From Chaetoderma sp. LZ-2023a (taxonomy: Eukaryota; Mollusca; Caudofoveata; Chaetodermatida; Chaetodermatidae), in the NCBI GenBank assembly GCA_034401795.1, contig CM067366.1, forward strand, positions 68,626,014 through 68,690,013: 64,000 nucleotides of DNA. The letters are read 5' to 3'. Below the pieces are notes generated by a model. That model worked only from the letters and a program-made list of their open reading frames with translations, was not told the origin of the DNA and did not search any database. Each line of letters opens with the position of its first letter. Positions within the stretch are counted from its first letter, which is position 1. Of the stretch, positions 1 to 64,000 are shown one piece after another. A program made the translations under genes and the position numbers.

Positions 1-190
1 TTTGACTGGCTTGCTGCAGGTAAAGAGAAAAGTATTTTTTTTAATTTACCACTGTAATTACTGGCTCGATAATCGAGCCAGTCATTCCAGTGGGAAATTA
101 AAAAAAATACTCATCTCTTTACCTGCAGATGGTCATTCAATAAGAAAATAGTTTGATTTTCTTGACCAAATTTGACCATTAAAGGGTTAA
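1..190 (+). mobile_element. P-family palindromic MITE (copy 1, cut by window edge)
   Basis: Hairpin core GACTGGCTCGATAATCGAG flanked by inverted inner arms; B-type right arm; ends TTAAAGGG-TTAA at 187-190. Confidence 0.88.
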
Positions 191-789
191 ATAAATTATC
201 AGGTTTTTTATGGCTGCCATTATCATCCAATATTCAGTATAAAAAAAAGTCTATACATGACATTAACTACATAATAGGATATGATACAGAATGACAACAA
301 ATCTATCATCCATGATGTTAAAAGAAATCTCTGGTAAACTAGCCTTTGTGCCTAACATTACAAACTGTCATATAGCTACATTACCCTTGGAGAGAATGGT
401 CCCATTCACCCATTGGGCTTTCGGGTCAGCCTGGAGTCAAGGTTACAGTGACCTCTTCTCAAAGTAAGTCATGATAGTACCCAATCATTGTAAATCTCAC
501 TAAGCCTATTACCCTCTAGGTGTTGAAGGTTCACAAGGTCAATGTTAGTGATCGGGGAACAGAAATCACATTCTAATCCAACTCTGACTTTGACGAGTCA
601 TTAGAATACTTTATAAGCATATTACAATGGGGGTGGGCCCGGTGGGGGTTGGTGGTTGATGTATATACTTAATTTGAATTAGTACGTATTAGTAGACAGT
701 TAAAGGTTGGCATCTCAGTGAGCATACCAAAAATGTGATGACAATATCTTGCTTTATAACCTTCCCTTGACCAATTACATCTAAGCACG
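191..789. other. no gene seen
   Basis: AT-rich. The part around 330-470 is open but carries T-like words (GGAGTCAAGGTTACAGTGACC), so it is likely an old repeat. Confidence 0.5.
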
Positions 790-1405
790 TCATTGTCTTT
801 GATAAAATGCTGGGATATTAAAATCTCTGTCTGTCTATCTGTCACTCTATCCTCCAAACATGTTTGGGAGGAATTTAACCAAATTTGATATAATTGTGCT
901 TTGCAAGACGACGTTTAGATTTGGCTCCGCGCCTTGGGGATCAAGGGGTGGGGTCAAAAGTTCAAATATCCTAAAAACTGTCCGTAACGCTATCTCCTCC
1001 AAAACCACTCTGTGGAATTCAAACAATTTTGGTATGTAGATTGCCCATATAATTGTGGATTGTGTGATGACATTTATGTTTGTCTCCGTCTGCAGGAGAT
1101 GTCAGGGCTAGCACCAAAGGTCAAATATCCTAAAAACTATGTGTCACGCTATCTCCTCCAAAACTGTTAATCCGGAAACATTTTAAAATGGTACTCCTTC
1201 AGTCAATAACCCGATTTCAATAAAACGTGGGTGGAACGATCCTATGACATTAGGCTTTCGACATATTAAACGAGAGTCTTGATTGGTCAATTTTTTGGTG
1301 CCCATCTTGGATTTTCTGAAAATCATCCATCATGTTTATTTAAATGCAAATGGTTTAAATATCAATGGTCCAGGTGAGCGCCACAGGCCCTTGGGCCTCT
1401 AGTTT
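790..1405 (+). repeat. S-family repeat, 3' part
   Basis: Diverged ~150-bp units ending with the family terminus CCAGGTGAGCG...GGCCCTTGGGCCTCT. Confidence 0.7.
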
Positions 1406-1570
1406 AGAAAGACCTTTACCTTCAATCTGAGATTTATTGTTAAGCTTGAGTACAGTTACTTCAATGAAATTGTTGTTGTCATGGGATTTTATTTTTATTT
1501 TTAAGCCTGTTTCTTGTGTTGGCATCTTGTTACAGCAATATCTACCTATATCCCATATTATGTACTACGT

Positions 1571-1727
1571 CAAGTATTTTTGAAGATTTACCACTGGAAT
1601 GCCTGGCCTGATAACCGAGTCGGTCATTCCAGTGGTAAATTTTCAAAAATATGCTTGTCCTGCAATATGGACATTCAGTAAGCAAATATTTTGATTTTTT
1701 TTTAACAAATCTAGCCTTTAAGGGTGA
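1571..1727 (+). mobile_element. P-family MITE (copy 2, left end lost)
   Basis: Core and right B arm are present; the left outer arm is not recognisable. Confidence 0.75.
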
Positions 1728-1886
1728 AGATTTACTAATTTTCATCTCACTTAAGCTCATCTTTATATTGGTCTTTACAGTCAGGACTCGGGATATGATG
1801 TAATATATATCAAATGAAATATCCCATGAAACATAAGATGATTTCCTGTCTGTCTATCAGATAAACATAATTACTCATAAATATTA

Positions 1887-2118
1887 TTAACCCGTAAACA
1901 CTTCAGCTGGCAAAAAATGGCTTCCCCACTGGTTTGTAAAATGTCCATTCGCACACCAAGAGAAGACTATTTTAAAAAATTTATCAGTAGAATGACTGGC
2001 TTGATAACTGAGCCAGTCCTGCCAGTGGTAAATTTTCTCAAAAATATCCTCTTGGTCTGCAAATAGAAATTTTCTTTGAGAAAATTGAAAATATTTTTTA
2101 ACAAATTTTAAGGGTTAA
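1887..2118 (+). mobile_element. P-family MITE (copy 3)
   Basis: TTAA-CCCGTAAACAC left end (A arm), core hairpin, C-type right arm ending AAGGG-TTAA. Confidence 0.88.
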
Positions 2119-2168
2119 TGTAAGGAATTAAGGTTCTCACGAAGTTGTTAATGTCAAATGGACTTCCA

Positions 2169-2545
2169 GCAACAGTGCAAGCCTGGAAATAGCAGTGTCC
2201 AACACTTTGTCAGGCACCCTCTACTTAGTACCAGACCATCCAGAATTTGCTGCCTGTCAACACTATTCTACTTCACAGTGTTCTTTACTTGAACGTATTA
2301 GAAACATAACAAAAAGCAACTAATCGTGTGTCATAATGATTGTGATACACCTTAGGTAGATGAATAGTTTATGGCTTTATCAACACCTGTACGCAGACTT
2401 TTGTTGCACACTGCAAGTACTGGCCCTGTCTAAATCTGTATATGACAAAATTTCAGGAAAAGGCAAGACTGTGCTTGACATTTGATAGTTTGGTGCCTGA
2501 CAATGTCCTTGACAGGCACCTTATTTCCAGGCTTGCAGTGCAACA
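2169..2545. repeat. inverted repeat with ~270-bp spacer
   Basis: Arms 2169-2218 and 2489-2545 share GCAAGCCTGGAAATA and TTGTCAGGCACC in inverse order. Likely an old DNA element. Confidence 0.7.
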
Positions 2546-2695
2546 CTGTTTCCAAAATCGACTACAATGTACAACCAACACCAAATCATCATCATCATCG
2601 CGGCTGCTGAAGAACTGCAACAAGCATTCTGACAGGAGCATCGCCATGATTGAGGGGTGACAATTGAAAAAATAGGATGGGGTTTGAGGTGGGCA

Positions 2696-2736
2696 TGTGT
2701 GTGTGAGTGCGCGCGCGCGCGTGCGTGCGTGCATGG
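2696..2736. repeat. GT/GC alternating tract
   Basis: GTGTGTGAGTGCGCGCGCGC then GTGCGTGCGTGC, about 110 bp before the DIRS element. Confidence 0.9.
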
Positions 2737-2846
2737 ATACACTTTTAAGTAGCAATGCATCTTAAACAATGATTGACTAACAAGCTAATAACACGAGCTG
2801 TTTGTCAATTTTTATGTCGGTGCATATGTATGACTGCCAGTCATTA

Positions 2847-3124
2847 GTTGTTATTACACCACAAAAACATCCATTACCGTTCAATCACTACTTGCTAAAT
2901 CAATTATCTGCATTTAGCTACCAGAATAAGATTTTTATGCTTGCATACACTCCTCCCCATGCCTATTCCTATAAATATGGACCCTCAACCAGGCTACTGG
3001 TTAGGTCCATCTCCAGTATATTAACTGATATAGACTGGCACCAGTCTGTACTCACTCCATAGTGATGCCTGTCACTAAGCGCGCATGCGCACTGGCGCCA
3101 AAATAGGAAACGGATTCACTTTTC
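2847..3124. repeat. DIRS left inverted terminal repeat
   Basis: Matches the reverse complement of 9859-10146 along its whole length with scattered differences, including the AAGCGCGC...GCGCACTGG block at its inner end. Its outer end (GTTGTTATTACACC) is copied in inverse at 9694-9707. Confidence 0.9.
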
Positions 3125-3613
3125 AATTATTCTCTGCAAGCAGAACAACTGCACAAATATTATCAGAAAGCTTTTATAGCTTTGCGCTGTGTCAGCTTAC
3201 ACTTTAAGGACTTCCTCACGCTAAGATATGCCTATTATGAAGTCTATCCTCCCAAAATTATGTTTTTGGAAGTATTTCGTGGTTATTTTGAACCTTATAA
3301 CTATGTATATAAATGTTAACGGTTTTCGTGGGTTTCATTTTCGTGGTAACAACTTTAACATGCCTAAGTCATCATCATATAAAAACACTCTATTACTCCA
3401 GTGAGCCCTTAATCATTTTCAGTTAAAAGAAAAATAGTGTTTTACAAGGAATTACATTCATTTCCCTATTATAGGAAACAATCTTGAATTTGAATTTTCC
3501 TGGCCTTTCTCTGGAAGGCGTTTGCATGTTTCTAGACTCCTTTTATCGAAATTCTAAGCTGTATGCTTCTTTCGTAATTCTTTTTCGTTTTTTAAGTGTC
3601 TGTTTTATCGACC

Positions 3614-4700
3614 AATAAATCAAGTGCACGTCCTCAAGCTGTGAAGTTGTGTAAAGTCTGTGGAGTATGGAGGACATTTCTGTTTTAAGTGCACTACGTG
3701 TACCCCCACATCGATGTGCGGGTTTTGCATAGGGTGGTCTGCGTTCGTTTCTAAGTTTCTTTAAGGATTATTCGTCCTTACAGCGCTGCCCTATGGTCGT
3801 CCTTGCCCTTCCTCCATTGCTAGTAGACAAAAGCTGTGTCTTTTGCAATATTCTAATATGTCTAATTCAGCAGCAATGGAGGGGGGTGGGGGGTTCGGCG
3901 AATCCGGAAGCAGTGATAGCTTTATTTGTGAGATTTGAATCCTTCGCTGCAGTTTTGACTAAATCTTTAGACGAAAGAATATCTTCTGCCATCATGGAGG
4001 CCAAGAAACAGAAAGTTTCTTCTGATTCCGACGATAGCCCGAGGGCTAGCGGGCGTTCCCGCAAATGGGGGAAACCGATTCCTCTAACTTCAATGCAGGT
4101 CTCCAGAACTAAAGCCTAGAGCGGCAAAGCTCTCGAAGGTGAGCTCGTGCAGGTCACCGGGGCATATCCACATTAGACTTGATGGTGACGGGCATAACCC
4201 ACAAGCCGTGGTGGCGGAGGCTGAGGCTAATGTCCATAAGCCTGGTGCTTATGCTAATGCCAAAATTTTTTCGCTCATACCGGTCATCAAGATTCTTCAT
4301 AGGTCGCCTATAGCTATAGTCCGCAATCTAGTTTTGCTAATTCTTCCAGTTCCGTTCTACTTCCATTACGTCCGTTCCCGGTTTGTCTGCCGGTTTTGCA
4401 GGACATCCGGGTCTTCAAGATCCGGTTCTTACTTCCATTCTGACTGTTTCCGGTATGACTAATAAGCTCTTCCGACTTCTGCTTCCAGTTGGGACGTACT
4501 TCTGGGCTAGTGAATGAATTAAGAATAAAGAGCAATTAATTAGAGCAAATAAGCTCTCGAAGGTGGGCTCGTGTAGTGCACCGGGTCAAACCCACATTAG
4601 ACTTGAGGGTGACGGGCATAACCCTCAAGCCGTGGTGGCGGAGGCTGAGGCTGACATCCATAAGCCTGGTGCTTATGCTAATGCCAATGTCTTAGATCAG
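3614..4700 (+). pseudogene. DIRS ORF1 (gag-like) remnant
   Basis: Broken frames read CKVCGVWRTF and then KCTTCTP...CGFCIGW, a CxxC...CxxC zinc-like motif, at about 3650-3745. An open stretch follows at 3793-4117 with an acidic/Ser-rich tail. A segment encoding HIRL-GDGHNPQAVVAEAEA occurs twice (4128-4272 and 4545-4690), so the protein had an internal repeat or the DNA was duplicated. Position before the RT suits a DIRS gag, but gag proteins are poorly conserved and the assignment rests mainly on context. Confidence 0.55.
4128..4690 (+). repeat. direct duplication of ~143 bp
   Basis: Segments 4128-4272 and 4545-4690 are near-identical copies in the same direction, separated by about 270 bp. 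Both begin AGCTCTCGAAGGTG and end TGCTTATGCTAATGCCAA. Confidence 0.85.
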
Positions 4701-5944
4701 TTGTAGTGGATTCAGGTCCTCAGGACAGGGGTTACTTCCGTTTCCGGATCTACCTCCGTTTCGTCTGTATCCGGCCTGACTTCCGGTTTGCGTATTTCCG
4801 GTTCCTATGCTTATTCTGGTTTTTTAATGTACATCCGAGTTCAGTTTCCGGTTGTATTCTTCCGTTTTGCGCATTTCCGTTTCCTATTTTTACATTTCCG
4901 GATTTGTACATCCGGGGATAGGGTCATTACCGGTTTTCATGGCGTTCTATGATTAACTTCCGGTTCTGTTTTCTTTTTTTTTGATTTCCGGTGATAGCTC
5001 TTACTGAGATTCCAGGTTTTTTCTTTCCTAGGATCTAGTCATCATTTTGTCTAAGAGTTAGCCTTATTTCAGTAAGTGCTTTTAAAATCGGAATGTTTAG
5101 TCGCTGAAAATATTAGTTCCGAGACATTGCCAGTTTTGAAGTCTATTGGAATTGTAGATATTCAGCATTTATTCTTTTATCAGTGAAACATTTCAACGTA
5201 ATTAAAGACTTCCGACTGGTTGCCTGATGGGTTTCTTGTTGCAGTCGATAAGTCAGTCTGTATTCTACGCATTATCGCTAGATGTCGCAATTAAAATTAA
5301 TTTTTAATTTCATCCAACTTTAGATGGCCACATGTCTCCGGGCCGTTCAGCCTTTTTTCACGCTCTTTTTTCGTCTTATGTCGGCAGGTTGACATATTTA
5401 TTTTAACCAAGGGAATTAATTTCTTGAGGAAAATTCCTGTTTATAGCGTAATTCTTAGTCTAATTTTGACAGGCGCTGAAAGGAATAGATTCAGTAGTGG
5501 ATTCATAGGGAAGAGATTGGCTCTAAGAGTAATGATTACAAGAGCAGGAAAACGCTGAGAATAGAGAAATAGGATTAGGGTGAAGGAAGAAGGAATAAAA
5601 GCCGAGTTTTTTCTTCTGCCTTGTCACAGTCATGGTTTAGGTGAGTCTTTTTGCTTAGATTTTATATCGCCTCCGTTTTTCAGCGTTTTGTTTCGTGAAT
5701 CATCCCGTAGAGTTTAATCATAATCTAGTATTAGTATTTTGTGTATTTAACATCCACCTGTTTCCGGGATCCATTATCATTCTATCAATCATTCTTTTTT
5801 ATTAGCATATCAAACTCAATGACTTCCGTCTTTACAAGATGATAATATTGGTTCTAAGTCTTTAATTATAATGAGTAAGATAGGTATAGGTCTCTTCCTT
5901 CATCCTCTGCCCCTTCTCCTACAGTTTTCTTCTAGTCATGTTCC

Positions 5945-5945
<1 letters not shown>

Positions 5946-5999
<54 letters not shown>
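5946..5999. repeat. (CT)n microsatellite inside the DIRS element
   Basis: About 54 bp of pure CT dinucleotides between the gag-like and RT parts of the element. Confidence 0.95.
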
Positions 6000-6003
<4 letters not shown>

Positions 6004-6847
6004 CTGTCTTCCTTCTTTTTTTCCCTCCTATGGGGTTTTCCCGTATTTCATCTTCTATCAATCCTCTCCTGGGATCTTCTGGTCCTGTTCTTTCCTCTTC
6101 ATCTTCCATTCTTCTTAATTCCTCTTCCTCTTTTGATCATCTTGATCTGATTGTTTCTGTCATTCTCTCTTTTGAGCTTGAGTTTCTAATTGTTGATTAA
6201 GGTCTGGTTTTCTCATTGTTTTCTGTTTTTAGGGATTCGTCCCTTGTTCGTTCTTTCATGTCAGCTTTTTTTATCTATTCTTTCCATGTCCTCTGGTCAG
6301 GATGTTGTATCTGTTCATATTCCTTCTGATCAATCTTTTTCCTTTTCTGATTCTTTACAGTTTTCTTCTCTTCTAGCTTCCAAGAGGCCTTGCTCTCCTC
6401 TTTCCATTTGAACTGTTGATCTATGACCTCTGGTGACTCTTCTCATCTTTTTTCTTTTCCATCTCCTAATCCTTCTATTCTTCTATTCCCTAGTCGGTCA
6501 GGGCTGAGGAGATTTTGTCCAGTCAGGGTCTCTTTGGATGACTGGTCCCTGGCTCTCTGGTGGATTGCTTAGACTCTTTATCTTCCTTTTAAGGACAAGT
6601 TTTTTTATAGACCTTCCTTCTTTTGTGTCGGCTCTTTCCTCTTCTGATTATTCTTTCTTGTCCTTTCAATTGACAATTTGGTCTTTATCATGTTAGTTTT
6701 CTTTGTGAATTATGTTAATTCTAAGGTATTTATACATACATGAGAGCGTTCAGCCTAGGGTAGGTTTTCCTACCCTGTCATTAAATCTTAGTAAAATGAT
6801 CTCTATTCACTCTGAAACATTCAAATCTGCATTAATTTTATTTTAAC

Positions 6848-7290
6848 AGGGGGGTATGTCAGGATTAAATATCATGATTCTTACTCCCAAGTCAAGATGG
6901 AGACAATCTCCCAGTTCATTTCCAGTCTAGATCAGGGTATGTGGTTGTTTCCATCGACCAAAATGACGCATTCTTTCATGTTTTCAGAATTGTTCACCGT
7001 CGTTCTATCCATCTCCACGTTTATATAGACGATTGGTTAGTAAAGTAAGTCTTCTTCAATTCTCTCCAGAATTCTTCCAGAGGTTTGCAGTCTGGCATGC
7101 AACCTAGGGTGGATTTAAAATCTAAAGAAATCAAGCCTAGGTCCCTCTCAAATCTTCACGCATCTAGGCATTTCTTTCGATCTGGCCCAGGGTCTAGTCT
7201 TCCCCTCAGATCCAAGAATAGAGGCTGTATCAGTGGCAATGGAAATCCTGTCTTCTTCCATGGTCTGAGCAAGATTTCTGCTAAGAGTGA
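6848..7290 (+). pseudogene. DIRS reverse transcriptase remnant
   Basis: Fragments in shifting frames match DIRS RT: KMETISQFISSLDQGMW near 6895, HVYIDDWL at 7016-7039 (catalytic DD kept), SSSILSRILPEV, and FTHLGISFDLAQGLVFPSD leading into DPRIEAVSVAM. At least one frameshift separates the YIDD frame from the downstream thumb and RNase H frame. Confidence 0.85.
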
Positions 7291-7820
7291 TAGGTTTGAT
7301 GGTCAGCGTAGAGAATGTTATTCCATGGGCGGCACTGATGAGAAGAACCTTCCAAATGTATTTAATGTCCCTTTGGAAGCAGTCGGTTCTCTCTATTCAC
7401 CATCAGATTCCCATCAGAGAACACTTGATTCTTCTTCTAGATTTTTGGAAAGGCCGTTCTCTGCTTCTGATGGGTGTTCCACTGGTAAAGTCCTCCCCTC
7501 AGGCGATTATCTTCACAGACGCTTCTCAGGAGGGATCGGGAGTGGTCTGGGACTCCCTGTCGGTTTCCGGTCTTTGGTCCCTGGAGGAATCGTCAGCTCA
7601 TATCAACATTCTGGAATTGTGTGCTGTCAAGAAGGCTCTCCTTTCATGGTCAGATCGTGTGATAGGTCTCAAAGTCTCGATTCGGTCGAACAATTCGACA
7701 GTGGTCTCTTATATCAACAGGCAGGGGGGTACAAGGTCATCCCTCCTTTGTCTAGAAGTGTGGAACCTTCTCTTATGGTGTCGCAATAATCAGATTCTTC
7801 TTATGTCCCTGGCAGTCTGA
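7287..7820 (+). pseudogene. DIRS RNase H domain remnant
   Basis: A 177-codon open frame carries the RNase H signature: IIFTDASQEGSG (first Asp), SLEESSAHINILELCAV (Glu), and VSIRSNNSTVVSYINRQGG. The last motif normally reads RSDN, so the catalytic Asp has become Asn. Further downstream, CRNNQILLMSLAV and a shifted GSLNFLADQLS continue the family pattern. Confidence 0.88.
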
Positions 7821-7839
7821 ATTTTCTTGCGGACCAACT

Positions 7840-8100
7840 GTCATGTCCCAGCAAATTCTCCCACACAGAGTGGCAGTTAATGAGGTCAGTTGTCAAAGCA
7901 ATTTTCAGTCTTATGGATCGTCCTCTGGTAGATCTGTTTGCGACATCTCTGAATGCTCAGATCTCCTCTTTCATGTCTCTTTTTCCGGACTGTCAAGCCC
8001 TGGCGGTGGATGCCCTGTCTCAGTCCTGGACAGGAATGTTCGTCTATGCGTTCCCTCCAACGATTTTGATTCCATTAGTGTCAGAGCTCTAGATAAGCAG
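7840..8100 (+). pseudogene. DIRS post-RNase H block (possible Dam-like methylase region)
   Basis: The frame starting at 7880 reads PLVDLFATSLNAQ and ALAVDALSQSWTGMFVYAFPP, a block seen after RNase H in many DIRS elements. In some of them this area has been assigned to a Dam-like methyltransferase, with the FPP as the NPPY-like motif. That functional reading is inference. Confidence 0.7.
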
Positions 8101-8370
8101 GGTTTTTGCGTTTTGACCCAATAAAAATTGCCAATCACTCAATTAATTTTTAACATCATGAGTACTGAAATAGAAAATCACCCAATTAATTTCAGTTCTC
8201 TTGCTAATAATGTATAATGAAGGATGTCAAAGAACAAATCTGCGAGATTCTTTTATAGCTCCTTTTGGCCAAAGAGGATTGGGTTTGTAGACCTTCTAAT
8301 CTAGATCTCCTGGTAGACTTCCCTCGTCTTTTTCATTCTCCCAGGATATTCTGTCTTAAGTAAGAGGTCT

Positions 8371-9345
8371 TTGTCTTCATCTAAACCCAGAAATCTTCAG
8401 TCTGTGTGTTTGGAGAATATTGAAACTAAAGTCTACGAGAATAAAGTTTCTTCAAGATCTCCAGTAATTATCGATTCTTCCAGAAGAGAGTCGAACCGCA
8501 GAGTTTACAAGTGTCGACTTAAAATTTTTGGAGACTGGTGTTCAGACCAATGTCTCGTGCCCGATTCTGTTTCTATTCCCCAAGTATTAGACTTTTTAAC
8601 ATATCTCTTTGATTCCTTCCATTTATCAGCTAATTCGGTTAGGGGATATAGATTTTGTCTGGCATCTTCTCTTCCTTGCCTTCTGTATGCCGATGTCAAG
8701 GACACTAAGACCTTTAATAGTTTTTATTAGAGGTCTAGGCAATATTCGTCCTCCGATAGCTACGCCTTTACCTTCATGGAACTTGGCTTTGGTTCTTCAA
8801 GTGCTGGCAGGCGGTCATGTTGAACCTCTCCTCTATTAGTATTAACGGCCTTTGCTAGAAGGCGTTCAGAATTCATGCTTTTTTCTGCTGAAAGGGAGAG
8901 ATTTATACTTTCAGGAGACGGTTTAGTTTTAATCCCAGAAACTCAGTCTAACCAGTTTCCTGCTAGTCCGATCATTTAAAACTCATTATCGTCTTTTTCG
9001 CCTTCCGATAAACTCTGGTGTCCTGTTAGGGCATTAAGAATGTGCAAACAGCGATCTGATTTCAAAAGATTTAATCCGTCCCTTTTATGGTTTTCTTATG
9101 CGGAAGAGTATTCTAAGCCAATCTCAAAGTTTACGATATCCTGATGGATTTGGGAGACGATTAAGCTTTGTTACGAGATTGCTACTCCGGAACAAATTAA
9201 TCTCTCCCATATTAAAGGTCACACTGTTAGACGAATGGCTTCCTCTTTTGCACTTTTTGCCGGTTCATTTTTAGATGAAGTCATACACGTTGCAGGATGA
9301 AAATCTGACTCCTCTTTTACAACCTTTTATCTGAAAGATCAGAGT
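8371..9345 (+). pseudogene. DIRS tyrosine recombinase remnant
   Basis: Core-binding half at 8480-8720: SNRRVYKCRLKIFGDWC, PQVLDFLTYLFD, LSANSVRGYRFCLASSL. Catalytic half in other frames: LARRRSEF-like at about 8850-8870 (first Arg box), CPVRALRMCKQ at about 9021, GHTVRRMASSFALFAG at about 9222 (HxxR) and FTTFYLKDQ at about 9318 (nucleophile Tyr). Stops and shifts break it, so it is inactive. It sits directly before the ICR, as in DIRS. Confidence 0.85.
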
Positions 9346-9654
9346 GCAGCAGCCTCCTTCTTTTGTAATATTACAATTTTAACCAAAAAACCTGAAGACC
9401 ATTTACCAAGCACTTCTCGCCATTTTCGTTAAGACTGGGCGTCTGTAAGAAATGGTGAGAGTTTATTTTGGTTTTTATTTATCTCTAAGTTCAAGTTTTC
9501 CTTATTTGATAATCATGGTGTGATTGATTTAAATGCACTATTATGTTATGTTATTAACATTTGGATAAGATTGGTTTGATTTTTATCCTTGTTTGCCGAT
9601 TCTCAAATCGCCTCTCACCTAATGTTTTAAGTGGGCCACTGACCAAATCTACGG

Positions 9655-9800
9655 GTTTAGCAAGTAGTGATTGAATGGTAATGGATGTTTTGGGGTGTAA
9701 TAACAACACCCCCCCCCCACAGATCCCCCTTGCGGGTTGGTCTGTTGTTTTATTAACCACTATAAAAACATACTTACCATTCAATCACTACGACCCGGCC
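9655..9800. repeat. DIRS internal complementary region (ICR)
   Basis: The first half (9655-9707) is the reverse complement of the outer left terminus; the second half (about 9708-9797) is the reverse complement of the outer right terminus. They meet in a run of C. In the DIRS model this region templates end-to-end joining of the circular intermediate. Confidence 0.88.
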
Positions 9801-9858
9801 TCAGCCACCCCGCGTGGAATTGATTTGAGAATTTGCCTATACTATTTGGCACTTAAAT

Positions 9859-10179
9859 TCAGAAAAGTTAATCTCTTTCCTATTTGGGCTCCAGTGCGCA
9901 TGCGCAAGCGCGCTTAGTGACAGGTGTCACTATGGAGTGAGTACAGACTGGTGCCAGTCTATATCAGTTAATATACTGGAGATGGACCTAACCAGTAGTT
10001 CGGTTGAGGGTCCATATTTATAAGAATAGGCATGGGGAGGAGTGTATGCAAGCATAAAAATCTTATTCTGGTAGCTAAATGCAGATAATAGATTTAGCAA
10101 GTAGTGATTGAACGGTAAGTATGTTTTTATAGTGGTTAATAAAACAACAGACCAACCCGCAAGGGAGCTCTGTGGGGTT
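9859..10179. repeat. DIRS right inverted terminal repeat, with extension
   Basis: Reverse complement of the left repeat, plus about 33 bp extra at the outer end (10147-10179) that the left repeat lacks. The same asymmetry is known in DIRS1. The extra part is copied in inverse at about 9708-9745. Confidence 0.88.
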
Positions 10180-10294
10180 GTTTCTTCCCCCCCCCTCCAC
10201 CTTCCCAGGCAGGAGAATTTTATGGTGGGGGAATATGACCTCCTCCTCCCCCGTCCCCCCACCTCAACTCTGGTGAGGCCCCTGCGTTCTGAAG

Positions 10295-10880
10295 TAATGG
10301 TCAAGATTGGTTATGAAAATTTAAATATTTGCTTTGTGAATGTCCATTTACAAGCCAAGAGAAAATATTTTTGAAAATTTACCACTGTAGTGACTTAAGT
10401 TCTTGACGTAATCATTTCTGTGGTAAAAATTTAAAAAATAGTCTTCTTTTCCACTATAAAGGGCTCTTCCTCGAGACCCTCAGAGGCTATAAAGGGCCAT
10501 TCCTCGAGACCCTCAGAGGCTATAAAGGGCCATTCCTCGAGACCCTCAGAGGCTATAAAGGGCCATTCCTCGAGACCCTCAGAGGCTATAAAGGGCCATT
10601 CCTCGAGACCCTCAGAGGCTATAAAGGGCCATTCCTCGAGACCCTCAGAGGCTATAAAGGGCCATTCCTCGAGACCCTCAGAGGCTATAAAGGGCCCTTC
10701 CTCGAGACCCTCAGAGGCTATAAAGGGACATTCCTCGAGACCCTCAGAGGCTATAAAGGGCCATTCCTCGAGACCCTCAGAGGCTATAAAGGGCCCTCCC
10801 TCGAGACCCTCAGAGGTTATAAAGGGCCATTCCTCGAGACCCTCGGAGGCTATTTTTAGCTTGTCCATTAAAGGCGTAAT
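10295..10880 (-). mobile_element. P-family MITE (copy 4) expanded by a 33-bp minisatellite
   Basis: The B arm lies left and the A arm right (ATTTTTAGCTTGTCCATTAAAGG at 10853-10875). The usual A-arm segment CTCAAGACCACTGCAGAGGCC is replaced by a 12-copy array, so the array grew from MITE sequence. Confidence 0.85.
10453..10852. repeat. 33-bp minisatellite, ~12 copies
   Basis: Head-to-tail 33-bp units containing TATAAAGGGCCATTCC and CTCGAGACCCTCAG, with few substitutions. On the - strand it opens a frame of 11-residue repeats (EGLEEWPFIAS). I do not regard that as a real protein, because the frame depends only on the unit being a multiple of three. Confidence 0.97.
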
Positions 10881-12095
10881 ATAACTGTTTCTATTCAACA
10901 TATGCTTTAAATTTTTAAATAAGTTTTCAACAGTAAAAGTTGAAATACTTGTTTTTAATCGGTCTCTATGAATTGACCTGATTTTGACAAATTCACACAC
11001 GTATATACATATAATTATTGTATGTTATGTTATTTTTTGACATCTTTTCTCTTCATGTTCATAAATGATGTCTACATTTAGTCAGTTTATACATATTCTG
11101 CTGAATTACTGCCTACCGTTATTTACTCACCATGATAAAGATTGATTAATAGCTGATGGTCATTTTATAACAACGATACTGAAAGCTGTTGCTATCTACA
11201 ACATTAACATCTTTCAGCATGATTGGTCTTCAAATGAACACCACCCTTCAATTGGCACGATTGACTGATGAGATAATTTTTCCATTCAGCAGGATGCTTG
11301 TTGACGCAGCTGACATTATCCCATTCGCTCTTTATATTATCGCTCTATCCTAATTGCACATATTTTTTGTGATAATTCAAATGTCCTCAAACACAAGCTC
11401 TCTAAGCACAGTAAGAATATGTCATGAACGGGTTGTAGAATCACGGAATATGGACAAAAATGAGATGATCAAAAAGTGGATGATCGTTAGTTGTTACGTT
11501 TCTGGATCATTTATAAAAAAAATTTGTGTATCTGAGCCTTTTTATTCTCAATAATGTGTTTTAAAATATTTCGGAGACGGTCTTTGTTAAAATACTATGA
11601 GAAGGTAACAATTAAATATAGGGCATTATAACGATGTATTTGAAATGGATTTTATTTTAGGTTTTGTTATAGATGATTTTTTGCACCTGTTACAAACAAT
11701 TTGACTGAAAGTGATTGCTGCCTAAGGCAGAAATTAATTTCCACTCAATGTTTTAAAAATTAATCAGCCGGTGAATTTCATGGAAATTGGGATGAAATTG
11801 TATAAATAAAAAATAGTTATACGGTTTGTTAAATTTAGATCTGGATCTAGTACGATTGTTACTGAATGAAAACGAATACTTTAATTTTGTGCTTATTTGA
11901 CTAACCTGAGACTGATTTGATGGATAATGGTTGAGTAATACTTTACTCCTTTGCATATGATATATAGAGCTTAATCTCCACCTAATGGACATCTGACTGC
12001 CTGTTTTAAACTTATCATCATATCAACATAGTGTAGGATTTCAGTCATTACTAATTACTATGTATCTAATAGTTATAATAATTTGTGTTTTACAG
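10881..12095. other. intergenic or intron, nothing recognised
   Basis: AT-rich sequence with an R fragment near 11696. No exon that would supply the 5' part of the SH3 gene could be defended. Confidence 0.5.
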
Positions 12096-12216
12096 AAAAA
12101 TTCAGATCATCATGCCAATATGTGGAAGACGCGAGTGGAATTGCCATCGTGGAGCAGAGCGCCCCCTGAAGGCATCGAGAATGGCAGTGTCACCACGCAA
12201 ATACCATTACAAGAAG
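12096..12216 (+). CDS. multi-SH3 gene, exon 1 of those visible
   Basis: The acceptor is TTTTACAG and the donor AAG|GTAAGA, a strong pair. Forty codons plus 1 nt are open (start KNSDHHANMWKTRVELPSW). No domain is recognised. It enters in phase 0, leaves in phase 1, and joins exon 2 to make a Glu codon. It is probably not the true first exon, because no initiator or promoter is evident upstream. Confidence 0.8.
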
Positions 12217-15200
12217 GTAAGACAGTCTCATTCACTCTGTTTAATGGACCTTTCCACTTTATCCATCCATCATATATGACGTCAATAAACTACGTGATGT
12301 GTATGTAGAATGACATCATGAATGACTCAGGGAATTCGGAGATCGATCGATCTGAACCCGGCGAAGTATGGGTGGAGCATAGCCAGAGCTGAGCGGGGCA
12401 TGGCTAAAACTGGAAAGGTGCATTCTGGTATACATTTGATATATACCATGTGATGCAACATGGCGTAATATATTAATATTATTAATATATATATACATTA
12501 GTATATCATGAGGGTCAAAATTTGTGATATTCTCGGAGCTGTTTAACCATTTTAAATGATCAAAATGGGCCAAGAAATGCAACAAATTCCATGCAGTGAA
12601 TGTCCATTTACAGCCCAGAAGACAATTTTTGAAAATTTATTACTGGAATAATTGGTTCGATTATTGAGCCAGTAATTTGTGGTAAAATTTTTAAAATACT
12701 CTTCCTGGCCGGCAAATGGACATACCTCAAGACCACTGCAATGGCCAGTTTGGACCAGCTTGCCTATTAAAGAATTAATTAACCCTTTCATGGGCAAATT
12801 TGGTCAAGAAAATCTCAACTTTCTCTTATAAAATATCCATTTGCAGGCCAAGAGAAGACTATTTTTGAAAGTTAACTGCTGGAATGGCTGGCTCGATGAT
12901 CGAGCCGGTTATTCCAGTGGTACATTTTCAAAACTGGTCATGGCCTGCAAATGGATATTTTCCAGGACCGCTGAAGATGCAGTTTTAGGCCGGCTTGAGC
13001 ATTAGAGGGTTAAATAATGGGTTAGATAATCGTGTTGCTGAAGGCGATTACTGCCTTAGATGACACCATTTTCAAAATGAACCCCAGTTACCCATGCTAT
13101 GCTAAAGGTAGCTATCATTTTCTAAGAACTATACCAGCTACAGAAGTTTATTGTGTTGATTATCTTTCAAACTGTTTAAATCAAATGCAAAGAATTTTGC
13201 ATCTTATTATAAATCGCCACGTTGTAGTGTATGTACAGGATATATAAATATAGAGGATGTAAAATGTACCTGAATGCATAAATACATACATGTGGACATA
13301 ATTAGGTCAACCAATTTCATTCAGAATTACATAAAAACTTGTTTTAAAAGATCTAAATATCTAGCTGACATTTGACAGAACATTATTGTTCCTGTCAAAT
13401 TGTCTGTCTTCAATAAATCGTGATTTACTTTATTATGACATTGTTTTAGATAATTTTAAATCACATGTTTGAAAAATCACAAATTTACACAAACCCATTG
13501 CATGAAATATGTAATAAATAATATCTGCAGCATACAGAGTGAAATGTATTGATAATAATTGTCAGTATGTATCATCCTGATCTCTAGAATCGGAAGTATG
13601 GTTTGTGGATAGATGAAGTATATACAGCATTGACAAAAGCTGTAAAATAAAAGGCTGATGAATATTCATGTGTCAGGTGGTAATACAGATTAGATCAAGC
13701 CGGTCTCTGCTGTGGTCTTAACTCTTACCTCTGATATAAAAATTTTAAATCATCAAATTAAATTAAAAGATGAACTGGTGTTCATTTTTGTCTCGCTTGT
13801 GAAGCAGAAAGTGAAACGTAAATGTATCAGTTTTCCGGTGATGACGGCGTCAACAATGTTAAGTTTTTGCACTTTGTAAAACTTCTCAGCTTATGTTTCA
13901 GAATCAGTTAATTCTATTGCAACTAAACTTGGCTATGTGGTTGCCCATGCTGTTAGGAAGCAGCATGATAATAAGAAGGTTACAAGGTCAAAGGTCAGGT
14001 TCACTCCCTGATGTTGATACAAAACTGGGGGTTTTTACGTTAAGTTTTTAGATCTAGCAAAACTTAAGCTTATATTTAAGGATTGGTTAATCATATCGGA
14101 ACTAAGCTAAGATATAAGGTTACCTCTAATGTTATGGAACAGCATGCTGACACTTAAGTCACAACATTTAAAGTCACGGTCACTGTAACCTCTACTAAAC
14201 TTGGTTATATTTTAACGTTAAGTTTTTCCGTTTAGCCAATCTTATCAGCTTATATTTCGGGATTGCTATAGCCTATTGGAATACAACTTGGGTACGTTGT
14301 TACTTATGCTATAAGGATGCAGGATGATGACAGAGAAGTCACCAAGTCAAAGGTCATGGTTATTCTGACCTAAAATACTTTATGTCTCAAGGTTAAGTTC
14401 TTGCGTTTAGCAAATCTTCTCAGGTTATATTTCGTGATTGCTTAACCCTAATGGAACACAACTTGGGTACATGGTTGCTTATACTAAGAAGATGCAGGAT
14501 GATGACAGGCAGATCACCATGTCAAAGGTCAATGTGATTCTGACCTTGCTATTTTTCCTCTGCATTTTCAACATTAAGCTTTTCTATTTAGCAAATCATT
14601 TACATTTATATTTCAGAATTACTTATTACTACCAGAACTAATCTTGGACACATGGTTCCTTATACAATAACGAAGTTGCGTGCTGATAGTGACATCACTA
14701 TGTCCAAAGTCGAGGTCATCGTACCAGGGACAGACCTACCCATTCGCCTATTTGCTTTTGAGAATAATTTTCATGGTTGGCTAATAAAATGTCAAAATTG
14801 GCTAATTCACTGGCTAATACTTTTACATATATCTTGGTAGGTCAGCTCCTCTTAAACTATGATGACACATCTAATTCTTTCCAATATTTTATTTCTCACA
14901 TGACCTGCTGGTCATCTCTTAATTGGTTATTATTAGCCTTAAGATCTAGCGGGATCATAAAGGATTAGATTGATAGGTTATTGGTCAGGCTAAGAAAGTC
15001 CAGGTTTGGCTAATGAAATCCCAAAATAGGCTAATTCACTGGCTAGTGCTTTTACATGTATCTTGGTAGGTCAGTTCCTCTTAATGATTTCAAATGAGTA
15101 GGTCGGTCCCTGCATCGTACCATTGATTTATGACCTCTGTCATGGCTGTATTTCCAATGGTTTTTTTGTTTGGCTACATTTTAGGATTGCTTAATCCTAC

Positions 15201-18200
15201 TGGAACCAAACTTGAACACTTGGCTTCCTAGACTATACCGAGGCAGGATGATGATAATGAGGTCATTAGGTCAAGGCCGTCCTGACATTGCTATTTAAAC
15301 TCTGCTTATCATCGTTAAGTCATTTTATATTTCCGGATTAGTTACTCACATTGGAACAAAATTAGACTACATGGTTACCTTTAATGTTAGGAAGCAGCGT
15401 GATAACATTCAGGTCACTAGGTCAAGGTCACTGTGACAAACAGGAGACGGGTGAGACATTTAATTTTGCGGAATATTTGATCAACACATTACATGGACGA
15501 TATTGCTGTCATAGACAGCAGCATGGCATCCACCAAATTTGTTGAAAAGTGTAAATCAGTTAGGCAGCAATGTCTTCCAATCGATTAATGTTTGAAGTAA
15601 TCGTCAGTACATTTAATATTTTCTGGTTATTTTTAGCTGTACAGTATTATATATGATATCAGACTGCTGACACGAAATCGTTGTTTCTCCTCCGTCGATG
15701 GGTAATTGCAATTGTTAATTGTATATGCTTCTGATAATTGTTGGCTATTAAGCATAAGTGAATTGTCCAATTGGCTAGGGGCTATAGCTGATGCATACAG
15801 TTTATGGCTCTACAACTGTGTTATATAACCAGTAACCACAAGATTCCTGATGGAACATTTCGAGGTGTCGTATGTGCTAACCAATACTTATGAATATTTA
15901 ATGACGTCACAGCTCATAAACAGTTAAGTGACTTGATATTACATAGTGAATCTAGTATGACACTGCTAGTTAAGCTTTTAGCTGCTGGTAGCAAGCCACT
16001 GAGTGTGTGTGTCCCTTTATAGTTTGTTAGTCAGTCAGTCAGTTACAAAGACTTATTCTGGACTGTTTTTCGTATACAGAAATCAAACTTGGGGGAAAGC
16101 TTGCCTATAAAGTCATGAAGATGTGTGTTAAAATATCAAAGGTCATGACAGCGACCAGATTAAAATTATTATTTTGAAAACTATGTGCTTGAAAGACATC
16201 TGTCAATAACTCCTGTTCCACAAGAGAGATCCTGACCATGCTTGGGTGGAAGGTTGCCCGTGGGGTCCTGAAGAGGTGGGTGAATTTCGCGATCAAAAGG
16301 TCAAATATCAACATGACATTGACACCTGCGGCCACCAAGATTCTATCATCTTTGTTATAAAAGTGAACTGAATTCTCATATGCACTGACCTTTTAGACTG
16401 TCTTCCTCTGTTGAAAAAATTAGAATGCCTGAAGTCTTATATAGTACAATATATCAAACTTGTCTATAATGGACGGTGTATAGGGCATTAAAAATGGTCA
16501 TTAACTCTTTAGTGGTCAAGCCTGCCAAACCAGCATTTGCAGTGGTCATGGGGAATAACAGAGGCAGTCATTCCAGGGGTAAATTTTCAAAACTTGTGTT
16601 TTCCTGGCCTGCATATGAACACTCACTAACAAAAATGGTTTTTTGACAAGATTTTATTTTGACAAGTTATGATCATAAATGACAGGGTTAAAGACAGGCA
16701 GTCAGTTCATGCTACTAACTCAGGACATCTTTAAACATTTGTTTGGTTGTCCTCTCCCGACCGACCCGAAAAACCCCTGCCAACTCCAAAGATTGTTATA
16801 TAATTTTTAATTTTCTTATGTGCGCCTGTTGTGAAATAGAATCGACTCCTTTCATCAAAATGGGTTCAAATAACCTTTAGAATCATTTTACTTTATAGTT
16901 TCTGCTTCAATATCAAAGAAAAAACTTCAAGTTTTGTTCTTCAAATTCAATTTTGCAACGAACCAATTCAGGGGGTAAAAAAAATAATTTCTCTACGAAC
17001 TCCAACCCATGGGGTCGGGAGAGAACAAAAGAAAATCTTAAGGATTGCCTCACGTACTATGGCAAATAGCTTTAGGGGCCAAATGCTAGTGATTCATCAA
17101 GACAGGTGGTCTTATTAAGTAGGTGTCCACGGTGACAGGCTGTATTAGCAGTGCCTATGTGAGGATGGTGTGTGATTCATCAAGACAGGTGGTCTTATTG
17201 AGTAGGTGTCCACGGTGACAGGCTGTATTAGCAGTGCCTATGTGAGGATGCTGTTCTCTTGATTGTCTGCTATATCCTCTGCCTGTTCTAAATGAAGGAG
17301 CTACTTATTATTGATCACATCAGGAAAGATGAAGTGTATATTGTATCTAGTTTCTAAACCAATGTGAACTTCTATCTATATGTTTATACCTGTTTGCAAT
17401 CACATCACTGCTAATCAAGTACAAAAACATGTTTAACGGTATAATGGAGGAATCCCGTTTTAGCTATGCCCCGCCCATCTTTAGCTAAGCTCCACCCATG
17501 CTTTGCCTGTGTTGTCAAGCGTTTGTGACAACCTTAGCTACTTCATTCATGACGTATTTGATTATGACATCATCCTACATGTCATATAGTTGATTATGAT
17601 GTAATATGATTGACTGAGAAACTGGAGTCATCCATTGTCACGTCAGCCAAAAATGGTTTCTGTAAAGATCGTGAGAAATAGCTATTTGCTGGCAAAGAGA
17701 AGACTGAAAATTTAGCACTGAAATAACTGGCTCGCTAACAGCTAGGGATTCCAGTAGTAAATTTTCAAAAAGTGATCTTTTGTCCTGTAAATGAAAATTC
17801 ACTAAATAAGAAATTTCTATTTTCCTAGCAAGATTTCACAATTAAAGGGTTAAGAAAAAATATGTCAAAATAATCATGCCATCCTATCCTGCAAGCACCT
17901 CATTGTCAGGTATGTACAAGTCACTAAATGATCAGGCACCACAGTATCTAAGAAAAATGTTTACTTATACGTCAGATGTACATAACCACCCACTCAAATC
18001 TACCATAAATTCTAACTTATATATGCCAAGATCTAAACCTAATGTATACACCTCAAAAGAAGTAAGTCCCCCCCCTAAATATTGGCCAATATTTTCTAAA
18101 AGATGTATCTAATTGTAATGAAATTTCGCACAGATCATTAGTTCGGCTATGGCAACAATCAGCGATAAAGCTTATCCCATATGTCGTGTTTTGCCTCAAT

Positions 18201-20207
18201 GCGCTTACGCTAAATGCAAAATTGACCCATTTCAAAAATTGCAGAGAACAAACAATACAGATTTTATTCAGTAACAAGAGAATCATAACAACAGTTAGAG
18301 TGTAGAATACATTTTTTTTTTTTGGTAACAGTATTGACTATCCATTAATTTAATTACTTGTAAACCATAATAAAGATTTCATTTCAAAATGTCAAAAGAC
18401 GTGTTACATCATGACAAACTGTCAACAAAGGACTTGATCACATTTAATATTGAGTGTATCCACCATTTTTCTCTATCACATTATTGCAACGTTCTCTCAT
18501 GCTGTTGATGAGGTGGGTGATCCGATGTTGTGGGATCGCCATCCACTCCTCCTGCAACAGCTGATAGATGTCACCAAGAACAGTGCCATCAGTCGCTCGC
18601 CGGTACACCGCTCTCTTTAATTGGTCCCACAAATGTTCTATTGGGTTCAGATCTGGCGAGTTTGCTGGCCACACCATCCTCTCGATGCCATGGTTAGTAA
18701 GAAAGTCATTCACAATTCTTGCCCGGTGCGGACGTGCATTGTCATCCATGAACACAAAACCATCACCTATGGCAGTAGCATACGGCAGTACATGTGGCTC
18801 CAGGACCTCGGCAAGATAGTGCTCGGCATTAAGGTTACCATTGATTGGAATAAGTTTTGCGCTGATCCCTGCACACACCATCACACTTCCTCCCCCAAAT
18901 GCTGTGGTAGGCCGGCCGCACACAACATTCAGCATATTGTTCACCACGACGACGCCAAACCCGAGACCTTCTATCAATGTGGTGAAGGCAGGCGCGCATC
19001 TCATCACTAAGCATGATGTTTGCCCACTGCTTCCTTGTCCAGCGTACATGGTCTCTGGCCCATTCAAGCCATGCTTGTTTATGGCGTAATGACAAGGCTG
19101 GCCTCTTGACCAGGTGTCAAGCATGCAGTCCAGCAACACGGAGATGGTTTCTCACCGTTTGATCACTGATTCTTCTGGCTCCAGCTCCAGCAGCTGCGTG
19201 TAGCTGATCCCTGATGGCGCGTGCGGTTGGCATTCTGTTTCGAAGTGCTATGTTTGTAATGAAATGATTTTGATGTTGCGTTGTGGCCAGTGGTCTGCCA
19301 CTTCTCGGTTCGTCATTTACCTCGCCATGCTGCTCGAATTTGTGACACAACTTTCTTATTGCTTTTGGGGTAACACCCATTCTACGCGCAACTTGCTTCA
19401 CACCGAAATTGGCCTCCAGAAGACCAATGGCAATTGCCCTATCCTGGTTTGATAAATGTGGCATTATTGAAGCACAGAACTGCGAACACGTTACTCTATG
19501 CACAACTAGAGACAGATTCATTGATATTCCTCTGGCAAAGGCCATGTCCAATTTCGCAATTTTTGAAATGGACCACTATTGCATTTAGTGTGTGCTCGGT
19601 CAGGCATAACTGACCTTATGAGGTAATCGATTTCACATATTAGCGCTATAGTGGTACTAATCACCTGTGAGAATTTTTATTACAATCAGATATATATCTT
19701 AGAAAAAATTAGACCATATTTAGGGGGGGACGTACTTTTTTTGAGGTGTATATATACAAGAGGCTTTGCTTGTACAGGTACTAAAATTTGGAACAGCTGA
19801 AAGCTTTTTTTTAAAAAGAGCAACTATACAGGAATGCTATTGAATGTTTTGAAAGTGATTTGACTGAAAGCATTGCTGCCTAGGCAGTAATGGTTTAGAT
19901 TCAAATTAATTTCACAAATTCAGCAAAAACATTGTCATATCTGATGGGTGCCAGTTTCAGAGATTCACTTGAATTAACTGTATCTTTTAGCGATTCAGTA
20001 AGATGGTGAAATTAAAATTGTTTGTGCCATCATAGTTGTATATATTTGTATAATATTGTATATATAATTTATATTTTGCTGTACAGTTAATCATATAATT
20101 TTCTGATTGTAAATGTGTTTTTTCCCAAATGTAAATAAATAATTGAGGGCTTCGGGAAGAACAGTTATTTTATTGAATAAGTTTGTACCCTCTTTAAATA
20201 AAGATAA

Positions 20208-20254
<47 letters not shown>

Positions 20255-23200
20255 GCTCACCTGGCCTGAAAGGCCAAGTGAGCTTATGCCATTGCAGCCA
20301 TCCATCGTCCGTCCGTCGTCCGTCAAATCGCTTCTTCTTTTTATCGGTTTGACCGATTTAAACCAAATTTGGCTGAAACGATCCTATCATGATACCCTCC
20401 AGACATTTTTTCAGAATTTTGATTAATAAATTTTTTGGGTCAAAATCTTAGATTTTATGAAAAATCTACCGGAAATGGTCAAAATGCTACTCTTTCTTAG
20501 CTGCTTGACATATTTTTTATTATTATGCAAGGAGATTTTGCGCCAAATTACACTATAGATAATGAGCCAATTCATACAGTAATTGATAATATGTATCATT
20601 CTGTAAGCTGATGCCTGATACGTATCAGATGTCATAGGCTGTACATGTACGCATGTATTCTCTAACATGTAAATATGCATGGATGATCAAGGGAATTTCT
20701 AGGAATGATTGTCTGTTCAGCAGTCTGTCTGGCTGTCTGTCTCTCTGGCAACAATGCAAAGAGAATCATTTCCTGGATTCATTTTGATGTTTTATGTGAA
20801 AATATCTCACAACTAGATTATGCAGTTGATATTCCCATGCTTACACCGATGTTGATATCTTTCTTCACCCCACCCCCGGGTCGGAGCCTAATATAGATGT
20901 AGTCTCTCGCAAAATCGTAATCATGGGTAACTCGCATAACAACCAACAGACTGTCAGATGTGTGTGCGAGCTTGTGCGTGCGTGTGAAGACCTGGAACAC
21001 AATAACAGTTGTTTTTCACACAAACATAATCATATCACTATAACAATGGAGCTTACAGACAATGTTTGTTCTTTCAGAAAGCAGCAGTATACAAGAAGAT
21101 GATGTATTCATGGAAAATGAGGCCGTGAAACTGTCACCGGCGCAGTTACATAGACAAAATGTTAGCTCATTCTTATTGAGGAAGAAAGGACCGGATATAA
21201 CCCCTCCTCAGGGCCTCAATCACAGCCCCAATACGCAACAAGAGAGGTAGTACAAAATATAGCTCAATATGAAACACTTGAAAATATTGTTTGTTTCAGT
21301 GCATAATGACCATGGCAATCTTACTGTTATAAGATTTCTATGTTAATGATGTCATTTGAATTTCCAACTAGTTTGATTACATTAACACTTTCAACCGGAA
21401 AAAACAAATCTGACAAATTATTTCGTGTTTAACTCTGTAATGACCGAATTTGGTGAAGAAAATCAAACTATTTCCTTATTTAATGTCCATTTGCAAGCCA
21501 AGAGAATACTGTTTTAGAAAATTTACTGCTGAATTACTGGCTCGATTATCCAGCCAGTCATTCCAGTGGTAAGATTTTAAAAATAGTAATCTCTTGGCCC
21601 TCAAATGGACATTCCTAAAGACCACAAAGCCGGTTTTGACCGACTTCATTATGAAAGCATTAATAGTCATTTAACGCTTTTACACTCAAGCTGGACAGAA
21701 AACTGCTTCTACAGTGCTCTTGAGAAATGTCCATTTGCAGACCAAGGGAAGCGTATTTTTGTCTAATTTACCACTGCAATGACTGGCTCGATATCTGAGT
21801 CAGTCATTACACTGATCAATAAATTGTCAAAAATTATCTTTTTTGAACTGCAAATAAAGATTTTCTGTGTCAATTTACATCCCAAGAGAAGATTTTGTAA
21901 AATTTACAGTTGAAATTACTGGCCATTCCAGTTGTAAAGTTTGAAAAATAGGTGTCGTTTTGGCTTGTGAGTAGACCTTTCTCAGGATTACTGCAAACTT
22001 TGGCAGGCGTGACCATTAAATGGTTGCAGATTTAGGAAATAAGTTAATAACTTAACATGTTAGTATTTTGTTGCTTTTCAGACTGTCTGAGACACGAGAT
22101 CATGATAGCGGCAAGGGAGATTCACCAGTGATGTCCAATAGAACATTGACCTCTCCACCTTCTGATATTGACATCTATAGTGACCTGAACCGGGTGAGAA
22201 ACTCATAATTTAAATGATTCTTGACAAATCTGATATATTATGTACGGCAATATATATTATCTGTCCATTCAGTTCTATTCAGAAAATCCAGTCACGGTTG
22301 TTATGTCCTTGAATAAAAAGAGTTTTGTGTGTTGTAGTTTAAATTCTTTGAGCTCTGGTTTCACAAAGCTTACAAGTTTGTTGTTCTATGATGTACAAAG
22401 AATTCTCCTGATTTCATTCATATGATGTATAGTATTCTGCCTATGTGGTGCCATTGCACCTATGACCTTTTATCTTTAAAACCAACATTTTAACACTAGC
22501 ACTCAAACTGGCCAAAAACAGCTTCTGCAGTGCTCCTGAGAAATGTCCATTTGCACACCAAGAGAAGATTTGTTCTGAGAATTTATCACTGCAATGACTG
22601 GTTTGATAACCAAGCCAGTCATTCCAGCGATAAATTTTCAAAACTAATCTCTTGTTCTGCAAATGGATATTTTTTTATCAGAAAATTTATATTTCCTTGA
22701 AAAAATTTGGTTAAAGAGTTAAGACCAAGCGCAACACTATATAGCTGCAACTTTGTCAAAATAGGACACGCAAACCAATGAATAGAGTGACTGGCAAACT
22801 GGAACTGCCTTGCATGTCCTAAACAGTAGGCATGAGTCGCAATTCAAAAGTTATTTTTAATTATTACGTGAAAAGTCTAATTTTTAAAAGCCAATGATCA
22901 TTATTAGTTCATATGCTGTTTTAGTAATAGCCTGGTCTTGTGGTGTGATTTGTATTGGCTGCCTATACACTAGTGAATCTGATTCAATGTCTGATGTTGT
23001 GGTCACTTAGTCTTAAGACTGCGCTTGTGTTTTCAGGACAGCAGTGTGCAAGGTGAAAAGAGTTTTAAAGAGGAGATAGAGCTTGCATTGGACTCCATTT
23101 TAGATGCACATAAAGGTATACTACTGCTTAGCCGTTTAACACTCAAACCGGCCGCAAACATGTTCTGCAGTGCTCTTGAGAAAATGCCCATTTGCAGAAG

Positions 23201-24918
23201 AGGTGGCTATATTTGACAATTTTACATTGGAATTACTGGCTTGATAACTGAGCCAGTCTTTCCAGTGGTAAAGTTTCAAAAATAGTCTTCTCTTGGTCGA
23301 CAAATGGACATTTCTCAACACCACTGCAGAAGCCGTTTTTGGCTGATATGAGTTAATGATATTAGATGCATTACATGCTATCTTTGCTTATTATTTTGAA
23401 AGCAAGTTTAATAATTGTTACTAGTAAACATCAATGTTTAACCCTTATTGTAATACAGTTTTATAAATTAAATAAATATATACATTAACCCGGAGATCTC
23501 ATGATCTCAGTTTTAAAACAGCCAAACATGTAAGTTAAATATTTTGAAAATAATTTTACTGGAAGCAACATTGTAAAATTGATTTTAGCATATTCAGTTG
23601 CTTACTGCCACATATAGAATTGCCATGTGATGTGTTTTGTGCTGAAAGCATGAACATGGATTAACAACATCCTGTAGTTCTTAGATAATTACCAATCGCT
23701 TTTGTTATGGAATACACACCATGTTTTGGGGGTAGGGGGCATGGTCATTATGTATTTGGATTTGCCAATACATGTAGCTGTATAGGTACAGATGCTGGTT
23801 TCCTTGAATAATAGCTTCTACTTGGAGTACATTCATTGAATAGGTTGAAGCATCTTAATTTTGGTGTCAGAATCTCAATTTTTATAATGCTGGTTATAAT
23901 ACTATTTGGTCTAAAGAAGTGTTATCTTTTAGTTATGGTCAGGATGGAGGAATCTAGCTATGCCCAGTCCATCTCTAGCTAAGCTCCACCCATGCCTTTT
24001 CCATGATGGGATTGATCAATCCCTGCACTCCTGAATCTCAATTTCTAGAAAACTACATGTAAGCTGTTTAATATTTTATGGCAGCAATAGCTCCAAGTCA
24101 AATTAGTTTCAAAATATTCAACAGAATTTTATTTTAAAATATTAATTACATACAATTCATACAACAATGCTTAGTCCATCATCAATTAAGCATTTGTGAC
24201 GAACTTAGTTACGTCATTCATGACTTAATTGATTATGACATCAGCCTATACATCGCGTAGTTGATTATGATGTCTTATAGAATTGATTGACTGAAAAACT
24301 GGAATCCTCCATTACTAAGCATAGAATTTTTTTCCCCACATGACAAGTTTTATCAAAGGGGTTTCGATAATGGCAGCCATTTTGGAGATTATGTGATCAG
24401 AGATTGTAGTTTTCCAAATTTATCAGGCTTTCCAGTCTGTCCAAAGTCCAAAACACCCTCGCTGACCATCTGACAACCCCTCCCAGACCCTCATCGATTA
24501 TGGTTCCCAGACATTTCCCAATCATTCAGGTCAATTTTTGTGTAATATCATATTAATGATCCTTTCTTTAGATGATGGATTGTCACCTACTGAGACAACA
24601 CATTTATCATCGACACAGAGCTATCCAGACAAAGACACACGCATACCAACTCCTACAGAGACACCTCAGATCAAGTACACCGTCAAACAAGCATACCAAG
24701 CCATTACAGAAGGCCAGATCTCAGTGGACCAACATGACACCATTGTATTCCTAGAAGACGGTGATCCTGGTTGGATGAAGGGCAGGAATCTGACCAATGA
24801 CGAGGAAGGTTACTTTCCATCTTGGTGTGTCCTGGAGGAGGAAGAGATAGAGGAGACTCAAACATGTGCTAGAGAGGTTAACAATACATGCATGCACAAA
24901 CGCACGCACGCACTCACA

Positions 24919-24950
<32 letters not shown>

Positions 24951-27900
24951 CACAAATACTTGATTAAATATTAAATGTTCTTCGGGCCAGGTAAGCTTGT
25001 GCCATGGCCATCCGTCAAATCGCATCCTCATTTATACGTTGACCGATTTCGACCAAATTTTGCCAGAACTTCTATACAGCATTTGGATTGATAAATTTTT
25101 CTGGTGGCCATCTTGGATTTTCCGAAAATCATTTAAAATGCTACTCCAATATAAATGTCCCGACTTCAACGAAACTTGGGTTGACTAATTCTATCCTGGT
25201 AGGTTTCAACACTTCTAACGAGAGTTCTGATTGTTCAATATTTCCGCCGGACAATCTGGGATTTTCTGAAAATTTCTGTAAATCATTAAAAAGCTACTCC
25301 TCATTAACCACTTGGATGATTTCAAGCAAACTCGGTTGGAAGGGCTCTAGAGTCGTATGCTTCAGAACTTGTATACAGAATTGATCAATTTTTTGTCGTC
25401 CATCTTAAATTTTCTGAAAAAAGGCGGGAAATTGTTTTAAATGCTACTCATTAACTACTTGAGCAATTTCAACTGGACTTGGCTGATAGTATATTAGGCT
25501 GGTTGATTTCAGACTGTGTTTACAGAATTTTGATTGGTTCATTTTTCTTGTTTTATTGGCTGGCTGGAACCTAAGATTCAATTTGATTGTGTGGTCTGTG
25601 TTCATCATTAATTTCCCACTAAATATTGATTGTACCGAATTTCTAAATTTGTATTTTATGTCTTGCTACTGCTGAATTAGAGTATTATGTCAGTTCAAAT
25701 GCTAATGGTACAAATGTTAATGATCCAGGTGGCCATTGGGCCTCTTCTTTATGCATGCGGATCATTTTAAAATCAATACACTCCTTCAATCAATCTGCGC
25801 GCAATGTTTAAAAAATAAATGAAATTGTATCTACTGTGTCGATAGAGCATTAGTAATCAGATTAATTTCCAAATCGCCAGCAGTTATAGCGTATTCTATC
25901 TGGGAATTAAAGTATTTGAATTATTTAATTGGAAGACTTTTAACATTGTTTTATATATTGTCAAATCTATGCCATTAAACCCAAAGGCAGTTATTATATG
26001 CATGTGACAATTTTTTCAGAATCTGGTTGCTGAGAACTCTGCCCTTCCAATGATGGATAATTCACAACTGGAGGTTGAGTCACCAACACCCAACCACAAG
26101 CGACTCAGTATTGGAGAAAGGGAGGACCTAGTCGGAATTGGTATGTGTAAATTAACCCTTTAACCCGCGAATTAAAAAAATAAATTCAATTTTCTCATAG
26201 AGAATGACCATTTGCAGACCAGAAGATGGGGTTTTTTTAATTTACCACTGGAATGACTGGCTCGGTTATCGCAAATGGACATTTCTCAAGACCACTGCAG
26301 AAGCTGTTTTTGGCTGATATGAGTGTTAAAGGGTTAACACAGAACAAAAATGTTTCAGTTTCATTTCTTTTAATGAGATTAACGGATCTTTGGATTGGAA
26401 ACATTATTGCTGTCTGAGACAGCTTTCATTATTTCCAAAATTTACACCAGCCATTCATCTGCTACTCACGCTGTAAGAATTAACCCTCTAACACTCATAT
26501 CAGCCAAAAACGACTTATGTAGTGGTCTTGAGAAATGTCCATTTGCAGACCAAGAGAAGAGTATTTTTTATATTTACCACTGTAATAACTGGCTCCATAA
26601 CCGAGCCAGTCATTCCAGTGGTAAGTTTTCAAAAATAGGCTTCTCTTGGTCCATTGAACAAATTCGAGGGTTAAAACATTAATTAGACAGTAAAAAAATA
26701 ACACTGTTTTTGTAATTATGGGAATTAACTTGAGTGACAGTTCAGAATCCTAAATACAATAGTTGTCTCCCTTTGTTTCATACTGCATGTTGTAGTCAAG
26801 GGAAGTAATTCTGCTGATAAGTCAATATCATCTTGAGGACAATAAAAGTTGCCTCCCCGGTTGCATACCTATGAGCTGACTTTTGTGTGTAGATGAACTG
26901 ACCATGAAATGTTTTAACATTTTCTTTCACACACAGTCACTAGATTATTGCTTTCTGAACTATTGACCATGTGGATAATATAACTACATTAACCCTTTAA
27001 GGGCTAGTGCAGTGGTTTTGAGAATTGCCCGACACGATTGTTGTTAGCTCACCTGACCTGAAAGGCCAAGTGAGGTTATGCCATGGCGGCCGTCCGTTCA
27101 TCCGTCCGTCCATCCGTCAAATTGCTTCATCTTAACGGTTTGACCGAGTTCAAACAAATTTGGCTGGAATGATCCTAAGCTGCTACCCTCCGGACAATTT
27201 TTTTTTCAGAATTTTGATTGAGCAATATTTTGGATGAAAATCTTAGAATTTATGAAAAACCTACCGGAAATGGTCAAAATCGTACTCCTCCTTCATTGCT
27301 TGACATATTTCAACCAAATTTGTATAGATGCATTCTATGGTGGTAGGCTTTAGAGCTTCTTTTCAGAATTTTGATTGATAAATTTTTTGGGTGAAAATCT
27401 GAGATTTTTTTTTTAAATATACCGGAAATGCTCAAAATGCTACTCCTCCTTAGCTGCTTCACATATTTCAACCAAATTTGACTAGATGCAGTCTATGGTG
27501 GTAGGCTCTAGAACCTCTTCAGAATTTTGATTGAGCAGTTTTTTGGCTGAAAAATCTACTGGAAATGGTCAAAATGCTACTCCTCTTTCGTTGCTTGATA
27601 TATTTACCCAAATTTGTATAGATGCATTCTATGGTGGTAGGCTCTAGAGCAGCTTTTCAGAATTTTGATTGATAAATTTTTGGGGTGAAAATCTGATATT
27701 TTGTGAAAAATCTACCAGAAATGGTCAAAATACTACTCTTCCATAGCTGCCTGACATATTTCAACCAAATTTAACTAGATGCTTTCTATGGTGGTAGGCT
27801 CTAGAATTTCTTTTCAGAATTTTGATTGATCAATTTTTTTGGTGAAAATCTTACATTTTATGAAAAATCAACCGGAAATGGTCAAAATGCTACTCCTCTT

Positions 27901-30900
27901 TAGCTGCATGACATATTTCGACCAAATTTGGCTAGATGCATTCTATTGTGGTAGACTCTAGAACGTCTATTCAGAATTTAGATTGATCAATTTTTTGGGT
28001 GAAAATCTTAGATTTTATGAAAACCCTACCGGAAATGGTGAAAATGCTACTCCTCCTTAGCTGCTGGACATATTTCAACCAAATTTGACTAGATGCATTG
28101 CATGATGGTAGGCTCTAGAACATTTATTCAGAGTTGTGATTGATACATTTTTTGGGTGAAAATCTGATTTTATGAAAAATTTACCGGAAATTATCAAAAC
28201 GCATCTCTTTCTTAACCGCTTCAAGGATTTCAACAAAATTGTGCTGGAATGATCCTATGTGAGTAGGCTCCAGATGCTGTATTCAGAATCTTGATTGGTC
28301 AATCTCTTGGGTGAAAATCATGATTTTGTTTTATGACATATTTACTGGAAATTCTCAAAACACATCTCCTTAACAGCTTGGCGGATTTTAACCAAATTTG
28401 ACTTTGATGATCCTACAGTGCTAGAATCTGGACTTTCTATTTAGAATTTTGATTGGTCGATTTTTCCGGTGGCCATCTGTTTAATGTAAAGATTCATGTA
28501 TATTTAAATGCGAATGTTTCAAATGCTAATGGTTCAGGTGAGCGTCAAAGGCCCTTGTACTCCTGGAGTAACTACGTCGATAACTGAGCCAGTTATTCCA
28601 GTGGTAAATGAGGATTCTAGTTTCTCAGTCAATCATATGACGTCGATCAACTATGTGCCGTATAGGAGGATATCATAATCAGTTATGTTATGAATGATGT
28701 GGCTTAGTTCATCACGAACACTTAATTGATGACGGACTAAGCGTTGTTGTACGAATTGTATGGCTTTACTATTTAATAAACATGCTTTTGAATATTTTGA
28801 AACAAATTTCACTGGTCGCTGTTGCTGCCATAGGCACAGTACCCAGTCAAATTAGTTCCAAAATATTCAACAGCTTATCTGTATTTTTTCTGGAAATTGA
28901 TAATCAGGGAGTTCAGGGATCGATTGATCTGGACACGGGCAAAGTGTAGGCGGAACTTAGCTAGAGATGGGCAGTGCAAAGCTAGAATTGGATTCCTCCA
29001 TTGTAAAAAAATCTTGCCCATCCAGGGACTGCCCTACCCATTCGCCAATTAGCCAAATGCTAGTAAAACTGAGATCTGGCTAATGGAATGCAGGATTGGC
29101 TAAATATTTGGCTAATGATTAAAATCACACCATACATAATTTCAAAGTAGAATATCATTAAAATTAACTTTGAAAACGCATCTTAAAATAAATATTTATG
29201 TAACTAGTACTTATATATTATGTTTTATTGTAATCAAATAAACCCTGAAATCATAATATCTCAGAAATCGGCCATATAGACCAGCTGTTGAATATTTTGA
29301 AATTAATTTGACTGGAAGCTGTTGATGCCTTAGGCAGCAACAACTTCCAGGCAAATTAGTTTCAATATATTCAACATAATCTTGTATCTGGTATGCAGCA
29401 TTCGGTTGAAATGGGTACCTGGTGGTCATAGAACGTAGACATTCGAAAACATTGGCTAAAATAGTTCAGATTTGGCTACGGAAAAGGGTAGTTGGCTAAT
29501 CTATTGGTTAGCAATTTGTGAAAGCCAGGTCTGTCCCTGCCCATCAGATCATCATTGACTAGCAGAAATTTCCATTTTCGTGACCAGTCTTGATCTTTAA
29601 AGGATTAACTCACAGTATTTACATTTGAACATTATTATGAATGAATATGTGGATTAAAATAAATAATTAAAACTTAAACACGCTCTGCATCAGTCGGTTT
29701 CATCATGTTTTTAGCCATTGTGAACAACTGGTCATTTTAGGATGCTTTCGTGTACATATATTTGCATATAATGTATATGATACATTTGCATATTGCAGTG
29801 CACCGTGCCATGTACCCGTACCAGGCCCAGTTCCAGCAGGATCTCAGCTTTGAAGCGGGTGATACCATTATTGTGCTAGATGTCCTGGACAATGGCTGGT
29901 GGCATGGCCTAAAGGGAGAAGATAGCGGCTGGTTTCCGGGATCGTATGTCAGGGTAATGTACTCAGTTACTCATAGATTAACTGTATGCTTTTAATGGTC
30001 AAGGCAGCAAAAATGGCTTCTGCAGTGTTCTTGACAAATACCCATTTGCATGCCAATAGAAAAACTCTGCAAATATACCATTTGAATGATGGCCTCGATA
30101 ACTGAGCCAGTCATTTCAGTGGTCAATTTTCAAAAAAGGCTCCTTGTCCTGCAAATAGACATTCACTGAGCAAATATGTAAATTTTCTTGAAAAATCTTT
30201 ACCATTATGGCATTAAATTGAAATATGTCTAAGAATCATACAGAATTTGTGTTACCTGTATTGGTGAAACAGTTATATCTTAGCATATAGACATACACCA
30301 TGTAGGATGCCAACTCGTTTCAGAATATTCAACATAGCCAAGTATCTTCTAACCCTTTAACACTCATATCAGCCCAAAATGCCTGCTCCAGTGGTCTTGA
30401 GAAATGTCCATTTGCAGACCAAGAGAAGACTGTTTTTGAAAATTTGCTCCTGGAATAACTCAATAACCGAGCCAGTCATTCCAGTGATCAATTTTCAAAA
30501 ATAGTCTTCTCTTGGTCTGCAAATGGACATTTTCTATGAGAAAATTGAAATTTTCTTGAAAAAATTTGAGGGTTAAATGTTTATGGTGGAGTTGCTTAAA
30601 TTCGTGAGTACTGAAATTCGTGAATTTGTTTTTATCGCTCTCGTTCTATGTTGTAACGTTGCATGGAACGCGTCTACACAGTAGCCATGTTTTGATTGAC
30701 AGTTCTGAAGCTTTTGACAAAGCTTTGAGCAAAATACGGTCAAAACGAGAAACTTTTCATACAATTACTGATGGTAGTGATAAAAATTGCAAGCTTCCTT
30801 AATGCATTTTCTTAGATTACTTACTTGCGCTTATTTAGCACCTAAAATGAGCAATTTTTACAATCCAAAGTTACCACCTGCTTTGGTTATATTTTTTTGC

Positions 30901-33900
30901 CGCGTCGGATTAGCCTGATTGACGGGAGCGCGTCTAAATTTTATTGGAGAGGCTCTGGAGGAAGGGGTGGGTGCTTATTAATCATTTACCAAAGTGTCAA
31001 AATTAAGTGCACACATGGTTTTTTTAACGATAGAAATTTTTTTTATTCTTTCCTTTGTGCCTGCTGAACATGTTTTAAAGACCCTAGCGTTGGCTCATTT
31101 CTTCAGCTCATTAATATTTGTGAATTTCATGTGATGTCACTACCTAACGAAAGGGGTATCCATTTGGGGTTTTTCTTCTCTTCAGATGTGTCAACTGCTT
31201 TTATAGTTTATACATTCATTTGTAGGACAAATTTTTCGGTTAAAACGGGCAAAATTAGCAGTTGAAACATTCAACAAACTAATACAGTGATATTTAAGGA
31301 TTTACAAGCATGTACCAGACAGCTGAAGATGCATAATCACCAATTCACGAAATTCGGTACCACTATTTCACACATAACCTGGCAGGGTGGGTCAGTTCAA
31401 ATGCTTGGGATTTGTTTAAAAATTATAATTTTGTACTGAAATTTTTTCTTTTGTATTCGGAAGTGTTATTTCACATTGTGTTAAATTCTTGCGCAGATCT
31501 GTTTAAGAGTTTTCTTTCACAAGTGCATTACTTGCTTAGATTCACGAACTTCTGTACCCATAGTATATATCATGTTCAGTTGACATGGTTAATTGTAAGC
31601 ATTGGAAAACAATGGCTAAAATTAGTTACATGTTGGGTAAAAGTATCTATTAACGAATCATTACTTTGTGAAAGCCAGGTCAGGTCTTGAAAGTTTTTAA
31701 CAGCAGAACTATTTTACTTGATGGCTTGTCATATGCACAAACAACAGTAAATCATTTATAAGCATACATGTGCATGAAAACAGTAATTTTTTAAACGTTT
31801 TCAGTAACATGACTAATGAGCTATTAGCGAGACCATCATATCAACTGAATTAAAAATCAAGAATGTTGTTGCCAGAAACAGGCCAAATACACCCTGCAAC
31901 ATATTGGCATTTGTCATAAACGACCTTTCTGAATGTTTTACACCAAAAACCACCAAAAATTGAGTTCTCCCCCCCCCCCCCCCCCCCCCAAACGCCACAA
32001 CTGCCAGGATGGCCAACCACCAAACCGCCAAAAACCGGGAAACAAAAAAATGGCGAACCTCTTATGCCCATATTTCGTCACAACACCCTCCCCCCCCCCC
32101 CCCCCCCCCAAATCCCAACCGACCCCAACGACAGGTATAAACGGCGCGAACAACCAACGCTCAAATCATTCAGACTCTGGATCTCACAAAGTTAAGACTA
32201 AGCGTCAGACTTGCATTTCGGTCAGTCTTTTCCAGTCTAGACGTTATTACAGCTGAATTAAAAACCCATATCTTGCGCCAAATGGATAGCAGTGGAATTG
32301 TGCATGTATTGTTTCTGTTGTCTTATGTGACCAGTAAAGGGTTAACATGAGAGCCAATGGAAGGCGACCATACAAGGGTTATTTTACTATGATTAACCCT
32401 TTAACAATCAATCAGCCAAACCCGGCCTCTGTAATGTCTTGAGAAATGTCCATTTGCAGACCAAGAGAAGACTATTTTTGAAAATTTACCACTGGAATAA
32501 CTGGCTCGATAATCGAGCCAGTCATTCCAGTGGTAAATTTTCAAAAAAAGTTCTCTTGGTCTGAAAATGGAAACTTTCCTGACCAAATTTGAGAGTTAAA
32601 GGGTTAATAACTGTTGTTATTTTGTGCGTTTTAGATGCTCCAGAAGGAACTCAGTCAGACTGACTTGTATAGACATCCTACAGATTACCATAAACTCTCC
32701 AGTGATAGTTTCAAAAGATATACAGACCGTCAGAACTCACAACTATCACTTGTGCAGAACCATGTCTACGAGGATGAGGATGTCGATATGGGTCAGGATT
32801 CACAAGAATATAACACAAACAGAATGTCAGATTTCTCTGAACAAAATCAAACTGGAGCTGGTTCTCAGGATGATAAACGGGAAAGTCAATCCTCAGTGTA
32901 TATTAAGAAAAAACCATCGAGAAGAGCTCCAGTTCCCCCTGTACAAGCAAAACTAAAAAGTCGACCTTCGCGAACGCAGCGTCCTAATCGTCCAGCTCCA
33001 CCTCCACCACAAAACAGAGACTCCAAGGGAGATAATTCTAGTCAAGTGGACAGTATTAGTCACACGAGCAGTGGTAGTGATAAGTCGGATTCGATGTGGA
33101 ACAGCGGTGGTGATTCACATGGTAGATATGGAGGTGATGATAGTCGTGCAGAAAGTGAATCTCCGACAGGTATGGAGATCAGTGCTGGAGTTAAAGAGAA
33201 TCTGAATGATGACTATAAGAATGACAACCATGCGGATGCTAATCCAACATTTGTGCCACGGAAAAATGTCAAACCAAGAGTTGTAAAAGTTCCAAATAAG
33301 GGGTTGAAATTAGCGGCCGATCAAAGACCCCCGATTCGCCCGCCTCCACCACGGCCACCGCGAAGAAGGGACAGTGAAAGACTTAGTGACATTCTTAACA
33401 GACCTTCAGTATATGTTAGAGGTAATAGCAGTGAACCGAAAACGTTGAATAACAGTGATGCTAGTAATGTCTCTGGGTACAGGAAGCAAGACAATGCTGA
33501 TAGAGGAAATAGTAAAAACATGAACAGTAAGGTCCCCTTGTATACTCGCAATAATAGTGTTGAAAGTCCAATGAAAACGCGGAGTCTGAACCTAAATAAA
33601 GTCCAGAGTATGAAGGATAAGACAGATATCGGAGTCAAATATCGGAAGCCATTGCGCAAAAAATCTAACAGTTTGAAACTGAGTAAGGCAGATATTTCTG
33701 CACCAATCGCATTGGCGCATACAACTGCGACAATGTCATTTGACCAATCAGGTGAACTGATACAAAACGGGGACATTAATGATTTGTGTCATAATGGTGT
33801 CAATCATGGTGATGCTCATTTATCGGATACAGTTTCTGATGACATTTCCTCACCATTAGAGATCCAGTCAGATAAATCTCGTGATAGAAGCTCAATATCA

Positions 33901-36900
33901 AAGCCAACCCTTGCTCCAAAACCTGTGATTGATCCAAGTCTCTTACAAATTCGGCGTACTCCAAGTTCAGACATTGATAATGATGGTGCAAACAATAGAG
34001 TTGGTAGTGAAAGTCCGCCACCATTAGATGAGGTGAGTTATTCCACATCGGATTATCTGAAAAGCTTTGATACCGCTAAAGGAGACGATGCTCCACTCGC
34101 CATGTCTACTTTCCGACCGAGGAATAGTCACCCTCGATCGCCAATGAGTGATTTAAATAGTAATAATAGTAACAGTTATAATAATCAACAAGTCAGATCA
34201 GTGTCATCAGCTATTGCGATGGACAATGGTTCTTCGGAACGAGTGTTAGATTTAAATGCAGATGATGCACCGCCACATAAGAAGAAAGTCGCTCCTCCAA
34301 AGCCACCACGACCCAGATCCATCACGACCTCGGTAACAGAAGAGGCAGAAACTGAAATGAGGTGAGTTTGTGTATAATGTATCATATGTTCTATGCTGAT
34401 TATGCTACCACCCAAAAGTTGTCACGATGGACCTTTCCAGTTTTATCTATGCCCTGCCCAGCTAGCTAAGCTCCACCCACACCTGGCTCGTGTTAAGATT
34501 GATCGATCCCTGAACTCCATGACTCGATTTCCAGAAAACTATACAGATAAGCTGATGAATATTTTGATGCTAATTTGACTGGCAGCAACAGCGCTCAGCC
34601 AAATTAGTTTCAAAATATTTGACAGAATGCTTATTAAATAGTAAAGACATACAATTTGTATGTGTCGGACTATTAAGCGTTTAAGACGGAATAAACCGAG
34701 TCATTTAATAGGCATTGCAAATCGTAATGATTATGAGGTCATCCTACATTTACATTAGTTGATTATGACATCATATGATGGATGGATAAACTGGAAAGGT
34801 CAGTTGCCTTGGCTCATCCATCCCCAGTATCCACAATCTGTCTCTATTTAAGACTTTCGTGGTCAAGTTGACTAAAGGTGCCCTCTGTAGTGGTCTTGAG
34901 AAATGTCGATTTACAGGCCAAAAGAAGACTTATCTTTCACATTTTATCACTAGAATAACTGGCTCGATAACCGAGCCAGTCATTCCAATGATAAATTTTC
35001 AAAAATAGTCATTTTGACATTCCATGAGCAAAGATCTTTATTTTCTTGACCAATCGTAGCCATTTAAGATTGTTTTATTTCGCCTCCAGAAAATCATCTG
35101 TTCTTTCATCTACTAGCTCATCATCATGGACGTATTTTTGTGGTCTAATCCCCACCCACTATCAAGCCATTGTAATGGTTTAGATTAAGAGTGATCATGA
35201 AATTGAAATGATATTAATTGAATAAAATCACTCACAAATCTATCATAATCTATTTTGTCAAATAATATAAAAATAAGGTACTGCCACACATTCACTAATA
35301 ACTTTAAACGTCTAGCATCTTTTAGATCATATAATCACAATTTAAATCATAATACATGTGCCGGTTCAATACCAGAAAGATCTATCTCTTGAATGCAGAA
35401 TTTACATCATCTTTCACGAGTTTTGCAGGCATTTTCATCCGTGAATTGCTCGCTATTCTACTAAGTGTATTTTACAAAAGATTTTTAGTTTTGTTTGCTA
35501 AAATCTGTTTTAAAGTCAACAATGAATTTAATAAATCCTGTGTATATTTTTTTAAGATTGAGTCGGATAATGTAGTGAATGACTGACCAGTCGCATTGTA
35601 ATGGATTGCATTTTTAGCTATGCCCCGCCCATCTCTAGCTCAGCTCCACCCACATCTCGCTCGTGTTGGGATTGATCGATCTCTGAACTCTCTGACTATC
35701 AATTTCCAGAAAACTATACAGGTAAGCTGTTGAATACTTTGAAATTAATTTAGCTGGTTGCTGTTACTGCCTATGGCGGCAACAGTATCCAGTTAAATTA
35801 GTTTCAAAATATTCAACAGCATGTTTATTAACCCTTTAACCCTAGAATTTGTTTTTAAAATTTCAATTTTCTCATAGAAAATGTCCATTTGCAGTCCAAG
35901 AGAAGACTATTTTTGAAAATTTACAACTGCAGTCATTCCAGTGGCAAATTTTCAAAAATAGTCTTCACTTGGTCTGCAAATGGACATTTCTCAAGACCAC
36001 TGCAGAATCCGTTTTTGGCTGATATGAGTCTTAAAGGGTTAAATAGTAGAGACACAATTCGTTCAACGTATCGGACTATTGAGAGTTAGAGACGGGACGT
36101 ATAGACTCATTTATGACTTAATGATTACGACGTCATCCTACACACCGCTTAGCTGATTATGACATCATATGATAGATGGATACTCTGGAAAGATGAATTT
36201 TATCCTTTACAGCCAACATTTGCATTTTAGGAAGCACAATCACCTGTCAAAATATCTTGATGTTCACAATTTAATTAACTAGATCAAACAGCTTATGGTG
36301 CGCCATCACAAACCCCAACGTTCACCAGCTCGAATTGGAATTTACCCTGAATCTTTACACAAAATATGAATAAGAATGAGTCAGCGGGTTAAAGATCAGA
36401 GAGCTTTATATTGGCTTTTTTCTCACGTGGGAAGCAAAAGCGAGAGATAGGTATCACTTTTCCGGCGACGGCGTCAACGTTAAGTTTTTGCGTTTAGCAA
36501 ATCATCCTTGCCTGATTTAGTATTGCTTAATCCTACTGGAACCAAACTTAGACACGTGGTTCCAGTTATACATTTTCAAAAATAGTCGTCTCTTGGCCTG
36601 CAAATGGACATTCCTCAAGACCACTGCAGAGGCCAATTTTGGCCAGCTTGACCATTAAAGGGTTAATGCATGATGTATAAATGCATCTCTGGCTGAATAA
36701 GTTAAACACATTGAAATTTGCCTGAAAAAAACCTTGCTGGCTTAACAACAAAGTGTTCCTGTGTGTATTTATTGAGTTTTGATGATTTCAGACATAACTT
36801 TGCATAAGGCTTGAAAAAACCTATGAATGACTTGACAGAAGAACTAGGAAATAACACCTGGAACTGAATTTATTAAGAATTGTCTTTACTTTTTGTATCT

Positions 36901-39900
36901 TGTTTTGTTCATAGACCTCAAAAGAAGAAGACAACATTGCGTCAGGCAATTTCCTCATACAGGTCACGACAAGAAGGCGAGCTTAGTTTTGATGAGGGAA
37001 GTTTTATTAAGGAAATGTATCAGGTAGGTTGATTGATCCAACAAGCAAGCATATATGTGGTGCAATTTATGTGAAATTAATATTCTTTTGTAATTAATCC
37101 CACACGCTTTGAAAAGAATGTTGGGGATATGGCAATCGGCTACACCTGTGTGTCTCTTTGTCTGTATTGATTATAATAATACGACAGGTTCAATTATACT
37201 GGTCAGTGAAATATTTTCAAGAATGTATTTTTTCCATCCCAATCCTGGTTATTTATAAATCAAATTATCTCCCTTGGGCCTTGACCCATTTGACCACATA
37301 CAGATTAAGCCTGGAGCGGCACTAGGTATCTTGAATACACCACCTCGATGCTAAATCAATCTAGCATCAATACTTAGCCCAATGCAGAATTTGATCAATT
37401 GTTGGAACTAAACCAGCAGGAATACAATAACAGAACATGTACAATAATTGTTCTATGCATCCATCATCTAGCTAATTAGTTTTAACTAATCCAAGGGAAA
37501 TAACTCTTGTGTAACTGACATACAGATCAAGGGAGGTAATCCTGCTATATGATTAGTAGTTAAAAGCTAAAAAGTAGTAATCTTTTCATAAACAATTGGT
37601 ATTTTCGGTTTATTATCACTTTTTAGGTTGAAATTTGTTCAATGGTGTTGCGATAGACAACAACAGTCCCCTAGTCAAATTAGTCTCAAAATATTCACCA
37701 GCTTACCGTATGAATTTAAAGAAATCTTTTCTGGCAGATCAGCCATATTAAAATTAATTCATTCATTTTTGTTTGAACATAGCCCTCCTGATATAATAAA
37801 GACAATAATTCATTTCAATAATACCATTTCAAAATAGCTCCTTGGTGTTCCCTCAACAAACTATGACTGTGTTAAAGGCGTGAGACAGTTAGCGCCTTCA
37901 TCATTGAAACCTACAGCTATCAGAATATGTCATATCACTTCTCCTCTTAGCCCTTTAACTATTAAAGCAAAGGGCCATGGAACTAACAAATGCTCTTAAA
38001 TGATAGATTTAGATAATAATCACTGTATATAGCCACCAGTAAATACACAAATAAATCGGATTAATTTTTAAAAAGCAAATAAACACCATTTTATGTCACT
38101 CATGTGGTGCTGTGCGCTCTAGTGTACGTCGACCAACTAAATAATACCCGCTACAGCTGGTCATATAATCTCAGTTATATTTGCGTTAAACTGATTAGCC
38201 ATTACTGCCCAAAGGTAAAATAATGTCTAATCTTAAAACAATTTGACTGAAAGCCGTTGTTTCCAGAGACATGATCTGCATTCAGTTACACAAATTTCAA
38301 AATATTCAGTAGGCATCATGTTGCGACCTTGGAAACCAGTAAAAATCATTTTGACTGAAACGTGTTGCTTCCACCAGAAAGCGTACTTTTCAAATATAAT
38401 GTTTTCCAAAGAATCAATAGTGAATTAACAGTAATGAGTTAATCGCTCTACATCGGTGCCTATAGAGAATACTACTCATACCACTTGCGAAACTAAGTCG
38501 TCCGTCCGTCAACTTTTTCTTTAAACGACTTCTCAAGAACCACAGGGCCGATTTCAATTATATTTGGCAGGTATAACTCACATAGACATTTACTTTTATA
38601 CTACTTTAGGCTGACTTTAAATACACACTGTCTTCACCTATACATCATGACTGAATGAATAGCTTGTGCTATGCTGCAGCCCCACTTGAGCAGACAGGAA
38701 GAGAGGTCAAAGGTCTTACATATGCAATATGTTAACAGCAGGAAGCATCCTTAGGCCATAGGGATCCAAGTTTGTTCAAGCGAAGCCGATCGGCCACATC
38801 TTGGATTTTGGCCAATTTTAGGAAACGTTTTTAAAAATCTCGGCAACCAGTTTGTGGATTGAAGCAAACCCCATGAAATATGATCTAGGGCAAGAATGGT
38901 TCAGCAGTCATTTTGGTTGACCTAGTTTTAGTGAAAACAACTCCAGAACCGCTGATGGGATCGGGCCGAAATTTGGCAGATATGATTATGGACTAAGTGT
39001 CATTAAAGTTTGTTCAAGGGAAATTGATCCGTCTAAAAAACATTGCCACAGTGGGCCAATCAAAATATAGCGTGTTTGGCGGCCATATTGGATTTTTCTT
39101 ATTTGATAGATTTTGAGGCTGAAATTGGTTTTTTATATGTTTTTGGGTATTCTGATCTCAAATTTGCAATTTTCAAAACTGTCGGATAAAGTTTGGCAGC
39201 CATCTTGGCTCTTTTTCCCGCCAAAAGCCCACATGCAATTGGAAATTTTAAATGTCCTAGAACTGCTGGGCTGATTTCAATTATATTTGGCAGGAAGCAT
39301 CCTTAGGTTGTAGAGGTTCGAGTTTGTTCAAACGAAGCCAATCGGCCAATTTGTCTGGCAGTCATCTTGGATTTTGGCTGATTTTCAGAAATGTCTTTAA
39401 ATATCTTTGCCAAAACTGTTTGGGCGATTGATTCAAAACTCATAAAATATCATTTAGGGCACGAGCTGAACCAAGTTTGTTCAAGGGAACTTGATTTGCC
39501 AAATGGTTGGGCTCCCATCTTGGATGGCCTGGATTTTCATGAAAGCAACTTTGTCTCCAGGGCCACTGAACGGGCCAAAATTTTGGAGATATGATATTGA
39601 TGACTAAGGGCCTTTAAAGTTTGTTCAATAGAAGTTGATACATAAAGAAACATGGCCTCTGTTTTCTTGTTACAAGTCTGGTCAACTCATTAGAGTTCTA
39701 CTTATTGTTAGCTCACCTGGCCTGAAAAGCTTATGCCATGGTGGCCGTCCGTCGTCTGTCCATCCGTCATATCGCGTCTTCTTAACGGTTTGACCGATTT
39801 CAACGAAATTTGTCTGGAATGATCCTAAGCTGCTACCCTAATGGACTCTTTTTCAGGATTTTGATTGATCAATTTTTTGGGTGAAAATCTTAGATTTTAT

Positions 39901-41041
39901 TAAAAATCTACCGGAAATGGTCAAAATGCTACTCCTTAGTTACTTGACATATTTCAGCCAAATTTGTATAGATGCATTCTATGGTGGAAGGCTCTAGTTA
40001 ATGCCCATTCTAGTTGAGATGCCTATAGTACAGGTGAGTGATACAGGCCCCTTGGGCCTCTTGTTTATAGGTGGCAGTTTATTGTCTTGCCTGCGAAGCA
40101 GAGAAAGCGAGACATGGGTATCACTTTTCTGACGGCGACAGCGGCGGCGTCATCTTTTAAGTTTTTGCGTTTAGCAAAACTTCTCAGCTTATATTTCAGA
40201 ATTGCTTAAGCCTATTGCAACTAAACTTGGATACATGGTTACCTATAATGATAGGAAGCAGCATGATGATGTTGGGTCACAAGGTCAAAGGTCATGGTCA
40301 CTGTGACCTTGATACAGAAGGTTGCTTTTTCAACATTAAGTTTTTGCGTTTAGCAAAACTTCTCAAGCTTATATTTCAGTATTGGTTAAGCCTATTGCAA
40401 ATAAACTTGGATACCTGGTTACCTATAATATTACGAAGCAGCATGATAACATTGAGGGCAGAAGGTCAAAGGTCAAAGTAACTGTGACAAACAGGAAACA
40501 GGTGAGACAATTAATTGCGCGGAATTCTTGTTTAATATTATATGAAATTACCAATAAACATCATTTGTTATTTCCCTTTTCCCTTCCTTTAAATTTAAAA
40601 TTTCAATTTTTTCAAATAAAATTTCGATTTGCAGACCAATTAACGAGTTAGTCATTCCAGTGGTAAATTTTCAAAAATAGTCTTCTCTTGGCCTGCAAGT
40701 AGACATTTTTTAAGACCACTGCAAAAGCCATTTTTGGCTGACTTGAGGGTTAAAAGATTAAAGGCATATATATAATATATATAAATAAGGCTTGAAAGAA
40801 AGATGATCTAGTATTCCTTTGTTTAAATAAGTGGATACCATAGCGATTGACTGAGTAGATCAAGGATATATGTGGCACCTATAATCATTTTGTGGCGCAT
40901 ATCAAATTTATTTCACTTTCTTTTTTACAGGTACCAGAGAGACCTGGTTGGTTTATAGGTATGCTAGCCGATGGGTCAGTCGGCCAGTACCACCTCGACT
41001 ACGTGGAGGACAGCTTGGCTCTGCGACAAAGCTATGCTTGA
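12096..41041 (+). CDS. multi-SH3 scaffold/adaptor protein, C-terminal part (10 exons)
   Basis: Ten exons with GT-AG borders and matching phases join into 3,009 nt: 1,002 residues plus a TGA stop. Exons: 12096-12216, 21078-21246, 22082-22193, 23037-23115, 24572-24876, 26020-26140, 29799-29953, 32635-34361, 36915-37023, 40931-41041. Domains in order: SH3-1 (about 195-250; divergent, GWMKGR and GYFPSWCV); SH3-2 (303-354; canonical, DLSFEAGD, NGWWHG, GWFPGSYV); a long disordered Ser/Asn/Pro-rich segment (355-929) with PxxP motifs near 448-480, 585-599 and 902-916; SH3-3 (about 938-992; ELSFDEG, GWFIG, split by the last intron). SH3 domains bind proline-rich peptides, so the PxxP clusters could be partner or intramolecular ligands. 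The family is that of a cytoplasmic scaffold; I cannot name the orthologue. The first exon enters in phase 0 with no start codon, so the 5' exons are missing or unrecognised. No clear poly(A) signal was located after the stop. Confidence 0.9.
12243..12423 (-). mobile_element. Q-family MITE, short form, 26 nt after exon 1
   Basis: Terminal inverted repeats AATGGACCTTTCCA / TGGAAAGGTGCATT; internal CTATGCC...GGTGGAGC and GACATCAT motifs of the family. The central palindrome is absent. Confidence 0.8.
12543..12778 (-). mobile_element. P-family MITE (copy 5)
   Basis: B arm left, core hairpin, A arm right (CCTCAAGACCACTGC); ends at TTAA. Abuts copy 6 head to tail. Confidence 0.85.
12779..13013 (-). 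mobile_element. P-family MITE (copy 6)
   Basis: Starts TTAA-CCCTTT at the very end of copy 5, has a well-kept core, and ends AGAGGG-TTAA. A tandem insertion into a neighbour's TTAA. Confidence 0.9.
13788..15478 (+). repeat. T-family tandem-unit repeat, long copy
   Basis: Head TCGCTTGTGAAGCAGAAAGT, then about eight ~190-bp units (TTAAGTTTTTGCGTTTAGCA, AACTTGGGTACATGGTTGC, CAAGGTCAAAGGTCA) and tail GGTGAGACATTTAATTTTGC. A hAT-like element sits at 14725-15112. Confidence 0.82.
14725..15112. mobile_element. hAT-like non-autonomous element with 8-bp target duplication
   Basis: Ends CAGGGACAGACC / GGTCGGTCCCTG are inverted; the flanks 14717-14724 and 15113-15120 both read CATCGTAC. CAGGG ends and 8-bp duplications fit the hAT superfamily. 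No transposase inside. Confidence 0.82.
15479..16500. other. intron 1 sequence, nothing recognised
   Basis: Unique-looking AT-rich DNA with a decayed foldback near 15500-15535. No coding signal. Confidence 0.5.
16501..16691 (+). mobile_element. P-family MITE (copy 7, internally deleted)
   Basis: A arm left, B arm right, and the left half of the hairpin missing. Confidence 0.8.
16742..17035. repeat. possible MITE with ~17-bp inverted ends
   Basis: GGTTGTCCTCTCCCGACC at the left and GGTCGGGAGAGAACAAAA at the right are inverted copies; nothing coding between. Confidence 0.5.
17089..17247 (+). repeat. 83-bp tandem duplication (2 copies)
   Basis: GTGATTCATCAAGACAGGTG starts both copies; only one internal base differs (ATTAAGTAG against ATTGAGTAG). 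Confidence 0.95.
17443..17636 (+). mobile_element. Q-family MITE, short form
   Basis: Ends AATGGAGGAATCC and GGAGTCATCCATT form an inverted pair; carries TAGCTATGCCCCGCCC and TTGATTATGACATCATCC. Lacks the central palindrome. Confidence 0.85.
17641..17853 (+). mobile_element. P-family MITE (copy 8)
   Basis: A arm, core with a damaged loop, B arm, TTAAAGGG-TTAA end. Abuts the end of Q-family copy 17443-17636. Confidence 0.82.
17876..18046 (+). pseudogene. non-LTR retrotransposon (CR1/L2/Jockey type) RT C-terminal fragment
   Basis: YKSLNDQAPQYLRKMF, then VHNHPLKSTINSNLYMPRSK match the conserved tail of LINE RT proteins (usually ..LNG.APxYL, ..RS...L.VP). The frame is cut by the Tc1 insertion. 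The motif expected next (F..TGTKIWNS) appears on the far side at about 19761-19800. Confidence 0.65.
18047..19750 (-). mobile_element. Tc1-like DNA transposon, near complete
   Basis: 1.7-kb element with ~60-bp terminal inverted repeats beginning TACACCTCAAAA, flanked by TA on both sides (18045-18046 and 19751-19752). Encodes one transposase on the - strand. It interrupts a LINE 3' end. Confidence 0.92.
18444..19551 (-). pseudogene. Tc1-like transposase (DD34E), one stop and one frameshift
   Basis: The N-terminal part (likely start at MPHLSNQD, about 19465) is a helix-turn-helix DNA-binding region: GVKQVARRMGVTPKAIRK and the GRP-like linker RSGRPLATT. An in-frame TGA at about 19115 breaks GLHA-HLVKRPALSLRHKQ. 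The first catalytic Asp is in IMLSDEM; a frameshift near 18900 moves to FGGGSVMVCAGIS; the second is in FMDDNARPHRAR; the Glu is in SPDLNPIEHLWD, 34 residues on. It ends ERCNNVIEKNGGYTQY. Only two lesions were seen, so the copy is fairly young but cannot make the full protein. Confidence 0.9.
19842..19897. repeat. R foldback repeat, short
   Basis: TTTTGAAAGTGATTTGACTG arm with loop ATTGCTGCCTAGGCAGTAAT; inserted in the LINE 3' region. Other halves or fragments lie near 11696, 37640, 38235, 52130, 60590 and 63254. Confidence 0.75.
20207..20253. repeat. (ATT)n microsatellite
   Basis: Pure trinucleotide run; the 3' tail of the LINE fragment. Confidence 0.95.
20254..20480 (+). repeat. S-family repeat, 5' fragment
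   Basis: Starts AGCTCACCTGGCCTGAAAGG, a hairpin with AGGCCAAGTGAGCT, directly after the (ATT)n tail of a LINE; one unit, then lost. Confidence 0.8.
21078..21246 (+). CDS. multi-SH3 gene, exon 2
   Basis: The acceptor is CTTTCAG and the donor GAGAG|GTAGTA. The exon is open in the frame demanded by exon 1 and encodes a polar, acidic linker (SSSIQEDDVFMENEAVKLSP) with a later basic patch (LLRKKGPD). It leaves in phase 2. No known domain is seen; it is likely disordered. Confidence 0.85.
21429..21663 (-). mobile_element. P-family MITE (copy 9)
   Basis: TTAA borders; B arm left, A arm right; core intact with small changes. Confidence 0.85.
21671..21869 (+). mobile_element. P-family MITE (copy 10)
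   Basis: A arm left and core; the right arm is truncated where copy 11 begins. Confidence 0.8.
21870..22025 (-). mobile_element. P-family MITE (copy 11, left end lost)
   Basis: Core and A arm at right. Copies 9-11 form a row just before exon 3. Confidence 0.75.
22082..22193 (+). CDS. multi-SH3 gene, exon 3
   Basis: The acceptor is TTGCTTTTCAG and the donor CGG|GTGAGA. The entry phase completes an Arg codon from exon 2, and 37 codons follow (ending SDIDIYSDLNR). This is a Ser/Asp-rich linker with no recognised domain, leaving in phase 0. Confidence 0.85.
22490..22722 (+). mobile_element. P-family MITE (copy 12)
   Basis: TTAA borders; A arm left, C arm right, good hairpin. Confidence 0.87.
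23037..23115 (+). CDS. multi-SH3 gene, exon 4
   Basis: The acceptor is GTTTTCAG and the donor AAAG|GTATAC. Twenty-six codons contain a short amphipathic helix-like stretch (FKEEIELALDSILDAHK). It leaves in phase 1 and completes an Asp codon with exon 5. A P-family MITE begins only 20 nt into the following intron. Confidence 0.85.
23136..23356. mobile_element. P-family MITE (copy 13, A arms on both sides)
   Basis: TTAA borders. Unlike most copies, both outer arms are A type, so nearly the whole element is palindromic. It lies 20 nt after exon 4. Confidence 0.87.
23943..24313 (+). mobile_element. Q-family MITE
   Basis: ATGGAGGAATC...GGAATCCTCCATT ends; half of the central palindrome (AGTTTCAAAATATTCAACAG) is present. 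Confidence 0.85.
24572..24876 (+). CDS. multi-SH3 gene, exon 5 (SH3-1)
   Basis: The acceptor is TTTCTTTAG. The exon encodes a Thr/Pro-rich lead, then a whole SH3 domain (from about IKYTVKQAYQ to GYFPSWCVLEE). The usual ALYDY patch is replaced by AYQAI, while the Trp and the YFP of the binding groove remain. The donor GAG|GTTAAC is weak but is the only one that keeps phase 0 into exon 6. Reading through would run into a CA/CG microsatellite. Confidence 0.85.
24898..24954. repeat. (CACG/CA)n microsatellite after exon 5
   Basis: ACGCACGCACG then ACACAC run, starting 22 nt after the exon 5 donor. Confidence 0.95.
24980..25745 (+). repeat. S-family repeat
   Basis: Begins GGCCAGGTAAGCTTG after a CA microsatellite; about four ~150-bp units (GATTTCAACxAAATTTGG, ATTTTGATTGGTCAATTTTT); ends CCAGGTGGCCATTGGGCCTCT. 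Confidence 0.8.
26020..26140 (+). CDS. multi-SH3 gene, exon 6
   Basis: The acceptor is TTTTTTCAG and the donor ATTG|GTATGTG. Forty codons plus 1 nt form an acidic linker (NLVAENSALPMMDNSQLEVE) ending ERREDLVGI-like before SH3-2. It leaves in phase 1. A P-family MITE starts 12 nt after the exon end. Confidence 0.85.
26152..26337 (-). mobile_element. P-family MITE (copy 14, half core deleted)
   Basis: Starts TTAA-CCCTTTAA 12 nt after exon 6; C arm left, A arm right; the right inner arm is missing. Confidence 0.87.
26480..26674 (+). mobile_element. P-family MITE (copy 15)
   Basis: TTAA borders; A arm left, core; C arm right shortened by deletion. Confidence 0.87.
26989..28606 (+). mobile_element. 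P-family MITE (copy 16) split by an S repeat
   Basis: TTAA-CCCTTTAA and part of the A arm at 26989-27043; the other core half (TAACTGAGCCAGTTATTCC) at 28570-28606. Between them lies the S-family repeat 27044-28557, apparently inserted into the MITE. Confidence 0.65.
27044..28557 (+). repeat. S-family repeat, long form with ~9 tandem units
   Basis: Head hairpin TTAGCTCACCTGACCTG..., then nine ~155-bp units with GACATATTTCAACCAAATTT and TCAGAATTTTGATTGA, ending CAGGTGAGCGTCAAAGGCCC. Sits inside P copy 16. Confidence 0.88.
28607..29002 (-). mobile_element. Q-family MITE
   Basis: Reverse copy with both ends (AATGAGGATTC / GGATTCCTCCATT) and the central palindrome (AATATTTTGAAAC...). Confidence 0.87.
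29023..29539. mobile_element. hAT-like non-autonomous element (second copy)
   Basis: CAGGGACTGCCC / GGTCTGTCCCTG ends, same interior words (TTGGCTAAT). Flanks share only CCCATC, so the duplication is eroded. Contains an R palindrome. A third fragment is near 31580-31690. Confidence 0.72.
29287..29380. repeat. R foldback repeat (palindrome, ~94 bp)
   Basis: GTTGAATATTTTGAAA...CTGGAAGC arm, TTAGGC loop, and inverse arm. Same palindrome as the Q centre, here inside a hAT-like element. Confidence 0.88.
29799..29953 (+). CDS. multi-SH3 gene, exon 7 (SH3-2)
   Basis: The acceptor is ATATTGCAG and the donor AGG|GTAATG. One exon carries a complete, canonical SH3 domain: AMYPYQAQ for the ALYDY patch, DLSFEAGDTI, the paired Trp in NGWWHG, and GWFPGSYV with the conserved Pro and Tyr. 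Of the three SH3 domains it is the one most likely to bind PxxP ligands normally. It leaves in phase 0; a P-family MITE starts 38 nt downstream. Confidence 0.92.
29992..30216 (+). mobile_element. P-family MITE (copy 17)
   Basis: A arm left, B arm right, TTAA borders. Starts 38 nt after exon 7. Confidence 0.85.
30349..30576 (+). mobile_element. P-family MITE (copy 18)
   Basis: Very well-kept inner arms; A arm left, C arm right; left target reads CTAA instead of TTAA. Confidence 0.88.
30600..31368. repeat. possible element with ~22-bp inverted ends
   Basis: GAGTACTGAAATTCGTGAAT near 30603 and ATTCACGAAATTCGGTACCA near 31343 are imperfect inverse copies. The interior has no gene. Confidence 0.35.
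31968..32110. repeat. pair of long poly-C tracts
   Basis: Runs of about 20 C at 31969-31989 and 32089-32109, 100 bp apart, within ACCACCAAA-rich sequence. Confidence 0.95.
32393..32607 (+). mobile_element. P-family MITE (copy 19) next to exon 8
   Basis: TTAA borders and an almost perfect hairpin. It ends 27 nt before the exon 8 acceptor. Confidence 0.92.
32635..34361 (+). CDS. multi-SH3 gene, exon 8 (giant disordered Pro-rich exon)
   Basis: The acceptor is GCGTTTTAG and the donor ATGAG|GTGAGT. A single 1,727-nt exon is open for 575 codons plus 2 nt, enters in phase 0 and leaves in phase 2. The protein is low complexity (Ser, Asn, Asp, Arg) with several SH3-ligand-like clusters: SRRAPVPPVQ, RPNRPAPPPP, RPPIRPPPPRPPRRR and KKKVAPPKPPRPRS. 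There is no folded domain or membrane segment. The polypyrimidine tract is squeezed between a P MITE, ending at 32,607, and the acceptor. Confidence 0.92.
34427..34803 (+). mobile_element. Q-family MITE, 65 nt after exon 8
   Basis: Ends ATGGACCTTTCCAG / CTGGAAAGGTCA; central palindrome reduced. Supplies the empty site that defines the TTAA insertion of P copy 21. Confidence 0.85.
34848..35067 (+). mobile_element. P-family MITE (copy 20)
   Basis: TTAA borders, A arm left, B arm right; core present. Confidence 0.84.
35600..36196 (+). mobile_element. Q-family MITE interrupted by a P MITE
   Basis: Full family order around P copy 21; central palindrome with GGCGGCAACAG loop. Confidence 0.87.
35828..36042 (-). 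mobile_element. P-family MITE (copy 21) nested in a Q repeat
   Basis: C arm left, A arm right, TTAA at both borders. The flanks rejoin to the uninterrupted Q sequence seen at 34618-34640, giving an empty-site proof of TTAA duplication. Confidence 0.92.
36410..36557 (+). repeat. T-family repeat, truncated head
   Basis: TTCTCACGTGGGAAGCAAAA head and one unit, fused to half a P MITE. Confidence 0.78.
36558..36666 (-). mobile_element. P-family MITE (copy 22, right half only)
   Basis: Inner arm and A arm, ending AAAGGG-TTAA. The left side is fused to a truncated T repeat. Confidence 0.82.
36915..37023 (+). CDS. multi-SH3 gene, exon 9 (N-half of SH3-3)
   Basis: The acceptor is TTCATAG and the donor CAG|GTAGGT. 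It completes an Arg codon and then encodes a basic lead (RPQKKKTTLRQ) and the first half of the third SH3 domain (AISSYRSRQEGELSFDEGSF). It leaves in phase 0 into exon 10. Confidence 0.88.
37024..38499. other. intron 9 sequence with R fragments
   Basis: R-repeat halves near 37640-37704 and 38235-38320; otherwise AT-rich unique sequence without exon signals. Confidence 0.5.
38500..39700 (+). repeat. S-related repeat, diverged subtype
   Basis: Units carry CAAGTTTGTTCAAGGGAA and GCCATCTTGGATTTTGG and repeat about every 300 bp. Confidence 0.65.
39711..40063 (+). repeat. S-family repeat, short form
   Basis: Complete head (TTAGCTCACCTGGCCTG) and tail (ACAGGTGAGTG, CCTTGGGCCTCTTG) with about 1.5 units. 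Confidence 0.85.
40068..40531 (+). repeat. T-family repeat, short complete copy
   Basis: Head GCCTGCGAAGCAGAGAAAG, two units, tail ACAGGTGAGACAATTAATTG. Lies 400 nt before the last exon. Confidence 0.87.
40589..40761 (-). mobile_element. P-family MITE (copy 23, left core deleted)
   Basis: C arm left, right inner arm, A arm; TTAA borders. Confidence 0.82.
40931..41041 (+). CDS. multi-SH3 gene, exon 10 (C-half of SH3-3, stop)
   Basis: The acceptor is CTTTTTTACAG. Thirty-six codons finish SH3-3 (VPERPGWFIGMLADGS, then GQYHLDYVED) and end SLALRQSYA with TGA. The motif normally GYFPSNYV reads GQYHLDYV, so the groove Pro is missing and ligand choice is probably altered. I see no AATAAA soon after the stop; the 3' UTR runs into a MITE at about 41,312. 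Confidence 0.88.
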   Translation, partial: VPERPGWFIGMLADGSVGQYHLDYVEDSLALRQSYA

Positions 41042-41311
41042 TACAGCTAGATATTTATATAACATATACTATCCACCCTGCCCATAGGATTACCTGTCTT
41101 AAAGAACCACCTTTTTATGTCAACAGACTTGTATTAAGAGAGCACCTGACTTTTGTGAGAGTGTTTAGGTGTGTCTGTATAGTGATCAGTTATGATGCAG
41201 TGATGTAGCTAGTGCCAGTAAACAATCATTTAGTTAATGGAGAATTCTATAGATTTGTTGTACCACTTTTATGTTTATACTGGTTAAATGTTGCTGTTTT
41301 CTATTAGTATT

Positions 41312-41526
41312 TGACCCATTCAGGGTGAAAGCTCCAAAAATCGGACAATTTAAATAGTAGTCTTGTGAAATGTCAATTCGCTGGCCAAGAGAAGACTATC
41401 TTTTTTAATTTACAGATAACCAAGCCAGTCAGTCCAGTGGTAACAATTTTTTAAAAGTCTTCTCTTGGCCTGTAAATGGACATTCAATAAGGAAATAATT
41501 AGATTTTCTTGACCAATTTTAGGCAG
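41312..41526 (+). mobile_element. P-family MITE (copy 24)
   Basis: Core with loop deletion, B arm right; weak outer left arm. Lies in the 3' flank of the SH3 gene. Confidence 0.75.
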
Positions 41527-41832
41527 TAGTGGTTTTATAGCGGTGCTGTTTCTGGAGGTTAATGTTTACCAGAACCGGTGAGTAACAGGCCGTGACAGGT
41601 TGAAGATTTTTGGTGTTTATATCTTCAAGATTCGATGCTACTTAAATGTTCTTATCTGAACTAACCGATTGTGAAGTCTTTTCCGTTTTGGGTAAAGCTT
41701 GTATGTAGAGTTGCTGCGACAACTAACTTTACCAAGAACGCAAAAGATGGATATCAGCTCGCCTCGTAAATAGATGTACTGAACGATATTTGTATTGGAT
41801 ATCCGGGCCTGATCTGACTGAATCTCAGAACT

Positions 41833-42450
41833 TGTAGGTAAGTTACGGTGGTCTTCCGTAATGTCCAGAATTAAATATCACGACAAAACTCTTGCCTTGA
41901 GGTTATCAAGGTGATGACTTTAATAAGAATTCTAACTGTACACTAAGTAAGGGTGGCTTTTACTGCCACAAAGAAAAGATTAATACTTTATATAAGTTTG
42001 ACTAACAGTAAACTACTTATCTAAACGGTACGTTTCCTAACTAATATTGACTGGTATTACTCCCTGTCACGACAGGTCTGATATATCATATCAATCTAAC
42101 TCTAACCAACTATACGGACCAGACTCAACTCCAAACTCTAACTGAATTCTGACCCCCGATAAAAGGCAAAGTGGCCCTTTTATACTCTCCTGATTTTCTC
42201 TTCTACCTTCGTTCGGTAATGCCTAATAATAGAGACTTGCGTAATGGTTTCCCCTCTCCATCATTCGCTCATAGGCTATCTTTAGATTATGACGTCCTTT
42301 TAACCAAGTAAATCTCCGACCCTCCCTCCTCGTGAGGGTGCTTTTTACCTAGCACTTGCGGTGTGGGCTGGTTCTGATTTGATGAGACCTGTCAGCTAAC
42401 CAACAACATTACTTCATCCGTTGTTGTAGCATGTCACTTGGTGCGTGACA
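41833..42450 (-). mobile_element. possible solo LTR
   Basis: Bounded by TGTAGG and GTGACA (TG...CA). On the - strand it has a TATA box (AGTATAAAAGGG, 42172-42186) followed by ATTAAA, as in LTRs. No target duplication, primer site or internal domain was found. Confidence 0.3.
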
Positions 42451-43507
42451 TATAGTTGATATACAAATTCGTCTCTAACCGGATGCGCTGTTTTTGATCG
42501 ACACATAGTTTATACACAAACTTCATTAGTGTCAATCACTCCTACAGGACGCTACTTTGTCCATGTCTTGCCAATTGCCTATTGCGAATAAGCCTGTAGG
42601 ATACGATGGTTAATAGCACATGAGCTGTATGATCTCATTGCCAGCTGGTGTTGTTGTAGTTTCTATAGGGAGTTGATGATTCCCTTGTCAGTCAACCTTT
42701 TGACCCTATCCCTCAACCTTCTAACCATCCTTTTTGTCTGTCTCGTCTAACTGTCTCTGTTACTATTTTCTAAACTATTGGCCAAAATGACTGCTGAATA
42801 TCCTGAAAGTGTGTGCCAACCCCGCATCACCAACTTTCATCTTCAACTATTGACAGATATCATCCAACCATAACCGTGGGTCCTACTCTATTCTATCCTA
42901 CTATAATTCCAACTCATACTAAATACGGGTATCATGTACGCATTAGTTTCGTGAGAAACTGTTGTTGCGGCAGCACTGGTCCATGTCAACCAGTGCAGCA
43001 GCCCCTCTACGTACTACAGTATGATGCGTGCTACTCCGTCCACTAGCTCACCTGGTATTTTCAAATATGAATTTCATCAAGGTCTTACTTCATAAATATA
43101 AGATGTCCACAGGGTCATGACTCCCCACCGGACAATCCGATATCTACAAGGTGTTCATTTTGAGAAAGTTGCTGCTAAACAGCTTTAAGCAGCAACTTTC
43201 TCAAAATGTACATCAGTTAACATGGAGCGCAGAGATATTAGTAATGACAACGGGCCATGCAATAGTGAAAAGTAAATCCCTCATCCGTACACTAGTTTCA
43301 AAAGAAGAAAGTTGGTAGTGCTTCCATTGTACATAACAGTTGATCTAGTATCGAAAAAAGGGACCAACCATTTCAGGGGTTATGATGTAAGCTTTAAACG
43401 CTAAGTTATGCTTTGTATTGGAATTATTATTTTAAATACAAATAATCACAAATTTTACAGCAATTTTAGGCCTACATGGAATGTATCATGTTACTTAATG
43501 TCGTTAA
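42451..43507. other. no gene seen
   Basis: Holds a short inverted pair near 43160-43210 (TTGAGAAAGTTGCTGCTAAA against its inverse) and a lone CTAGCTCACCTGG at 43044, an S head only. Confidence 0.5.
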
Positions 43508-45195
43508 TGATAATTTTATGTTTATTGTCTTGCCTGCGAAGCAGAGAAAGCGAGACATAGGTAATATGTATTAGAGTCTTGTTAGTGAGTATCTATAATT
43601 GTATTGAAACATAGCAGCAGATATTGGTTAGCCTTATAATATCAGTCATGATTTATGTTTCACAAATGAGACATAGTTATCACTAGTCAGATGGTGCCCT
43701 TTAGCAACTCACCTGTGCTTATGTTTAACACTTTAATGGCTAAATTTGGTCAAGAAAATTTAATTATTTGCTTATTGAACACCCATTTGGAAGCCAAGAA
43801 AAAACTAACAATTTACCACTGGAATAACTGGCTCGGTTATCGAGCCAGTCATTCCAGAGGTAAATTGTCAAAAATGGTATCTTGGCCTGCAAATGGATAT
43901 TGCTCAAGACCTGCAGAGGTTAGTTTGGGCTGGCTTTGCGATGAAATGGTTAACGAGTGGATAAGACTAAGAAATATGGTTGCCTATGCTGTTTGAAAGT
44001 AGCCTAATGGCATTGAGGTCACGTGGTCATGTAACTTTTGGTACAAATCTTGTTGTCCAACTTTGTTTTTGCTAGCAAAGTATCTCATCCTCATGGGCAT
44101 TGATAAAAAGATTTTTGTTCTCACTTTACGTGGCAATGTCACAGCCAAACAATGGTCCATATTTTTAGATATAACTCCAGAAATGCAGATGGCCTCAGGG
44201 CGTGTCTATGGGTAAAGGTTTTAGAAGGGGAAAGTGAGACATCTCTCACAGGCCCACCTGTATGTTTGTCACATTCTGGAAAATTTCCTACTATGCTCAT
44301 CCAATCAAATCAAATTGGTGAGACTTGTAACTGTGTTTGGCTATATGGTTACCTAATGAGTATCCTGAAAGGAACACAGAGTGGCATTGAGGGCATTTGC
44401 TTTAAAGTCAAGATCATTGTAACATTTGTAGGAAACTCTGTTTTATAACCAAATGTTTGCATTCCACAAATCATCATGTCTTACATTTCATGATTGGTTA
44501 TGACTAATCTTGGATATATGGTTACCTATACCGATACCAAGCAACACAATGATGTTAGCTCATTAGTTTAACATTAAGGTCACTGAACTTTGTATAAAAC
44601 TCCTATTTTCAACATTAATCTTTTGCAATTAGCCGTGCATGTTGTGATCTGGTTTCAAGATTGATCAATCTGAAGGGAGCTAATGTCAGGAGAGATGCAA
44701 GCAGGAGTCAAATGTAGGCCTTTACATGCACAATGCAGGTGAAAATGACTAGTGCAGGTAAATTTGTAAATCTGGGTACACAAGGTGCATGTCCATTCCT
44801 GGCTTATATGCTATGATGTCAAGTTATGTGCATGTAGATCTTTTTGCTGTGCGGCTAAAATCCCAATGTTAGATGCACTGTGTGCATTGCACCATGTGCA
44901 TGTAGTACATATGTATTATTTCTATGCCCATGCAACGTGTGCAGACACTGAAACCTCATAAGCGTATTACTTTTGGGGATACGAATGACTTCGCGATCAA
45001 TGTGAAATGTCATGCTGAACTTGGTACGAAAATATAAACATTAGCATCATGTTTTATATTCGTCCATCAACATAACATATTGCAATCAAACTAAGCATTT
45101 TTTTAATTTGCCGAATCTATCTGGAGTAAACCCTTGTGTTTATCGAAAATGAGGAGGACGGGCGAGACATCAATCAATTCTGTGGAATGCTTGTT
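43508..45195 (+). repeat. T-family repeat interrupted by a P MITE
   Basis: Head GCCTGCGAAGCAGAGAAAG at 43530, P copy 25 at 43735-43953, diverged units to about 44700 and tail GGGCGAGACATCAATCAATT at 45161. Confidence 0.75.
43735..43953 (-). mobile_element. P-family MITE (copy 25) nested in a T repeat
   Basis: TTAA borders; B arm left, A arm right; good hairpin with GGTTATCGAGCC loop. Confidence 0.88.
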
Positions 45196-46495
45196 ACATT
45201 TGTTGTAACGCTACGCACAGATTATTGTTGCTATGCAAATTATTATGGTACTTATAGAGCTTAGGCTTTGGCTCATTAATATTTCCAAACGAGATTGAAT
45301 GCCATGATACTACATCTTGTCCTGTAGGTGTTGTTATGCAAATGAGATTTGTTATGCACATGAGATTTCTGCTATACATTATTGTATTACACTGGTTGCC
45401 CTTAAATTGCCAGCATAGCTGATAGGAAGTTGATTTATTAAGCAGTTTGTACAAAGGGTATTAAGTTTATGTTGGTATCTGTTATGCAAATGAGATTATT
45501 GATATGCAAAATATTGTGATAATTATGAGCCTTAAAGATAAGCTCATTAATCTGTATATACTTATGATGGCTAATCTTTTGTTTGCTTCAGAACCTTGTA
45601 AGCTATGAACAAATGAACTTAGTACTATGTTTTCTGTGGTGCTATCATACTGTATAATATATATTTGATAATAATTAATAATGATTATTAGTAATTAGAT
45701 TTTCTTTTGCTCAGCAGATGGATTGTATTATGCCATTGTATTGCCTATCAGTATGAATACTTTTTATCTCTACTCTTATTTTTTGTAGCGAAGTTCAAGA
45801 TCGTGTCAAAGGTCAAACATTGTATTTTATTTCTCATCTGCGCTTTGATGATCTATTATAGACAGATTATATGTGAATTCACCTTAAGTAGAAACATGTA
45901 CTAACATTAGATAGCATCGTTCATAATAACTTATTCACCTCACTCACTCAAATGTTGATGCTGTGTAGAATATGCTATCACTGATGACGCAATTATACAG
46001 TTAGATTAATGATTATTTTGATATCAATTTAGGTAGCAACCACTGCCAGTCAAATTTCTTTCCTGCAAATGTTCACTGTTGACATGCACACATTCTCTTG
46101 TACATTAATTGTATTATCTCAATCAAATACCATGACATGCCAAATTATGAGAGAAAACTTTCTAAAAATCTGTTTAATTTGTAATATTTTGAGATTCTGA
46201 GCTTTTTAAATCATGAATAGATCATCCAAAGGTGGCTCAAATATGGTAATAAATTTAGGTACAGGGTTATTATGTCAGAATATTACAGGTGTGTTGATAC
46301 TTAATATCCAATATGTCATGTCAAACTGCTAAAGAAACCACCTGTCATTAGAGTCAAAAGATCTCATCAGTGATATCCAATAGCAAGTTATTTATGCTAA
46401 TAAGAGACCACTTGTCTATTATGGCTAATTGTTTGTGTCCCATAAAGTGGTCGCTTACAACGTTAATGCTAAGTATTTAAAGTAACCTGATAAAT
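45196..46495. other. AT-rich region with octamer cluster
   Basis: Three exact ATGCAAAT octamers (45233, 45336, 45484) and one near match (45504) in two diverged copies of a ~80-bp segment ending GCTCATTAAT. No gene. Confidence 0.6.
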
Positions 46496-46721
46496 TTAAT
46501 AAAATTTAAATATGCTTATTGAATGTCCATTTGCAGGCCAAGAGAAGACTATTTTGGAAAATTTACCACTGAAATGACGGGCTCATTTATCGAGCCACTA
46601 GCTCGTTTATCGAGCCAGTCATTCTAGTAGTAAATTTTTAAAAAAATTCTTTTTGGCCCGCCTGTGTTCATTCCTCAAGACCACGGCAGAGGCCAGTTTT
46701 GGCTAGCTTAAAGAGTTTTAA
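46496..46721 (-). mobile_element. P-family MITE (copy 26) with duplicated loop
   Basis: B arm left, A arm right. The loop segment CTCGTTTATCGAGCCA is partly repeated (46572-46617), a possible first step to a tandem array. Confidence 0.85.
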
Positions 46722-46985
46722 CTATATATATACTTTTCTACATGTTATTGATGGAGAATTAGTTGTGTATAGGCCACTACTTTTTATGTGCCTGTTTGTG
46801 AATGATAAACCTGTGATATAAGTACAATGAGACCTATCTATAATGGCCACCTCATGGTTATAGGTGTGGTTTATCGTCAGCTGTCACTTGTGTACTCGGC
46901 CAATTTTCCATCTTTGTAAGTGCAGACATAAAGACATAATGGTTTCTTAGAAGTAAAATGCCTTTTTGACTAAAATATTGGTTCA

Positions 46986-47210
46986 TTAACACGTCGCTAA
47001 AGTTGGTATAAAAAAATGGCTAATATAATAGTGTTGAAAAATGTCAATCTGCAGATAAAGAGAAGACTATTTTTGAACTGGAATGACTGGCTCAATAACT
47101 AGTCATTCAAGTGATAAATTTGCAAAAATTATCTCGAGATCTACATATAACCATTGTGTAATGAGAAAACTGCCATTTTCTTGAACAGAATTTGATAATT
47201 TAAGGGTTAA
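46986..47210 (+). mobile_element. P-family MITE (copy 27)
   Basis: TTAA borders; diverged A arm, core with deletion, C arm. Confidence 0.78.
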
Positions 47211-47443
47211 AACATCCTGTCTTAAAGGACACCACATTTTCCTACCCTAAATAGTAGATGGCCTCTTTGCCAGGTTTGTCTGAATATATATAATGTTTAG
47301 ATTGCTGTGACTAGAATAGACGATTAGACGACGTTAGATTTGAAAAGGTCCCCCTAAAAGCTGTTGCTGAATGTAAGACATTAACTGCTTGAAATTAGCA
47401 ACACCATTATAAATATCACCATCAGTTAAATGTATGTGTATAA

Positions 47444-47676
47444 TTAGCCCTTTAACACTCATATCAGCCAAAAACAGCGTCTGCAGTGGTCTTGAGAAAT
47501 GTCTGTTTGCAGACCAAGAGAATACTATTTTTGAAACTTTACCAGTGGAATGACTGGCTCGATAGCAGAGCCAGTCATTCCAATGATAAATTTTCAAACA
47601 TAGTCTTCTCTTGGTCTGTAAATCAACATTTCCTGTGAGAAAATTTTCTGACGAATATTAAGTGCTAAAGGATTAA
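47444..47676 (+). mobile_element. P-family MITE (copy 28)
   Basis: A arm left, full hairpin, C arm right; left target TTAG. Confidence 0.87.
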
Positions 47677-47894
47677 AGTGGATTGTTCCGCAGTAATGAG
47701 ATCAAGGGAGATAACTCATGTTTTATGCTTAGCCATGTATAGGAATGGGAGAAATGTATTTTTTTTAAACAACCACTGATTTGATCGGCACTTTAAAAAG
47801 ACAGTTGTATCATGGGAATGTTTTCAAAAAATACATTTCTGTTCACCAATGCATTATACTCCTATGTGAATTTGAATACTGGAATGTTTGTCAG

Positions 47895-47922
47895 ATTGAT
47901 GTCTGTCTGTCTGTCTGTCTAG
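47895..47922. repeat. (GTCT)n microsatellite
   Basis: Six or so tetranucleotide units. Confidence 0.9.
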
Positions 47923-48405
47923 CTCTGCTTCTTTAATTTATTTATTTTCATTACGATACTGTTATTCTTCATATTATTGATCTGACTTGAAAAAGGATTT
48001 TTGATAAATTATGTATGTAGACATAAAATCAGAAACAATTATTTTTAGTATCTTAATAACCATCATGTTAATCATAGGTCGATCGTTCGATGAGCTTTGA
48101 CAGAAATTTCAAGAAACTGTTATCGCTTTAAAAAAAATGTGTACAATATATGAATGACTGTCTGCTTCATTAGCATACACACACGCACGCACACACTACC
48201 CAAGGTTTTCCCCTTATCGGGTGAGGGTGATGACGCAAATTTACAATTAGCGGCACAATTAGTTGGATAATGTTTAGCAACTGTTTGTATTATATTGTCC
48301 TTTGCATAATATTTTATTGTAAAACTGTCCATGAAATTATATAGATATTTATTTACTTACAACAATGTTTTATGTATACTTTAAAAAAGCATAGCAATCA
48401 GTGTT

Positions 48406-48600
48406 TTAACCCTTTAACACTCAAGTTGGTCAAAAACGGCTTCTTCAGTGGTCTTGAGAAAAAAGTATTTTTGAAAATCTACCCCTGGAATGACTGGCTC
48501 GATAATCGAGCCAGTCATTCCATTGGTAAATTTTCAAAGATTATCTTTTGGCATGCAAATTTGAAATTTTCTTGAACAAAATTGAAGTTTAAAAGGGTAA
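48406..48600 (+). mobile_element. P-family MITE (copy 29)
   Basis: TTAA-CCCTTTAACAC left end, A arm, perfect loop GGCTCGATAATCGAGCC; shortened inner left arm. Confidence 0.87.
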
Positions 48601-49295
48601 CTGCTTCACTGCAATATATGAGCAAATCTCATCGTTGGTGTTGTTAAATCTCAATTAATATTTTAAAAACAAATATTTGTATTTTTGTACATTGTATCTA
48701 TAGCTATTTTTACATGTTTTAGTGTTATGAAGTTACTGAAGTTTATTCAACATTAATGAATTAACTTAATTACTTTTCTCACAATTTTGGAAAAATTATC
48801 AAAATTAATTTTCAATTCATTGATTCATCGATATTAGATTTCATAATTTGTTGCACTTATTATAGTGCACTATGTAAATAATAACAACAATAAATTTTAT
48901 TATTATATTTTGATTTGATTTGTTGCTTGATTTCTTGTGAAAAGATTGAACAATCAGACAGCTTAGCGTGGCTTATGACACTCGCACACAGATGCATGTG
49001 ATATGCACGCACGCACGAGCGCACACATGCATGTATGTGCACAAGCATGTATGCACATTTTTTTTACCTCACCCTTTAGAGAATCAGTTAGTACTAGGTC
49101 CAGATGTGTCATTGGCTTTGGCTTCTATAGCAATCATGTTACTTATACTTACCATGCAGATATCATATCACACCTTAATATATCTTTATTTCTTTACTAT
49201 TATCATGATATCAAATCACGCAAAACCGATTACTCATTTAGCAAAAATGGTCGCCATTTACAGTCTACAGTGTCATACTTACTAAATATACGCCC
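48601..49295. other. no gene seen
   Basis: AT-rich, with a short CACG/CATG repeat at 48980-49045. Confidence 0.5.
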
Positions 49296-49596
49296 AATGG
49301 TCCCGTTTTCTATCCATCATATGACGTCTTGATGAACTACGTGGCGCGTAGGATGAGGTCATAATCAATTACGGCATGAATGACTCGATTTAGTCCGTCT
49401 TAACTGCTTAATATTCCGTCGCGTTTTACGAATTGTATGTCTGCTATTTAATAAACGTGCTGTTGAATATTTTGAAACTAATTTGACTGGGCGCTGTTGC
49501 TTCCAACACGGGCAAAGCATGAGTGAAGATTAGCTAGAATGTGGGTGGAGCTTAGTTAGATATGGGCGGGGCATAGCTAAAACTGAACCAGTCCAT
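49296..49596 (-). mobile_element. Q-family MITE
   Basis: AATGGTCCCGTTTTC / AAACTGAACCAGTCCATT ends; half palindrome; truncated middle. A diverged relative fragment follows to about 49,840. Confidence 0.8.
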
Positions 49597-50275
49597 TATC
49601 TGTGTATCTGACCAGTTTCCAATAGGGGCATCCAATCTGTTGCTCAATTATCTGATGTCATAATCAAAATATGTCACTTGTTAGCTGATGTCACAATCAG
49701 ATGATGTCGGTCCAACACAGAAAGGGGCAAAAGTCCAAGTATAACCATCTCAATTCTATGGCTTTGATGACATTACAATTTAATCAACATTCTGTTGAAT
49801 ATTTTGAAACTAATTTGACTGGGAGTTGTTGAATTGTTGACAGAGTTTACACACTTGAGTCTTCAGTGGATACACTGATTTCAGTGTTTTTTTGGATAAA
49901 ATTAGGATTTCAAAAGCTTCTGCTTTTAATTAAATACCTTTAAAACTAACCTTTTTCTAAGGTTAAGTGTTTTTCAGTGTTTTTCAAACTTTTTCATTGT
50001 TTCTTCAGTTGCCAATCTCATCTCTGAGTTTAACATTAAAAAGTGTGATATATATATTTTTGGATGACTATTGAAAATAAATCTGGTTGGTTAAGTGAAT
50101 CTGATCAGTTGATTTAGTTTAGTGGCCATCTTGAATTTTATTTTAATTTTATGAAATCTTCAAAATCTACTTGATATTAATCTCAAAATATTTTAACTGC
50201 TTGGATGATTAATGTGAAACTCAAAAAACATCTATGGTAATGACGAAACCAAGTTTGTTCAATAGTACGTGATTA

Positions 50276-50960
50276 GTGGAGGGAGCCTTTTCTAGCTATA
50301 ACTCACCAATTTCTAACTAACCTCCCAATATCTAACTGAGATCCATCCATTTCTAACTATGCCCCACCAATTTCTACCTATGCCCCACCCATTCCTAGCT
50401 ATGCCGTACCCATTTCTAGCTATGCTCCACCCATTCCTACCTATGCCCCACCCATTTCTAGCTATGCCTTACCCATTTGTAGCTATGCCCCATCCATTTC
50501 TATATTTGCCCCACCCATTTCTATCTATGCCCCACCCATTTCTAGCTATGCCTTACCAATTTCTATCTATGCCTTACCCATTTCTAGCTATGCCCCACCC
50601 ATTTCTAGCTATGCCCCACCCATTTCTAGCTATGCCCCACCCATTTCTAGCTATTCCCCACCCATTTCTAGCTATGCCCCACCCATTTCTATATTTGCCC
50701 CACCCATTTCTATCTTTGCCCCACCCATTTCTACCTGTGCCCCACCCATTTCTAGCTATGCCCCACCCATTTCTACCTATGCCCCACCCATTTCTACCTA
50801 TGCCCCACCCATTTCTAACTAAGTTCCACCCACACTTTGCAGGGATAGATTTATATACTTGAACCCTGACTTCTCAATATCTCATTTTCAGAATAACTAT
50901 TTAGGTAAGCTGGTGAATATTTTGAAACAAATCTGACTGGGTGCTGTTGCGGCCAGAGGC
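50276..50960 (+). mobile_element. Q-family MITE expanded by a 21-bp minisatellite
   Basis: The family's 5' part TAGCTATGCCCCACCC is tandemly amplified (50296-50836). It is followed by the usual CCACCCACACTTTGC, GAACCCTGACT and AATATTTTGAAAC parts. The 3' end is missing. Confidence 0.85.
50296..50836. repeat. 21-bp minisatellite, ~25 copies
   Basis: Units built on CTATGCCCCACCCAT + TTCTAG. Because 21 is divisible by three, the + strand has a 167-codon frame of heptads (MPHPFLA). I treat it as a repeat artefact, not a gene. Confidence 0.96.
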
Positions 50961-51475
50961 ATTTTTCGTTAACTTTCATGCTTGGAATCAGAGCTGGGAT
51001 CATATACAAAAGTATTTGTATTTAGTTAAATACAATTTGAGTTGGAATATGATGTTCATGTTTCTGAGCTTAATTCGCATTTTCTCTTTAAATTTTGTTA
51101 TTTCTCCCATAAATCTTTACCCTTCTAATGAAAATTGTCACATTTTCAAATAAAATTTGTATCCCAGATTATCATATTTCCTGCTCCAATTTGTAGATTA
51201 TCTAGATCCTAATTTCTGCATCTCTGTCTCAAATTTCTTGATTTATAATCCCCACTTTCCGCATTTTAAACACAGATTTGGCATTTCAAAATACTGCTGG
51301 TCCATGTGAGCAATACAGGCCCGTTATGCCTCTTATCTCAGAATTAGTACATCTATCATTTTACCATGTTTGTTTTACTCTGCTTATTAATCATTAACAG
51401 ATTCTACAGTCTGTCTAACCCGTTCACCAATGAATTCCCCATATCTCATTACCAAGGCAACCATACAGGAAAACT

Positions 51476-51562
51476 GTTAAATATTTTGAAAATAATTTGA
51501 CTGGAAGACGTTTAGCAGCAACATCTTCCAGTCAAATTAGTTTCAAAATATTCAACAGAATA
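51476..51562. repeat. R foldback repeat
   Basis: ATATTTTGAAAATAATTTG arm and its inverse, separated by a GTTTAGCAGCAAC loop. Confidence 0.88.
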
Positions 51563-51661
51563 AGTTTTTTATATCCTAAAGAATATACTTTTTCCAGAAT
51601 TTGTCGGTAAAAGGGTTAATATCTTGAAGAATGAAATCTCCATTAGGAACCTGTCACACTA

Positions 51662-51863
51662 TTAACCATATAATGGTCAAGCCGGCCAAAGTGACCTTTG
51701 CAGTGGTCTTGAAGAATGTCCATTTGCAGGCCATGAGAAGACTATTTTATTTATTTGACCATGTGAATTATTGGCCTGATAAAAGACGCAGTCATTCCAG
51801 TGGTAAATTTTAAAAATAGTCTTCTTGGCCTACAAATGGGCATTCACTAAGAATTTAAATTAA
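51662..51863 (+). mobile_element. P-family MITE (copy 30)
   Basis: A arm left, damaged core, B arm right, TTAA borders. Confidence 0.8.
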
Positions 51864-51936
51864 CAAATCAGATCCATTACTGGTAACCCACTTCACCAAT
51901 GAATTCTGCATCTCATTTTCAAAGGCAAACATGAAG

Positions 51937-52034
51937 GAAAACTGTTGGTTATTTTTTAAATTAATTTAACTGGAAGCCATTGCTGCCTTAGGCAGCAATG
52001 ACTTCCATTCAAATTAATTTCGAAATAGTCAACA
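51937..52034. repeat. R foldback repeat
   Basis: Same arms; loop ATTGCTGCCTTAGGCAGCAAT is itself a perfect short palindrome. Confidence 0.88.
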
Positions 52035-52573
52035 GAATAAGTTTTATATCATAAGGAATATACTTTTTCAGTGATTTTTTTTTGGTGAAAGGTTTAAGAA
52101 ATAATCTGCACAATTTTTTTTTTGATGTTGCAACACCTTTCAGTCAAGTTAGTCTCAAAATATTCAACAGACAATTTCTATTCTGTTGGCTTGTGAGGGT
52201 TAGTGTTTGTGTAGCTTGTTATACTTGTCTTGTTATTATAGCATGCCTGTGATATCCAGTCTGTAATCTCTGTTAGTTTATTAGTCTCTTTTAACACTTT
52301 ACTGGTCAAATCAGCAAATTTGGTCAAGAAAATCAAAATAACTGCTTCGTGAATGTTCATTTGCAGGACGATGGAAGACTATTCTGAATATTTACAGTTC
52401 AATACCCCATATGGTTTAGGGGGTTACGAGTCTACTTGATTGATACCAACTTGATCCATATTGGTTTCTGGGTCCAGTAAGATTCATGGTCTTTGCGTGT
52501 GAAGTTGTGGCTTCATGGTTATCAGTATCGTGACTTATCTCCCACTATTACACACAACTGTTGTTTATTGCAG

Positions 52574-52700
52574 GAAATGTCAGCTAAATACTGGAAACAT
52601 GTATACCGCATTAGCCGCATCCCAGATCGAATGTAGTGCTGTTTCCCATCCTGGGAACCTATATAAGCAAGCCACAAATGACCACTGGCATCCAGACTAA
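52574..52700 (+). CDS. candidate terminal exon of unknown gene
   Basis: A good acceptor (TTGTTTATTGCAG) is followed by 41 open codons (KCQLNTGNMYTALAASQIE, then SAVSHPGNLYKQATNDHWH) ending PD-TAA. An AATAAA overlaps the stop. The peptide looks protein-like but I do not recognise it. It lies between the halves of P copy 31, so it may be host sequence the MITE surrounds, a captured exon, or chance. Confidence 0.35.
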
Positions 52701-52759
52701 TAAAAAGAGTTTCAACCGAGTAATGGATTTTTCTATTTCTGAATATTTGTCACTGGAAT

Positions 52760-53038
52760 GAGTGGCTCGATAACTGAGCAGATCATTCCGCTTGATAACT
52801 GAGCAGGTCATTCCGCTTGATAACTGAGCAGGTCATTCCGCTTGATAACTGAGCAGGTCATTCCGCTTGATAACTGAGCAGGTCATTCCGCTTGATAACT
52901 GAGCAAGTCATTCCGCTTGATAACTGAGCAGGTCATTCCGCTTGATAACTGAGCAGGTCATTCCGCTTGATAACTGAGCAGGTCATTCCGCTTGATAACT
53001 GAGCAGGTCATTCCGCTTGATAACTGAGCCAGTCCTTC
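52760..53038. repeat. 25-bp minisatellite, ~11 copies
   Basis: Head-to-tail units CTTGATAACTGAGCAGG + TCATTCCG with almost no variation. The unit is the central loop of the P hairpin, so the array grew from the MITE core. Confidence 0.97.
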
Positions 53039-53489
53039 CAGTGACAAATATTCAGAAATAGAAAAATCCATTACTCGGTTGAAACTGTAGGTACTCAAAA
53101 ATAATCTGCACATGGACGCTCATAGTTTTGTTGACAAACCTTGACAATTGAAGGGTTAATGTAGCCGCCATGTAATACGACCCAGACGTATATACTGATC
53201 TGGCATTTTGTTAGCTTACTAACATACTTAACACTCAGTTCACTGTTTGCTATATGTCACCTGACTTAGGTATCTCAGAAAATTTTAACCTATTCATTCC
53301 CATGGCATCTGGGTTCCGTAGTAAACAAGGTTAGCAGAGGTACATCCCTCCATCGGGTATTCTTAATAGTATCTCTAACTCTAATGCAGTCATTGCTCCA
53401 GGGAACCGTTTCCTGTATTCCTATAAAGAAAATATAAATGACTGTGAGAACGCGCACTTATGCTACTATGCATGCGTCCGAGTCCAAGA

Positions 53490-54265
53490 TGTCATTAATT
53501 ATTTAATTGAATCTGATCTTTCAGATAAAAATAATATGGATTCTGACATTTCTACTGCAACTGCATAATGTCATCCACTGATAGATCTGCATAGAATGCG
53601 ATGGAGAAGGTGATACCGCGAACATTGTGTGCCGTAACACTTACTGAATGTCTCCTGGAGATACATTCTAGTGTCAAATAATGGTGTCTGTAATCCAGTT
53701 GTTGAGATGCGTGCTTACTAAACAAATTCGCGTAAGTAATCTGAGCGGTTGAGTGGTGTTTTCGGAAAGGATTGAAAACAATTAGGTTTTATGCATAAGA
53801 TCTCTTCAAGGCCAAAGAATGTAGCCAGATCTCCTACCACCTAGAAAAAATCATTCACAAAAAGAATATGGATATCTGAACGCCATCTAGCAAACGCGGC
53901 AGCTAGTAGAAAAAAATTGATTACAGAGTATTACGGTTAAACAGATGGATCCTAGACATGAGTTAATAGAGGAATTTATTATGGGCATTTGACTTTGAGC
54001 TATGCCATAAAAATACCTGTACCATGGATAAATGATGTAAATACTTAATAACTTTCGAACCGGCTTCTAGAAAATAAGGAAGAATAGATGCTAGTGTAAA
54101 ACGATAACACCACCCCAACATACAGAGATTTAAGTCATCAAAGGATATACCATGAATCTATGACTTGTTGATGGGATGCTGAATCTGGCATGATATTATG
54201 TTGTTCTTACAACCATTTGAAAACCTTAAACATACTGTGGTACATTCTCCTGTAACAGATAGATT
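53490..54265 (-). pseudogene. second DIRS-type tyrosine recombinase remnant
   Basis: On the - strand, reading down from 54265: RRMYHSMFKVFKWL, PDSASHQQVIDSW, a Tyr/Ser-rich helix, then FARWRSDIHILF (first Arg box, near 53880), TAHNVRGITFSIAFYADLS (HxxR, near 53630) and YYFYLKDQ (Tyr, near 53540). The block order and words match the recombinase at 8480-9345, e.g. both end FYLKDQ. Stops break it. No matching terminal repeats were found, so it is a fragment. Confidence 0.7.
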
Positions 54266-54474
54266 TGAATTGGTCAATAATACTTAAGTTCAGACCAAAA
54301 AAATCAATTTCTGAGAAGCAGGTCTCGTGGAAAATACCAAATATACATATTGACGATTTGTGGAATGATGAAATAAAAGCTGCTCTTAAACGAGATAGAA
54401 AATCCGCAAAATTGGGAAAGACTGGATTTCCACAAAGAGGACTACGAGATCCACTGATTAACTAGAAAGTTAAA

Positions 54475-56829
54475 TTGAAGATATTTAAACAAAATGTGAT
54501 GTCTAGCATCTACCGCCAGATCCTATCCTGGAGGAAGAATATGAACATCAGATCTGGACGCTAATCTAAGTAGAAACTTAATGGGATGTAATAAATGAGC
54601 TACAAGAAAAATTATTCTACCTGGAATGTGAGAGGCTGATAGATTTCCTGACATCACCACTGGAGGAGGACCAAGACTCCAGGTGGCTTGTCAAAGAAAC
54701 ACTATCTCTTCATTCTCCAATATTCCAGAGTATTGAAGAGGGAATAAGACTATCTGATTCCATAGACACAAGATCGAGAGGAAATTCTATAGCGATCCCC
54801 TCCCCTAAACTCTTAATAGAAAGGATCAAAGGAAGGATTTGTTCGAAGACTGGGTTCAAATATATGAAACGAGACTTGTAAAAGATATGGCTGAGGAATC
54901 TTCGAACTGGCCACGAGACTGAAGAAACTCAGAGGAAGAAGCTTAAACATACCAATGACTTCTGGGGAAGAAAATACATCATGCTTGACATTGAGTTCAA
55001 CATGATCTTATGGCGAAAAATTCCCAGCAACAGATCAAATTTATATATGTTAATGAAGGATTGGTATGGAAATATACTCAATCTTTTATCCTGTCTAAGA
55101 CAGGCCTGAAAAACTTGGGTGATTTGATGACGCCACTTAAGAACAAGACATAAAAAGGACCGGCAAATGAATAAACGGGTGAATTGATGCCGATGATACC
55201 AAGCGAATGAAAATGCAGTGTGCGGTCAGGGTGAAGGACAAAATTTTGAATTACCAGACTTGACCTTCATACACAAAACTGACTCCTTTTGGCCCAAATT
55301 TTAACATAAATAAGGAATCTTCCAAGCCAGGGGGATCCCAGACTGGCCATGATGTGGTTAAAAGAACACAGATCCAGTTAGATTCAATTCTGTATGTATG
55401 GAAATATCAGAAAACACTGTCCCTTATCCTTGACAAGACCAGTGATGAGTATCAAAAATGACTCCATGTCCATATTCAGAATTCCTATTATTCCTTTCAT
55501 CGATGAACTCCATTTCTGAGACAACGTATCAGGAAAAGAGTTGAATATTTTAAAACGATTTAACTTTAAGTCATGATTGCCTCAGGCAGCAATAAAGCAG
55601 CCAAGAGGTTCAGTTCAAAAAAAAAATCCAAAATATGCAACAGAATTAGTATTAAATCATAAAGACATGAAGTGTAAACTTTTTCTGGAATTTGTAGGAA
55701 AAGGAAAAATATGTGAGGTGAAGATAAAAGCTGAGACCCTTTGAAAAGGATGATCTGCCAGCACCTCATACTCGTTAAAATCCTTGGATTCTTTGCCATT
55801 CCTCCACTGTATCCTACTTGAAAAGAGCAGAAATTTATTGATCACCAACAGAAGCAGGACTAATGTCACAGGAGACCAACGTGGTTTGATAGAAAAAAGG
55901 GGGAGGATTCAATGACTAAGTTGATTGTACCTTATATGTAGGAAATCTGCTACCTACATGTATGACACGCATGAGACTAGCTATATCCATCCCCACCCCT
56001 GAGAGAGTAGAGATTATCTAGAAGCGCTTAAGCATCACAACTTGGACCAGAATAAACCCGCAGAATCCTATTTTACAAAATCTAACTTTAAACAAAGCTA
56101 GTATGATATGAACCCAATTGTTAATATCTTCATCAGTTGATTAAACAGGAAAGAAGTCCACCAAACCTGTTATCAGATCACTGATGGATAAGGACAAAAG
56201 ACTGAAATTACACAGAAGGGTGAAAAGAAAAAAATGTATTCCACAATCCATGAGAAGGCTTTGGGTTAGTGACCCAATCATCTTGGTTAGCCCCAGTTGA
56301 GGAATTTATTTAATGTCTGGAAAAGTTGGAATTTAGAAGATTAAAAGTAGGCTTGAATAGATAAAGCAGAGAAAACAGCTCCATGTGAAACTAACAGAAA
56401 TAGACATATCACTAATCAAAGAAAAAGATCAAGATTTCTACTGAACTCGAGAAAGGAGCGGTGTAAGTCTTGGTAAGACAAAAAAGATTCGATGAGGTAC
56501 CTTATGCAGACTAACTTTATTATTGTGACAATCTATCACACATAAATATTCTTCATCATGACAATGGATCCTGCTAATGGACAGAAAGGTAAGACTGATG
56601 TAAAAAACTATATGGAACCACACCTGTCCTATGTGAAAAATAAATCAGGCCAGAGATGATACTAAAAGATAGCAAACCACTATTCACAATTAAAATAATA
56701 AAGACTGACGCACTAATTTGTAGATTGCTATTAGGAGAATCGAAAGAAGATTGATTCCAATTTTTGATAGAACAGGTGGAAAAATAGGGATTTGACTAGA
56801 TGGAGGCTGATAAGAAGAAGCTAACACAT
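54475..56829. other. degenerate region, possibly the rest of the second DIRS element
   Basis: Purine-rich on the +, with many stops in all frames. Position upstream of the - strand recombinase suggests decayed RT/RNase H, but no motif could be confirmed. An R palindrome is at 55535-55636. Confidence 0.4.
55535..55636. repeat. R foldback repeat, right arm decayed
   Basis: GAGTTGAATATTTTAAAACG arm, GATTGCCTCAGGCAGC loop. Confidence 0.7.
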
Positions 56830-57785
56830 GAGAAAAATTTATTGGAAATTGTCAAATGTATCTTCTCCCTAGCCACTTGTTTTTTTTGTGAAAACTAGAT
56901 TTTATGAAAAATTTACTGGAAATTGTCAAACGTTACTCCTCATTAACCACTTGACATATTTCAAATTACTTTGGCTGGAAGGACCTTATGCATGTAAGCT
57001 TCGGCACTTGTACATAGATATTTAGATTGGTCAATTTTTTGGGTGAAAATCCTAGATTTTATGAAAAATTTACCAGAAATTGTCAAAACGCTACTCCTCT
57101 TTAACCGCTTTAGAGATTTCAACTTACTTTGGCTGGATGGGCCCTATAGGAATAGGCTTCAGAACTTGTATACAGAACTTTGATTGGTTAAGTTTTTTGG
57201 TGAAAACCTTAGATGTTTAAGAAAAATTTACAAGAAATTGTCAAATGTATCTTCTCCTTAGCCACATGGTGGATTTCAACTGAATTTGGCTAGAAGGATT
57301 CTATGGTACTAGGCTGCAGGTACTAGAACTTTTATTAGCCAATTTTTTGGGTAAAAATCTTAGATTTTATGATAAGTTTATGAGAAATTGTAAAAATGCA
57401 CCTCCTAAGCCGCTGGCTGGATTTCAACCGAATTTGGCTAGGAGTACCTTATGGTGGTGCACTCAAAAACTGCTACTCAGAATTTGTATACATGTTTTTG
57501 GGTGAAAATCTTAAGATTTTATGAGAAATTTATTGCAAAATGTCACAATTCAGCTCTTCCTCAGCTGCTTGATGGATTTCACATGAAATTAGATAGAAGG
57601 ACCATATAGTGATAGTTTCCACAACTACCATTCAGAATTTCCATTAGTCAAATTTTCCAATCGCCATCTTAGATTTTCATATCTTCTAGAATTTGAAGTT
57701 AAACGACTTCTCGAGAACCAGTCGGTGGATTTCAACGAAAGTTGGGTTGATGTGGTGATTTGCTCCAGAACTTCCATTCAGAATT
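56830..57785 (+). repeat. S-family repeat units
   Basis: Six or so ~150-bp units (GGGTGAAAATCTTAGATTTT, TCAACCGAATTTGGCTAG); head lost. Confidence 0.78.
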
Positions 57786-57789
57786 ATTA

Positions 57790-58612
57790 TCCATTTGTAT
57801 CTCACTTTGCCTGAAAGGCCAAGTGAGCTTATGCTATGGTGACCGTGTGTCCATCCATCAACTTTTCCTTTAAACGACCTCTTCAGAACCGCTGAAGAGA
57901 TCATGCCGAAATTTGACAGATATGATTAGTGACTAAGGACCATTAAAGTTTGTTCAAGGGAAGTTGATCCATCAAAAAACCTAGCCACCGTGGACCAATC
58001 AATATGTCACGTGTTTGGCAGCCATATTGGATATTTTTATTTGGTGGATTTTGAAGCCGAAATTGGTTTTATATAGGTTTTTGGGTATTCTGATTTCAAA
58101 TGTGTCAACGGTTCAGCAGCCATCTGTGATCTTTTTCCCGCCAAACACTCCCATACTAAAGCAATGGGAAATTTTTAATGTCTTCTCGAGAACTACTGAA
58201 TGATTTCAAGTATGTTTAGCAGGATGCGTCCTTAGGACATAGGGATCCATGTTTGTTCAAAGCGGTCTGATCGGCCAATTTGGCCGCCAGCCATCTTGGA
58301 TTTTGGATGATTTTTAGAAACATTAAAAATCTCCGAAATCGCTTGGGGGATTGATTAGAAATTCATGAAATATGATCTAGGGTAAGAACTGAACCAAGTT
58401 TGTTCAAGGGAACTTGATTGGCCAAATGCTTCGACATCCATCTTGGATGAGATAGTTTTCGCGGAAATGACGTCTCCATAACCGCTGAATGGATCGGGCC
58501 AAAATTCACAGAAATTAGATTGATAAATCTTTCCAGTGGTCATCTCGTTTTGTTCGTTTGTGCCAGTGGCCAATAATTCCAGATGAGCGCTACAGGCCCC
58601 TTGGGCCTCTTG
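57790..58612 (+). repeat. S-family repeat, diverged subtype
   Basis: Head CTCACTTTGCCTGAAAGGCC; body like 38500-39700; tail CCAGATGAGCG...CCCCTTGGGCCTCTTG. Confidence 0.8.
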
Positions 58613-59010
58613 TTCCAGTGGCCATCTTATTCTCGAAAATTACATCTCCAGAACTGCTGTACAGATTGAGCTGAAACTCATTAAATTTACTTTCATCGAT
58701 AACTAATGGCAATTAAAGTTTGTTCAAGAAAACTTGACCGTTTATAAAACATGCCTGTCATGGAACAATCAGAACTTTGTTTTTTGTGGCCATATTGGAT
58801 ATTTTATTGGCTGGATGGAACTTAAAATACAATTTCATTGTGTGGTTAGCATCCATCATTAATTTATCACTAAATATTGTTCGTTCTAATTCTCAATTTT
58901 CTATTTTATGTCTTGTTATTGCTGACTAAAGTATTATGTCTGTTCAAATTCTAGTGGTTCAAATGCGCATGTTCCAGGTGAGCGTTAAGGCCCTTGAGCC
59001 TCTTGTGTTA
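58613..59010 (+). repeat. S-family repeat, 3' part
   Basis: Starts directly after the tail of the previous copy and ends CCAGGTGAGCGTTAAGGCCC. Confidence 0.72.
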
Positions 59011-59158
59011 TGGGATGAATGGTCAATGTCGCCATTACTAATATTATATACGCTTTTGTTTCCACATGGTTAGTTTTTAACTCTTGTTCTGCTAAAAAAA
59101 TGTTTCAATACTGTGGCAGTGGTCAGTATTCTCTATCATTTAGTTAGCTTTTTCACTG

Positions 59159-59299
59159 TTATGAAGTTTAACAAGATCTCTCTAGAACATTTTAAGATAG
59201 AACCGAGGAGGAATGATGTGCCATTGTGCAAGTCAGAGAAGAATGTGGTTGAGAATGACAATTGATGAGAAGGTTATATACATTCCATGATCATCAAAG
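59159..59299 (+). other. possible non-coding or 5' exon
   Basis: Ends in a strong donor (ATCAAAG|GTGAGT) with a P MITE 7 nt beyond, as at true exons here. An ATG opens 34 codons (MKFNKISLEHFKIEP...) but stops before the donor, so if it is transcribed this may be a leader. Parts resemble 61735-61790. Confidence 0.25.
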
Positions 59300-59305
59300 G
59301 TGAGT

Positions 59306-59538
59306 TTAATCCTTTAAATTTCTTCAAAAAAGTTTCAATTTTCTCAAAGAAAATGTCAATTTGCAGACCAAGAGAAGGCTATTTTTGAAAACTTACCACT
59401 GGAATGACTAACTCAGTTATCGAGCCAGTCATTCCGGTGGTAAATTTTCAAAAATACTCTTGTCTTGGTCTGCAAATAGACATTTCTCAAGACCACTAGA
59501 GAAGCTGGTTTTGGCTGATATGAGTGTTAAAGGGTTGA
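59306..59538 (-). mobile_element. P-family MITE (copy 32)
   Basis: C arm left, hairpin, A arm right ending AAAGGG-TTGA. Starts 7 nt after a strong donor-like AAAG|GTGAGT. Confidence 0.87.
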
Positions 59539-59857
59539 TGATGCATAATTTACTAATTATATCCTCTCGCTTGTCCCAAAAGCAGGGAGATTTTGTTTTC
59601 AGGTCTGTCCACACATCCATCCAAATTTTGTTATGGTAATAAGGAACTGCACATTTTTTATGGTTCAGTCGGTCAATCCATCAATCCATTTGTCTATATG
59701 AGTTTGTGTCTGTTCATCTGTGCAAATTTTGGACCTCGTTAGATAACTAAATTTTCTTAGAGTATAGTGACGAAACTTCATGAGAAGTTTGGCTATGGTA
59801 ACAGGGAATTACACATTATTTTGTGCGTCAGTCTGTCCATCCGTCTTTCTGAACTCG

Positions 59858-60060
59858 TGTGTGTGTGTGTGCGTGTGTGTGCGCATGCATGCGTGTGTGC
59901 ATGCGTGCGTGTGCATGCACATGAGTAAGTGCATGCGTGTCTGTGTGTGTGTGTGTGTGTGTGTGCGCATGAGTGAGTGCATGCGTGTGTGTGTGTGTGC
60001 GTGCATGTATGCGTGCGCATGCATGTGTGTGTGTGTGTGTGTGCGTGCACGTATGTGTGT
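59858..60060. repeat. (GT/GC)n alternating purine-pyrimidine tract
   Basis: About 200 bp of TGTG, TGCG and ATGCGTG variants; open frames on both strands here are artefacts. Confidence 0.95.
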
Positions 60061-60084
60061 AAATTATTTGATTTATATCATCTA

Positions 60085-60450
60085 GTTTTATCTACAGTTA
60101 TCTCCCTTGAATTCCTTTGCATAGAATCATATCCTTTCCTCCATGTTACCTAGTATTATCTCCCTTGATTCTTTTACATAGAGATGTAGAGTTATCTCAT
60201 TTGGGTCCTTTTACGTAAAACTGTCTTGATTAATTTTACCTTGACTTATTTTACTGAGAATAACGTGCCTGTCTTGACTTAATTTACCTTGAAATATCTT
60301 AATTGATTTTTTGTATCTAGAATTGGCTCCCTTTATTTCTGTTACCTAGAATTGTTTCCATTGGTCACTTACATATAATTACCTCCCTTGGATTCCTTTG
60401 CAAAAAATTATCTCCCATTGTTTCTTTTACTTTGAATGATCGCCCTTTGT
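60085..60450 (+). repeat. degenerate ~40-bp tandem repeat
   Basis: TTATCTCCCTTGATTCTTTT-like words recur irregularly about eight times. Confidence 0.6.
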
Positions 60451-61031
60451 TCATCCTGGGTGAAGGGTTATCTTTATGAATTGAGTTTGTTGTGTATCAG
60501 CCATTTCAACTCTACAGGCCAAAAACACTAAACTATGTTGCAATATAAGCCCTATTCTGGTGACTTAAAATTCATTTCACTTGTCTTCCAGTCAAATTAA
60601 TTTCAAGATATTCAGCAACTTTCCTGTAAGCTTGCCTTGAACATTGGATACTGAAATTACCCAATTAAATGTGTTAAGATCGTGTTAATGAAAGTTGTTG
60701 CTGTTCGGTTATTCAGTTCCCATCAGCATGATAAATTGAAAATCTTGAAAATGATATCACTGAGAGATGTTCAGATCTAGCCGACAACAGTATTGCAAAA
60801 ATGTCATCGTGATTTTGTTATGTAATAGTATGGTGAATCACTTTCAGGTTATCTTATATCTCAAACTACCAGTCAATTCATTAATTTTCCTCTCCCCATC
60901 TTCTGACACCTGTCACTGGAAAATGAGTTATAAATATCTTTTGAAATGTATATATTGTTTGTTTTTATCCTGTGTGTTTCTGGTGCAGCGATTACAAGAT
61001 TTGGCCAGTTACATGTACATCGGGGATACAT

Positions 61032-61215
61032 TTAACCATTTAATGGTCAAAATCGGTCCAAAAAATAAAACTGCTTATTGAATGTCCATTCGGATTATCG
61101 AGGCAGTCATTCCAGTGGTAAATTTTCAAAAATTGTCTATGTCCTTCAAGTAGACATTCCACAGGACCACTACCACCGAGGCTGATTTTGGCCGACTTCA
61201 CCATTAAATGATTAA
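61032..61215 (-). mobile_element. P-family MITE (copy 33, left inner arm deleted)
   Basis: TTAA-CCATTTAATGG left end (B arm), half hairpin, A arm; ends at TTAA. Confidence 0.84.
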
Positions 61216-61397
61216 GAAAAACCTTATACAACACCAAAATGTCCTCTATAGAGAGGTTATCTTTTAGTACATATCTGTGTGTAAATGAGATGTCCCTTTG
61301 AGCCACATGAATGTGGTGCTTGAAAGCAGGTGGTCTTTAAACCACCCATTTCCATGAAATACCATCTACCCATAGAAATCTTATATGCTCCCTCCCG

Positions 61398-61553
61398 GTA
61401 ATGGCTTCTGTACAGTAATATTGTGAAATGTCCATATGCAGATGAGAATAATATTTTAGAAAGCTTATAAGTGAAGTGACTATCAACAACCGAGCCAGTC
61501 CTTTCAGTGTTAAATTGTTTAAAATATGCAAATTGAAAAGTGAGTTCACCATA
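61398..61553 (+). mobile_element. P-family MITE (copy 34, diverged)
   Basis: A arm and core recognisable; both ends eroded. Confidence 0.65.
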
Positions 61554-61724
61554 TGTTTTAAAATCGCTCTACAAGTTGCAGAATGTTCCAGAGCTTACCC
61601 CATGCAAGGAGCTTGTTAATAACAATGTAACTTTTAAGTTTTTTCAACAATTAACCTTCAAACCCATTAGCAATATTTATCTGACGTGTGCTTTATAACG
61701 CTAAACAGTTTAATTTTAACCTAG

Positions 61725-61880
61725 AAATTGCTGGAACAGCGGGTGATGTGTCATGGAATGATCAGACAATCTGCGGATGAAATGCTAAGAATCACGTAGC
61801 GGAATTGTGGAGGTTAAAACGTGATCACAATCATCGGAAGCCACTGTTGTCAAAGAAATTGAACCCAAGGAGCTCTGAAG
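61725..61880 (+). pseudogene. candidate exon with a frameshift
   Basis: Acceptor-like TTTTAACCTAG and donor CTGAAG|GTAATT. The first half reads KLLEQRVMCHGMIRQSADEM in one frame; the second reads AELWRLKRDHNHRKPLLSKK in the next. Both halves look like protein, so a 1-nt indel or assembly error may split a real exon. Function unknown. Confidence 0.35.
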
Positions 61881-61973
61881 GTAATTAGCTTAATTACTTT
61901 TGCATACCTGAACTCCAACATGCAGAATTCATATGCATACAAGGAAGCTATTAAGAATTTTGAAACTAATTAG

Positions 61974-62800
61974 GTCCCTACACCTGAAGGTGGAGAAGCC
62001 CTATAATCACTGCATCCGTCCATCTGTGTCTGTCCACAATATCTCATAAACAGCATATCATACAGAACTGTTTAAGATATTTTAATGAAACTTGGTATAT
62101 GCCTCACTTATGATAGGCAGATATACATTTTGAAGGATTCACCTTTATTGGTCCAAGACTTTATGAAATTAGGTTTTTCAATGCAAAAACTCACTATTTT
62201 TATTGATGTTCTCGTAAACATCATATAATACAGAATCTCTTAAGATAATTTAATGAAGCTTGCCAGGTGGCTTCTTTATGATGGGTAGATATGCCTTTTG
62301 AAGGATTCGCCTTTGTAAGTTCAAGATTTTGGGTGAAAATGGGCTTTTTAATGAAAAAATTAACGATTTTTGTCAAAGTTTTCGTAAACAGCATATCATA
62401 CATAATCGTTTAAAATAATTTAATGATACTTGCCAGGTGGCTTCTTTATGATTGGGTAGAAGAGGTGCCTTTTGATGGATTCACATTTATAGGACCTAGA
62501 ACTTTGAGTAAAAATGGGCTGTTTAATGCAAAAGCTCAAAATTTGTGTCTATGTTCTCATAAACAACATATCACTACAGAATCACTTGAAATAAGTTAAT
62601 GAAACTTGGCAGGTGGCCCAGGTATGTAGAGTAGATGTTCATTTTGAAGTATTCACCTTTATAGGTCCAAGAATTTGGATAAAATTGCATTTTTTAAGGC
62701 AAAACCTCAGGATTTTTGTCCATGTTCTTGTAAGCAGCATATCATACAGAATCACTTAATATGACTTAGTGAAACTTGGCAGATGGCTTCTTTATGAGTA
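61974..62800 (+). repeat. U-family tandem-unit repeat (~5 units of ~170 bp)
   Basis: Units repeat CATATCATACAGAATC, TTTAATGAAACTTGGCAGG, TTGAAGGATTCACCTTTAT and AAAATGGGCTTTTTAATGC. The head carries ACACCTGAAGGTGGAG, a short hairpin. Confidence 0.85.
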
Positions 62801-62909
62801 GATCTTTTTATGGGATGTTTAGTATGTATGAAGGTTCAATATATGTTTCCAATGTTTGCAAAACAAATGATAAAACAAATATGCAGCCAGTGTCTTCGTA
62901 TGGCGACAC

Positions 62910-63127
62910 AAAATGCTTCTAAAATGGCTTCTGCAGTGGTCATGAGAAATGTGCATTTGCAGACCAAGAGAAGAGTATTTTTTTTTTTAATTTACCACTG
63001 GAATGACTGGCTCGGTTATCGAGCCAGTCATTCCAGTGGTAAATATTAAAAAATAGGCTTCTCTTCGTCTGCAAATTAACATTTTCTATGAGAAATTTGA
63101 CATTTTTTAAAACGAATTCGAGGGTTA
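62910..63127 (+). mobile_element. P-family MITE (copy 35)
   Basis: A arm left, very good hairpin with GGTTATCGAGCC loop, C arm right ending GAGGG-TTAA. Confidence 0.88.
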
Positions 63128-63330
63128 AAAGTTTAAAAGGAGCTACACTTTCTCAGATTTGTTTACATTCATGTATTAGTAAAGGTCGCTATAGTGAATG
63201 TGGGGCCCTCTTTGACAAACATTGTTTTCTCATTTACCTGGAATCTATTGTTGCCAGTTAAATTAGTTTAAACATTTTCAAGAAAAATGCATCAACATCT
63301 GAAACAAAATTAATCCATTCAAATTTTGCC

Positions 63331-64000
63331 AGCTGACAAGGGGAGATGTACAGTGATCATGGATAATAGTGACTACCAAGACAAAATCAGTGTCCTTCTC
63401 TCAGACCACCACACATACTCCAAATTATCTTCTGACCCAACCAACCAGTATAAAAGCTGCGTACCTAAAACTGCTCAAAGCCTGGAAAAGCCAAAATAAC
63501 ATCGACCAATCGTTATACTTCAAACTCTACCCTGGAACTGCCACTGTCTCAAGATTCTATGGACTTCCAAGAATCTGAAAGATTAACATTCCTCTTAGAC
63601 ACATCGTTGCCAGCATTGGATGCATCACATCTCAAGCCTAGAAACACCTCGCACTGATCCTAAAATCACTAGTTGGTCACTCAGAGCACCACATCAAAAA
63701 CAGCAAAGATTTTGCCACCAAAACCCAATCACTTGAAGTTCCCCACACACACAAATTATTTTCTTTTAACATGTCTACTCTTCACCAACATCCCAGTGGA
63801 CAGGGCGCATCCAGTCATCCAGAGAGTTCTAGACCAAAACCCCCACCTTTAAAGACTGGACCAGCCTCTCGCCAAACCATATTTTCAGACTCTTGAAGAT
63901 CGTGTTAGACACCACTTACTTTGTTCAGAATGGCTACTTCTACCACCAAATTCATGGAGCTGCTATGAACTCATCAGTGTCACCAGTGATCACTAACCTT
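63331..64000 (+). pseudogene. Penelope-like element reverse transcriptase, 5' part, runs off window
   Basis: ADKGRCTVIMDNSDYQDK opens the PLE RT pattern; then SDPTNQYK, a frameshift, YFKLYPGTATVSRFYGLPRI, IPLRHIVASIG, LKSLVGHSEHHIKNSKDF, and at the edge QIHGAAMNSSVSPVITNL. At least three frameshifts or stops. The catalytic YxDD should lie just outside. Confidence 0.85.

Follow-up and report, generated by a model that had tools for sequence, protein, structure and literature searches.

INTRODUCTION

Neither MITEs of piggyBac type nor template switching between the arms of inverted repeats is new. Among the closest described systems, the CMITEs of Acropora corals are units of ~100 bp, estimated at ~1,600 copies in A. 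millepora (PMC2872659). They resemble the MITE family reported here in being small non-coding units that duplicate TTAA and have tips starting with CCC[T/C]; CMITE families with different tips have a conserved internal region in common (a shared 75-base sequence), tips match over 13-14 bp in families I-III, and a piggyBac element with tips identical to those of family I is described from the same genome (PMC2872659). Our family differs in its length of ~235 bp, its 130-bp hairpin, and its 20,357 near-exact A tips genome-wide. The main text of the CMITE paper contains none of the terms "palindrom," "asymmetr," "secondary structure," or "gene conversion." The left and right ends of piggyBac and piggyBat also differ, and their subterminal palindromes are described as bound by a transposase dimer (PMC11707139); these are, however, ends of autonomous elements, whereas those of the MITE flank a central hairpin. 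T2-MITEs of Xenopus, of Kolobok type, share the TTAA target and, in Xmix, an amplified internal repeat such as that of one copy below, but their tips read AGGRR (RR..YY) and not CCC..GGG (PMC6004289). Template switching between inverted repeats is described to homogenize arms and invert the spacer (PMC8604942). The cases in that paper and in PMC8794818 concern yeast coding genes and RNA genes, whereas here template switching would act on many copies of one MITE and would add a third product, namely, switching of the end class (A/A or B/B).

Here, we report that derived bases common to both hairpin arms of an element are about threefold in excess of chance, that some of their loops are inverted, and that copies with two A or two B ends are equally rare. 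We consider it probable that the family is a non-autonomous, ~235-bp piggyBac-type MITE, whose A and B ends are paired by a transposase in trans and whose hairpin arms engage in template switching.

ABUNDANCE AND BUILD OF THE FAMILY

Searching the window, i.e., the whole 64-kb stretch of DNA analyzed, with a profile of the family uncovered 39 stretches at E ≤ 1e-3 (6,975 bp; 10.9% of the window), and the reversed window yielded 0 matches. In our reading, the profile cuts three copies in two, so that these stretches correspond to ~36 copies, which bears out the ~35 copies or fragments and the ~12% share claimed by the initial annotation. At ≤1 mismatch, TTAACCCTTTAA occurs 28 times in the window (11 exact) compared to 0.63 expected, and the core word GACTGGCTCGATAATCGAG, at ≤3 mismatches, 27 times compared to 0.00 expected. 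The ~235-bp element combines a ~130-bp hairpin core, which leaves no coding room between the ends, with outer linkers of ~37 nt that differ from one end to the other, arm A and arm B being distinct sequences. Upon single-stranded DNA folding (32393-32607), the A/B copy at 32392..32608 (+), which has TTAA at both ends, gave a hairpin z score of -16.1. Copies diverge ~6-11% from the consensus. The window holds 0 Rfam families at gathering scores, two core patterns matched 0 viral contigs, and TTAACCCTTTAA as a text query retrieved, as far as titles go, only works on bacteria, brain vesicles, and a yeast.

Well-preserved copies lie at 30349..30585 (+), with the A arm at 30350-30405, the hairpin core at 30406-30529, and the B arm at 30530-30583, and at 59306..59539 (-), an A/B copy. 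Other A/B copies are found at 1886..2118 (+) and 21429..21663 (-), both with TTAA at each end, and at 17638..17854 (+), 22494..22723 (+), and 48405..48590 (+). Most copies are worn, and in only 12 of the 39 stretches does TTAA lie no more than a few bases from each end of the profile match. As delimited by the profile, the copy at 1573..1728 (+) has lost its A arm and that at 21670..21868 (+) its B end; the B end is shortened at 26479..26700 (+). Internal deletions mark the copy at 40597..40762 (-) and two adjoining profile stretches at 16500..16654 (+), which we read as one copy, whereas the A/B copy at 26151..26337 (-), also in two profile stretches, has its A-side hairpin arm deleted, with TTAA at 26152 and 26334. 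Further reduced are an A-half only (36556..36667, -), an A-half fragment (61093..61215, -), a B-half fragment (52290..52397, -; profile), a fragment at 21868..22026 (-; profile), a worn fragment at 61400..61526 (+; profile), and a core fragment within another repeat (28556..28609, +). Two worn copies occupy 47013..47210 (+; profile) and 10298..10488 (-), the latter adjoining a 33-bp array, and the profile marks another copy at 41314..41527 (+). The loop is duplicated at 46496..46716 (-), and in the copy at 52733..53160 (+), made up of two stretches, the loop region is expanded to a tandem array with a 25-bp period (10.6 units; 52765-53029).

TARGET SITES, TIPS, AND PIGGYBAC TRANSPOSASES

The A/B copy at 35828..36042 (-) sits within another repeat and is flanked by TTAA on each side. 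Three in-window paralogues of this host repeat (at 49500, 28862, and 34580) all have a single TTAA, and the flanks of the copy, joined with one TTAA, align ungapped over 182 bases to L025:6834-7015. This comparison of one MITE copy with four related empty sites revealed a 4-bp TTAA target duplication. The termini read CCC..GGG, consistent with the CC[C/T]T motif by which piggyBac-superfamily ends are defined (PMC2872659, PMC10813416). As judged by eye from window copies, the terminal inverted repeats span ~12-19 bp, and two tip pairs can be told apart: CCCTTTAACACTC (A) with CCCTTTAACCCTC (B), and CCCTTTAATGGTC with CCCTTTAATGGCC. Tips of the second subfamily occur in the A/B copy at 12778..13015 (-), at both ends, and in its neighbor at 12553..12779 (-), which abuts it at TTAATTAA; the A/B copies at 29990..30204 (+) and 43725..43937 (-) and the copy at 34848..35069 (+) also belong to this subfamily. 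The A tip is of the first subfamily at 47442..47676 (+) and of the second at 51661..51855 (+). Over 69 stretches (39 in the window and 30 in piggyBac loci), the two tips were concordant in 19 of the 20 stretches scored at both ends, a set that includes fragments, one of which is the single mixed case. The arm C of the initial annotation is, we would guess, the B arm of the second subfamily. In copies from chromosome C1, TAAAGGGTTAA was found beyond base 150 in 16 of 60 as an exact match and in 43 of 60 at ≤2 mismatches.

The genome contains 119 matches to the piggyBac transposase domain PF13843, which was detected in 0 of 14 control genomes. One family, PB-b (L018, L021, and L024), ends in TTAA-CCCTTAGCACTC at five of the six ends read and in CCCTTTAGCACTC at the sixth, in L024. 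Its best tip (one of the six ends) equals CCCTTTAACACTC of the MITE at 12 of 13 bases, the closest likeness among the five piggyBac families with assigned ends. L018 has an intact 595-aa open frame that matches piggyBat (9c0f, 4.4e-72), and its aspartate motifs, which we take to be the catalytic ones, align with those of piggyBat. The PB-a end CACGTTGACTGCC was present in 15 of the first 20 loci, L031 being one more PB-a copy; ends were also assigned for PB-c (L033), PB-d (L034 and L037), and PB-e (L017), and no convincing end pair was found in L020, L029, L030, L032, L035, L036, L038, L039, L040, L041, and L042.

Collectively, the single-TTAA empty site, the CCC..GGG tips, the many transposase genes, and the PB-b tip support a piggyBac-type MITE, as the initial annotation had inferred. 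Kolobok transposase likewise duplicates TTAA, and a Kolobok-type MITE would share this trait with our family. Nonetheless, Kolobok ends are described as 5′-RR..YY-3′ (PMC9587614) and those of T2-MITEs as TTAA followed by AGGRR (PMC6004289), whereas the MITE starts with CCC and ends with GGG. We rejected this origin, on the termini, as highly improbable. Within the piggyBac reading, the tip shared at 12 of 13 bases makes PB-b itself a candidate mobilizer, but an unlikely one: no likeness to the MITE was seen past the tip, and PB-b copies, being ~99% alike compared to MITEs ~6-11% from their consensus, look much younger, as this sequence comparison suggests. No piggyBac element with the A or B arm was found in the 34 loci read of the 119 matches. 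The initial annotation had made its inference depend on a piggyBac element with matching ends; within these 34 loci, such a match holds for the PB-b tip but does not extend inside the element.

UNEQUAL ENDS

Exact inner-arm counts over the genome confirmed the asymmetric outer arms noticed earlier, with 3,457 A/B, 63 A/A, and 57 B/B copies and 0 in the backward controls. On C1, B was at the other end in 51 of 60 copies picked by their A tip. Both arms were callable in 26 of the 69 local stretches, giving 23 A/B, 3 A/A, and 0 B/B, a tally in which neighboring copies can lend each other an arm: one A/A call (21670) takes its A from a neighbor, and at 12553 the B behind the A/B call is the neighbor's. 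We propose that a piggyBac-superfamily transposase would act in trans on the MITE and unite one A end with one B end, as such transposases do with their own asymmetric ends. Such pairing of unlike ends would explain that ~97% of countable copies have kept A/B, and the rarity of A/A and B/B fits the view of piggyBac-superfamily transposases as working with two unlike ends. The A/A copy of the window (23128..23353; no strand assigned) has arm A at each end, its two A arms being unlike, whereas C5:19963590 consists of two identical 80-nt halves. Of the 37 A/A copies read, six fall into a single subfamily, indicating that such copies have some means of multiplying.

SHARED HAIRPIN ARMS AND INVERTED LOOPS

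In 83 copies, 53 derived bases were common to both hairpin arms, compared to 18.1 (SD, 4.1) upon permutation (0 of 5,000), and omission of the two most extreme copies left 40 compared to 16.3 (SD, 3.9; 0 of 5,000). The same was observed in 31 A/A copies (17 compared to 4.3; SD, 2.0; 0 of 3,000). The signal was weaker in the 41 C1 copies alone (13 compared to 5.3; 10 of 5,000, or 101 of 5,000 with divergence-matched shuffles), and a control slid by one base was also raised (101 compared to 75.7; SD, 8.3). In the window, the B-armed copy at 14..191 (+), with TTAA at 187, has seven derived bases common to its arms.

Loops in 60 C1 copies, five of which have flanks in common with others, were forward in 23, inverted in 4, and unscored in 33. 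The 69 local stretches gave 17 forward, 3 inverted, 3 palindromic, and 46 unscored loops; the copy at 62919..63136 (+), an A/B copy, has its loop inverted with respect to most scored copies, and another of the three inverted loops belongs to A/A copy 23128, for which the choice of orientation is arbitrary. Genome-wide, 403 copies with inverted loops were counted, in a search of the inverted orientation only. Shared arm changes averaged 1.83 in 6 inverted-loop copies compared to 0.34 in 29 forward copies, a difference driven by one copy.

Template switching would account for arm sharing, inverted loops, and equally rare A/A and B/B copies alike. During replication, the hairpin core would cause the polymerase to jump from one arm to the other as its template, so that one arm is copied over the other and the loop is sometimes flipped; an occasional switch through an outer linker would generate A/A and B/B copies equally often.

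Shared changes could instead reflect subfamily founders or selection on the hairpin (as a site bound by the transposase or as a structured RNA), rather than switches in single copies. This explanation, which we find rather doubtful, draws on half-arm column 14, where a subfamily-linked A/G difference affects both arms at once (in 12 copies), on the 27 of 53 shared changes that recur in more than one copy, and on the subterminal palindromes described as transposase bound in piggyBac and piggyBat (PMC11707139). The remaining 26 were each found in a single copy, however, and in the two extreme copies the changes come in runs (TTGG; GTA and TTT). Moreover, selection on pairing does not need the minority of inverted loops, and the window gave no Rfam match. 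Founders behind all shared changes were discarded, as leaving out the diagnostic column and both extreme copies does not abolish the excess; with only 26 of 53 changes in single copies, arm sharing could still be partly subfamily history. A/A and B/B copies, for their part, might be breakpoints of inversions caused by crossing over between copies aligned via their palindromic cores, each leaving one A/A and one B/B. The near-equal counts (63 and 57) and the two different A arms at 23128-23353 are as expected from such events. Template switching or conversion, however, would likewise yield equal numbers, and the identical halves of C5:19963590 are not what an exchange between two worn copies would give; we consider inversion an unlikely source.

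If template switching indeed operates in this piggyBac-type family, both processes would meet in one very abundant set of elements, and one could count in a natural genome at what rates arms are corrected, loops inverted, and ends switched, since left and right are distinguishable by their unlike outer arms. The family could then, tentatively, serve as a genome-wide, orientation-marked reporter of template switching, in which arms are repeatedly corrected, loops flipped, and end classes swapped, as a "concerted evolution" within single 130-bp elements, and A/A and B/B copies mark switches or inversions. In this reading, template switching may also maintain the match between the ends and let the family go on transposing over long periods. 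We regard the family as a promising natural test bed. As a separate and isolated count of single-site arm combinations, VV was recorded in 1,035 copies.

MITE structure, abundance, and classification

The window occupies 68,626,014-68,690,013 on contig C8. A profile made from eight copies (E≤1e-3) matched 39 MITE stretches on both strands of the window, totaling 6,975 bp (10.9%), and yielded zero matches in the reversed window used as a control. Three copies were seemingly split by the profile, which leaves ~36; the family proposed in the initial annotation was thus recovered, with its estimates of ~12% and ~35 copies slightly revised. The unit measures ~235 bp. Read from the A side, it opens with TTAA, followed by a tip of 13 bp (CCCTTTAACACTC) and by arm A, a ~37-nt linker. 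Next comes the ~130-bp hairpin core, in which a short loop separates two arms of ~64 nt each, and then an unlike linker (arm B), a tip with a GGG end, and TTAA. Since the inner hairpin begins ~50 to 55 nt from the TTAA at both ends, the arm spacing is nearly symmetric and the difference lies in the linker sequence. The loop of one copy holds a 25-bp × 10.6 tandem array (52765-53029), a satellite seed within a transposon.

Allowing ≤1 mismatch, the 26-base A tip has 20,357 matches across the 2.44-Gb genome, whose size and gene content suggest an animal, and its backward pattern has 0. At 6 in 64 kb, near-exact A tips are ~11 times denser in the window than this genome mean. The window and 20 piggyBac loci together (245 kb) contain 69 MITE stretches, six of them with a near-exact A tip, all from the window and none from the 30 that lie in piggyBac loci; scaling by 69/6 would suggest, very roughly, some 10^5 genome-wide. 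The MITE share of the piggyBac loci is 5,329 of 181,321 bases (2.9%). The window is richer in MITE than this sample, both being non-random draws, the former noticed by a reader and the latter chosen around piggyBac matches.

Copy 35828-36042 sits within another dispersed repeat. Its flanks, joined with one TTAA, align ungapped over 182 bases to L025:6834-7015 (a locus read around a piggyBac transposase match), and three further window paralogues of the host repeat have a single TTAA at the insertion point. Because these related empty sites hold one TTAA, insertion of this copy duplicated the TTAA. Under the terminus definitions in excerpts of PMC2872659, PMC10813416, and PMC9587614, this duplication combined with CCC..GGG termini is the piggyBac pattern and not that of Kolobok, a filing that those termini make unlikely. 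The family thus very probably belongs to piggyBac, in agreement with the signature recognized in the initial annotation. As a TTAA/CCC MITE with a hairpin core, it adds to an already known sort of element; the literature searched contained no earlier report of the family, which may exist elsewhere. The host repeat of the empty-site comparison (CAAATTAGTTTCAAAATATTCAACAG) is a second abundant dispersed, partly palindromic repeat, present at 28746-28862, 34580-34707, and 49358-49500, among other places.

piggyBac elements and their likeness to the MITE tip

The genome contains at least 119 piggyBac transposase matches, 34 of which were read, providing the ends of five families (PB-a to PB-e). 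The PB-a end is CACGTTGACTGCC, found in 15 of the first 20 loci. In three PB-b loci (L018, L021, and L024), five ends have the tip CCCTTAGCACTC and the sixth has CCCTTTAGCACTC; the latter differs from the MITE tip by one base, and the former additionally lacks one T. In the L018 copy, a frame of 595 aa is intact; it matches DDE_Tnp_1_7 and, below threshold, a zinc finger (22.5 bits; cutoff, 24), and its nearest PDB entry is piggyBat. Among the 34 matches, the nearest approach to an autonomous piggyBac with the MITE tip was thus PB-b, one base off at one end and with no likeness seen further in. As nothing is visibly common beyond the tip, PB-b ranks, on sequence comparison, as a candidate relative of the mobilizer and not as the mobilizer itself. 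L034 (995-1210 and 3707-3717) holds a PB-d copy whose insertion point is precisely the inner TTAA of a MITE A tip; TTAA stands on either side of the PB-d copy.

Unlike ends and tip subfamilies

A genome-wide count of exact matches to 15-base words from the inner arms, spaced as in the hairpin and limited to copies with both words intact, gave 3,457 A/B copies (1,754 and 1,703 by strand), 63 A/A copies, and 57 B/B copies; backward patterns numbered 0. Freely paired ends would be expected at 1:2:1, and simple arithmetic makes symmetric copies ~29 times rarer than that. In 60 chromosome C1 copies chosen by an exact A tip, the first 60 of 100 places listed for the A tip (C1 sample), the far end was B in 51, unscorable in 8, and weakly A/A in 1 (9.7 versus 5.5 bits). 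The orientation conferred on copies by asymmetric arms, noted originally in the window, thus extends to the genome. A natural reading is that the MITE would need one A and one B end, since the two ends also differ in piggyBac and in piggyBat, where the transposase dimer binds subterminal palindromes (excerpt of PMC11707139). However, six of the 37 analyzed A/A copies, located on five contigs, form a subfamily with two differently marked arms, which counts against a strict requirement.

Tips could be scored at both ends in 20 of the 69 stretches, fragments included. First-type tips (CCCTTTAACxCTC) stood at both ends of 10, one being the A/A copy at 23128, and second-type tips (CCCTTTAATGGxCA) at both ends of 9; a single fragment was mixed, and the opposite mixed arrangement was seen in 0 of 20. 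The hairpin core is common to both types, of which we think the second may be the older. Coral CMITE families likewise combine a conserved interior with changing tips (excerpt of PMC2872659).

Shared changes in the arms of single copies

Both half-arms were alignable in 42 of the 69 local stretches; of the 60 copies in the C1 sample, 41 qualified once five with shared flanks had been removed. Leaving out a subfamily-linked column, derived bases common to both arms of a copy numbered 53, versus 18.1 (sd 4.1) when arms were dealt among copies and 25.6 (sd 5.2) when dealing was divergence-matched (0 of 5,000 each). Removal of the two most striking copies preserved the excess (40 versus 16.3, sd 3.9; 0 of 5,000), which was smaller in the 41 C1 copies alone (13 versus 5.3; 10 of 5,000, or 101 of 5,000 with divergence matching). 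Positions derived in both arms amounted to 88 versus 43.8 (sd 5.7) in register and to 101 versus 75.7 (sd 8.3) with arms slid by one base, while slides of two to eight bases fell within 1.5 sd of chance. Nearly half of the shared changes (26/53) are confined to a single copy. If the subfamily-linked column (column 14) is counted, the two arms have eight changes in common in L021:8922-9104, four of them in one run, and seven in window copy 14-191. The 31 A/A copies outside the A/A subfamily gave 17 versus 4.3 (sd 2.0), and the two 80-nt halves of A/A copy C5:19963590 are identical. Relative to A and B, the loop was inverted in 4 and forward in 23 C1 copies (33 unscored), and inverted in 3, forward in 17, and palindromic in 3 of the 69 local stretches (46 unscored); 403 copies genome-wide combine an intact A word with an inverted loop.

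Template switching between inverted-repeat arms has been described to homogenize arms and invert spacers (excerpts of PMC8604942 and PMC8794818). Between hairpin arms, it would leave matching private changes in both arms as well as flipped loops, and a copied tract running through the linker would generate A/A and B/B copies equally often (63 and 57 seen). Inversions via exchange between two copies likewise predict equal numbers and may explain those A/A copies whose halves differ, 23128-23353 among them. On balance, we favor template switching as the probable main cause. An earlier report of arm correction in MITEs was not found in the literature searched and may exist elsewhere.

Other features of the window

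An inverted pair (2874-3091/9901-10118; 218 nt, 96% complementary) surrounds ~6.8 kb in which open fragments (7049-8730) resemble, by eye, reverse transcriptase and recombinase; those fragments that were scanned returned zero Pfam matches. The pair and its interior are perhaps a DIRS-type element. Tc1/mariner-like transposase fragments with HTH and DDE_3 matches lie at 18444-19575 (minus strand). An SH3-domain exon (24466-24963) and a 576-aa open frame without a Pfam match (32635-34365), both on the plus strand, are probably host gene exons. Tandem arrays have units of ~157 bp (27203-28455 and 56880-57454), ~170 bp (62042-62797), ~21 bp (50343-50832), and ~33 bp (10454-10853).
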